From a virus, in the IMG/VR virus record IMGVR_UViG_3300033141_001766, positions 1 to 37,464 of that record: DNA of 37,464 nt; one strand, 5' to 3'. Below, in pieces: positions 1 through 37,464 of this stretch. The notes beneath the pieces were generated by a model, which searched no databases, had not been told where the DNA came from, and saw nothing but the letters and a program-made list of their open reading frames with translations. Both the position numbers and the translations under genes were made by a program. The stretch's first letter is position 1. Each line of letters begins with the position of its first letter.

Positions 1-114
1 ATTGCGGAGAAGATTTAAATATTGATGTGAAAAAAATAGAAGAAAAGATAACCCCTAAAACAAGAGCCATTATGGCGGTTCACATATATGGAAGAATGTG
101 TGATATGAAGGCTA
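1..114. repeat. Terminal direct repeat, left copy (circular overlap)
   Basis: These 114 bases are identical to 37351-37464. The repeat falls inside one open reading frame that runs through the junction without interruption, so it marks either the overlap of a circular assembly or the terminal redundancy of a circularly permuted phage genome. Sequence alone does not separate the two. Confidence 0.95.
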
Positions 115-776
115 CTAGAAAACTGGCGAAATATTATGGGCTTTATGTTATTGAAGATGCCTGTGAGGCGTATGGGGGAACTATAGACGGTATAAAAGCT
201 GGAAATTGGGGAGATGTTGGTATTTTTTCAATGTATGTAAATAAGGTAATGACTGCTGGTGAGGGGGGAATAGTTACCACTAACAACGAAAGAATTTATG
301 AACAATTAAAATATTTACGGCATATGGCATTTGATGATGAACACACTTATCTTCATAGAAAAGTTGGATTTAATTTTAGAATGACTAATTTACAAGCAGC
401 TTTAGTATTAGCTCAATTAGAACAGGTAGATAAATTTATAGAAAAAAGAAAAGAAATAGCTAAATGGTATGATGAAGATTTAGAACGATTTACTATACCC
501 CGTCCAGAAGGTTCTGTGATTTGGTATTATGACATAATTTTACCCTATGAGGAAAATATAGATTTATATGAAGCATTAAAAAAGAAGGGAATAGAAACAA
601 GAATATTTTTTAAACCAATGTCTCTACAACCGATTTATTTTAATCCAGAAGTTTACCAAACTAAGGCTTATGAATTTTCTAAAAAGGGACTTTATTTACC
701 AACTTATCCACAGCTTACTTATAAAGATGTGAAATATATTTCTAAAGAAGTGTTATCCACAATAAACGAATTATAA
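1..776 (+). CDS. DegT/DnrJ/RfbE-family PLP sugar aminotransferase, C-terminal part (continues from 37047)
   Basis: This is the 3' part of a gene that starts at 37047 and crosses the circular junction; the frame enters at base 3 and the whole protein is about 359 residues, normal for the family. The class transfers an amino group to a nucleotide-linked keto-sugar using pyridoxal phosphate. Visible landmarks are VHIYG, EDACEAYGG and FSMYVNK followed by GEGG; the Lys of VNK (about residue 183 of the full protein) is the Schiff-base lysine. That lysine argues against the ColD-type dehydratase branch, which has His there. The pattern is close to RfbE/Per GDP-perosamine synthase, and the gene directly follows a GMD-like dehydratase that would make its substrate. 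The family call is firm; perosamine as product is inferred. Confidence 0.9.
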   Translation, partial: CGEDLNIDVKKIEEKITPKTRAIMAVHIYGRMCDMKATRKLAKYYGLYVIEDACEAYGGTIDGIKAGNWGDVGIFSMYVNKVMTAGEGGIVTTNNERIYEQLKYLRHMAFDDEHTYLHRKVGFNFRMTNLQAALVLAQLEQVDKFIEKRKEIAKWYDEDLERFTIPRPEGSVIWYYDIILPYEENIDLYEALKKKGIETRIFFKPMSLQPIYFNPEVYQTKAYEFSKKGLYLPTYPQLTYKDVKYISKEVLSTINEL

Positions 777-782
777 GAAATA

Positions 783-791
783 TGGTATAAT
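783..791 (+). promoter_or_regulatory. Extended -10 promoter (TGGTATAAT) before the tail/virion genes
   Basis: A perfect TATAAT preceded by TGn lies 7 bases after the aminotransferase stop codon. No good -35 hexamer is visible at 16-18 bp, as is common with extended -10 promoters. Transcription would begin near 798, immediately before the hairpin leader at 797-880. Confidence 0.55.
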
Positions 792-796
792 ATAAC

Positions 797-880
797 AAAG
801 ACAGTACCCTATTGTCTGTCTTTACCTGCGAGCGATGGTTTTGGGTGCTGGCTGTTGCTTGTATGGTAAAGGCAGACAAT
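797..880 (+). promoter_or_regulatory. Structured leader with two mutually exclusive hairpins
   Basis: AAAGACAG (797-804) can pair perfectly with CTGTCTTT (816-823). Alternatively 811-826 pairs with 865-880 over 16 bp with a single G-U, enclosing a 38-nt apical region with a further weak AGCGA/TTGCT stem. Both foldings use 816-823, so they cannot coexist. The element sits between the promoter at 783-791 and the TTG start at 897, which suits a processing site or an attenuator-like leader. Function is inferred. Confidence 0.55.
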
Positions 881-896
881 AATAGCACCAAATGAA

Positions 897-1640
897 TTGC
901 AATTTTCTGATACTACAAATAAAAAAGGGATCGTCCAAGACATAGATTTTCTTGTAGGAACAGATTCTACATCTTATCCCTTGGCTGATAAAGCCAGAAA
1001 TGTAAACCAATGGTATTACAAGGTAATTGGTTGGATTTTAGAATCTTCTGGAACTTGGGAATGGGATGATTCTAATTATACTGATTTTCCTATTGCTACT
1101 GCTACTCTTGTAGATGGACAAGAAGATTATACTCTTCCCCATGCTGCAGCAAGTAGTTCTAATGCTTCAACATTTTTAAAACTTATTGGTATTTCTGTAA
1201 AAAATTCTGGGGGAAATTGGAAAAAATTAAGAAATATTGATGAAAGTCAACTCCCTAATCAAGATTTAGAAGAATTATTTAAAACAGCAGGACTTCCTCG
1301 TTTTTATAAGGTTATTGGAAACTCTGTAAAATTATTACCCGCTCCAGATTCTAATAATGTAACTCTATCATCTGGATTAAAAGTTTATTTCCAGAGAACT
1401 ATGGATGAATTTACTGCTTCTGATACTACACAAGAACCAGGATTTCCAAGAACATTTCATAGGATTTTATCATTAGGGGGAGCTTATGATTATGCTGTAG
1501 CTAAAGGATTAAAAAATGTTAATTCTTTAAGAGCTGAGATAGAACAATTAAAACAACAACTACAGGAATATTATGGTCATATAAATAAGGATATAAAGAT
1601 TAGAATTATGCCAAGAGAAATAAGAAAGCATCTAATATAA
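897..1640 (+). CDS. Putative head-tail connector or other virion structural protein
   Basis: This 247-residue soluble protein begins the tail/virion block. The frame has no ATG near the start; the best start is the TTG at 897, because the stop at 867-869 closes the frame upstream and the ATG at 892 is out of frame. The middle has beta-rich segments (TLVDGQEDYTLP, SVKLLPAPDS) and the C-terminus has an amphipathic helix rich in Leu and Gln (about residues 208-228). The layout resembles connector or adaptor proteins of tailed phages, and the position, followed by beta-rich tail proteins, agrees. I do not recognise a catalytic motif and the specific role is unknown. Confidence 0.65.
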   Translation: MQFSDTTNKKGIVQDIDFLVGTDSTSYPLADKARNVNQWYYKVIGWILESSGTWEWDDSNYTDFPIATATLVDGQEDYTLPHAAASSSNASTFLKLIGISVKNSGGNWKKLRNIDESQLPNQDLEELFKTAGLPRFYKVIGNSVKLLPAPDSNNVTLSSGLKVYFQRTMDEFTASDTTQEPGFPRTFHRILSLGGAYDYAVAKGLKNVNSLRAEIEQLKQQLQEYYGHINKDIKIRIMPREIRKHLI

Positions 1641-1641
1641 A

Positions 1642-1827
1642 ATGGCATATTCATTAGAAACAAAAAATGGAGTTGGGGGAACCAATACCCTAGATCCAGG
1701 AGATGCTACTGGCTTGATAGCTCCCCCTACTTATGCTGAACAGATTACCTTATCTGCTGGTACTTATAGTCATGAAACAAAAAATTCTGCTGGTACTTAT
1801 AGTCATGAAACAAAAAATTCTACTTAA
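1642..1827 (+). CDS. Short repetitive virion-associated protein with YSxETKN repeats
   Basis: A 61-residue protein starting one base after the previous stop. The heptad YS(L/H)ETKN occurs three times: at residues 3-9 and twice in a C-terminal tandem duplication of 11 residues that mirrors a perfect 33-bp DNA tandem repeat. It is Thr/Ser/Gly-rich with no signal peptide or membrane segment. Lying inside the structural operon ahead of a repeat-rich virion protein, it is plausibly a minor virion or decoration protein, but no family is recognised. Confidence 0.6.
   Translation: MAYSLETKNGVGGTNTLDPGDATGLIAPPTYAEQITLSAGTYSHETKNSAGTYSHETKNST
1753..1818 (+). repeat. Perfect 33-bp tandem duplication inside the 1642 gene
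   Basis: Bases 1753-1785 and 1786-1818 are identical, and the first three bases of a third unit follow. The unit is in frame and encodes eleven residues. Perfect identity indicates a recent duplication or ongoing slippage, in contrast with the diverged repeats of the next gene. Confidence 0.95.
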
Positions 1828-1842
1828 TAGCACCTCAATTTA

Positions 1843-2934
1843 ATGGCAGATACAAATTATACATTTAAAGATGCTTCGGGCAATACCAAAACTCATGATG
1901 CAAGATCAGAAGGAACAAACTCGGAATTAAGGGCTGTTATTTGTATTGGAGATCCCGCTACTAATGCCAATGTTGCCTCTGTTGATGCGAGCAATGGATT
2001 AGCTGTAGATGTAAAAGCATTACCAACATTACCTGCTGGAACAAACAATATTGGCAGGGTAGACATAAATAACATTTCTGCTGGCACACAAACTAATGAT
2101 GTAAAAATAACTTTAGATGGAGAAGCCGTATTATTAGCAGCAGGGACAAATAATATTGGTAGAATAGATGTAAATGATATTTCGGCTGGTACACAAACCA
2201 ATGACGTTAAGATTACATTAGACGGGGAAGCCGTGATTTTGGGAGCTGGAACCAGTAACATTGGTAGGGTGGATATAAACGATATCTCAGCGGGTACGCA
2301 AACTAATGATGTGAAGGTAACATTAGATGGAGAAAATGTGGCTTTAGCGGCTGGAACAAATACAATTGGTAATGTGAAGATTACTGATGGAACTGAAACC
2401 GTTTCTGTTAATGCTTCAAATCAATTAGAGGTAGCTGTTGGGAATACAATCAATGTTACTGGAGATGTTGCTCACGATTCGGCTGATTCTGGTAATCCAG
2501 TTAAAATTGGTGGGGTAGCGAGGACATCAAATCCTACGGCTGTAGCTGATGGAGACAGGGTTAATGCAGCTTTTGATGATATAGGAAGACAGGTAGTAGT
2601 TTTAAATCAGGTTAGAGACTTAACTACACATGGAACAGCTACAATATCAACTACATCAGAAACTACAATTTTATCAGCTGCTGGTGCTGGAGTTTATCTT
2701 GATTTAACCGCTATTACAATTGCTAATACATCAGCGACTGACGTTAGGGTTGATATCAGGGATGCTTCCAGTGGAACTGTTAGATTATCATTTTTAGCTC
2801 CAGCAGGACAAACAGTTGGTGCAGTATTTCAGGTTCCAGTAACACAAGCAGCTGCTAATAATGCTTGGACTGCCCAACTTTCATCTGCAGTGACAGATGT
2901 TAGAGTATTTATGCAGGCAGTTAAAAATGTTTAA
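1843..2934 (+). CDS. Beta-repeat virion/tail protein with three 35-residue repeats
   Basis: A 363-residue, Ala/Thr/Val/Asp-rich protein. Residues 65-169 contain three consecutive 35-residue repeats (each with AGTxNIGR, ISAGTQTNDVK and LDGE), and a degenerate fourth starts at residue 170. The C-terminal 100 residues look like a beta-sandwich. This composition is typical of phage fibres, spikes or decoration proteins, and the tail-gene context agrees. At DNA level the repeats differ at many synonymous sites, so protein sequence but not DNA identity is conserved. No transmembrane segment or catalytic motif is seen. The exact virion location is unknown. Confidence 0.75.
   Translation: MADTNYTFKDASGNTKTHDARSEGTNSELRAVICIGDPATNANVASVDASNGLAVDVKALPTLPAGTNNIGRVDINNISAGTQTNDVKITLDGEAVLLAAGTNNIGRIDVNDISAGTQTNDVKITLDGEAVILGAGTSNIGRVDINDISAGTQTNDVKVTLDGENVALAAGTNTIGNVKITDGTETVSVNASNQLEVAVGNTINVTGDVAHDSADSGNPVKIGGVARTSNPTAVADGDRVNAAFDDIGRQVVVLNQVRDLTTHGTATISTTSETTILSAAGAGVYLDLTAITIANTSATDVRVDIRDASSGTVRLSFLAPAGQTVGAVFQVPVTQAAANNAWTAQLSSAVTDVRVFMQAVKNV
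2035..2349 (+). repeat. Three in-frame 105-bp coding repeats, synonymously diverged
   Basis: Units 2035-2139, 2140-2244 and 2245-2349 encode nearly the same 35 residues but use different synonymous codons throughout (for example GCTGGAACA, GCAGGGACA and GCTGGAACC for Ala-Gly-Thr). A fourth partial unit follows from 2350. Confidence 0.9.
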
Positions 2935-3230
2935 TGATTGATTATAAATTCAAAAGAATAATAAGAGACGGTAATACGACTAAATTTTTAGTAACCTTCT
3001 ATGAAGGCGATATTGGAATTGAAAATGAATTAAATTTAGATACTAATCAGTTAGAACCGATTAAAAGATATCGCAGAAGAAAAGTTTTAAAACAAAAAGA
3101 ATTTACAATTAACCGAGATGTAGATACAGATATATTACGAAAAATTTTAAATTATAAATTAAGAAAACTTTTCCCTAACAAAGAAAGAATTAAAGAACAA
3201 AGGGAAGAGTTGGTTAGCAATGAAATATAA
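2934..3230 (+). CDS. Small basic protein of unknown function in the tail operon
   Basis: A 98-residue, strongly charged protein (many Lys/Arg, especially residues 42-60 and 80-95). Its ATG overlaps the previous stop as TAATG, so translation is probably by stop-start coupling. It overlaps the next gene by 11 bases. There is no recognisable domain, signal or membrane segment. The position between two beta-rich virion genes suggests an assembly or minor structural role, but this is only context. Confidence 0.6.
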   Translation: MIDYKFKRIIRDGNTTKFLVTFYEGDIGIENELNLDTNQLEPIKRYRRRKVLKQKEFTINRDVDTDILRKILNYKLRKLFPNKERIKEQREELVSNEI

Positions 3231-4338
3231 TTTTTGGACAGCACAAGGCAAAAAAGGAAAAATCTGGGATAATCCCGATTATCTTATAGGTAAAAATGTT
3301 AAAAGAATTAACGAAAATCTTTGGTTTAAACAACAACAAAAATTATTGCTTTGGATGGCTAACACAGATTACGGACGAGATTTATTATGTATTCCAAAGA
3401 ACTTTCCAAAAATAATAGAAATGAGCAAAAAGCATATTACTGGTTTGGTTGATATTACTAAAAACAGAAATGACACTTATAAGATTATAAAAGTTTCAGA
3501 TTTTAGAACAGGAACAAAGTGGGCTAATGTTATAAGATATCGCTGGAAAGAGTTTCAAGAATACGCAAAGTTTTATTATATGCAATTTGATAGATTGCCT
3601 GTATTTTATCCAGTTGTGCCAGTAAATTTTAGATTTGCTTATACCACAAGTACTTTTTATCCTAATCCTGGAGATACAACAGCTCCAACTGACGGAATTC
3701 TTGCAAGAGACCTTGGTGCAGGAAATGGTTCAACCTGGAATGATATAAGAAATGGTGCTGGTAATCAAGCTTATATGCCGTCCACTACAGATGTATCTCC
3801 TGCTCTTGCCAAAGATGCTTCTGGATGGTGGAGAATGAGAAGACAATTATTTGGATTTAATACTTCGTCTATTGGAACTGATACAATAAGCAGTGGAACA
3901 TTATCATTAACAGATTATAGTACTTCAGGACCAAAAGATGATTTTGGTGGTGGTAATTCAGAGATAACTTTTGATGCTTGGGCTGATATGAATAATGAAG
4001 CAAATTTTGATGCTGCAGATTACAATGATTATGATGGTGTAGAGCAGGTAACAGCAAGAATGACATATAATAACTTTCAAAGTGGTAATACTTATAAAGA
4101 TTTTACTCTGAATTCTTCGGGAATATCAAGTATTAAAAAGAATGGCAATACATTTTTTGGAGCAAGAACTGGTTATGATTTTGATAATAGCGAACCAGGT
4201 GGAACTGGAACAACCCAATTTAAGATGTATATGTCTGATGAAACAGGTACTTCTAAAGACCCTAAATTAGTTGTAACACATACTGCTGCAGCGGTGACTA
4301 TTCCCTCAACATTGTCATTGCTCGGTGTTGGTTCATAA
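3220..4338 (+). CDS. Putative tail fibre / receptor-binding protein with C-terminal DNRLRE-like beta domain
   Basis: A 372-residue protein in two parts. The first about 130 residues are charged and helical, as in virion-attachment domains. The rest is Gly/Ser/Thr/Asn-rich and beta-predicted. From about residue 205 the pattern of RRQLFGF, then SSGTLSLTDYS and a final DPKLVVTHT resembles the DNRLRE/CBM96-like jelly-roll found at the ends of surface and fibre proteins. It is a candidate for host recognition. It overlaps the upstream gene by 11 bases and is followed one base later by the next gene. The domain assignment is by motif only. Confidence 0.6.
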   Translation: MKYNFWTAQGKKGKIWDNPDYLIGKNVKRINENLWFKQQQKLLLWMANTDYGRDLLCIPKNFPKIIEMSKKHITGLVDITKNRNDTYKIIKVSDFRTGTKWANVIRYRWKEFQEYAKFYYMQFDRLPVFYPVVPVNFRFAYTTSTFYPNPGDTTAPTDGILARDLGAGNGSTWNDIRNGAGNQAYMPSTTDVSPALAKDASGWWRMRRQLFGFNTSSIGTDTISSGTLSLTDYSTSGPKDDFGGGNSEITFDAWADMNNEANFDAADYNDYDGVEQVTARMTYNNFQSGNTYKDFTLNSSGISSIKKNGNTFFGARTGYDFDNSEPGGTGTTQFKMYMSDETGTSKDPKLVVTHTAAAVTIPSTLSLLGVGS

Positions 4339-4339
4339 T

Positions 4340-5851
4340 ATGGCAAAAGAAGTAATATTACAATTAGATAGTTTTAGAGATGGGCTTGCAAAATCCATTT
4401 ATCAAGGTGGGAAAAATCAGTTTGCTCCTGGGACTTATGATATAGATTTTTTTTCACAGCCAGGAATTATACAACCAGTTATAGGACTCAAAAGAGATAC
4501 GGGGGATCCAAGTACTCGTGATATTAGAGCGGTTATTAGGGCAAGTGATGGAACTTATTACTGGATAGGAACTAATGCTTCAGGTGAATTACAGGTATGG
4601 ACTGGATCACCAGGTAGCAATACAACATTAAGTACATCTGGTTCTGGAAATGCTAGTGCAACTAATATGGCACAGGGAAGTAAAGTTATAGAATTTAAAG
4701 GAAGTGGTAGTAATACTTATTTAATTTTCTATGATAGTTCTACTGATTTAGCTAAATTTGATATAGGAACACCAGCTATTACTTTAACTGCTAATGGTTC
4801 TGCATTAACTGGAAATACTGGTTTGGATTTACTGATTTATAAAAGTTTTCTTTATTACTGTAATAAAAACAAAGTAGGAAGAGCTGTCCATTGTGATTCC
4901 AGTGCTGGATTTAATGATTCAGCTTTAACGTTAGAAGATAAATACAGAGTTCAAACCCTAACTGGTTGGGGAAACAAAGTAGTAGTTGGAGCAGCTACTA
5001 AAAATGAAGGAGGAAATAGTAAATTATTTATTTGGGATGGGGTATCAACTTTATTTGATTATTCAGTAGATTTACCAGATAACGGATTAAGAGCTGCAGT
5101 TAATAATAATGGAATTATTTATCTATTTTGTGTTTCTAATCCTAATGGTAATGCTGATATTAATATTGTAAGGGTTTACGCATGGGCTGGGGGAGAGAGG
5201 ATAAAACTAATTAGAGAATTGAATTTAGAGGCAACTACCATAAATTCCTTTAAAATTTTACCAGCGGCTGTTAATTCTTATAGGGGGAAAGTATATTTTA
5301 CAATCAATGCGGGAACTGCAGATTCAATGACAATAGATAATGGTGTTTATAGTATCGATGAAAGGGGAGTATTAAATCTTGAATATATTGATGCAAGTGC
5401 TGACACCTCAGATTTGAGTGCTTATTTTTGTCAATGGATAGAAGGAGATTTATTTTGGTTTTTTGATGCTGGAGCTACTAAAGTAAAAGCTCATCATGCT
5501 GGCGATGATTATTCTTCTAATGCAAGATTAGATACTTTAGCTTATAGATTCGATTCTAGATATGAAACAAGAATTGATGAAATATTCTTCAATTTAGTTA
5601 GTTTACCAGCCAGTACAAGTGTGGCAGTAAGTATTAACACCGATCAAGCTGGATCTGGATTTAGTGCAGTTAAAACAATATCTTCTGGAAAGGTAGCTCA
5701 TATTATAAATCAAGCAGATTATACATTTCAGCCAGGTCATACACATCAATTAAGATTTAAATTTACTAGTAGTAGTTCTTTAAGACCGCAGATAATATTA
5801 CCAATTTATATTAAAGCAACGGTCTTTGAGAACCAGATGTTAGAATCATGA
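4340..5851 (+). CDS. Beta-propeller-like tail/virion protein
   Basis: A 503-residue protein with no signal peptide. It is built of short beta-strand blocks (YYWIGTNASGELQVWTG, KLFIWDGVSTLFDYS, IIYLFCVSNPNG, GVYSIDERGVLNLEY) spaced like propeller blades, followed by a beta-sandwich-like C-terminus. Similar propeller-like proteins occur at the tail base of short-tailed phages. The ATG at 4340, one base after the previous stop, is preferred to the upstream TTG at 4325 because it begins MAKEVI with the usual AT-rich start context. Its last codons overlap the following gene. The fold is inferred from pattern. Confidence 0.65.
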   Translation: MAKEVILQLDSFRDGLAKSIYQGGKNQFAPGTYDIDFFSQPGIIQPVIGLKRDTGDPSTRDIRAVIRASDGTYYWIGTNASGELQVWTGSPGSNTTLSTSGSGNASATNMAQGSKVIEFKGSGSNTYLIFYDSSTDLAKFDIGTPAITLTANGSALTGNTGLDLLIYKSFLYYCNKNKVGRAVHCDSSAGFNDSALTLEDKYRVQTLTGWGNKVVVGAATKNEGGNSKLFIWDGVSTLFDYSVDLPDNGLRAAVNNNGIIYLFCVSNPNGNADINIVRVYAWAGGERIKLIRELNLEATTINSFKILPAAVNSYRGKVYFTINAGTADSMTIDNGVYSIDERGVLNLEYIDASADTSDLSAYFCQWIEGDLFWFFDAGATKVKAHHAGDDYSSNARLDTLAYRFDSRYETRIDEIFFNLVSLPASTSVAVSINTDQAGSGFSAVKTISSGKVAHIINQADYTFQPGHTHQLRFKFTSSSSLRPQIILPIYIKATVFENQMLES

Positions 5852-6342
5852 CAAAAGAATTAGATAAATTTTTTACTGAACCAGAGGAAACTAAAGTAGA
5901 AATTCAATCTCCGCCAGTAATAAAGTGGAATGACCTTGACAATCCATATTTCATCATTACGGCAGTTGTTCCTGGAACATCAGCTCAAACTGCAACTAAT
6001 TATGGAGTATTTTTTACTGCTCCGTTTAGTTGTCAGGTTATAGAAGCTTGGGAAACCCATGATGTTTCAGGATCAGATGCTGGTAATGTAACATTAACGG
6101 TAGAAAAATTAACAACTGGTCAATCAACTAATTCAGGTGTAGAAGTATTATCTGGAACATTTGATTTAAAAGATTCAGATAATACACCCCAAAGACAGAA
6201 AGCTAAAACAATAGAAGAAGATATAACCCTAAATCCAGGAGATAGATTAGCATTAAAAGATTCAGGTACCTTGACTCAATTGAGTCATGTTTCTGTTACT
6301 GTATTACTAAAAGTATTACAGACAGAACTTGATCAATCTTAA
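5848..6342 (+). CDS. Small beta-sandwich virion/tail protein
   Basis: A 164-residue protein beginning in an ATGA overlap with the previous gene. A charged 30-residue N-terminus leads into alternating hydrophobic strands with NVTLTVEKLTTG and NPGDRLALKDSGT, typical of a jelly-roll subunit as seen in trimeric phage decoration or spike proteins. No enzymatic motif or membrane segment is present. It sits among tail genes; the exact role is not known. Confidence 0.65.
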   Translation: MTKELDKFFTEPEETKVEIQSPPVIKWNDLDNPYFIITAVVPGTSAQTATNYGVFFTAPFSCQVIEAWETHDVSGSDAGNVTLTVEKLTTGQSTNSGVEVLSGTFDLKDSDNTPQRQKAKTIEEDITLNPGDRLALKDSGTLTQLSHVSVTVLLKVLQTELDQS

Positions 6343-6344
6343 TT

Positions 6345-7493
6345 ATGGCAACACAAATAATTCCAGAAGAATTCAAAAGAATGGGTATTACAGCTCCTTT
6401 AGGTTCGACTGAGGCAACACAGCAGATTCTAGAGAAAGGAAAGTCTTTATTAGCCCCAAAAACCGAAGAACAATTTCCAAATTTGGATATTACTCCGCCA
6501 TCTAAATTTTCTGCTGAAGAATTAACCAAAGTAGCAGAATCGCCTATAACAAGGGAAGATATACAAAAGTTTATAACACAGCAAGAAAAATTAGTTAAAC
6601 AAATAGCAGGAACTACAAAATTAACGCCAGAAGAAGAAAAAGCTCAAAAAGAATTAAGTCGATTACAATTAGAAGAATTAAGTCAATTTGAGTCTTTAAG
6701 AACGAGACCTGGATTAGATTTACCAACATTCCAAAGAGCTATGTCTGAAATGGAAAGATCAAATAGATTAAGAAGAATAGAACTTCAAATGCAGTTACAG
6801 TTAGCTGAACAAAGAAAGGCAAACTTACTTGATTCTCTTAAACTGCAATTAGCTTCAAAACAACAATTATTTTCTGATACATTAAAATTGTTACAGATGT
6901 CATTAGATGATTCTTTGGGAACATTTACTGATGATGAAGGTAATGTAACTGTATTACTAAAAAATCCAATTACTGGAGAAATAAAACAACAAAGAATATT
7001 AAATATAAGTAAAAAACAAGCTAATAAAGAATTCACAAATACTAAATGGGTTGTTGGTCCAGATAACAAATTAGTCTTTGTAGGAAGAACAAGTGATGGA
7101 GATATTGTAACACAAAAAACAGATATTAAAGCTCGTCAAGAAGGGGGAGGTTTTGGGCAAGGAGGATTGTTTACTCCAGTTCAAGTTCAAAGAGCAATGG
7201 AGGAAGCTACCAATCTTGCTGTAAAATATGATAAAAAAAGAATTCCCGTAACTGATCCTAATACAGGAGAGATTAAAATGGGGCTTCCTCCTGGATTAAG
7301 AGAAAAGGTAATTGAACAATTAAGAAAGGCATATGGGAATATATTAACAGAATCTCAAATAACAGAAATAGTTTATACCGTTCTTCCTGATTTTGTTAGT
7401 GTTGAGGAAGCTGATCAGGATATAGGAGATATTATTAAACAAAAAGTACTGGAAGAATTATCTAAATCTAAAAAATCTAAAAAAGGTGAATAA
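6345..7493 (+). CDS. Coiled-coil internal virion / tail protein
   Basis: A 382-residue protein rich in Gln, Glu, Lys and Leu with a long coiled-coil-like stretch at roughly residues 65-190, then a short beta segment and a Gly-rich linker (GGGFGQGGLF) before a helical C-terminus ending in a Lys/Ser-rich tail. It directly precedes the 954-residue LPD38-like protein, an arrangement like that of ejection proteins encoded side by side in podovirus-like genomes. No catalytic motif is seen. The role as an internal virion or ejection protein is inferred from neighbour and composition. Confidence 0.6.
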   Translation: MATQIIPEEFKRMGITAPLGSTEATQQILEKGKSLLAPKTEEQFPNLDITPPSKFSAEELTKVAESPITREDIQKFITQQEKLVKQIAGTTKLTPEEEKAQKELSRLQLEELSQFESLRTRPGLDLPTFQRAMSEMERSNRLRRIELQMQLQLAEQRKANLLDSLKLQLASKQQLFSDTLKLLQMSLDDSLGTFTDDEGNVTVLLKNPITGEIKQQRILNISKKQANKEFTNTKWVVGPDNKLVFVGRTSDGDIVTQKTDIKARQEGGGFGQGGLFTPVQVQRAMEEATNLAVKYDKKRIPVTDPNTGEIKMGLPPGLREKVIEQLRKAYGNILTESQITEIVYTVLPDFVSVEEADQDIGDIIKQKVLEELSKSKKSKKGE

Positions 7494-7498
7494 TAATT

Positions 7499-10363
7499 AT
7501 GAATAAATTTTCATTTTCTCAAACTTTTAATAATATAAAAACTCCTTTAGTTTCAGGAGACTTTTTTCCTTTTCCAACTGCTGATTCAATAGATATTGAT
7601 AAAACCCTTGGGAAAAAGGGGGTTATCTCAACTCTTTTAAAAAAAGAAAGAAATATAGAAATTAAAATAGGTGAAAAAGTTTTTGGTATCCCTCCAGAAA
7701 AACAAAAAGAATATGGTACTGTTTTTGATTTAGTAGGAATAATTCCAATAGCTGCAACCGCTAAAATCCCAAGTGAAATTTCAAAACTCAAAAAAACAGA
7801 AAATATATTAAAGGGTGAAAAAATCATTCAAAATTTTGCTAAAAAGATTGAATTTATTCCAACAATAAGAAAGGAAAAATTTTTAACAAAAGTTAAAAAT
7901 ACTTTTAATAATTTATATACAATAGTTGTCGATAGATTTAATCCTATTACTCGTTTCGTTAAAGAAGTATCAGATATAGAAAAATTAAAACCAAGTGAAA
8001 ATCCCATTCTTTTAGCAAGACGATATTTAGGAATAAAGGGAATTGCTGAATCAAAATTATTTTATTTTACACATCATCTTGATGAAAGTGGAAATATAGT
8101 TAAAACTGGTGAATCACTAAACGATATTTTGGGAACATTTAAAAAAGATATTAATGATTTAGTAACTTTTATGGTAGCTCAACGGGAAAAAGAACTTTGG
8201 GAACGGGGTATAAAAGAAGGAATAGATTTAAATAAAACAGAAAAGGTTATAAATGCTTTAAAAAATAAATATGGTCGTGGTTTTAAACAAATAGAAAGGG
8301 TATCTGCTAGAATTAGGGATTGGACAAAAAGAGCAATTTTAGATCCTTTAAGAGAAATAGGAGCAATCTCAGAAGATATGTATAGAAAAATAACAGAATC
8401 AAATCAGTTTTATATTCCTTTTCAAAGAGTTATAGATGAGGTAGAAAAAGGAAATATTATTAGTTCTAAATTAAATGTATTTGATCCTACAGCTATTCCA
8501 TTAAAAAAAATTCGTGGCTCAGAAAAAACCATTATTAATCCATTAGAAAGTTTAATTAAATATGTTTATAAAATAACTGATTTTGTAGAAAGGGAAAGGG
8601 TAGCTAAATCTATAGTTAATTTAAGAAATAAATTCCCAGAGCTTCAAGAAGTTATTAAACCTATTAAAAACATAAGACCAGTAGCAATAGAAGAAGGTAG
8701 AACAATATTTAGACCAGGAATTTTAGAACCAGGAAAAAATATCATTACTGTATTTGAAGATGGAAAAAGAAAATTTTATGAAGTACCTGAAGATTTAGCT
8801 AAAACAATGAAGGGAATGAGTTCAGCGGAATTAGCCTTATTGGTTAAATTTTTGGGTTTTCCTACTAGAATCTTAAGGGCTGGAGCTATTTTATCTCCAG
8901 AATTTGCTGTTAGAAATCCTATTAGAGATCAAATGATGGCATTTATTCAATCTAAATATGGTTTTATTCCTGGTTATGATTTTATTAAAGGAATTTTTGA
9001 AACATTTGGTAAAAAAGAATTATTTGGTAAATGGCTAGCTGCAGGAGGAGCACAAGCTACATTAATTGATTTAGATAGAATATCTAATCAAAAAACACTT
9101 CAAACAGTTATTGGAAAGAATATTCTTCAAAAAACAGGGGAATATTTTAAAAATCCTATTGAAGCACTGAGATTTTTAACAGAAGAATCTGAATTAGGAA
9201 CAAGATTAGGAGTATTTAAAAGAGCTATTAAAAAAGTAAACGATTTAGAAGCTGCTATTGAATCAAGGGATGTCACATTGGATTTCTCTAGAATAGGTTC
9301 TCAAACAAGAATAATAAATTCTTTAGTTGCATTCTTTAATGCTGGAATTCAGGGTATTGATAAGTATATAAGATCTTTAAAAGAAAGACCAGTTCAAACA
9401 ACAATTAAAACGATAACTGGGGTAACAATCCCCTCAATTCTAGAATATTTATTACAAAAAGATAATCCAAGATATAAAAATTTACCTTCCTGGAGAAGAA
9501 ATTTATTTTGGAATATTGTTACAGATATTAAAACTCCATTAACACCAGACGGTATGATTATATCAATTCCTAAACCATTCGAAATAGGGGTAATTTTTGG
9601 AACATTACCCGTGAGGTTATTAGAATGGATCGATGAAAATGACCCCGCAGTATTTAATGGATTGAAAAAAGATTTGACCACTTCTTTGTCACCTGGTTTT
9701 ATTCCTACATTTTTATTACCCTGGATTGAAACAAAAACAAATTATTCTTTCTTTAGGGATAGACCAATATTAAGTCAATTTATTAGAGATTTACCCCCAG
9801 AATTACAGGCAGGTACTTTTACTTCCGAAACAGCTAGATTGTTGGGAAAATATTTAAATAAATCTCCAGCTAATATAGAACATATGTTTCTTGGATATAC
9901 AGCAGGATTGGGAAGAATAGCTTTAATGGCAATTGATGAGGTGATTGAAAAAATTGGTATCGTGGAACCACCACCACCCGTAGAAAAAACTGCCGCAGAT
10001 ATTCCTATTTTAAGAGCTTTTATAGCAAGAGAACCGATAGGATTTGATGCAGAAAGAGTAAATCAATTCTTTGATATTTACGAAAAAGCTAAAGAAGCAA
10101 ATAATGGTTATAACTTTTTAATAAAAAGAAAATCCATAGAAGAAGCAAAAGAGTTCTTATTAAAACATGGAGAAGTGTTTTTATATCCTGGTCTTAATGA
10201 AATAGCTCAACAGATATCTGGTTTAAGAAAAGCAATTGAAGAAGTAAGAATGAATAAAGAAATGACTCCTCATCAAAAAAGAGTTTTGATTGATAGTTAT
10301 TTAAAAGCCATTACATTAATGGCTGATCATACAATGACTGTATTAAAAGAATTAAAATTTTAG
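7499..10363 (+). CDS. Large internal virion / ejection protein (LPD38-like)
   Basis: At 954 residues this is the longest protein in the genome. It is mostly helical and charged, with hydrophobic stretches at about residues 75-95 and 440-475. The region of about 440-640, with SAELALLVKFLGFPTRILRAG and then SPEFAVRNPIRDQ, resembles the large polyvalent-protein-associated domain LPD38 of phage internal proteins. In short-tailed phages such proteins sit in the capsid and are injected to help DNA cross the envelope. No peptidoglycan-hydrolase motif is visible in it. The last 4 bases overlap an opposite-strand small gene (10360-10512). Confidence 0.7.
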   Translation: MNKFSFSQTFNNIKTPLVSGDFFPFPTADSIDIDKTLGKKGVISTLLKKERNIEIKIGEKVFGIPPEKQKEYGTVFDLVGIIPIAATAKIPSEISKLKKTENILKGEKIIQNFAKKIEFIPTIRKEKFLTKVKNTFNNLYTIVVDRFNPITRFVKEVSDIEKLKPSENPILLARRYLGIKGIAESKLFYFTHHLDESGNIVKTGESLNDILGTFKKDINDLVTFMVAQREKELWERGIKEGIDLNKTEKVINALKNKYGRGFKQIERVSARIRDWTKRAILDPLREIGAISEDMYRKITESNQFYIPFQRVIDEVEKGNIISSKLNVFDPTAIPLKKIRGSEKTIINPLESLIKYVYKITDFVERERVAKSIVNLRNKFPELQEVIKPIKNIRPVAIEEGRTIFRPGILEPGKNIITVFEDGKRKFYEVPEDLAKTMKGMSSAELALLVKFLGFPTRILRAGAILSPEFAVRNPIRDQMMAFIQSKYGFIPGYDFIKGIFETFGKKELFGKWLAAGGAQATLIDLDRISNQKTLQTVIGKNILQKTGEYFKNPIEALRFLTEESELGTRLGVFKRAIKKVNDLEAAIESRDVTLDFSRIGSQTRIINSLVAFFNAGIQGIDKYIRSLKERPVQTTIKTITGVTIPSILEYLLQKDNPRYKNLPSWRRNLFWNIVTDIKTPLTPDGMIISIPKPFEIGVIFGTLPVRLLEWIDENDPAVFNGLKKDLTTSLSPGFIPTFLLPWIETKTNYSFFRDRPILSQFIRDLPPELQAGTFTSETARLLGKYLNKSPANIEHMFLGYTAGLGRIALMAIDEVIEKIGIVEPPPPVEKTAADIPILRAFIAREPIGFDAERVNQFFDIYEKAKEANNGYNFLIKRKSIEEAKEFLLKHGEVFLYPGLNEIAQQISGLRKAIEEVRMNKEMTPHQKRVLIDSYLKAITLMADHTMTVLKELKF

Positions 10364-10512
10364 TAATCGTAATAATCTTGAGAATAACGATGAGGACCAG
10401 GGATATATTCTGGTTTATTAAAAAATAACCCATAAATAGTTAAAATAAAAGAGATAGATAATATTAAAAAAATAATAAAATGATGAAAGAAATCTTTATT
10501 ATCTTCAGTCAT
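10360..10512 (-). CDS. 50-residue single-pass membrane protein on the opposite strand
   Basis: The only minus-strand gene seen inside the rightward arm. ATG at 10512 and stop at 10360-10362 give 50 residues: an acidic N-terminus, a hydrophobic helix at about residues 12-31 (FIIFLILSISFILTIYGLFF) and a Tyr-rich tail ending DYYDY. It is preceded by TTGACA (10546-10541) and TATAAT (10524-10519) at 16-bp spacing, which puts the predicted first transcribed base on the A of the start codon. It would therefore be translated from a leaderless mRNA, antisense to the late transcript. Possible roles include superinfection exclusion or another membrane function; none can be assigned. Confidence 0.65.
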   Translation of the reverse strand: MTEDNKDFFHHFIIFLILSISFILTIYGLFFNKPEYIPGPHRYSQDYYDY

Positions 10513-10518
10513 ATTAAT

Positions 10519-10546
10519 ATTATATCACATCAGCATTCCTTGTCAA
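10519..10546 (-). promoter_or_regulatory. Consensus sigma70 promoter, TTGACA-16-TATAAT
   Basis: Reading on the minus strand, TTGACA is at 10546-10541 and TATAAT at 10524-10519, 16 bp apart. It is the best promoter in the window and drives the opposite-strand gene 10512-10360. It is placed just upstream of the divergent plus-strand start at 10548. Confidence 0.8.
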
Positions 10547-10547
10547 T

Positions 10548-10757
10548 ATGGAAGGTATAATAACAACACAAAATTTAGTTCAAGCAGGTTCAACTCTAAT
10601 AGCCTTAGTTTTGGTATACGCATATGTAAAATTAAGTAAAACCCATAGCAATCATTTTATGACACTTACACGTGAATTTATAGGAGTAATGAGGGAAAAT
10701 ACAAAAGCATTAACAGAACTTAAAGATACCATTAAATCTTTAAATCATCACAAATGA
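10548..10757 (+). CDS. Small membrane-anchored helical protein
   Basis: A 69-residue protein with one hydrophobic segment at about residues 12-28 (AGSTLIALVLVYAYV) followed by a charged helical tail. This topology is common in phage holin-like or spanin-like accessory proteins, but a real holin candidate lies with the lysis genes at 12899. The ATG at 10548 has no clear Shine-Dalgarno. Its stop overlaps the next gene as ATGA. The function is unknown. Confidence 0.6.
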   Translation: MEGIITTQNLVQAGSTLIALVLVYAYVKLSKTHSNHFMTLTREFIGVMRENTKALTELKDTIKSLNHHK

Positions 10758-10861
10758 ACTTCAAAAGACGCAAAAAAACAAAACACAATAAAAAGAAACA
10801 TAAAAAGAATTTAAAACTTAAAAAGCGTTTAAAAAAGAAACGCAAACATAAACATAAATAG
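10754..10861 (+). CDS. 35-residue Lys/Arg/His-rich basic peptide
   Basis: This starts in an ATGA overlap with the previous gene and ends TAG at 10859-10861, whose bases form part of the AGGAGGG Shine-Dalgarno of the next gene. Nearly every residue is Lys, Arg, His, Asn or Leu. It is too short for routine calling, but the tight coupling on both sides supports it as real. Such composition fits nucleic-acid neutralisation (DNA or RNA binding). No family is recognised. Confidence 0.55.
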   Translation: MNFKRRKKTKHNKKKHKKNLKLKKRLKKKRKHKHK

Positions 10862-10867
10862 GAGGGA

Positions 10868-11626
10868 ATGAAAAAACTTTGTAAAAAAATAGTCGTTGCA
10901 AACGACTTTCAAATACCTTTTCACGATAGAAAGCTGTTAAAGCTCTTTAACAAGTTTTTAAAATACTTTAAACCCAGTTTACTAATCATTAACGGCGACC
11001 TTCTTGATTGCTGGATGATATCAGATTTTGACAAAACCCCTAAAACTGGAATGGATTTCTCGGATGAGTTAAAACTTGGGTATCAGGTTTTAAAAGACTG
11101 GAGACGAATAATGAAAGATAAAGAAATCTGGTATATAGAAGGGAATCACGAATGGCGTTTAAAAAAGTATATAAATCGCATAGCACCAGAATTGTTTGGA
11201 TTATTATCCTTACCAGAATTATTAAAACTCAAAGAATTAAATATTCGTTGGATTGGAACAAATAAACTGGCAAATAAATGGATTGATACTTATGTTAAAA
11301 TTGGGGATATCTATGTGGGTCATTACGATAAAGTGAACAGGCATTCTGGTTATACAGCCAAGAACTTAGTTGATTATAAAGGAGTTTCTTTGATACAAGG
11401 ACATGTTCATCGTGGCGGAGTTCATTATAGAAGAACACTAAATAGTCAACAGATAACAGCAATAGAAAATTTTTGTATGTGTTCACTCAATCCAAATTAT
11501 ATTAGCGAACCTAATTGGCAACAAGGATTTTCAGTTATTTATCTTGAAAGTAAAAAGACATTTGTTTATCCAATCCATATAAAGGATTATGAATTTTACT
11601 GGGCGGATAAAAAGTTTGAAGTGTGA
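10868..11626 (+). CDS. Calcineurin-like metallophosphoesterase
   Basis: A 252-residue enzyme of the metal-dependent phosphoesterase fold. Motifs in order are NDFQIPFHD (12-20), GDLLD (43-47), GNHE (92-95) and GHVH (178-181), matching D-x-H / GDxxD / GNH(D/E) / GHxH. The first motif has Gln where His is usual. A strong AGGAGGG lies 7 bases upstream of the ATG, unlike most genes in this genome. Phage relatives are common but the substrate is generally unknown; cyclic-nucleotide, nucleic-acid or protein phosphate hydrolysis are all possible. The stop lies within the RNA hairpin at 11615-11680. Confidence 0.85.
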   Translation: MKKLCKKIVVANDFQIPFHDRKLLKLFNKFLKYFKPSLLIINGDLLDCWMISDFDKTPKTGMDFSDELKLGYQVLKDWRRIMKDKEIWYIEGNHEWRLKKYINRIAPELFGLLSLPELLKLKELNIRWIGTNKLANKWIDTYVKIGDIYVGHYDKVNRHSGYTAKNLVDYKGVSLIQGHVHRGGVHYRRTLNSQQITAIENFCMCSLNPNYISEPNWQQGFSVIYLESKKTFVYPIHIKDYEFYWADKKFEV

Positions 11627-11680
11627 GAACTGAACCGATTTCATAGAGTGTTAACAACGGTTTAGTTCCTGCACTTCAAA
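11615..11680 (+). promoter_or_regulatory. Two-stem RNA hairpin spanning the stop codon (RNase III-site-like)
   Basis: The outer stem TTTGAAGTG/CACTTCAAA (11615-11623 with 11672-11680) is perfect over 9 bp. A 3x3 internal loop follows, formed by the TGA stop codon and CTG. The inner stem pairs 11627-11637 with 11658-11668 over 11 bp with one G-U, around a 20-nt loop. The next gene's AAGGAGGG follows immediately. The architecture and intercistronic position resemble T7 RNase III processing sites; that role is inferred. Confidence 0.65.
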
Positions 11681-11690
11681 AGGAGGGAAT

Positions 11691-11777
11691 ATGAACAAGA
11701 AAAACATACTGTCTGATATGCTGTTCTATATAATAATATTGCTGTTTCTGTATCTGATAGGAATGCTGCTGGAATGA
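11691..11777 (+). CDS. 28-residue single-pass membrane peptide
   Basis: A strong AAGGAGGG is 5-6 bases upstream of the ATG at 11691. The peptide begins MNKKN and continues as an uninterrupted hydrophobic helix (MLFYIIILLFLYLIGMLL) to the end. Its stop overlaps the next ATG as ATGA. Leucine is encoded mainly by CTG, unlike the TTA-rich neighbours. Likely an inner-membrane micropeptide; the role is unknown. Confidence 0.6.
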   Translation: MNKKNILSDMLFYIIILLFLYLIGMLLE

Positions 11778-11965
11778 AAAAGGAGAAAAAAATGGTAGAA
11801 CTGCGAAAGAATCTAAAGTGTCTGATAGTGATAGTTCGTTGCCATAATCCTAATTGCCGTAATGCAGTTAAGGATGTTATAGAAGTTGAGAAGAGACTGG
11901 TTCGTTTTCGGTGTAGTCATTGTAAAAATATAACCACCCTATATTTTAGAAACAAGAGGGGGTAA
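11774..11965 (+). CDS. Small zinc-ribbon protein
   Basis: A 63-residue basic protein with cysteine pairs CHNPNC (about residues 24-29) and CSHC (about 48-51), forming one zinc ribbon. ATG at 11774 overlaps the preceding stop (ATGA), but the ATG at 11792 has a well-spaced AAAGGAG and may be the true start, giving 57 residues. Leu is often CTG. It precedes a second zinc-ribbon protein by one base, and the two probably act together in nucleic-acid binding or protein-protein contacts. No specific family can be named. Confidence 0.65.
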   Translation: MKKEKKMVELRKNLKCLIVIVRCHNPNCRNAVKDVIEVEKRLVRFRCSHCKNITTLYFRNKRG

Positions 11966-11966
11966 G

Positions 11967-12227
11967 ATGAGAAAAGGAGGAGATGGTAAAATGAAGATAC
12001 GTCATCTGACCACCAGTAGAAATCGTGTTAAGTGTCCTAATTGTGGGAAGTATGCTCTGGGAGTCATAGCTAAGTTTGGAAAGAATCTGTTTTATGGATG
12101 CGATAACTGCGAAGAAGCTTACGGACAAGGAGACCTGCCTAATCTGTGGCTGTGTCCTTTTTGCCAGACGCTTCATAGCAGACGTCCGAAGAAGTGCAGA
12201 TATTGTGGAGGGCGAAGTGACTATTAA
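11967..12227 (+). CDS. Protein with multiple zinc-binding CxxC motifs
   Basis: An 86-residue protein with four CxxC knuckles: CPNC (about 23-26), CDNC (about 45-48), CPFC (about 63-66) and CRYC (about 77-80), enough for two zinc ribbons. The first pair encloses GKYALG, the second QTLHSRRPKK. ATG at 11967 follows GAGGGGG; an alternative ATG at 11991 also has a Shine-Dalgarno (AAAGGAGG). No enzymatic residues are seen. Zinc-ribbon pairs of this size are often transcription or translation accessory proteins in phages, but this is only a class-level guess. Confidence 0.7.
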   Translation: MRKGGDGKMKIRHLTTSRNRVKCPNCGKYALGVIAKFGKNLFYGCDNCEEAYGQGDLPNLWLCPFCQTLHSRRPKKCRYCGGRSDY

Positions 12228-12231
12228 TCTA

Positions 12232-12324
12232 ATGATTCCAGATTTTCTTATACTTCAGTTTGCTGCCCTCGGGTTTTTAATAGTTCTTTTTATAATTCTC
12301 AATGTCTTTTTAGACATTGATTGA
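12232..12324 (+). CDS. 30-residue hydrophobic micropeptide
   Basis: ATG at 12232, four bases after the previous stop, encodes a short peptide that is almost wholly a membrane helix (ILQFAALGFLIVLFIILNVF) ending LDID. It is the second membrane micropeptide of this block (see 11691). It has no strong Shine-Dalgarno. It may contribute to lysis or membrane alteration ahead of the lysis genes, but this is context only. Confidence 0.5.
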   Translation: MIPDFLILQFAALGFLIVLFIILNVFLDID

Positions 12325-12328
12325 TTAC

Positions 12329-12405
12329 GGCGGGGAGGAACACACGCACACCGAATGTAAGCCACATCGGTGAAGCCAGCTCGGCTAGAGAGGTTTCTCC
12401 CCGCC
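12329..12405 (+). ncRNA. GC-rich branched RNA element upstream of the amidase gene
   Basis: GGCGGGGAG (12329-12337) pairs with CTCCCCGCC (12397-12405). Inside lie CACCGA.../...TCGGTG extended by TGT/ACA around an AAGCC loop, and a second small hairpin AGCC/GGCT. The result is a three-way junction in a markedly GC-rich island 12 bases before the amidase ATG. The closing stem is followed by T and CCA, like a tRNA acceptor end, but no T-arm or anticodon arm fits. It is likely a cis-acting leader or processing element. Confidence 0.55.
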
Positions 12406-12417
12406 TCCAGATTTAAT

Positions 12418-12906
12418 ATGAAACCAAAATTTCTTATAATCCATCATTCTGCCAGTTCAAGAGATCGCACAACGCTTAGTGCTATTAATTTTTGGCATAA
12501 ACAAAGAGGTTTTCCTAAATCATCTTTAGGATGGTATATTGGTTACCATTATGTAATAACGGGTAATGGAATGCTTTATCAAACTCGTAAAGAAAATGAA
12601 ATGGGAGCTCATGCTAGAGCTAATGGCATGAATTATAAATCAATCGGAATATGTCTTACGGGTAATTTTGAAATAGAAAAACCATCTACCAAACAACTTA
12701 ATACGCTTAAAAAATTTATTGAAAATCATCCTAATTTAACGGTTTTAGGACACAATCAAATACCTTATCCAACTGCTTGTCCTGGACAAAGACTTTTAGA
12801 GTGGATTAATAATTACAAATCTAATCAAAGCCAATCTTCTAGCAATGACAGGATAAAAAAAATCAAGTCATTATTAGAAGAGGCACTTAAATTATTAAAT
12901 GACTGA
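12418..12906 (+). CDS. N-acetylmuramoyl-L-alanine amidase (Amidase_2/PGRP fold), endolysin
   Basis: A 162-residue zinc amidase that cuts the amide bond between muramic acid and the stem peptide. Residues fitting the T7-lysozyme pattern are His9/His10 (IIHHSAS), Tyr43-His44 (GYHYVI), His112 (LGHNQI) and Cys121 (PTACPGQ). The region about 60-85 has the usual GAHARANG and SIGICLTGNF. The Ser/Asn-rich linker from about residue 133 leads to a short charged helix rather than a known wall-binding domain. ATG at 12418 is chosen because the upstream part of the frame is the RNA element at 12329-12405. It has no signal peptide, so it needs the holin encoded in the 8-bp overlapping next gene. Confidence 0.9.
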   Translation: MKPKFLIIHHSASSRDRTTLSAINFWHKQRGFPKSSLGWYIGYHYVITGNGMLYQTRKENEMGAHARANGMNYKSIGICLTGNFEIEKPSTKQLNTLKKFIENHPNLTVLGHNQIPYPTACPGQRLLEWINNYKSNQSQSSSNDRIKKIKSLLEEALKLLND

Positions 12907-13126
12907 AGTATTTTTATCAGTAGGTTTCGTTGTAGCTTTAACGGAATTGGTTAAAAAGGTAGTTAATCCTCCAAAAAGATTTCTGCCCCTGGTATCAGTT
13001 GCTTGGGGAATTATTGTGGCATATTTATTTATGGATAAATCAGTGTTTAGTTTATTTTCTGGAATTTTACTTGGCTTAAGTGCGTCGGGACTTTATTCTG
13101 GTGCGAAAACAGTTGTGGAAAACTGA
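12899..13126 (+). CDS. Probable holin
   Basis: A 75-residue protein with three hydrophobic stretches (about residues 3-17, 29-46 and 49-67) and a Lys/Pro-rich turn between the first two (KKVVNPPKR). It overlaps the end of the endolysin gene by 8 bases, the classical holin/endolysin arrangement though in reversed order. Size and topology fit phage holins that permeabilise the inner membrane and release the amidase. No family-specific signature is visible, so the call rests on size, topology and neighbours. Confidence 0.75.
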   Translation: MTEVFLSVGFVVALTELVKKVVNPPKRFLPLVSVAWGIIVAYLFMDKSVFSLFSGILLGLSASGLYSGAKTVVEN

Positions 13127-13128
13127 TA

Positions 13129-13157
13129 TTGATTTCGGAAAATACAAGGAGTATAAT
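13129..13157 (+). promoter_or_regulatory. Promoter TTGATT-17-TATAAT before the transglycosylase gene
   Basis: TTGATT (13129-13134) and a perfect TATAAT (13152-13157) are separated by 17 bp. The expected transcription start near 13164 is only four bases before the TTG start codon, giving an almost leaderless mRNA. This resembles the promoter/start arrangement of the minus-strand gene at 10512. Confidence 0.5.
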
Positions 13158-13167
13158 TAGGACATAA

Positions 13168-13890
13168 TTGAATACGCTTAGCACAATTATCCTTTCTGTT
13201 GGGCTTGCGGCTTTAACAGCAGTCGTTCCTCTTTATCAGGATAGCTCTAATTCGCAAGAAATGGGGTCAAATTTGCGAAATAATACCCAATTAGTATATG
13301 AACCTTATCTTTATCAAAACAAGGGCTTAAATCTTGAAAATAAAGAGGACTTAAAAAGCTTAATCAGGCAAGAGGCAGAAAGGTATAATATTGACGCTAA
13401 TCTCGTTTTAGAGATTGTCAGGAGGGAATCTAACTTCAATCCAAAGATATGTAATCAACAATATGGCTGTATAGCAGGACAGGGGCTTTTTATGATAATT
13501 CCATCAACAGAAAAAATGTGTGAAAGACATTTTGGTAGAGAAATGGATATGTTTGATGTTTGGGATAATATAGATTGTGCAATGTGGCTTTTGACTAAAG
13601 GGGATTTAAAAAGCTTAATCAGGCAAGAGGCAGAAAGGTATAATATAGATGCTGACTTGATGATAAGAATTGCTTGGTGTGAAAGTAGAATCCGTATGAT
13701 TGATTCAGGATTAGGTGATTATGGAATCTATCAATTTCGTTTGTCTACTTGGGAGTATTTTACCCGTAAATTTAATTTAACCAATTTTGATATTAACAAT
13801 CCTTTAGATCAAATAGAATTAGCTGCCAGGATTATATCCGAAGGAGGATTACATCATTGGAATTCTTCTCGGTCTTGCTGGCAAAGATAA
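13168..13890 (+). CDS. Exported protein with two tandem lytic-transglycosylase-like (SLT) domains
   Basis: A 240-residue protein with an N-terminal hydrophobic segment (about residues 6-22) acting as signal or anchor. Two SLT-like modules follow, each opening with DLKSLIRQEAERYNID (61-76 and 146-161). Candidate catalytic glutamates are Glu87 (RRESNFNP) and Glu172 (AWCESRIR). The first module continues with GLFMIIPST (like the SLT GLMQIMPST), the second with GIYQFRLSTW. The start is TTG at 13168, since a TAA precedes it in frame. The duplicated openings share 41 identical bases, a recent internal duplication. It may act in lysis or in local wall opening. Confidence 0.8.
   Translation: MNTLSTIILSVGLAALTAVVPLYQDSSNSQEMGSNLRNNTQLVYEPYLYQNKGLNLENKEDLKSLIRQEAERYNIDANLVLEIVRRESNFNPKICNQQYGCIAGQGLFMIIPSTEKMCERHFGREMDMFDVWDNIDCAMWLLTKGDLKSLIRQEAERYNIDADLMIRIAWCESRIRMIDSGLGDYGIYQFRLSTWEYFTRKFNLTNFDINNPLDQIELAARIISEGGLHHWNSSRSCWQR
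13351..13391 (+). repeat. 41-bp direct repeat, copy 1 (SLT module opening)
   Basis: Identical to 13606-13646, 255 bp downstream and in the same frame, so recombination between copies would remove exactly one 85-codon module without a frameshift. Confidence 0.95.
13606..13646 (+). repeat. 41-bp direct repeat, copy 2 (SLT module opening)
   Basis: Identical to 13351-13391. The flanking bases diverge quickly, so only the opening helix of the module has been kept identical. Confidence 0.95.
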
Positions 13891-13985
13891 TGGAGGAAGA
13901 AAATAAGGTTGAAGAGATGGAACAAGAAGTTTCTGAAGAAGTTTCAGAAACCCCAAAAGAAGACGAAAATCCATCTCAAGAATAA
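13890..13985 (+). CDS. 31-residue acidic peptide at the end of the rightward arm
   Basis: ATG at 13890 shares its A with the transglycosylase stop codon (TAATG) and is followed by 31 codons rich in Glu, Ser and Pro. It is the last open frame before the terminator at 14007-14032. The stop-start coupling supports translation, but the peptide is short and matches no known family. Confidence 0.5.
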   Translation: MEEENKVEEMEQEVSEEVSETPKEDENPSQE

Positions 13986-14006
13986 ACCTTTTCAATCCTA
14001 AGTAAG

Positions 14007-14032
14007 AAAAACCACCTAACTAGGTGGTTTTT
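14007..14032. terminator. Bidirectional intrinsic terminator between the converging arms
   Basis: A perfect inverted repeat, AAAAACCACCTA (14007-14018) and TAGGTGGTTTTT (14021-14032), is separated by 2 bases. It gives a stem with an A-run before and a T-run after on both strands. It lies 21 bases beyond the last rightward stop and before the end of the leftward arm. Confidence 0.9.
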
Positions 14033-14040
14033 CTATTCGG

Positions 14041-14225
14041 GGAAAGTTTAGCCCTAATTCTATGCCCTCATTATTAAAAAATAATAAATTGAGCTTAACA
14101 GGGAGGAATTAAAGATCGACGATCCCCTATCCCCATAAGGGGCTTACCAACCCACCATTTTCATTATAGGATCACTCGAATTTGTTTTCGTAGTACCCCT
14201 ATAATTACTAGCGAATAGGTCAGTA
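14041..14225. ncRNA. Structured intergenic island, candidate RNA
   Basis: This non-coding stretch after the terminator is full of inverted repeats: TAATTC/GAATTA (14055-14060 with 14106-14111) enclosing CTCA/TGAG (14067-14070 with 14090-14093); GATCG/CGATC (14114-14124); CCCC-ATAA-GGGG (14131-14142); and ATTATAGG/CCTATAAT (14163-14170 with 14198-14205) enclosing CGAA/TTCG and ACT/AGT. It is less AT-rich than the flanking genes. No ORF with a start is supported. The strand is undetermined; it could form the 3' end of the leftward transcript or an independent RNA. Confidence 0.4.
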
Positions 14226-14269
14226 AAAAGTTAATATAATTTCTTTGGCAATTTTTTATTATTTATTTT

Positions 14270-14461
14270 TTATAATTCTTTTAATAATTTTCTTGTTTTT
14301 ATAATTTTTTTCAATATTTTTTTATAAGTAACTGAAGGATAAGAATATATTTTACCTCTAAACCTACACATTTCCTGATTTATAACTTCAGTACTTGGAT
14401 GAGATAATAATAAATCTCTTAAATCTTTATTTATTTTTATTGGTTTTTGTTTTATATTCAT
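14270..14461 (-). CDS. Small basic protein, last gene of the leftward arm
   Basis: A 63-residue Lys/Ile-rich protein starting at 14461 inside the end of the upstream gene (35-bp overlap). It has no cysteine motif or membrane helix; the C-terminal third (KKILKKIIKTRKLLKEL) is a strongly basic amphipathic helix that could bind nucleic acid. The long overlap argues for caution. No family is recognised. Confidence 0.5.
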   Translation of the reverse strand: MNIKQKPIKINKDLRDLLLSHPSTEVINQEMCRFRGKIYSYPSVTYKKILKKIIKTRKLLKEL

Positions 14462-14714
14462 TTATCCATTCAATTATTTCATTTATTTTTTTTGTAAGCA
14501 CATAAAAATTATGTAAGATTTTTTCCTTACTTAAATCTTCTCTCTCTTCAATATAATAAGCATCTCCTTCTATATCTAATAGTTTTTCTTCTATTTCTTG
14601 TATTTGCCAATTTAAATATTCTTTTATTTTATATTCTTTTTCTGCTAAATTGTTTATTGTTTCTTCAAAAAGATTATAAGGAATTTTTTTAATTGTTTTA
14701 TTTTTCTTTTTCAT
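14427..14714 (-). CDS. Helical protein of unknown function
   Basis: A 95-residue protein, almost entirely charged helix (LAEKEYKIKEYLNWQIQEIEEKLL) and likely coiled-coil. Its first residues (MKKKNKTIKKIPY) resemble the start of the 15557-15297 gene (MKKKKLIKNVPY), and the DNA upstream of both starts is also alike, pointing to a partial duplication in this operon. It overlaps the 19-residue remnant frame upstream by 17 bases. Confidence 0.55.
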   Translation of the reverse strand: MKKKNKTIKKIPYNLFEETINNLAEKEYKIKEYLNWQIQEIEEKLLDIEGDAYYIEEREDLSKEKILHNFYVLTKKINEIIEWINEYKTKTNKNK

Positions 14715-14757
14715 AATTTTCTAAATATTCTTTAATTGTTTTATTTTTGTTGGTCAT
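14698..14757 (-). pseudogene. 19-codon remnant similar to the C-terminus of the 15873-15535 gene
   Basis: ATG at 14757 overlaps the methyltransferase stop (ATGA) and runs 19 codons, ending IKEYLENYEKEK. The 15873-15535 gene ends IKEYLEDYEKEKTN, and the following start of a MKKK protein is also matched. The simplest reading is a duplicated gene junction of which only the tail of the upstream gene survives, now possibly translated as a coupling peptide. Confidence 0.5.
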
Positions 14758-15266
14758 AAATTATTAAAAATAACTATCATTAAGGGTTTAATATAACCAA
14801 CTTTTCCTTTTGGAACTTTATATTTTCCTTCTTCTGTTCCAAATGCAAATCCACGCTTTGGTTTTTCTAAAAAATCTATAAAAACATTTGGTTTTGATTG
14901 ACATTTTTCTTTGTCCCAAATCCATTTATGAAAATATCTTGTATGGGTTGAAGCAGGAATTAACATTACTGTAAATGCTTTTTCTGTAGCGGCTTTTTCT
15001 ACAAATTTTCCTATATGCATATCAAATGGTGGATGACAATAAACAATTTTCCCTGTCCAGTTTTGTTTTAAACAATCTTGTTCCTTTGTCCAATAACGAG
15101 GCAATAAATGATTTTTATCAGAAGCACAAGCATCTATTGTAAAACTTAATCCAATTTTTTCCATTTTTTTATTGATGTATTCCCAAATATCTTTTGGGGT
15201 TCTAATATACTTATATGATTTAGAGGTCATAAAACTTAATGTATTTTTAGCAATGTTTCTTTTCAT
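14754..15266 (-). CDS. Phage Dam-type DNA N6-adenine methyltransferase
   Basis: A 170-residue protein of the short phage DNA adenine methyltransferase family. TPKDIWEYINKKM (about 23-35), TIDACASDKN (43-52), a WTKEQDCLKQNW stretch and VYCHPPF (75-81) follow the family order. Motif IV, normally (N/D/S)PP(Y/F), is HPPF here, which may reduce or alter activity. Met13 is a possible alternative start. Such enzymes typically methylate adenine in short motifs to evade restriction or influence replication and packaging. The gene lies near the end of the leftward accessory block. Confidence 0.8.
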   Translation of the reverse strand: MKRNIAKNTLSFMTSKSYKYIRTPKDIWEYINKKMEKIGLSFTIDACASDKNHLLPRYWTKEQDCLKQNWTGKIVYCHPPFDMHIGKFVEKAATEKAFTVMLIPASTHTRYFHKWIWDKEKCQSKPNVFIDFLEKPKRGFAFGTEEGKYKVPKGKVGYIKPLMIVIFNNL

Positions 15267-15296
15267 ACTTCTATTTTAAATTATAAATAATAATTA

Positions 15297-15557
15297 TCAT
15301 AATTTTCTAATTGATTTTATGAATCCTTTTGGTATCCATTTAGGAGTTCCGTAAGGAGCAAAATCATCGTTAAATTCTTTACTCATTGCCAGAATAATAA
15401 AATCTTCTGTTTCTTTAATGAAATAACCAACAGTTAAAGCACAAGTTTTTTTAGTTTTTTCATCTATTTCTTCTTCGGTAAACCAGCTACCATATCCAAA
15501 AGTATCAACCCATTCTATTTCATAAGGAACATTTTTAATTAGTTTTTTCTTTTTCAT
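15297..15557 (-). CDS. Conserved-looking small phage protein of unknown function
   Basis: An 86-residue protein with a compact, aromatic-rich centre (WVDTFGYGSWFTEEEI, TVGYFIKETEDFIILAMS) ending in PKWIPKGFIKSIRKL. This alternating pattern looks like a small beta barrel rather than random coding. It overlaps the upstream gene's last 23 bases. I do not know a function; related-looking proteins occur in other phages as unknowns. Its N-terminus resembles that of the 14714-14427 protein. Confidence 0.65.
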   Translation of the reverse strand: MKKKKLIKNVPYEIEWVDTFGYGSWFTEEEIDEKTKKTCALTVGYFIKETEDFIILAMSKEFNDDFAPYGTPKWIPKGFIKSIRKL

Positions 15558-15873
15558 AATCTTCTAAATATTCTTTAATTTTTTGATTAAGTTCTTGAAC
15601 GGCTTGGTTGTAGCCTCTATAATTTATATTTATCGGTTTACTAAAATCTGATGGTTTTAATTTACCCTCAAAAACTATTTGTTTAGTTTTTAATTTTATA
15701 TAATCAGCAAACTTTTTCAGTTCTTGTTTAATGGTTTTATGGATAAATAATATAATCTCTTTATAATATTCAGGGTGATTTGGAAATATTCTTTTTCCAT
15801 CTATTTCTAAATCAAAAAATTTAAATCTTTCATCAAACTCTTCTTCCCAAGTTGTTTTATTTTCTTTTTTCAT
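15535..15873 (-). CDS. Charged helical protein of unknown function
   Basis: A 112-residue protein when started at the ATG at 15873; an in-frame TTG at 15882 is the only longer option. Lys/Glu-rich helices dominate, with a short central segment INYRGYNQAVQELNQ. Its C-terminal residues are duplicated in the remnant at 14757-14698. The 19-bp motif shared with another gene's upstream region lies about 33 bases before this start. There are no recognised domains. Confidence 0.55.
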   Translation of the reverse strand: MKKENKTTWEEEFDERFKFFDLEIDGKRIFPNHPEYYKEIILFIHKTIKQELKKFADYIKLKTKQIVFEGKLKPSDFSKPININYRGYNQAVQELNQKIKEYLEDYEKEKTN

Positions 15874-15905
15874 AATTATCAATTGAGGTTTGGGTTTTGG
15901 ATTTC

Positions 15906-15924
15906 ATAAATTTTTTACGACCTT
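15906..15924 (-). repeat. 19-bp upstream repeat, copy 1
   Basis: ATAAATTTTTTACGACCTT (plus-strand reading) is identical to 16533-16551. On the minus strand it precedes the start of the 15873 gene by about 33 bases, and the other copy precedes the 16492 gene by about 41 bases, so it is a candidate shared regulatory or processing site. Confidence 0.7.
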
Positions 15925-15938
15925 GTTAAATTAAATTT

Positions 15939-16157
15939 TTATAAGCTCCAGTTCTTGCTCCCACTCCAACTCCAACTCCTACTCCTACTCCTACTCCTAC
16001 TCCAACTCCTACTCCTACACCTACTTCCACTCCAACTCCAACTCCTACACCCACTCCCACTCCAACTCCAACTCCTACTCCAACTCCCACTCCTACTCCA
16101 ACTCCTACTCCTACACCTACTCCAATCAGAACCAGTTTTTAATATTTGTATATTCAT
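15939..16157 (-). CDS. Doubtful Ser-(Arg/Trp/Gly) dipeptide-repeat frame
   Basis: A minus-strand frame of 72 codons starts at ATG 16157 in an ATGA overlap with the 16492-16154 gene, the coupling used all along this operon. After eleven ordinary residues it becomes a run of Ser alternating with Arg, Trp or Gly, generated by the hexanucleotide repeat at 15957-16127. Against it, the variable base of the hexamer is non-synonymous in this frame but synonymous in the opposite-strand Thr-Pro frame. It may be a real SR-like peptide or a chance frame through a repeat. Confidence 0.3.
15957..16127. repeat. Hexanucleotide repeat array, unit ACTCCN, about 28 units
   Basis: Plus-strand ACTCCA/ACTCCT/ACTCCC units run nearly uninterrupted for about 171 bp. 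On plus they encode alternating Thr-Pro in a frame open from 15945 to the stop at 16140-16142, with variation almost only at third codon positions, but no start codon exists in that frame. On minus the array is a run of GGAGT units, G-rich and Shine-Dalgarno-like. It lies between two genes of the leftward operon. Confidence 0.95.
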
Positions 16158-16492
16158 TTTTGTTCTTTGAGAAGTTTATGTTTCCAAGGGAAAAAGTCGG
16201 TTACCGCTTCAATATTCACATAACAATCTCCAACTGGTTCTACTTCGTTTACCTCACCTTTAAAAATGGTATCCATAAAGCGGGCAGATTCTGCCACCCA
16301 AGCGGCATCTTTCAGGTATAGAAACTTGCCGACTATTTTTTCCACACGACCAACCATATGGTAGGTAACAGTTCTGAAAAACCACTTACCTCCGACCAAA
16401 TCTTTATAGGAGTTGATTTCCTTGTAATCATCCTCCTGAAGTTGGTCTTTTATTTTCTCAAAAGTTTCTTCTGATATTTCTATTGTAGGCAT
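16154..16492 (-). CDS. Unknown acidic phage protein
   Basis: A 112-residue protein beginning MPTIEISEETFEKIKDQL, with a central FFRTVTYHMVGRVEKIVGKFLYLKDAAWVAES region that looks like a small beta domain and a C-terminal FFPWKHKLL. The compact order of conserved-looking aromatic and Gly residues suggests a folded domain; similar proteins are frequent phage unknowns. Codon use is more balanced than in neighbouring genes. It is preceded by the 19-bp repeat and the hairpin at 16551-16579. Confidence 0.7.
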   Translation of the reverse strand: MPTIEISEETFEKIKDQLQEDDYKEINSYKDLVGGKWFFRTVTYHMVGRVEKIVGKFLYLKDAAWVAESARFMDTIFKGEVNEVEPVGDCYVNIEAVTDFFPWKHKLLKEQK

Positions 16493-16532
16493 TTATTCAA
16501 ATCTATTTAACAAAATAGATTTTAGTTAAGTT

Positions 16533-16551
16533 ATAAATTTTTTACGACCTT
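16533..16551 (-). repeat. 19-bp upstream repeat, copy 2
   Basis: Identical to 15906-15924. Here it directly abuts the hairpin at 16551-16579 and lies about 41 bases ahead of the 16492 start on the minus strand. Confidence 0.7.
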
Positions 16552-16579
16552 CTTGAGAAAATAAATTGCTTTCTCAAGA
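16551..16579 (-). promoter_or_regulatory. Perfect 10-bp hairpin between leftward genes
   Basis: TCTTGAGAAA (16551-16560) and TTTCTCAAGA (16570-16579) pair perfectly around a 9-nt loop. No T-run follows on either strand, so it is more like a processing or mRNA-stability hairpin than an intrinsic terminator. It separates the structured RNA island from the next coding region. Confidence 0.6.
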
Positions 16580-16589
16580 TTAGTTTTCA

Positions 16590-16776
16590 ATGCCCCCACT
16601 AAATAGGGTAATAAAAGGATTTGGTCGTTTTATGTTGGTTTAAGGGCGACTGGATTAATCCAGTGTTCGTCCTCTGCAGACAAACGTACCCTATTCAGAC
16701 TCGTATATTCCAGACTTGGATCCAGCCCGTCATCCAAAGCTGGTTACACCCCATCCAGAATATCGGTCGGGGGCAT
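16590..16776 (-). ncRNA. Large branched structured RNA candidate (187 nt)
   Basis: ATGCCCCC (16590-16597) pairs with GGGGGCAT (16769-16776) and closes two arms. Arm 1 has AATAGGGTA (16602-16610) with TACCCTATT (16687-16695) and inside it GGGCG/CGTCC capped by ACTGGA-TTAA-TCCAGT (16649-16664). Arm 2 has ATATTC (16705-16710) with GAATAT (16758-16763) and inside it TTGGAT/ATCCAA (16716-16721 with 16732-16737). The island is clearly richer in G+C than its surroundings and has no credible ORF. Strand is taken as that of the operon; the fold is possible on either. It matches no RNA class I recognise. Confidence 0.55.
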
Positions 16777-16816
16777 ATTTTATTTTAAAAGAAAACTCCC
16801 TTATAGGAAAATTATC

Positions 16817-17128
16817 CTACTTTGAAAAACTTATTGTTTTTTTAATAAACCTCCTTTTTCCTTTAGGAAAATACCATATCTCCATTTGATGACCAATTGG
16901 TTTAAAATTCTCAGTTATTTCTTTGAGCTTTTTCGGAATCCCCATATGACCTTTAACAGCAATCCATCGTATAGGACACCCTTCTTTATAGGCAACAATG
17001 TCCCATCTTCCAAAATAATCTGTATTGTATCCTTTTGTTGGTCTTGAGGGTCTGATTTTAAAGTCAACTTCCCAGCCATTTTCTTTAAGCTCCTTGATCG
17101 CTTTTTTTTCATAAACACTTCGGGGCAT
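16817..17128 (-). CDS. Putative PD-(D/E)XK nuclease / resolvase-like protein
   Basis: A 103-residue protein beginning MPRSVYEKKAIKELKENGWEV, then GRWDIVAY (about 41-48) and IRWIAVKGH (about 53-61). The order helix, xxxD-(V/I), strand, x-V-K resembles the small VRR-NUC / Holliday-junction-resolvase-like core, with Asp44 and Lys59 as candidate metal-site residues. The usual acidic residue two before the Lys is Ala here, so activity is uncertain. It shares one base with the gene upstream, beside a RecB-like nuclease, so recombination or replication-fork processing is plausible. Confidence 0.5.
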   Translation of the reverse strand: MPRSVYEKKAIKELKENGWEVDFKIRPSRPTKGYNTDYFGRWDIVAYKEGCPIRWIAVKGHMGIPKKLKEITENFKPIGHQMEIWYFPKGKRRFIKKTISFSK

Positions 17129-17409
17129 TATAATATTTTCTCTACTTTGTAGAGAGTTTTATTACCAGTTCCAATTCTTGTAACCTTTACAATATCTCCT
17201 TCTTTTACCTTAGCAAATTCTTTAGCTGTCTTAACTGACGAAGTAGACAAAACTTTTCCATTTATTTTATACTGAATAACTTCTTTATCTGGATTAAAGA
17301 AAGAAGAAGTTACCTCATAACCCTCATATTTCCCCTCTATTGATTCTCCATCAGCTAAGGTAATAAAAGAAGAATTTTCTTCTATAAATTCATCTAAACT
17401 TTTTGCCAT
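17128..17409 (-). CDS. Small beta-rich protein, possible OB-fold DNA-binding accessory protein
   Basis: A 93-residue acidic protein with segments SIEGKYEGYEVTSSFF, VIQYKINGKVLST and VKEGDIVKVTRIG that read like the strands of an OB-type barrel. It overlaps the Cas4/RecB-like nuclease gene and touches the small nuclease gene, so a single-strand-binding or nuclease-partner role is suggested by position. No aromatic DNA-binding signature is decisive and no family is named. Confidence 0.5.
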   Translation of the reverse strand: MAKSLDEFIEENSSFITLADGESIEGKYEGYEVTSSFFNPDKEVIQYKINGKVLSTSSVKTAKEFAKVKEGDIVKVTRIGTGNKTLYKVEKIL

Positions 17410-17960
17410 TTAAGAAGTTCTTTGTGAAAAGCTTTGGTTCGGGAAACTATTTTCCGCCAAAGCATTTCATCAAAGTTTATTAAAAAATCTTTAGTTGTAT
17501 TTTCTTCTGGGAAAAGTGGTCTCGACCCCCTAACTTTTATATATGTAATCCAAGCTGTTTTTTTCTTTAATGCTTCCATATAACAATGAACTTGATAAAC
17601 ATGGGCTTGATATGGTTTAATAGGAAATTTTTCACAAGTTTTTAATTCTGCTATTCGGTTATTTATAAACAAATCTATTTTTCCTACTATTTCCAAATCG
17701 TCTGTTATTGGAATTCTAATTTCTTTCTCTTGATTTTCTTGATGATAAATTTCTTGAATTCTGGAATGCCATAAGCTTCCCGTATTCATATAATGAAGTC
17801 CTATTCTGTCTGGTTTTTGTCTTTCAAAAAAATCTTTTGGAGTAATTTTACCCATAACAACGTCATAAATCATTGATGCATGAATTTCGTTCTTATTAGG
17901 TTTATGCCAATCTGATATTTCTTTTGAAAAATATTCATAGTATTTATCCTCTAATTTCAT
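17394..17960 (-). CDS. Cas4/RecB-like PD-(D/E)XK exonuclease
   Basis: A 188-residue nuclease starting at the ATG at 17960, seven bases after the preceding stop. The longer frame from 18017 lies over the previous gene. Core residues are His65 (GSLWHSRIQ), Asp96 (IVGKIDLF), Glu105-x-Lys107 (IAELKTC) and Gln123-x3-Tyr127 (YQVHCY), the complete RecB-family nuclease signature. The four-cysteine iron-sulfur cluster of true Cas4 is absent. Phage proteins of this type act in recombination or DNA-end processing during replication. It is grouped with the helicase-like ATPase and another nuclease-like gene. Confidence 0.85.
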   Translation of the reverse strand: MKLEDKYYEYFSKEISDWHKPNKNEIHASMIYDVVMGKITPKDFFERQKPDRIGLHYMNTGSLWHSRIQEIYHQENQEKEIRIPITDDLEIVGKIDLFINNRIAELKTCEKFPIKPYQAHVYQVHCYMEALKKKTAWITYIKVRGSRPLFPEENTTKDFLINFDEMLWRKIVSRTKAFHKELLKWQKV

Positions 17961-17967
17961 AATTAAA

Positions 17968-18216
17968 TTAGTACGGAGGATGAGCCTCCTTTTCTTTATT
18001 TTCCTCCTCAACTCCATTTTCTGGTGGATATTTCTTTAAAAGATAGTCAGTTAATTCTTGAGCAACTTCTACAATTTGTTTTCTTATTTCTTTTTTATCA
18101 ATAAACTTCCAAACATCATCTAAACTACCAACAATCGTATTAAAAATTCTCAAAAACGTATCTCTTTTGGCTTTATTAAACTGATTTTCAAATGGTGATT
18201 TGGGTGATTTATTCAT
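17968..18216 (-). CDS. Small helical protein of unknown function
   Basis: An 82-residue protein when started at ATG 18216, which overlaps the upstream gene's end by 8 bases; the longer frame from 18261 is mostly over that gene. Helical stretches (RDTFLRIFNTIVGSLDDVWKFI, IRKQIVEVAQELTDYLLKKY) are followed by an acidic and proline-rich tail. No motif is recognised. Its place directly upstream of the RecB-like nuclease suggests a replication or recombination accessory role. Confidence 0.55.
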   Translation of the reverse strand: MNKSPKSPFENQFNKAKRDTFLRIFNTIVGSLDDVWKFIDKKEIRKQIVEVAQELTDYLLKKYPPENGVEEENKEKEAHPPY

Positions 18217-18553
18217 TTTGTTGAATTGGTTGTTTAGGTATAAGAAGTTTAAAGCAATCAAAACACATTCTGGCTTCTACTTTATGTTCTCCATTTTTTC
18301 TTAAAACATACATTTCATTTTTTCTTTTGTTTAATAAACAGAAATTACAAAAAGATATCTTTGATTTTCTTTTGGAAAAATAAGCAGAAGATCTTCTCCA
18401 TATATACCAAACCCTACTACTAGTTATTTCATTAAATCCTCTTTTTATTATAATATCCCTAATTTCATCAGCTTTTTTTCCACATAAAAACAAGTCAATT
18501 ATTAACTTGTTTCTTTCTTTAAGTTTATCTTTTGTTTCTTTGGATAAAACCAT
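18209..18553 (-). CDS. HTH-like plus zinc-ribbon protein, possible DNA-binding regulator
   Basis: A 114-residue basic protein. Residues about 8-53 look like a helix-turn-helix domain (KLIIDLFLCGKKADEIRDIIIKRG then TSSRVWYIWRR). A zinc ribbon follows, with CNFC (about 69-72) and CFDC (about 97-100) separated by a basic hairpin. This combination suits a transcription regulator or origin-binding protein. It is the first gene downstream of the helicase, after a 58-bp gap containing a perfect DnaA box. Confidence 0.6.
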   Translation of the reverse strand: MVLSKETKDKLKERNKLIIDLFLCGKKADEIRDIIIKRGFNEITSSRVWYIWRRSSAYFSKRKSKISFCNFCLLNKRKNEMYVLRKNGEHKVEARMCFDCFKLLIPKQPIQQNE

Positions 18554-18600
18554 ATTACTTAATTTAAGTATAAAAAATTATAAATAAAAAGTCAAATAAG

Positions 18601-18609
18601 TTATCCACA
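18601..18609 (+). promoter_or_regulatory. DnaA box TTATCCACA
   Basis: A perfect DnaA-box consensus in the short gap between the helicase-like gene and the HTH/zinc-ribbon gene. It could contribute to host DnaA-dependent control of this region. Other perfect copies are at 22971-22979 and 753-761. Confidence 0.45.
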
Positions 18610-18611
18610 AC

Positions 18612-20048
18612 CTATATTACACTATTTTCTTCTTCATCTTCTTCTTTTAGGGAAATATCATATTTAGCTGATAGCTTTTCTAACAAACCAACAAAACTTT
18701 CCATTCTAATATGAGGTTTATTTCTATAACTTTCAATTTCAAACCCCCAATCAATCAAAGTTCTTTTTATTGTTTTAGTATTAAATACTCTTTTTAAATC
18801 AATCTCCGACATTTCATTTTCAAATTTTTCTTTACCCAAATCAACAACTTCTTTTACAGGAATTCTTTTAGCCCCTAATCCCGTCAAACCAGTGTATTTA
18901 TTGTAAATAGGAACAAGTAGTTTTAAAACCTCAATCCTGATTTCTTCTGATATATCAGTTACAACCGCTTTGGCAATATTTTTCATATGCCTCATTAGAA
19001 CTTTCCTATCTTCTTCTTTTGAAACTTTTAATAAAGGAGATATAACGTCATTAAATCTTGGCAACATATCTGGTATAATGATATTGTTTTCTTCTTCAAA
19101 TATATTTCCCCAACGCCATTTTAAAAGAAGATTAGCAATATAAGTCATTTGCCTTTTTCTTTCTTTTTGAAAACTATATTCGTCGCTTCTTCTCATTTCT
19201 TCTGGTATATCACGAGGAAGCATTTTAAAGGGAATTATGCGGGAAGCTAATGCCCCATCTTTTATAGTGCCTCTTTTTATTATTATTTTCGGCTGATCAA
19301 CTCTGAATACTTTAGGAGTAAACTTTTTACTTTCCGCTTCTGCTACTACAAAATTTCCATCTTCATCGTATCCATTTATTAAAATTTCTCTTATTTTGGC
19401 ATATTCCTTTTTATCTATTGTGTCCATTTCATCTAAAATAGCCGAGCAGTTTGTCAAATCTAATATCCTAGATAAAGCCGCATAAGTGGGACTATCTATC
19501 ATAAGACCATATTGGCACATAGAACCGATATATTTCCCCCATTCTGATTTACCTGTTCCCCAGTCGCCAAAAATATTTAAATAAGGTCTTTTATCAAAAC
19601 GTTCATAAACCCAGGTAAACTTAATATAAGCTCTAGCTATTATAAAATAATCATCAGGCTGAACAAACCAGTCTTTTAATATTTTAGTTATAACCCCATC
19701 AACATCTTCAGTTTTCACATCGTCGGTAATAATTTGGTCTGGTATAATGACTTTTTTATAAATCATTCTATAGAATGGATCATTAATAGGGGGGACAGAT
19801 AATATTAATCCTTCTGGTGTTTCATAATGATCGGTTTCCAAATATTCTTTTCCGTCCCATATTATAAAGATTGGTTTTTTGTTTTTTAAAATAGTATTTA
19901 TACAAATTCCCTCCTCTTTATCTACATAAGAAAATCTATAAAATGTCTTAGCAAGCCTCTCTTTTTCTTTTTTTATTAATTTCTTATCTAGGGACGCCAA
20001 ATACTGCTCTGCAAAACTTTCTGATTTTTGTTGTTTTTTTCGTGGCAT
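18612..20048 (-). CDS. P-loop ATPase, probable replicative helicase (helicase/primase-like)
   Basis: A 478-residue protein with Walker A GDWGTGKS (161-168) and Walker B SAILDEMD (202-209), then a sensor-like KIIIKRGTIKDGALASRIIPFKM segment with an Arg that could be an arginine finger. The region around residues 130-260 resembles ATPase domains of phage and plasmid helicase/primase proteins such as the DUF927/DUF3987-like or superfamily 3 group. The N-terminal about 130 residues have no visible zinc finger or primase motif. The C-terminus looks like a winged-helix region. As the only large replication gene and without a phage polymerase, it probably loads or drives the host replisome at the iteron origin. 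Confidence 0.75.
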   Translation of the reverse strand: MPRKKQQKSESFAEQYLASLDKKLIKKEKERLAKTFYRFSYVDKEEGICINTILKNKKPIFIIWDGKEYLETDHYETPEGLILSVPPINDPFYRMIYKKVIIPDQIITDDVKTEDVDGVITKILKDWFVQPDDYFIIARAYIKFTWVYERFDKRPYLNIFGDWGTGKSEWGKYIGSMCQYGLMIDSPTYAALSRILDLTNCSAILDEMDTIDKKEYAKIREILINGYDEDGNFVVAEAESKKFTPKVFRVDQPKIIIKRGTIKDGALASRIIPFKMLPRDIPEEMRRSDEYSFQKERKRQMTYIANLLLKWRWGNIFEEENNIIIPDMLPRFNDVISPLLKVSKEEDRKVLMRHMKNIAKAVVTDISEEIRIEVLKLLVPIYNKYTGLTGLGAKRIPVKEVVDLGKEKFENEMSEIDLKRVFNTKTIKRTLIDWGFEIESYRNKPHIRMESFVGLLEKLSAKYDISLKEEDEEENSVI

Positions 20049-20054
20049 TATATT

Positions 20055-20348
20055 TTATAATAAATCAAAAAAATCCGAATGAACCCATAAGAGTTCTTTT
20101 TTTAATGAATCCAAATAAGATAGAATAGACCTATATGGCTGGTAAAATAATAAATGAACAGTTTCGTAAAAAGAATTTTTTTTATCCCAATATTCCAGTT
20201 TGTAATCAAAATATTTTACTTCATTCAAATAATCAAAATATCGTCTTGCTAAATTCTCATAATAACTAATGAGAGAAGTTAAAACTTTTATATGGTGCAA
20301 TTGAAGCTGTTTCTGTGCTTGTTTTATTTTAAGTTGATAAACATTCAT
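20055..20348 (-). CDS. Small aromatic-rich helical protein, unknown
   Basis: A 97-residue protein full of Tyr, Phe, Leu and Lys in amphipathic helices, six bases upstream of the helicase gene. Placement suggests a helicase loader or partner, yet no motif supports more than that. It starts 19 bases after the hairpin at 20367-20430 on the transcribed strand. Confidence 0.55.
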   Translation of the reverse strand: MNVYQLKIKQAQKQLQLHHIKVLTSLISYYENLARRYFDYLNEVKYFDYKLEYWDKKNSFYETVHLLFYQPYRSILSYLDSLKKELLWVHSDFFDLL

Positions 20349-20366
20349 ATAATTTTGAGATTTTTA

Positions 20367-20430
20367 AATTAGCTTCTTAATTGGGGACGGATCAACCCTA
20401 TAAAAAGCCGTCCCCTCAAAAAAGCTAATT
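20367..20430 (-). promoter_or_regulatory. Two-stem RNA hairpin filling the gap between leftward genes
   Basis: The outer stem AATTAGCTT/AAGCTAATT (20367-20375 with 20422-20430) is a perfect 9-bp match. An internal loop is followed by the inner GC-rich stem GGGGACGG/CCGTCCCC (20383-20390 with 20408-20415) around a 17-nt loop. The element begins right after the stop of the 20845-20432 gene. It has the same design as the elements at 11615 and 27069. Confidence 0.65.
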
Positions 20431-20431
20431 C

Positions 20432-20845
20432 CTATAAAGCACATCTGGGACATAATATTCTACCTTCTTTATCAGCTGGTTTTTCTTTTAATAAAATTTC
20501 TTCTCCGCATTTATCACAAAAGGTTTTCTTCTTAATTTCTTTTTCCTTCTGTTTTTGACTTTCTAATTCTATCTCTTTGTTTATCTCTTCTATTTCTTTT
20601 TGTCTCTTTTCTTCTGCTGTTGGTATATTAACATTGCCATTTTCTTTTATTCTCTGATAAAGTTTTAGGGCTTCTTTTAAAATATCATCCATAGCTCCTA
20701 CGAGTGCATTTAATTTCTTTAATTCCATTTCCATTTTTTTTAATTCTGTGCTATAATTAAAAAAAGACTTCTGGAGATTTTGATTCTCCTTATGAAGTTC
20801 ATTTAATTCAATTTCAGTGTCTAACATTATTTTGTCTTTATTCAT
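20432..20845 (-). CDS. Coiled-coil protein with C-terminal zinc ribbon
   Basis: A 137-residue protein. Residues about 10-105 form a long, Glu/Lys/Leu-rich coiled coil, and the last 30 contain CDKCGE and CPRC, a typical zinc ribbon. It could oligomerise through the coil and bind DNA or a partner with the ribbon. The family is not recognised. It lies in the early leftward operon upstream of the helicase-like gene, after a 91-bp gap with two dyads. Confidence 0.65.
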   Translation of the reverse strand: MNKDKIMLDTEIELNELHKENQNLQKSFFNYSTELKKMEMELKKLNALVGAMDDILKEALKLYQRIKENGNVNIPTAEEKRQKEIEEINKEIELESQKQKEKEIKKKTFCDKCGEEILLKEKPADKEGRILCPRCAL

Positions 20846-20857
20846 ATTTTATCACAT

Positions 20858-20882
20858 ATCAACAACTTATTGAATTGTTGAT
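20858..20882. promoter_or_regulatory. Inverted repeat ATCAACAA/TTGTTGAT upstream of the coiled-coil gene
   Basis: A perfect 8-bp dyad (20858-20865 with 20875-20882, 9-bp centre), resembling two facing variant DnaA boxes (TTATCAACA type). It is a candidate operator or DnaA site just before the ATG at 20845 on the minus strand. Confidence 0.45.
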
Positions 20883-20909
20883 AAGATTAAATTAACTTTT
20901 ATTCCGACC

Positions 20910-20930
20910 AGCAGTCTTTTTTAGACTGCT
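20910..20930. terminator. Hairpin AGCAGTCT-T5-AGACTGCT
   Basis: A perfect 8-bp stem with a 5-nt loop lies 6 bases past the stop of the 21482-20937 gene. A T-rich tract follows it on the plus strand, not on the leftward strand. It could stop antisense transcription, or act as an mRNA end or processing hairpin for the leftward message. Confidence 0.5.
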
Positions 20931-20936
20931 TTTATT

Positions 20937-21482
20937 TTAATTAAAATAAAAACTTTTTTCCCTGAATTTGTCTCTTATTTCTTTCCAAAATCTCATAAAG
21001 CTTTTACTAAAAACCGCTTTTGAAAAGTCGTAGTCTTCCCATTGTTTTAATTCTTTTTTAACGGCATTTATTAATTTTGTCCAAGATCCTGGTTTTATTT
21101 GTTCTATAACATTTTTATAACGTTCAAATTTATATGGATCAAAATCCTTTAAGCCGTTTCTTACACCCTGCAATCCTTTTATAATATTGCCGTCCGTTAA
21201 AAATGACTCTCCACAAAATAGAATAGAATCAAGATTTTTTTCTTTCATAACCCTATCTTCATAATCCCAATATCGATTCTTCTCTTTTTGCCTGGCTGGG
21301 GAATAAAACCCGCCACCGTGATTTTTCCAAACTGCATATTTAGTAGCCAAAGCAAGCCCCAAACTTTTAGCCATATCCTCTTCATAACCCGCTCTTTTTG
21401 CTATCACATAACCAACTGCAACCATAATAGGGAAACGGTTTATAATGTAGTCTTCATTTTTATAATTGTTTTTGTAAGCCAT
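20937..21482 (-). CDS. Unknown 181-residue protein of the leftward arm
   Basis: A mixed-composition soluble protein with an N-terminal segment that looks helical and semi-hydrophobic (MVAVGYVIAKRAGYEEDMAKSLGLALATKYAVWKNHGGG). Charged, aromatic-rich helices follow (FDPYKFERYKNVIEQIKPGSW, FMRFWKEIRDKFREKSFYF). The HGGGFYSPARQ segment stands out as a possible loop or ligand site. No family is recognised. It starts two bases after a membrane micropeptide gene and is followed by a hairpin. Confidence 0.6.
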   Translation of the reverse strand: MAYKNNYKNEDYIINRFPIMVAVGYVIAKRAGYEEDMAKSLGLALATKYAVWKNHGGGFYSPARQKEKNRYWDYEDRVMKEKNLDSILFCGESFLTDGNIIKGLQGVRNGLKDFDPYKFERYKNVIEQIKPGSWTKLINAVKKELKQWEDYDFSKAVFSKSFMRFWKEIRDKFREKSFYFN

Positions 21483-21483
21483 A

Positions 21484-21606
21484 TTATTTTAAAATTAATT
21501 CTAAAGCAAATAACCCATGAAAAAAGATTACTAAGAAAACATACATTAAGAGACCGAATAAAAGACCTCCTAAAATACTTTTTAGAATGAATTTAGTTTT
21601 CCTCAT
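21484..21606 (-). CDS. 40-residue membrane protein
   Basis: The ATG at 21606 overlaps the stop region of the upstream gene, and the frame ends TAA at 21484-21486, one base before the next ATG. A basic N-terminus (MRKTKFILKS) precedes one long hydrophobic helix (ILGGLLFGLLMYVFLVIFFHGLFALEL). Tight packing on both sides supports it as a true gene. A membrane-anchored early phage peptide; function unknown. Confidence 0.6.
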   Translation of the reverse strand: MRKTKFILKSILGGLLFGLLMYVFLVIFFHGLFALELILK

Positions 21607-21793
21607 AAAGTCTTGCTTGCCTCTCAAGAAAAGCTATGGTGTCATTAAATGCCTTCCATAACTCTTGATGAAGAGGGTTTGTTAAGTCCATTACATTGGC
21701 TTCAAAATTAGCCCGTTCTTTTTTTAGCTCTTTAATGTAGTCTTTAATTTCTTTTAATGTTGGTTTGTTGGGTAGGTGTTTTAGTTGTTTCAT
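21593..21793 (-). CDS. Small helical protein, unknown
   Basis: A 66-residue charged protein, mostly two amphipathic helices (TLKEIKDYIKELKKERANFEA and QELWKAFNDTIAFLERQARLY), which could form a helical hairpin. No motif. The leader contains two RNA hairpins (21800-21824 and 21849-21886), the first just six bases upstream of the start, suggesting translational control. Confidence 0.6.
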   Translation of the reverse strand: MKQLKHLPNKPTLKEIKDYIKELKKERANFEANVMDLTNPLHQELWKAFNDTIAFLERQARLYEEN

Positions 21794-21799
21794 AAGGTA

Positions 21800-21824
21800 A
21801 AGAATTTATTCTACATAAATTCTT
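21800..21824 (-). promoter_or_regulatory. 10-bp hairpin immediately upstream of a start codon
   Basis: AAGAATTTAT/ATAAATTCTT (21800-21809 with 21815-21824) pair perfectly around a 5-nt loop. On the minus strand it ends six bases before the ATG at 21793, where it would hide or reposition the ribosome site. Confidence 0.55.
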
Positions 21825-21848
21825 GGTTAATAATTCAACTTCTCTATT

Positions 21849-21886
21849 CCTTGCTCTAACTTACCGCTGTTTAAGTTAAAGCAAGG
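21849..21886 (-). promoter_or_regulatory. 15-bp hairpin in the early leftward leader
   Basis: CCTTGCTCTAACTTA (21849-21863) faces TAAGTTAAAGCAAGG (21872-21886) with an 8-nt loop. The single mismatch becomes a G-U pair only in minus-strand RNA, which favours an RNA function on the transcribed strand. It lies right after the stop of the 22205-21897 gene. Confidence 0.65.
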
Positions 21887-21896
21887 TGTAGAAAAG

Positions 21897-22205
21897 TTAA
21901 ATAATAATCAGGTAAAGACTGTTCCCAACCTCATCGTTCCAAGTTTTTAATATCTTATAATAAACTTGGTATTGACAACCATGTTTATCTACTATTCTTT
22001 TTAATTTCAATTTAATTTTAGGTATAGCTGGGATATATTCTTTAACTTCTTGAATTTTAAGAACATCATAAACTCTATTATTAACTCCATCTATAGATAC
22101 ATAATCGTTATTTTTAAGTCCATTTTTAATCAACCAGTTTTCAATATCGTTTTTATTCCAATATGGTTTATTAAATGTTTTAGTAGATACAATTTTAATT
22201 GCCAT
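21897..22205 (-). CDS. First gene of the leftward arm, unknown small protein
   Basis: A 102-residue, Lys/Ile-rich protein with alternating hydrophobic strands (KNNDYVSIDGVNNRVYDVLKI, KIKLKLKRIVDKHGCQYQVYYKIL), suggesting a small beta-rich fold. As the gene nearest the origin on this side it may be expressed first and could be an early regulator or host-takeover protein. No motif is recognised. Confidence 0.6.
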   Translation of the reverse strand: MAIKIVSTKTFNKPYWNKNDIENWLIKNGLKNNDYVSIDGVNNRVYDVLKIQEVKEYIPAIPKIKLKLKRIVDKHGCQYQVYYKILKTWNDEVGNSLYLIII

Positions 22206-22305
22206 TTTTAATGAACCAGCCAGCGGGTACTGGTAAAGTTTTTAAATTAAATAACCTTTTAACAATCGGGTAAACCAGCAAATCGTCATATAATTAAGCT
22301 TACTG

Positions 22306-22347
22306 AGGTGTTTTATTACCTTATATAATAGGTAAAGTCTAACACCT
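22306..22347. promoter_or_regulatory. Nested inverted repeat in the origin region
   Basis: AGGTGTT/AACACCT (22306-22312 with 22341-22347) encloses TTACCT/AGGTAA (22316-22321 with 22330-22335), with an AT-only loop TATATAAT. It could extrude as a cruciform or fold in the leftward leader RNA. Confidence 0.5.
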
Positions 22348-22435
22348 ATGAACCAGCTTTAGTTTAATTAATGCGTATTTACCAGTAAACCTTAATTTTT
22401 AGGGTGCTGTTATGTTATCAACAGCTTATATTGAT

Positions 22436-22463
22436 AGTTTAGCAAATTAAGAAGTATTGTCAA
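22436..22463 (-). promoter_or_regulatory. Candidate leftward promoter TTGACA-16-TAAACT
   Basis: On the minus strand a perfect TTGACA (22463-22458) is followed after 16 bp by TAAACT (22441-22436) with an upstream TG. The -10 match is 4 of 6. It would transcribe the leftward arm with a leader of about 220 nt, including the nested hairpin at 22306-22347. Confidence 0.4.
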
Positions 22464-22491
22464 GTCTTTGGTGTTGATAACTGGTAGAATC

Positions 22492-22537
22492 ATGTTAGTC
22501 TGATGTTAGTATGTTAGTCTGATGTTCAGATGTTAGT
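22492..22537 (+). repeat. Forward iterons ATGTTAGT
   Basis: Perfect copies start at 22492, 22503, 22511 and 22530, with a variant ATGTTCAG at 22522. Spacing alternates 11, 8, 11, 8 because pairs of units are organised as a longer 19-bp repeat. Confidence 0.85.
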
Positions 22538-22608
22538 GTAATTGGTAGTAGAATACTATTTTATTTATTTTTTATTAAGGTTTAGTAAGGTTTATTATAA
22601 TTTTAAAC

Positions 22609-22723
22609 ACTAACCTAAATAATTTCGCTAACATCAAAATAACATCACACTAACAAGGTTTTTAAAATATATATATATATAAGGCTTACATATTTCCCTA
22701 ACATACTAACATTTCCCTAACAA
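22609..22723 (-). repeat. Inverted iteron cluster (ACTAACAT orientation)
   Basis: Reverse-orientation copies or near copies occur at 22609, 22628, 22649, 22698, 22705 and 22717, facing the forward cluster across an AT-rich segment. Some end CTAACAA or CTAACCT rather than CTAACAT. Confidence 0.8.
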
Positions 22724-22970
22724 TGATATTATTAAAATGTATTGATAACTTTAAGCTTAAAATCAATGTCAAAGATTAATATTTTTTAATGTTTTAAAAG
22801 AAGTTAATTAAACATATGTTACAAGATTTGAATATTGACATTGACTAAGACCCCCTACCCCTATGGCAAGATGAGATTTTTTGATTATTAGTGAAGTTAT
22901 CCTCCCCAACCAAAATCTCAATTTCAGTCCATACTACAAAATAAATCAAAGACAATGTCAATTCATAAAG

Positions 22971-22979
22971 TTATCCACA
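22971..22979 (+). promoter_or_regulatory. DnaA box TTATCCACA in the origin
   Basis: A perfect consensus DnaA box upstream of the rightward promoter. The longer string TTATCCACAATAAAC is also found at 753-767 inside the aminotransferase gene. Confidence 0.6.
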
Positions 22980-23000
22980 ATAAACTTTTTCTTTGTTTTA

Positions 23001-23009
23001 TGTTATAAT
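23001..23009 (+). promoter_or_regulatory. Rightward extended -10 promoter TGTTATAAT
   Basis: A perfect TATAAT (23004-23009) with TGn upstream. The expected start near 23016 gives a 17-nt leader to the ATG at 23033, and it would drive the packaging/capsid operon. No convincing -35 is seen. Confidence 0.55.
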
Positions 23010-23032
23010 AAAAACAACAGCATCTTGGTCAT

Positions 23033-23227
23033 ATGGCAAAGAAATGGATACAGAAGGCTATTAAAAAGCCTGGGGCATTAAGAAAATCTTTGCGTGCTAA
23101 AAAGGGAAAGAAAATTCCTCTTCCCAAATTAAAAGCAGCAGCAAAGAAAAAGGGGAAGCTTGGTAAAAGGGCAAGATTAGCATTAACCCTAAGAAAGTTA
23201 TCTAAAAGAAAAAAGAAAAAAAGATAA
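23033..23227 (+). CDS. Small Lys-rich phage protein (WIQKAIKKPGALR type)
   Basis: A 64-residue protein, more than a third Lys/Arg, beginning MAKKWIQKAIKKPGALRKSL and with KGKLGKRARLALTLRKL near the end. This WI(Q)xAIKxPGALR pattern is familiar from short phage and virus proteins of unknown role. Composition suggests DNA or RNA binding, perhaps in the virion or in genome condensation. It is the first gene of the rightward arm, after an extended -10 promoter, and is followed two bases later by another basic protein. Confidence 0.75.
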   Translation: MAKKWIQKAIKKPGALRKSLRAKKGKKIPLPKLKAAAKKKGKLGKRARLALTLRKLSKRKKKKR

Positions 23228-23229
23228 TT

Positions 23230-23412
23230 ATGCCAGCAAAATCAAAAGCCCAACAGAAAGCAGCCGCTATGGCATTAGCAGCTAAAGAAGGCAAGGTTCC
23301 GCCTTCAAGGTTAAAAGGAGCTGCTAAGTTAATGTATAAATCAATGACTAAGCAACAACTTAGGGAATTTGCCAAAACAAAAAGAAAAAATTTACCCAGA
23401 AGAAAAAAATGA
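23230..23412 (+). CDS. DUF3008-like small basic protein
   Basis: A 60-residue protein with MPAKSKAQQKAAAMALAAK, LKGAAKLMYKSMTKQQLREFA and a KRKNLP ending, which match the DUF3008 pattern of short bacterial and phage proteins. Function is not established; the basic, helical composition hints at nucleic-acid association. It lies between the first basic protein and the terminase genes, so a packaging or virion role is possible. Its last 4 bases overlap the next gene (ATGA). Confidence 0.8.
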   Translation: MPAKSKAQQKAAAMALAAKEGKVPPSRLKGAAKLMYKSMTKQQLREFAKTKRKNLPRRKK

Positions 23413-23687
23413 GAAAATATAAAACAACCAAAAAAGAAGTCACAGACGAACTGGAAAGTTCATGGCTTTTGACTAAATTAAAAAAGGAAATTATATCGTC
23501 AAGACCATCAGCAGCCAGAATAAGTGCAATAAAATTGGGTTTGGAGGTTAAAGGACTTTTGAAAGGGGATCACACCGAAATTAACATTAGGGGTCTTTAT
23601 GATAAGATTTTAGATGACCTTTACACAGAAAGACCACGTTATGAAAATACTAAATTGGAAAAAGTTAGCCCAGTTGATAGAGTTTGA
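23409..23687 (+). CDS. Possible terminase small subunit
   Basis: A 92-residue helical protein directly upstream of, and overlapping, the large terminase. Basic residues at the start (MRKYKTTKKE) and helices (SSWLLTKLKKEIISSRPSAARISAIKLGLEVKGLL) could form a DNA-binding helical bundle, but no standard HTH signature is obvious. Small-subunit genes normally sit here, so the call rests mainly on position and size. Confidence 0.5.
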   Translation: MRKYKTTKKEVTDELESSWLLTKLKKEIISSRPSAARISAIKLGLEVKGLLKGDHTEINIRGLYDKILDDLYTERPRYENTKLEKVSPVDRV

Positions 23688-25020
23688 ACCAACGCAGAAA
23701 CAACGTTATATAATTGAACATTTAAAAAGGTTCAATATTACTGTTGGGGGTAAGCGAGTTGGAAAGACAAAGTTGGCGGCGTTTTTGGCTTTATTAGAGG
23801 TTTTAAAAATGGATAAAACAATATGGGTAGTAGCCCCGCAATATGCATTAGGGGAAAGAATTTGGGATTATTTATTTCAATGGTCAACACGTTATTTAGA
23901 GGGGATTTTAAAACCAAATGTTCAACATAATTATATTGAAAACAAGGTAGCTGGTTCCATTATTAGATTAAAATCTGCTGACAATGAACTTTCTTTAAAG
24001 GGAGAAGGGCTTGACCTTGTCATAGGAGACGAAGTCGGTGACTGGAAAAAGGGTATTTGGCACAATTACGTAAGACCCAATATTACAGAAACAAGACCAT
24101 CGGGAGAAAGGGGAAGAGCATTTTTAATAGGAAACGCAAACTATTTTGGTTCAGAATGGCACCAACTTTTCTTACAAGGAAAACAAAGATTTGACACTTT
24201 TACTTATCATTTACCAACTGCAGTTGAAAGAATGGACGGCACTATTATTTCAAATAATCCTGAAATAGTAACTTCTGAAGAGTTAGAAAGATTAAAAAAA
24301 GATACGCCCGCTATTGAATGGAGACAAAACTATTTAGCTCATTTTGTAGAAGGGCAAGGAACTGTTTTTACCAACATTTTAGATTGTGCTACGGGAGACT
24401 TCAGACCAAGAAGCTCGGAACATTTTTACTATATTGGTGTTGATTTGGGCAGATTACAGGATTTTTCGGTCATTACGGTTATTGATTCTCAAACCTGGGA
24501 AGTGGTTTATTGGTCAAGGTTTCAGGAGATTGAATATCCATTTCAAAAGCGTCGTATTATGTCAGTTGTAGATCTTTATGGACGTTATAATACTAAACTT
24601 ATTATTGACCAGACTGGTTTAGGTCAACCGATTGTAGACGATTTACAAAGGGAGGGTATTAACATAGAAGGAGTAACTTTAACAAACCAAATCAAGAAAA
24701 ATTTAATTGAAAAACTTTCTATACTTTTAGAGCAAAAGAAATTACGTTATCCTAAAATACAGCAGCTTATAGATGAACTTCAGGTTTTTGGTTATACCAT
24801 GACTCAATCTGGCAGAATTAAATATTCAGCTCCATCTGGATTCCACGATGATTGCGTAATTTCTCTTGCTTTGGCTATTAAGGATTTAGAAGGAGAACCA
24901 AATCAATTTACAAAATCAAAATCTCCCGATAAAGTTTTTCAAGAAGGAAAAACAGAAAGGGTTAGAACAATTTTTAGTCGGGAGCAAAGAAAAGCACCTG
25001 TTATAAAACCATATGTCTGA
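23641..25020 (+). CDS. terL: Terminase large subunit
   Basis: A 459-residue DNA-packaging motor with ATPase and nuclease domains. Walker A is GGKRVGKT (36-43), Walker B LDLVIGDE (124-131), and the RNase H-like nuclease has Asp268 (GVDLG), Asp323 (LIIDQTG) and Asp403/404 (FHDDCVISLALA). ATG 23641 is chosen to limit overlap with the preceding gene; an in-frame ATG at 23614 would add nine residues. The nuclease cuts concatemers and the ATPase translocates DNA through the portal encoded next (8-bp overlap). Confidence 0.95.
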   Translation: MKILNWKKLAQLIEFEPTQKQRYIIEHLKRFNITVGGKRVGKTKLAAFLALLEVLKMDKTIWVVAPQYALGERIWDYLFQWSTRYLEGILKPNVQHNYIENKVAGSIIRLKSADNELSLKGEGLDLVIGDEVGDWKKGIWHNYVRPNITETRPSGERGRAFLIGNANYFGSEWHQLFLQGKQRFDTFTYHLPTAVERMDGTIISNNPEIVTSEELERLKKDTPAIEWRQNYLAHFVEGQGTVFTNILDCATGDFRPRSSEHFYYIGVDLGRLQDFSVITVIDSQTWEVVYWSRFQEIEYPFQKRRIMSVVDLYGRYNTKLIIDQTGLGQPIVDDLQREGINIEGVTLTNQIKKNLIEKLSILLEQKKLRYPKIQQLIDELQVFGYTMTQSGRIKYSAPSGFHDDCVISLALAIKDLEGEPNQFTKSKSPDKVFQEGKTERVRTIFSREQRKAPVIKPYV

Positions 25021-26797
25021 ATTAATTAATAGAGTAAGACAATTTAAACAATTTTTTGAACAAGAAAAGATTTTTAATTTTAAGGGTTTTTCGTTTAACC
25101 AACGAGAATTAATTGATTACCTTGAAAAAACCTGGAAATCTCAATATTTGCTTGGAGATAAGGACGATGAGGGTTATAGATATTTTTATAATATAGTTAA
25201 GTTCCCAGTTAAGATAGCAGCTAAAATGATTGATTTGGATACAAAGGATATTAGGATTATAGCGGAAGAGGGACAATCTTATACTCCAGTTTATTTATTT
25301 AACAAAGAACTAAAAAGCTGGATGAAAGATCAAAACCTTGGTTTAATATTGAATGAGGTTATTAGGGGAACTCCAAAATTTGGAAATCAGGTTTTAAAGG
25401 TTAAGGGATCAAATTTATCTTCTGTAAGATTAAAAAACCTTATTAATGATCCATATGTAAAAAATCTAAATGAATCGGCTGTAGTAATAGAAGAACACTA
25501 TATGACTCCAGAAGATTTGATGAAACAAACTATCTGGAACCAAGATTTGATTGATGAAATTATAGAAAGTTTCCAGGAGCAATCAAATAAATCCTATATT
25601 AAAATTGATGAAGTGTATCTTTATGCACCTAAAAAATTCTTTAAGGAAAATTCACAAGATGAAAGTCTTGTAAGGGGTATGATTATAGTGGCTGGGTTGG
25701 ATGATTATAAATTAGATAAAAATAAAAAAAATGAATTTTCGGTTATAAAAGATAATCATAAAATTTTATTTAAGGAACAGGTAGATAAATTGCCTTATTA
25801 TGAATTTTATTGGGATGATTATGAAGGAACTTGGTTGAGAACGGGTATTGTTATGGAACTTCTCGAGGAACAATTTAGGACAAACGAGACTGTTAATCTT
25901 CAAGCTAAGGGGCTTTATTGGACAACAAAAAAGATTTATCAGACAAGGGATATGATGATTCATAAAAACCTAATGACTGATGTTCAAAATGGAGAAATTT
26001 TAAGAGTTAATTCTGAAATAACTCCTGTTGCTAATGAAGAAAGAAACTTGGCTGCTTTTAACACTGAAATAAATCTTTGGGATAAAAACAGGAAAGAAAA
26101 GACTATGACATTTGAGTCTGTAACTGGAGAAACTTTACCATCTGGAACACCGTTTAGATTAGGATTTATTTTGCAACAGGCTGCAGGAGGACACTTTAAT
26201 TTCAAAAGGGAAGATATTGGTCTTATGATAAAAAGACTTTTAAGGGAGGTTATTATTCCAGAATTTAAGGAGAGTAAAAGAGGGGCTCATTTGTTTAATC
26301 TTTATGGAGAGGACAATGAATTTTCTCAATTGGAAGAGTTATGGATTGAAATGGAGATTTACAAGCAGGTTAGAAATATGATTGAAAGAGGATTTATTCC
26401 CACACAAGAACAAATAGATTTAGAAAGAGAAAATGCCAAAAAGAAATTAGCAGCTAAAAAAACAAAAGTTATAGAAATTCCAGAAGGATTTTATGATGAT
26501 TTGAAATATAAAATTGATATTATTATAACAGGAGAAAGTGTTGCTATTGATGCTAAAATGCAATCTCTTATAACTACATTGCAGACAATTGCAACCAATC
26601 CTGCAGTATTACAAAACGAAGTTACAAAGAATATTTTATTTAAGATTTTAAATCTGGCTGGTATAAGTCCAGAGGAGTTAAGGATACCAACTAAAATAGA
26701 AACAGAAGCAACGCCGCAACAAACTTTTTCCCCTCCCCCTTCTCCTAAAGGATTAAGTCCCCAATTGCAAAATATTACAAAGGAACTTAGTTTATGA
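25013..26797 (+). CDS. Portal protein
   Basis: A 594-residue protein immediately after terL, with an ATGTCTGA overlap. The size and the long helical C-terminal half, including a Gln/Pro-rich tail (TPQQTFSPPPSP), match portal proteins of short-tailed phages. A segment near residues 110-250 reads like the clip/wing beta region, and the stretch around LPSGTPFRLGFILQQAAGG (about 380-398) is typical of portal crown/stem loops. It forms the dodecameric vertex ring through which DNA enters and leaves. Family assignment is by position and overall pattern. Confidence 0.85.
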   Translation: MSELINRVRQFKQFFEQEKIFNFKGFSFNQRELIDYLEKTWKSQYLLGDKDDEGYRYFYNIVKFPVKIAAKMIDLDTKDIRIIAEEGQSYTPVYLFNKELKSWMKDQNLGLILNEVIRGTPKFGNQVLKVKGSNLSSVRLKNLINDPYVKNLNESAVVIEEHYMTPEDLMKQTIWNQDLIDEIIESFQEQSNKSYIKIDEVYLYAPKKFFKENSQDESLVRGMIIVAGLDDYKLDKNKKNEFSVIKDNHKILFKEQVDKLPYYEFYWDDYEGTWLRTGIVMELLEEQFRTNETVNLQAKGLYWTTKKIYQTRDMMIHKNLMTDVQNGEILRVNSEITPVANEERNLAAFNTEINLWDKNRKEKTMTFESVTGETLPSGTPFRLGFILQQAAGGHFNFKREDIGLMIKRLLREVIIPEFKESKRGAHLFNLYGEDNEFSQLEELWIEMEIYKQVRNMIERGFIPTQEQIDLERENAKKKLAAKKTKVIEIPEGFYDDLKYKIDIIITGESVAIDAKMQSLITTLQTIATNPAVLQNEVTKNILFKILNLAGISPEELRIPTKIETEATPQQTFSPPPSPKGLSPQLQNITKELSL

Positions 26798-27072
26798 TAT
26801 TAACAGAAAAAGAAAAAAACTTTATAAGAAATATTTTTAATAACGAAGAGGCAAAACAAATTTATGCTGATATTTGTAATAAAAAAATTAGAGAATTTAC
26901 GGATTTAGCTACATTTGGAAAATTGCCTCATGAGGAAAGGCTTTCTATTCAGGAAATTTATTCTGGGCGTATGACAGCGGCAGAGTTAGTTAAAAGTTTT
27001 GCTTACGAACTTTTTAGATTATCAGAACCAGAAAAGAAAAAAGAAGAAAAAGAAAACAAACCTCATATTTGA
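26794..27072 (+). CDS. Small acidic/helical protein between portal and scaffold
   Basis: A 92-residue protein starting in an ATGA overlap with the portal gene. Helices cover most of it (EKEKNFIRNIFNNEEAKQIYADICNKKIREF, TAAELVKSFAYELFRL), ending in a Lys/Glu-rich tail. Position suggests a head-assembly helper. Its TGA is inside the outer stem of the RNA hairpin at 27069-27118. Confidence 0.55.
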   Translation: MILTEKEKNFIRNIFNNEEAKQIYADICNKKIREFTDLATFGKLPHEERLSIQEIYSGRMTAAELVKSFAYELFRLSEPEKKKEEKENKPHI

Positions 27073-27118
27073 TTATCTATTTGGGGAGAAAGCCTCCTCT
27101 CCCCAAACGGGTAATCAA
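27069..27118 (+). promoter_or_regulatory. Two-stem RNA hairpin spanning a stop codon
   Basis: The outer stem TTGATTA/TAATCAA (27069-27075 with 27112-27118) contains the TGA stop. A 4x4 internal loop leads to the inner stem TTTGGGGAGA/TCTCCCCAAA (27080-27089 with 27098-27107) with an 8-nt loop. A second, smaller hairpin, ACGCC/GGCGT, follows at 27162-27178. The structure separates the portal-side genes from the scaffold and capsid genes and may be cut by RNase III. Confidence 0.65.
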
Positions 27119-27161
27119 ACCCTGTATTGAAGGTGTGCCCCCCTTGTTAAAAGCGGGTGTC

Positions 27162-27178
27162 ACGCCCTCGCCAGGCGT
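27162..27178 (+). promoter_or_regulatory. GC-rich hairpin in the scaffold-gene leader
   Basis: ACGCC (27162-27166) pairs with GGCGT (27174-27178) around CTCGCCA, 8 bases before the scaffold ATG. The whole 27119-27180 leader is unusually GC-rich for this genome. Confidence 0.45.
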
Positions 27179-27186
27179 TTATAAAT

Positions 27187-27747
27187 ATGGCAGAAGAACA
27201 AAACACTGAGGTTCAGAATCAACCTACCCAAAATTCTGAGTCTGTGGAGACTGAAACACCACGTGAGCAAGAAACTCAAACAGAGGATATTTCTTCTGTA
27301 AAAGAGGAGCTTGTTAAAAAACAAAAAGAAATCGATAAGCTCTATGCAAGAGCTAAACAGGCTGAGGAGAATGAAAAGAAACTAAAAGAAAGGCTTGCGG
27401 CTCTTGAACCTAAAGAACCTCCTCAGCAAACCCAATCTAAAATAGATCCAGTCGAAATTGAGGAAAGAGTAGAACTGCGTTTGCAGGGTTATAATCCTCA
27501 AGAAATTGAATATATAAAAAAGTTTCGCAAAGAGGGTCAAAGTCTTCTTGAAGCGGCTAAAGACTCTTTTGTTCAGGCTGGTATAGAGGGTTTAAGAGCT
27601 AAGGCGAAGGTCGAGCAAGCCACGCCTAATCCTTCTAGTCGTACTGGCGTCGTTGAAGGAAAGTCTATTGGGGATATGACTCCCCAAGAGAGGGCTAAAC
27701 ACTTCAATTATGCCGCTTGGAAGGCTAGAAGGAAAAGTAAAGTTTAA
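27187..27747 (+). CDS. Probable scaffolding protein
   Basis: A 186-residue acidic, Gln/Glu-rich protein with a coiled coil at about residues 40-85 (EELVKKQKEIDKLYARAKQAEENEKKLKERLAALEP) and a basic C-terminus (KARRKSKV) of the kind that contacts coat protein. It sits directly before the major capsid gene, the usual place of scaffold genes. The ATG at 27187 is preferred to the GTG at 27157 because the latter lies in the structured leader. The call rests on composition and location. Confidence 0.75.
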   Translation: MAEEQNTEVQNQPTQNSESVETETPREQETQTEDISSVKEELVKKQKEIDKLYARAKQAEENEKKLKERLAALEPKEPPQQTQSKIDPVEIEERVELRLQGYNPQEIEYIKKFRKEGQSLLEAAKDSFVQAGIEGLRAKAKVEQATPNPSSRTGVVEGKSIGDMTPQERAKHFNYAAWKARRKSKV

Positions 27748-27763
27748 TTAGTGCCCTTAAAAA

Positions 27764-28693
27764 TTGGCTTTAACGACAGATCCTTGGGATGCAACTGAAT
27801 TAGTTGCCTATATAAAAGAGGTTTGGACGCCTTTAACTAATGAAGAATTCTTCGCAAAGGCTGTTGCTACTAACTTCTTTACGGATCTGTCCCAGTATGC
27901 TACAGACGGAGGAGATATTTTGCACGTTCCTAATGTCTTCTCAAACAGTTTTTCTGTGCAAACCCAATCAACACAGGGAGCTGAAGTGACCACCGAGGCT
28001 CCTGCAACTGCTGATGATACACTGACTATTAACAATCATGTGTACATCGCTACTTTGTTGGGTTATCTCCAGCAAGTGCAAGTTGCGAGTATTTATAACC
28101 TTTCTGAAATTTATTCCAGAAAGGCGGGTGGTACACTTATGGAAGACTTAGAGGGGGATATTTTTGCATTGCAGTCTTCTGTTACGACTAACACCGTCAA
28201 CGATACCGCTTCGGTTGTTGACGATGTTAATTTGAGGATTGCAATTGAGAAGCTAGATACTGCCGATGTTCCTCTTGATGAATGTGCATTCTTCTTCCAT
28301 CCGTATACCTACTGGGCTCAGATTCATGCCATTCAGAAATATTATGACGCAAGTCAAGCAGGATGGGCTGGAAATACTCCAGTTAAAGATGGTAACTTTG
28401 GAGTAACAGCTGGACAAAAGAATGCTCTTCGTGGGCAACTGTTCGGTATTCCCGTTTATACATCTTCAAAGGTAGTTAATACCTTGTTAGCTGTCAGAAA
28501 CTTGCTGGCTCACAAAACTGCTTTTGCATTTGCCGTTCAAACTCCAGGCGGTAAACCAATTAGGGTTCAGTCTGCTAATTGGTTAGAGAACCTCGGTGTT
28601 CTTACTGTTTGGGATATGATTAACGGCGTTGCAGAAGTAAGGGAAGAAGCTGCAGTAAGAATTGACGGTTCTAACGCATTCATCGCATCATAA
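27764..28693 (+). CDS. Major capsid protein (HK97-type fold)
   Basis: A 309-residue protein following the scaffold gene. The N-terminus is helical, and a beta-rich run (VQTQSTQGAEVTTEAP, LTINNHVYIATLLGYL) resembles the E-loop/P-domain of capsid proteins. GIPVYTSSKVV and later AVREEAAVRIDG resemble the A-domain end. The start is TTG at 27764 (stop in frame at 27758), unusual for so abundant a protein. Codon choice is visibly more GC-ending than in neighbours, as expected of a highly expressed gene. It is followed by the hairpin pair at 28708-28756. Confidence 0.85.
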   Translation: MALTTDPWDATELVAYIKEVWTPLTNEEFFAKAVATNFFTDLSQYATDGGDILHVPNVFSNSFSVQTQSTQGAEVTTEAPATADDTLTINNHVYIATLLGYLQQVQVASIYNLSEIYSRKAGGTLMEDLEGDIFALQSSVTTNTVNDTASVVDDVNLRIAIEKLDTADVPLDECAFFFHPYTYWAQIHAIQKYYDASQAGWAGNTPVKDGNFGVTAGQKNALRGQLFGIPVYTSSKVVNTLLAVRNLLAHKTAFAFAVQTPGGKPIRVQSANWLENLGVLTVWDMINGVAEVREEAAVRIDGSNAFIAS

Positions 28694-28707
28694 TAATTAT
28701 GATGACG

Positions 28708-28756
28708 CCCCGTTTCCTATCTGGTGAAACGGGGGAAGTAACCAGGTCTTCCCCCG
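28708..28756 (+). promoter_or_regulatory. Competing hairpins downstream of the capsid gene
   Basis: CCCCGTTTC (28708-28716) can pair with GAAACGGGG (28726-28734), while CGGGGGAAG (28730-28738) can pair with CTTCCCCCG (28748-28756). They share 28730-28734 and exclude each other in part. Loop sequences CTGGT (28721-28725) and ACCAG (28741-28745) are also complementary. A short AT tract follows. It could be a terminator/stabiliser for capsid mRNA or a processing site. Confidence 0.6.
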
Positions 28757-28774
28757 CTTCATATTAAATTTTTA

Positions 28775-29155
28775 ATGGCTAAAATATTCTTTTTTCAAAA
28801 GAAAAATTCTCGTGACGGTTCTCTTCTAGAGGATATTATAGATTGTGATGAAAGAACGGCTTGGGACTATTATAGAAAGCCGAGGTTTTTTAAATACATT
28901 GGTTGGGTGGACGATGCAGAAGCAAGAAAATTAAAAAGTAATACAAAATTAGAGAAAGATGAAAAAACTGGTATGATTAAACAATTTACAGAAGAACAAA
29001 AACAACAAAGAAGAAATTTATTTGATAAACTTTTAGAATTAGCTCGTAATAATCCCGATAAATCTTCTCCTAGAGACTTAACTAAAAAAGATCCCTGGGG
29101 AACATTATCAAGACAAGATTTAGATAAAGTTACTCGTACAGGGGGAAAAATATGA
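28775..29155 (+). CDS. Small head-associated protein, unknown
   Basis: A 126-residue charged protein after the capsid gene. MAKIFFFQKKNSRDGSLLEDIIDCDERTAWDYYR looks like a small beta segment plus helix; the rest is Lys/Glu/Gln-rich and helical with SSPRDLTKKDPWGTLSRQDL near the end. Position suggests head completion or capsid stabilisation. No motif is recognised. It overlaps the next gene by 4 bases (ATGA). Confidence 0.6.
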   Translation: MAKIFFFQKKNSRDGSLLEDIIDCDERTAWDYYRKPRFFKYIGWVDDAEARKLKSNTKLEKDEKTGMIKQFTEEQKQQRRNLFDKLLELARNNPDKSSPRDLTKKDPWGTLSRQDLDKVTRTGGKI

Positions 29156-29511
29156 ATAAAGATTTAGCTAAAAAACTTATACAAATTCAAGCAAAAACTA
29201 ATAAAAAAGAAGATTATAAGAAACTTTTTATTAAAAAGAATGTTTTTGAACAGGAAGAAGTAGCTGCTAGAGAAGCTGTTAAAGATAAACGGATTCCTAA
29301 AGATATTAGAAAAAAACTTTATGAACATTTAGAGAAGGGTCATTTTCATCGAGAAACCCTAGAAATAAATCAAGATATGGCTAAAAAGATAGATAAAAGA
29401 ATGGAAGAGAGTATTAAAGATAATATTCGTTCTGGATATTTGCCTAAATATAATTTAGATAAAGATCCTCAGGCTAAAAAATGGCTTGAGAAAATTAAGA
29501 ATAAAAAATGA
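29152..29511 (+). CDS. Unknown Lys-rich helical protein
   Basis: A 119-residue protein, about a quarter Lys, nearly all helical. Coupled by ATGA overlaps to the genes on both sides, it is the last gene before the glycan cassette. No domain or membrane segment is found. It may be structural or serve as the glycosylation partner of the next gene, but neither is shown. Confidence 0.55.
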   Translation: MNKDLAKKLIQIQAKTNKKEDYKKLFIKKNVFEQEEVAAREAVKDKRIPKDIRKKLYEHLEKGHFHRETLEINQDMAKKIDKRMEESIKDNIRSGYLPKYNLDKDPQAKKWLEKIKNKK

Positions 29512-30254
29512 GAATAATAGGATTTATGGTAGTGGGAAAAGGAGAGGCTGATAGATGGTTGGGGGCTGTTTTGGAACAGAGAAAAAAGTTAGTTGATGAT
29601 ATGGTTATTTGTTGTAATAGGACCGATAGGAAAACAGAAAAAGTTATTAAAAAATTTGGTTTTTGGTTTTATAAAGATCATAGGGAATGGGGATTGTATC
29701 AACCCAAGATTAAACAAGATTTATTAGAAAAAATAAGTAAGTTAAATCCAGATTGGATACTACCTTCTGATGCCGATGAGATATACGATAAGTATTTTAC
29801 AAGAGAGGAAGCAGAAAAATTAGCTAGAACAAATGAGATAGGATTTAATTTTGCTGTTATAAATCTTTGGAATGATGAAAAACATTATAGACATGATTTA
29901 AGTTTTTGGAATGTAAGATTCTGGAACTATAAAAAAGCAAAAGATATTAGTTTAAAATTTTCCAACAAAAGACTTCATTGTGGATTAGCTCCAGCTATAG
30001 TTTATAAATATGCAGCAGATGCTCCATTTATATTAAAACACTATGGCTTAATGAAAAAAGAAGATAGAGAAAAAAAGGTAGAAAGATATAATAAATATGA
30101 TCCAAGAGCAATTTTTAAAAGTAAAATCTATTATAATTCTCTAAGAGACGAAAAAATGGTTCGTCCCTTCGATGAAGATAAAATGCATCAGAGAATTGTA
30201 AAAGATGTACAGCAACATGGAACGAAAATTCGTTCAATTCAAAAGAATAGGTAA
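29508..30254 (+). CDS. GT2-like glycosyltransferase
   Basis: A 248-residue cytosolic protein resembling short GT-A family glycosyltransferases. MVICCNRTDRKTEKVIKKFG fits the nucleotide-sugar binding half, and PSDADEIYD (86-94) provides a DxD motif for the metal and sugar nucleotide. The C-terminal half is basic and aromatic. It is likely to transfer a sugar from GDP- or UDP-sugar to a protein, glycan or lipid acceptor. It is the first enzyme of the cassette, coupled by ATGA overlap to the preceding gene. The specificity is unknown. Confidence 0.75.
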   Translation: MRIIGFMVVGKGEADRWLGAVLEQRKKLVDDMVICCNRTDRKTEKVIKKFGFWFYKDHREWGLYQPKIKQDLLEKISKLNPDWILPSDADEIYDKYFTREEAEKLARTNEIGFNFAVINLWNDEKHYRHDLSFWNVRFWNYKKAKDISLKFSNKRLHCGLAPAIVYKYAADAPFILKHYGLMKKEDREKKVERYNKYDPRAIFKSKIYYNSLRDEKMVRPFDEDKMHQRIVKDVQQHGTKIRSIQKNR

Positions 30255-30516
30255 AGAAAAATGGGGAAAAGCAGAAAATAGTATTGATGATATGCCTTAT
30301 AGTGATTGGCAAAGAATTCAAAGAGATCCATTTAGGAAGCAATATTATGAGATGATAAAAATAATAGATTTAGATAAGAATGAAACTATTGAAAATAAGA
30401 ATTTGCAAAATGAAAGTTTACCAGTTGTTGAAGATCCCCTTGAATGTCCTTTATGTGGTTTTATAGCAAAAAATGAAAAATCATTAAGAATGCATAAATT
30501 AAAGAAACATGGGTAA
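30217..30516 (+). CDS. Small C2H2-like zinc-finger protein
   Basis: A 99-residue protein (start ATG 30217; an ATG at 30205 adds four residues and more overlap). The C-terminus has CPLCGFIAKNEKSLRMHKLKKHG, a C-x2-C-x12-H-x4-H finger like a classical C2H2 element. The middle is acidic and aromatic. One finger could bind nucleic acid or protein. It is embedded among glycosyltransferase genes, an odd place for a regulator. No family is certain. Confidence 0.65.
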   Translation: MERKFVQFKRIGKEKWGKAENSIDDMPYSDWQRIQRDPFRKQYYEMIKIIDLDKNETIENKNLQNESLPVVEDPLECPLCGFIAKNEKSLRMHKLKKHG

Positions 30517-30570
30517 AAGAAATAGGGCTTTTATAGCCAAAATGCAAATAGCTAAACAAAAACAATCAAA

Positions 30571-31479
30571 ATGGAGAACAAAACCATTGCATATATTGGG
30601 TCATTCCACAATTTATGGGACGAAGAAGGAATTGCCAGAAGTTTCGAAAAATTGGGTTATAGGATTTTTAGATTTTCTGAAAAGGCATTTGATACGGATA
30701 ATTTTCTTCATCAAGTAGATATAATAAAACCAGATTTTGTTGTTTTTGCTAAATTAAAAATTCCAACTGCTAATATAGTTGTTAGGGAACTTAAAAGAAG
30801 AAAAATAAAAACTGTTTGTTGGGTTTGGGATTTGTATTTTGGATTAAATAGAGAATTTTTTGTTGGAAGATTACCCATGTTTAAAGCTGATTATGTTTTT
30901 AGTCCTGATGGTGGGAACGACGAAAAATTTAAAGAGAGAGGCGTGAATCATTATTTACTTCGACAGGCTATTTATGATGAATATTGTTACAAGGGAAAAT
31001 TTAGAAAGGAATATAATTATGATGTTGTATTTGTTGGTTGTGAAAATATGCAATGGCATTATAGAACAGAATTATGTAATTTTCTTAAGAAAAATTACAA
31101 AAGTTTTAAATGGTTTGGAAGAAATAATACTTTGGAAATAAGGGGTCATGAACTAAATGATTTATATGCTTCAGCAAAAATAGTTATTGGAGATAGTGTT
31201 TATTCACCCTACTACTGGAGTAATAGATTGTATGAAACATTGGGAAGAGGAGGATTTATGATTTTTTTAGAAATTGAGGGATTGGATAGAGAATATATTC
31301 CTTATAAACATTATATTCCATATAAAATGGAGGATTTCAAGGGTTTAAAAGAAAAAATTGATTATTATTTAAAAAACAAAAAAGGAAGAAAAAAAATATC
31401 TAATGAAGCTTTAAAATATACCCAAAAACATCATACATTAATTCAACGATGTCAAGAATTAATCAAGATAATAAGTTAA
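30571..31479 (+). CDS. CgeB/Glyco_trans_1_2-like glycosyltransferase
   Basis: A 302-residue GT-B-type protein. The N-terminus (MENKTIAYIGSFHNLWDEEGIARSFEKLG) is a Rossmann-like half, and the C-terminal half has VVFVGCEN, KWFGRNNT and SNRLYETLGRGGFMIF, matching the CgeB-like glycosyltransferase signature in which the Glu after RLY binds the sugar nucleotide. It has no signal peptide and is cytosolic. CgeB-type proteins glycosylate spore coat or surface proteins in other bacteria, which makes protein glycosylation conceivable. The next gene starts inside its last 31 bases. Confidence 0.8.
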   Translation: MENKTIAYIGSFHNLWDEEGIARSFEKLGYRIFRFSEKAFDTDNFLHQVDIIKPDFVVFAKLKIPTANIVVRELKRRKIKTVCWVWDLYFGLNREFFVGRLPMFKADYVFSPDGGNDEKFKERGVNHYLLRQAIYDEYCYKGKFRKEYNYDVVFVGCENMQWHYRTELCNFLKKNYKSFKWFGRNNTLEIRGHELNDLYASAKIVIGDSVYSPYYWSNRLYETLGRGGFMIFLEIEGLDREYIPYKHYIPYKMEDFKGLKEKIDYYLKNKKGRKKISNEALKYTQKHHTLIQRCQELIKIIS

Positions 31480-32036
31480 TAATTTTTGTTTTATCAACTG
31501 GAAGATGTGGAACTAAATCAGTTGCTAAATATTTTGGTTTAAGACATGAACCAGACGGTAGAGAACCTAATATTGAAGCATTGAAAAAGAGAATAAGAAG
31601 AACCCCAAAATCTTATTATGGAGAAACAAGTGGCTTTTGGTCTTTACAGGTAGATTTATTAAAACAACATTTTCCCAATGCTTTATATTTTCATTTAATA
31701 AGGGATGGTAGAAGGGTTATTCCTTCTTTAATTAATAATTATACCTATGCTTATAGACCCCAAGATATTCCTGAAAGAAATTTAGAACTTCCAGTATCAA
31801 ACTGGAATGAACTAAATCAATTTGAAAAATGTTGTTGGTATTGGCGATATATAAATGAATTTTTAGATAAACGCATCAAGAATAAAATTTTCTTAGAGGA
31901 TATGTTATTTTTGCCAAGATTAAATACTAAAAATGAATGTAATATTTGTCCTCCTTATGAATTGTGGACAAAGGAACAAAAAGAAACCTTTGACAAAATT
32001 TGTGGGGAGCTACAAAGAAAATACGGTTATGAGTGA
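31449..32036 (+). CDS. Sulfotransferase (PAPS-dependent), first of two
   Basis: A 195-residue protein of the sulfotransferase fold. VLSTGRCGTKSV (14-25) is the 5'-phosphosulfate-binding loop, and HLIRDGRRVIPSL (82-94) has Arg and Ser for 3'-phosphate binding. It would move sulfate from PAPS to a hydroxyl or amine of a sugar or protein. The ATG at 31449 lies inside the preceding gene's end, and the following methyltransferase starts 8 bases before its stop. Two sulfotransferases in a phage this small are notable. Confidence 0.8.
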   Translation: MSRINQDNKLIIFVLSTGRCGTKSVAKYFGLRHEPDGREPNIEALKKRIRRTPKSYYGETSGFWSLQVDLLKQHFPNALYFHLIRDGRRVIPSLINNYTYAYRPQDIPERNLELPVSNWNELNQFEKCCWYWRYINEFLDKRIKNKIFLEDMLFLPRLNTKNECNICPPYELWTKEQKETFDKICGELQRKYGYE

Positions 32037-32589
32037 GAGGGTTATTGAATATCCATTTGTAAAAGAATTTTTAAATATAGGAGATAGAATTTTAGATGTT
32101 GGTACAGGAAATAGTGCTGATATCGTATGGAATTATGAAGTTAAAGAAATATATGCCCTAGATAAAAAACTAGTAAATAAACCAAATTTTATTTCTATTA
32201 CTGGAAATGCAGAAGATAAAAAACTTTTTGAAAAGGAATATTTTAATAAAATAACCTGTGTTTCTACTTTAGAACATACTGAAGATGATAAAAAAATCTC
32301 TGAGAATTTTCATTATTGGCTAAAAAATGGAGGTATATTGGTATTAACAGTTCCATATGGGAAATATAATTTTTATAGAGTTAAATCCTTGGGAGAATTA
32401 ATGAGATTATATGATAAACAAAATTTATTAAAACTTTTTCCTAAAGATAAATGGGAATGGATTGAAGAGAGATATTATATTAGAAAAGATGAAGATGACT
32501 GGGAAAAGTGTGATGAAGAAAAAGCATATAAATTTGGTGGTGTCGATCCAGTTAAAAGTGTAATTTTATTAGCTTTAAAAAAGATATGA
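32029..32589 (+). CDS. Class I SAM-dependent methyltransferase
   Basis: A 186-residue enzyme with the SAM loop RILDVGTGNSADI (about 20-32), an acidic strand end in YALDKK (about 44-49) and a motif IV-like region ITCVSTLEHTEDD (about 78-90). It lacks a separate substrate domain, as in small sugar O- or N-methyltransferases. The ATG at 32029 overlaps the sulfotransferase end; the longer frame from 31933 is over that gene. Together with the neighbouring transferases it probably modifies the same glycan, but the acceptor is not known. Confidence 0.75.
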   Translation: MSERVIEYPFVKEFLNIGDRILDVGTGNSADIVWNYEVKEIYALDKKLVNKPNFISITGNAEDKKLFEKEYFNKITCVSTLEHTEDDKKISENFHYWLKNGGILVLTVPYGKYNFYRVKSLGELMRLYDKQNLLKLFPKDKWEWIEERYYIRKDEDDWEKCDEEKAYKFGGVDPVKSVILLALKKI

Positions 32590-33161
32590 AACATTATCCT
32601 ATTATGATAGTTGGAGTAGGAAGATCTGGAACAAGCGTAGTAGCTGGTATTTTAAGGCAATTAGGATTTTTTATGGGATTTGAGTTTATGCCTGCACCTA
32701 AAGCTAATCCTCTTGGATGTTGGGAAGATAAAGAATTGTTTGAGTTAAATATGGCATTTTACAATAAACAAATCAATTTAACGCAATGGTTTTCTGGATT
32801 TGTAAAATTTAAAGAGAAAAGAGAAAAGCTTGATAGACCCTGGGGATTTAAAGAACCAAATCTTTCGTTATTTATCCCTTATGTCATAAAAGCTATTCCC
32901 AATATTAGATTTATTTATTGTAAAAGAAATATAGATGCTATCGTTAGAAGCTTTAGTAAATTACAAAATTGGAATTATAAAAGGTCGTATGAGGTGGTAA
33001 GGGTAAGGGAGAGATTAATTGAATATTACCTAAGAAATATTCCACATTTGACAGTGCAATATGAGGAATTAATTAAAAACAAAAATAAAGTAGTAGAAAC
33101 AATTTTTCAATATATTTATGAGCCCTATAAAAAAGAAGCTATAAATTATATTAAATCTTAA
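32586..33161 (+). CDS. Sulfotransferase (PAPS-dependent), second
   Basis: A 191-residue protein with a clean 5'-PSB loop (MIVGVGRSGTSVVAGIL, 7-23) and 3'-PB region (IRFIYCKRNIDAIVRSFSK, about 107-125, with Arg114 and Ser122). WGFKEPNL (about 86-93) is a usual sulfotransferase landmark. It is distinct in sequence from the 31449 protein, so the pair are diverged paralogues or independent acquisitions. It is coupled to the methyltransferase by a 4-base overlap. The acceptor is unknown. Confidence 0.85.
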   Translation: MKHYPIMIVGVGRSGTSVVAGILRQLGFFMGFEFMPAPKANPLGCWEDKELFELNMAFYNKQINLTQWFSGFVKFKEKREKLDRPWGFKEPNLSLFIPYVIKAIPNIRFIYCKRNIDAIVRSFSKLQNWNYKRSYEVVRVRERLIEYYLRNIPHLTVQYEELIKNKNKVVETIFQYIYEPYKKEAINYIKS

Positions 33162-33162
33162 A

Positions 33163-34236
33163 ATGGAAAGGACAAATGAAAAATTTGTGATTATAGATAA
33201 ATTTTCTGGAATAGAAGAGGGTTTATTTGAAAATAATAAAAAATTAACCAAAAGAATTGGAATGATTTGTCGTATGGATAATAGTGGTTTAGGAACTTTA
33301 TCGTGGGAGTTCGCTCGTCATTTAAAACCAGATAAAATTCTTTTAGTAGAAAATCATAAATTTCAGGTATTTCCAGAAAGATATAAAAATTTTAATACAA
33401 AAAAAGTTTCTTCTATTCTAACCCCAGAATTAAAAGAATGGTTTTTAAAAAATATAGATATTTTATTTAGTATAGAAACTTTTTATGACTGGAGTTTAAT
33501 TAAGGATTGTAGGGAAAAAAATATTAAGTCGGTTCTTTATACTATGTATGAAATGACACCAGAAAGGATACCATTATATCCAGATTTATTTCTTTGTCCT
33601 TCAGAATTAGATTATGATGTTATGCCAGAACCAAAAGAATATTTACCAGTTCCAGTAGCTACTGATAGATTGGTTTGGAAGAAAAGAAATAAAGCTATGG
33701 TTTTTATCCATACTGCTTCTCATGGAGGTATGAATGAAAGAAAGGGGACAAAATTATTAATTGAAGCAATGAAATATGTAAAAAGTGATATTAAACTTAT
33801 TATTTATTCATGGAAACCTTACGAATTTTCTGATAAAAGAATTGAAAATAAAGTAGTTAATTTTAAAAATTATTGGCAAGTTTGGAGAGAGGGGGATATT
33901 TTGGTATATCCACAAGATTATAATGGAATATGTCTTCCGATTGTAGAAGCAATGGCTTCTGGATTAGCTGTTATTACAACGGATATTTACCCTTTTAATA
34001 AATATATACCCAAAGAATTAATGTTTAAATCAGAATATTTTTATACTACCAGGGCGGCTCCAAATTTAATGGAGGTCGATGCCGCCCATATAAATCCCAA
34101 ATCTATTGCCCAAAAGATAGATGAGTGGGCTAACAAAGATATTTCTAAATTTTCTGAATATGGTAAAAAATGGGCAAAAGAAAATAGTTGGGGGGCACTT
34201 TTGCCTAAATATATAAAACTTTTCAATGAGTTATAG
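33163..34236 (+). CDS. GT4-family glycosyltransferase
   Basis: A 357-residue retaining GT-B glycosyltransferase. The acceptor half starts near IGMICRMDNSGLGTLSWEF (32-50). The donor half has FIHTASHGGMNERKGTKLLIEA (181-202) and DYNGICLPIVEAMASGLAVITTD (252-274) with the E-x7-E-like pattern Glu262. It would transfer a sugar from a nucleotide donor, possibly the GDP-amino-deoxy sugar made by the last genes of the cassette. No membrane anchor is visible. It overlaps the C-methyltransferase by 11 bases. Confidence 0.85.
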   Translation: MERTNEKFVIIDKFSGIEEGLFENNKKLTKRIGMICRMDNSGLGTLSWEFARHLKPDKILLVENHKFQVFPERYKNFNTKKVSSILTPELKEWFLKNIDILFSIETFYDWSLIKDCREKNIKSVLYTMYEMTPERIPLYPDLFLCPSELDYDVMPEPKEYLPVPVATDRLVWKKRNKAMVFIHTASHGGMNERKGTKLLIEAMKYVKSDIKLIIYSWKPYEFSDKRIENKVVNFKNYWQVWREGDILVYPQDYNGICLPIVEAMASGLAVITTDIYPFNKYIPKELMFKSEYFYTTRAAPNLMEVDAAHINPKSIAQKIDEWANKDISKFSEYGKKWAKENSWGALLPKYIKLFNEL

Positions 34237-35410
34237 ACCAATACAAAGATGTAGGGTTTGTAAAAGTAAAGATTTAGATCCGTTATTTTCATTGGGGAAT
34301 TTTTATATTTCAACTTTTGTAGAAAACCCCGATGATAATATAGGGAAATGTCCGTTAAGTTTAGCTTACTGCAATAATTGTACTCTTGTTCAATTAGAGC
34401 ATACCCCATCTCAAGAACTTCTCTATTCGGGAAATTATTGGTATCGTTCAGGATTAAATAAGGTAATTCGTGATGATCTAAGGGAAATAGCTAAACGAGC
34501 TATTAAAATGGTTAAACTGAAATATGGAGATGGATTTTTGGATATTGGGGCTAATGACGGAACACTATTAAGTTTTGTTCCTAAAAAGTATCTGAGAGTA
34601 GCTATTGAACCAGCTAATAATTTACAAAGATACTTAAAACAACATTGTGATTATGTGGAAAAAGCTATGTGGGAAGACGTAGATTTAGGTATAACCTTTA
34701 AGATTATAACTGCTATTGGAATGTTTTATGATAGTAAAGATCCAAATAGATTTATTTCTAATGTAAAAGAACATTTAGATGAAGATGGATTGTTTATTGC
34801 TCAACTTATGACTTCTAAGTCAATGTTGGAAAAAAATGATTTAGGAAATATTTGTCATGAGCATATAGAATATTATTCTTATAAATCTTTAAAAACTTTA
34901 TTTGAAAGAAATGGTTTAGAGATATTTAAGGTTGAGGAAAATGGAATAAATGGTGGCAGTTATAGATTATTTGCTCGTCATTATAAAAACGGAAGTATAA
35001 AGTATTCAGAAAAAATTAATAAAAGAAGTTATAGTAAGTTTTATGATAGGATTTTAAAAAACAAAGAAAGGTTTTTAGAATTTTTAACAAGGGAAGTTGC
35101 CAGGGGTAAGAAAATCTATGGTTATGGAGCTTCTACTAAAGGGAATACGATATTGCAATTTTATGGATTGCCAAACTTAATTAAAGGAATTGCGGAAATA
35201 CATAAAGATAAAATTGGTAAATATACGGTTGGAACAAAAATAAAAATAATTTCAGAAGAAGAAGCATTAAAAAATGCCGATTATCTTTGGATTCTTCCTT
35301 ATGGATTTAAAGATTTCTTTATTAAGAAACATAGGAATTGGTTAAAGAGGGGAGGCAAATTCGTCTTATCAATTCCTAGGTTTGAGATAATTGGATATAA
35401 AAAAGATTAA
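34226..35410 (+). CDS. Three-domain sugar C-methyltransferase (Zn-binding, SAM)
   Basis: A 394-residue enzyme of the TylC3/TcaB9 type. Domain 1 has zinc ligands Cys9/Cys12 and Cys49/Cys52 (Cys42 nearby), domain 2 a SAM loop FLDIGANDGT (104-113), then the catalytic-type HEHIEYY (211-217). The C-terminal domain contains IYGYGASTKGNTILQF. In relatives, a keto-sugar nucleotide is methylated at carbon next to the keto group. Here the 4-keto-6-deoxy GDP-sugar from the GMD-like enzyme is a possible substrate. Sulfotransferases and glycosyltransferases are immediate neighbours. Confidence 0.9.
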   Translation: MSYRPIQRCRVCKSKDLDPLFSLGNFYISTFVENPDDNIGKCPLSLAYCNNCTLVQLEHTPSQELLYSGNYWYRSGLNKVIRDDLREIAKRAIKMVKLKYGDGFLDIGANDGTLLSFVPKKYLRVAIEPANNLQRYLKQHCDYVEKAMWEDVDLGITFKIITAIGMFYDSKDPNRFISNVKEHLDEDGLFIAQLMTSKSMLEKNDLGNICHEHIEYYSYKSLKTLFERNGLEIFKVEENGINGGSYRLFARHYKNGSIKYSEKINKRSYSKFYDRILKNKERFLEFLTREVARGKKIYGYGASTKGNTILQFYGLPNLIKGIAEIHKDKIGKYTVGTKIKIISEEEALKNADYLWILPYGFKDFFIKKHRNWLKRGGKFVLSIPRFEIIGYKKD

Positions 35411-35654
35411 AAAGATAAGAGAAAATTTAATTAAGAAATATGAAGCAGAAATTGAAGCTACTGAATTTAATTTAGAAGAATTAAAATTAAAAGAAAGGTT
35501 TTTAACTAGACAAACCATTAAAACTCCAAATACCAATCATCAAATTACTCTTGGTAAAATTCAGGAGGGTATTAAAAATTTACAAAAATTAGTAAAACTT
35601 AATCAAGAATTTATTGATTTTATTTATGAGGTTGAAAAAGAAGATACCAATTGA
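35391..35654 (+). CDS. Small coiled-coil protein, unknown
   Basis: An 87-residue charged helical protein starting with TTG at 35391 within the end of the methyltransferase gene. ENLIKKYEAEIEATEFNLEELKLKERFL is probably a coiled coil. It has no motif; the TTG start and overlaps of 20 and 29 bases with its neighbours make it less certain. It may be a small partner of the sugar enzymes or unrelated. Confidence 0.45.
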   Translation: MDIKKIKKIRENLIKKYEAEIEATEFNLEELKLKERFLTRQTIKTPNTNHQITLGKIQEGIKNLQKLVKLNQEFIDFIYEVEKEDTN

Positions 35655-36069
35655 AGAATACAAAAATATAGTAGATAAGATTCCTATTGTTTGTGTCGAT
35701 GGTATTATAATAAATAAAAAGAAAGAGTTTTTACTGATAAAAAGAAAAAATCCACCCTTAAAAAATAAATGGTGGATTCCTGGTGGTCGAATATATAAAG
35801 GAGAAACTTTAGAAAAAGGATTTATAAGAAAAATGAAAGAAGAGTTAGGGATCAATGTAAAAATAATTTTATCGTTAGGCTATTATGAAGAACACTTTAC
35901 CGATAATCCATTTGATTTAAATAGTGGTGTGCATACTATTTCTATTGTTTTTTTGGCTTTATATCGTAAAGGTAAAATAAGAGTTGATAATCAGAGTTAT
36001 TCTTGGAAGTGGTCAAAAAAACTTCCAAGTGAACTCTTGAAGATCAAACCGTTTAATGTCTTCAAATAA
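35626..36069 (+). CDS. Gmm-like Nudix hydrolase (GDP-mannose mannosyl hydrolase type)
   Basis: A 147-residue protein with the Nudix fold. WWIPGGRIYKGETLEKGFIRK and then KEELGI (residues 49-77) is the Nudix box, but Lys replaces the first Glu of the usual REUxEE element, as in GDP-mannose mannosyl hydrolases, which also share the N-terminal IP(I)xExYKxIV... and the GVH near the end. Such enzymes split GDP-mannose or GDP-glucose, regulating the sugar pool. ATG 35626 overlaps the previous frame by 29 bases. It lies just ahead of the GMD-like gene, which uses GDP-mannose. Confidence 0.8.
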   Translation: MRLKKKIPIEEYKNIVDKIPIVCVDGIIINKKKEFLLIKRKNPPLKNKWWIPGGRIYKGETLEKGFIRKMKEELGINVKIILSLGYYEEHFTDNPFDLNSGVHTISIVFLALYRKGKIRVDNQSYSWKWSKKLPSELLKIKPFNVFK

Positions 36070-37045
36070 AACTGCCTTTATAACGGGTATTACGGGACAG
36101 GTTGGTTCTTATATGGCAGAATTTCTTTTAGAGAAAAAATATAAAGTTTATGGATTAATTAAAAGAAATTCTGTTGGTAATAGACAAAGAATAAAACATT
36201 TATATTCTGATGGGTTTAATGATAATAATTTATTTTATGGAGATATTTTAGATATGAATTCTATAATTTCTGCATTGGATAAAGTAAGACCAGATGAAAT
36301 TTATCACTATGCTGCTATGGGTCATACTGGAATTTCTTATGCTGCTCCAGTATTAACAATGGAAATAATTTTATCTGGAACAACAAATTTATTAAATGCT
36401 GTTAGGGCTCTTAATTTAAAAAGTAAAATTTTCAATGCTTCATCTGTAGAAATTTTTGATGGAAGTCCAGAGAATAATCCTTTGATTGAAAATTCAAAGT
36501 ATAATCCTTCAAATCCTTATGGGGCAGCTAAGTTAGCAGCTCTTAAATTGTGTAATATTTATCGTCAAGGTTATGGAATGTTTATATCTTCTGCCATCAG
36601 TTCTAATCATGATTCTCCACGTAGAGCTAAAAACTTTCTTCCCAAAAAAGTTGTAGCTACTGCTTTGGCTATTAAAAGAGGAGAAGAAAAAGAATTAAGA
36701 TTGGGAAACTTAGAAGCAAAAAGAGATTGGGGTTATGTTCCTGATTATGTGGAAGCTCATTGGTTAATGCTTCAACAAGACAAACCAGATGATTTTGTTA
36801 TAGGGACTAATGAAGCTCATTCTGTTGCTGAATTTACAGAAGAGGTTTTTAGACAATTAGGAATGGATTGGAAGAAATACGTTAAAGATGATCCTGATTA
36901 TTATAGACCATTAGATCCGCAATGTTATCAGGGAGATTATTCTAAAGCTAAAAGAATTTTAGGTTGGGAACCAAAAGTTAAATGGAAAGAATTGATTAGT
37001 ATTCTCATTAAACATGAAATAGAGAATTCTAATCTTTACTTTTAA
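36056..37045 (+). CDS. GDP-mannose 4,6-dehydratase-like SDR enzyme
   Basis: A 329-residue extended short-chain dehydrogenase. The N-terminal TGITGQVGSYMAEFLL carries the cofactor GxxGxxG motif (11-17). ASSVEIFDGS (128-137) and Tyr155-x3-Lys159 (NPYGAAKLAA) are the catalytic elements, and the order matches GMD more than simple epimerases. GMD converts GDP-D-mannose to GDP-4-keto-6-deoxy-D-mannose. The next gene (one base away) is an RfbE-like aminotransferase, whose substrate is that very product. Specificity for GDP-mannose is inferred from this pairing and the Gmm-like neighbour. Confidence 0.85.
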   Translation: MSSNKTAFITGITGQVGSYMAEFLLEKKYKVYGLIKRNSVGNRQRIKHLYSDGFNDNNLFYGDILDMNSIISALDKVRPDEIYHYAAMGHTGISYAAPVLTMEIILSGTTNLLNAVRALNLKSKIFNASSVEIFDGSPENNPLIENSKYNPSNPYGAAKLAALKLCNIYRQGYGMFISSAISSNHDSPRRAKNFLPKKVVATALAIKRGEEKELRLGNLEAKRDWGYVPDYVEAHWLMLQQDKPDDFVIGTNEAHSVAEFTEEVFRQLGMDWKKYVKDDPDYYRPLDPQCYQGDYSKAKRILGWEPKVKWKELISILIKHEIENSNLYF

Positions 37046-37046
37046 T

Positions 37047-37464
37047 ATGAAATTTAAATACGGAATTACAAATTTAAAATGGACTGGTAATGAGGTGAAA
37101 TATGTTACTGATGCTATTAAATCTACTTGGGTAGGTTGGGAAGGGGATTATGTAAAGCGATTTGAAAAAGAATTTGCTAAATGGGTAGGAACTAAATATG
37201 CAGTTACTACCACCTCTGGAACGAGTGCCCTTACTTTAGCTGTTGCTGCTTTGGGTATAGGAGAGGGAGATGAAGTTATTGTTCCTGAATTTACAATGAT
37301 GTCTTGTGCCTTTGCCGTAACATACAATAAAGCTAAACCAGTTTTTGTTGATTGCGGAGAAGATTTAAATATTGATGTGAAAAAAATAGAAGAAAAGATA
37401 ACCCCTAAAACAAGAGCCATTATGGCGGTTCACATATATGGAAGAATGTGTGATATGAAGGCTA
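37047..37464 (+). CDS. RfbE-like sugar aminotransferase, N-terminal part (continues at 1)
   Basis: Starting at ATG 37047, one base after the dehydratase stop, this frame runs to the end of the window and continues seamlessly at base 3. It encodes about 110 residues before the part shown at the left end. Landmarks are the PLP-fold opening STWVGWEGDYVKRFEKEFA, TTSGTSALTLA (phosphate-binding region) and GDEVIVPEFT, closely following GDP-perosamine synthases. See the left-end entry for the Schiff-base lysine. Confidence 0.9.
   Translation, partial: MKFKYGITNLKWTGNEVKYVTDAIKSTWVGWEGDYVKRFEKEFAKWVGTKYAVTTTSGTSALTLAVAALGIGEGDEVIVPEFTMMSCAFAVTYNKAKPVFVDCGEDLNIDVKKIEEKITPKTRAIMAVHIYGRMCDMKA
37351..37464. 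repeat. Terminal direct repeat, right copy (circular overlap)
   Basis: Exact copy of bases 1-114; see the left copy. Removing one copy gives a 37,350-bp circular unit. Confidence 0.95.

Follow-up and report, generated by a model that had tools for sequence, protein, structure and literature searches.

Hairpins at gene junctions of the window

We analysed a virus record of 37,464 bases (IMG/VR IMGVR_UViG_3300033141_001766), the whole of which is called the window here. A phage collection searched with the window gave no near match. An SU10-type adaptor gene lies at 897 and an endolysin gene at 12418, an early arm occupies 14270-22205 on the minus strand, and terminase, portal, scaffold-like and capsid genes lie at 23614-28693. 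The major capsid protein gene (MCP, 27764..28693, plus strand; phrog_267 major head protein, 2.5e-12) stands upstream of a pseudoknot element (28694..28765, plus strand), a divergent copy of the conserved family described below, and a gene for a small protein without assigned function follows (28775..29155, plus strand). No relatives of the early gene at 20937-21482 turned up in a viral scan. One contig (L005) is near-identical to the window and has no informative differences within the elements; within its capsid gene, at 6182-7317, a stretch is locally misassembled or duplicated. In the divergent region of the window, at 22205-23030, ACATACTAACAT / TGTTAGTCTGATGTTAGT motifs are repeated in an iteron-like manner. 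A 195-nt multibranched, G+C-rich structure (16586-16780, minus strand; z -5.9), closed by an 8-bp stem (AUGCCCCC/GGGGGCAU), lies between two early ORFs; it had no match in Rfam and is a candidate structured noncoding RNA.

Strong hairpins are located in the gaps between genes of the window. An earlier note on this DNA had pointed to three two-stem hairpins at gene junctions, and all three are present where it had placed them: element A (11615-11680, plus strand; z -6.1), with a 20-nt loop, element B (20366-20431, minus strand; z -5.2) and element C (27068-27119, plus strand; z -7.4), which precedes the scaffold gene. The RNA of element B is that of the minus strand, since both adjoining genes are on that strand. 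In A and C the stop codon of the upstream gene falls within the element, and at B it precedes the element by 1 nt, in agreement with the note, which had placed it in the element or just before. When the window was scanned without bias for an outer stem, a small internal loop and an inner stem, and compared with shuffles, the four top-ranked structures were A, B, C and a 29-bp hairpin in the early arm (21833-21902, minus strand), the strongest in the window (z -10.7); at a score of at least 44 the scan returned two structures on the plus strand and three on the minus strand, against 0.05 per strand in shuffles. A 30-bp hairpin with one bulged base precedes the SU10-adaptor gene (811-880, plus strand; z -9.5), and a branched hairpin with a 13-bp closing stem precedes the endolysin gene (12329-12405, plus strand; z -5.2). 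Folding against shuffled sequences, a check that the note had proposed, places the named hairpins beyond chance, at z of about -5 to -11. For each of the six strong hairpins, folding was more favourable for the transcribed strand than for the complementary one, the energy gap being widest at 811-880 (-40.5 vs -19.2 kcal/mol), and two-stem hairpins were enriched outside ORFs in 20 records, the window and 19 relatives (15 at a score of at least 46, 0 in shuffles). Both results support the view that these elements are intergenic and act at the level of RNA.

Between element A and the branched hairpin, at 11691-12330, there are small CTG-rich, Zn-ribbon-like ORFs, some with Shine-Dalgarno sequences, which are rare elsewhere in the window genome; the region looks like an acquired cassette. 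Sub-threshold Rfam matches in the window (mir-3914 and others) were set aside as chance fits to hairpins.

Elements A, B and C were searched for at the homologous junctions of relatives and were not found; for A and C, those junctions hold no matching hairpin. Covariation therefore can neither test nor support the three. A and C look like plain hairpins. In B, a third helix (CUUUUUA/UAAGAAG) would give a pseudoknot of the same topology as the conserved element, with a score within chance. Hairpins of 31-37 bp are found in the early arm of the relatives G011 and G015 (L087 11395-11873 and L093 19379-19457, minus strand), at a place comparable to that of the window hairpin at 21833-21902; two of them are followed by a T-tract. 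Upstream of scaffold genes, L081/L082 (G007) and L085 (G008) have short hairpins with a common loop like GUAAGCAUAUCC, and a motif like CCTCTATAAACAC occurs upstream of the scaffold gene in several relatives.

A pseudoknot family at the capsid junction

The element that is conserved is one that the earlier note had ranked as minor, a single or branched hairpin at 28708-28756, after the MCP gene. Capsid relatives were gathered in three scans, which gave 103 distinct junctions. Comparing junctions by reading, we found one architecture recurring with different letters in the gaps after the capsid stop: an element some 55-65 nt long, located between the capsid gene and its downstream neighbour, in which an outer stem (P1) encloses an H-type pseudoknot (P2/P3) and the next AUG comes close behind. 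The pseudoknot is present in 82 of the 103 distinct relatives (73 loci by a per-locus shuffle test, minus the plain terminator L162, plus nine recognised by eye and the window). Its helices are short (6-14 bp), and the median distance is 14 nt from the capsid stop to P1 and 2 nt from the end of P1 to the next AUG. In L135, L145 and L177 an extra small gene follows the capsid gene, and the knot comes after this insertion, before the following gene. Across 784 kb around the capsid genes of the first two relative sets, both strands counted, there were 28 strong matches (score at least 56) against 0 in shuffles; all lie at the capsid junction, and many are a single element seen on both strands.

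Here the statement of the earlier note that structure is kept while sequence differs holds strongly. In a plain MAFFT alignment of 21 members, paired cells reached 97.0% and covariation 0.557, compared with 0.176 after shuffling and at most 0.106 after sliding, and five of the seven pairs of the crossing helix have compensatory changes. RNAalifold recovered P1 and P3 unaided, and a covariance model of P1 and P2 gave at most one match per record, at the capsid junction wherever checked. The sense strand outscored the antisense strand 44 to 20 over all knots, a preference to which we give no weight because that strand had served for choosing the elements. The predicted structure of the knot and its conservation, read from aligned sequences, are in our judgement hardly open to doubt.

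Loops are partly conserved within one clade (a bulged A, and loop ends with A and G). Comparison by eye showed no unpaired nucleotide shared by the two clades and no Rfam ribozyme matched, and a small self-cleaving ribozyme was rejected as a candidate. We also rejected a stimulator of frameshifting or readthrough at the capsid stop, where the spacing from stop to P1 runs from 0 to 47 nt and no slippery site was seen. Searched with Rfam 15, the window gave no match below E 1 that reached the gathering threshold, and 38 relatives gave none at that threshold. The pseudoknot is a phage RNA family absent from Rfam; an earlier computational listing is possible, coverage of the literature being partial.

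The copy in the window is divergent and degenerate. Helix a (9 bp, 28708-28716/28726-28734) and helix b (7 bp, 28719-28725/28741-28747) cross in the family order, an alternative helix c (9 bp, 28730-28738/28748-28756) excludes a and also crosses b, and a weak outer stem corresponds to P1 (28698-28702/28759-28763), all on the plus strand; the ATG of the next gene is 18 nt past the end of the element. Alone, this copy is marginal against shuffles (p about 0.01-0.05), and its place and topology are what suggest membership in the family. As a nested fold, 28708-28756 is weak (z -2.5) because it is a pseudoknot, and the description as a single or branched hairpin gives way to the nested pseudoknot that is conserved there. 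In the nearest relative (L010) the element is present in a weak form only.

Versions of the element occur in the cultured cyanophages PP, LPP-2, Lbo-JY12, Lsp-JY17 and Pf-WMP3. Phage A-4L has a terminator at the capsid junction instead, and three Pelagibacter phages have plain hairpins there. In cultured cyanophages of the Pf-WMP4 and LPP-1 groups (L116, L210-L214) a long hairpin, mostly not a pseudoknot, follows the capsid gene, and its outer stem differs on both sides between the groups (GGGC/GCCC, GCGC/GCGC). A second scan of genome contigs found seven relatives, the first having found none; the knot is present in one of the seven, a MAG-labelled Tenericutes contig (L203), which is too weak a basis for assigning hosts. 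In L032, L041, L049 and L067 insertions of roughly 0.6-0.8 kb interrupt the capsid gene; these are probably introns or the work of homing endonucleases.

Terminators and leaderless promoters at the same junction

In 15 relatives that lack the knot, an intrinsic terminator lies in the same gap (13 found by a detector, two weaker ones by eye). Knot and terminator are mutually exclusive at the capsid junction; the sole overlap between the 73 knots of the shuffle test and the terminator detector is L162, itself a plain terminator. On the capsid tree the terminator state requires at least eight changes, indicating that knot and terminator have been swapped repeatedly. A TATAAT-like -10 box ending 5-8 nt before the ATG, which is the spacing of leaderless mRNA, was found at 11 of the 12 terminator junctions with an identified start. 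None of 45 AUG-abutting knots has such a box (P = 6.5e-11), and among 18 distal knots it is present in 4, no recognisable promoter being found behind the other 14. A leaderless promoter lies behind the knot in L021, L023, L026, L042 and L128. Genome-wide, leaderless spacing is mildly enriched only, and Shine-Dalgarno motifs are rare (52 of 558 genes). Judging from these sequence patterns, a terminator together with a leaderless promoter probably does the same job as the knot.

A proposed mRNA boundary and comparable systems

Since a terminator occupies the same spot in other relatives, the probable role of the RNA is to keep the capsid message and the next gene apart, and the interchange with a terminator and leaderless promoter points to this separating role, for which RNase III cutting would be only one possible means. 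We favour this reading with reasonable, not strong, confidence. The conserved element would be a cis-acting mRNA boundary between the capsid gene and the next gene, by which highly expressed capsid mRNA would be uncoupled from a scarce downstream product with no terminator or promoter needed. Processing or a block to decay is the means that we tentatively put forward, with somewhat less assurance than an even balance would give. The compact knot would block 3'-to-5' decay of the capsid message and, we infer, mark a cut at or near the border of P1 and the AUG; it would mask the following start codon as long as the RNA is uncut, so that most translation of the next gene would start from processed RNA with almost no leader at its 5' end. 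The promoter-backed knots suggest that the knot does the job of the terminator, providing the capsid 3' end, and the AUG-abutting knots suggest that it also sets the start of the next gene. A decay-blocking processing boundary accounts best for both types, whereas a pure translational gate accounts for the AUG-abutting type only. Boundaries of this kind in simpler form are a plausible reading of the other hairpins in the window gaps.

Such a gate, in which the knot would hide the start of the next gene, keep its protein scarce and be opened perhaps by a phage protein, as at the T4 gene 32 operator, or by ribosomes, is a rather unlikely alternative that nonetheless fits several observations: P1 ends so near the AUG, the knot keeps its place beside the next gene despite gene insertion, and Shine-Dalgarno sequences are rarely used, so that structure at a start should matter. 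However, L021, L026, L042 and L128 have kept knots that are separated from the AUG by 27-44 nt containing a leaderless promoter, and the two capsid clades have different next genes, making a fixed autoregulator unlikely. Unlikelier still is a start-codon-abutting device through which the downstream gene would need neither promoter nor Shine-Dalgarno sequence for its expression: the knot might direct a cut precisely at the P1/AUG border, giving leaderless mRNA by processing, or might place the ribosome on the AUG, the latter variant resembling the intergenic IRES pseudoknots of some eukaryotic viruses.

The earlier note had proposed RNase III processing sites of the T7 kind. The 20-30 bp hairpins at window gene junctions are intercistronic double-stranded stems as that proposal expects, and the intergenic enrichment of two-stem hairpins and the long early-arm hairpins of G011 and G015 agree with it; for the long hairpins RNase III is possible. 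The conserved element, however, is a pseudoknot of short helices, a form that T7 sites are not known to take, and as an overall explanation RNase III processing seems improbable. We find it very unlikely that the knot is itself a transcription terminator, one that lacks a U-tract. Its mutual exclusion with intrinsic terminators would suit that role, but the conserved knot is not a G+C-rich hairpin followed by a U-tract, a U-tract behind it is not general in the family, the window phage uses a canonical terminator-like hairpin elsewhere (14001-14035), and full termination would silence the next gene, as most knots have no promoter behind them. Inverted repeats acting in DNA, as cruciforms or as protein-binding or replication sites, can be dismissed almost entirely: DNA can also extrude at long perfect inverted repeats, but G.U pairs outnumber A.C pairs 11 to 5 in the aligned family, the window hairpins fold better on the transcribed strand in every case, the ties to the next AUG and to terminators are strand-specific, and crossing helices make little sense for a cruciform.

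If the boundary reading is true, folded RNA has taken the place of transcription signals several times in a large group of phages related by their capsids, most of them uncultured, which bears on the ratio of capsid to downstream head protein in phages that rarely use Shine-Dalgarno sequences. The mechanism can be tested, since PP and LPP-2, which carry the knot, are cultured phages of Leptolyngbya.

The RNase III sites of T7 are structured intercistronic RNA at the gene junctions of a polycistronic phage message, and the elements described here are like them in this respect. T7 processing sites are not known to be pseudoknots, whereas in the conserved element, which is not a plain hairpin, a nested pseudoknot runs up to an AUG. 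Mu-gpT-DE is, by its name, also a downstream element of a phage gene, that of the Mu head protein gpT. This phage RNA motif is Rfam RF03012 (PMC7657543), and the Rfam search, which included it, gave no match here. The operator of T4-type gene 32 is a pseudoknot in a phage mRNA leader and, according to a review, possibly the only one by which a virus autoregulates translation (PMC3014915). Likewise, crossing P2 and P3 form an H-type pseudoknot in the leader of the next gene here; the gene 32 knot, however, belongs to one gene, lies 67 nt upstream of its start and binds gp32 (PMC3014915), whereas the capsid-junction knot has a gene on either side, sits within an additional stem and in most cases runs up to the AUG. 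The L17 downstream element is a conserved structured RNA in the 3' UTR of a highly expressed gene, and its authors called 3'-UTR regulation in bacteria highly unusual (PMC2864571); it belongs to cells (Lactobacillales, Listeria) and often has no annotated gene directly behind it, whereas the knot is phage-borne. Neither position, topology nor Rfam matching places the knot in the gene 32, Mu-gpT-DE or L17-type systems. The intrinsic terminator with a leaderless promoter shares its very junction in relatives; a terminator acts on RNA polymerase, whereas the knot is generally without a U-tract and, where it abuts the AUG, without a promoter. If the boundary reading holds, the two arrangements can be compared as natural replacements for each other at one junction.
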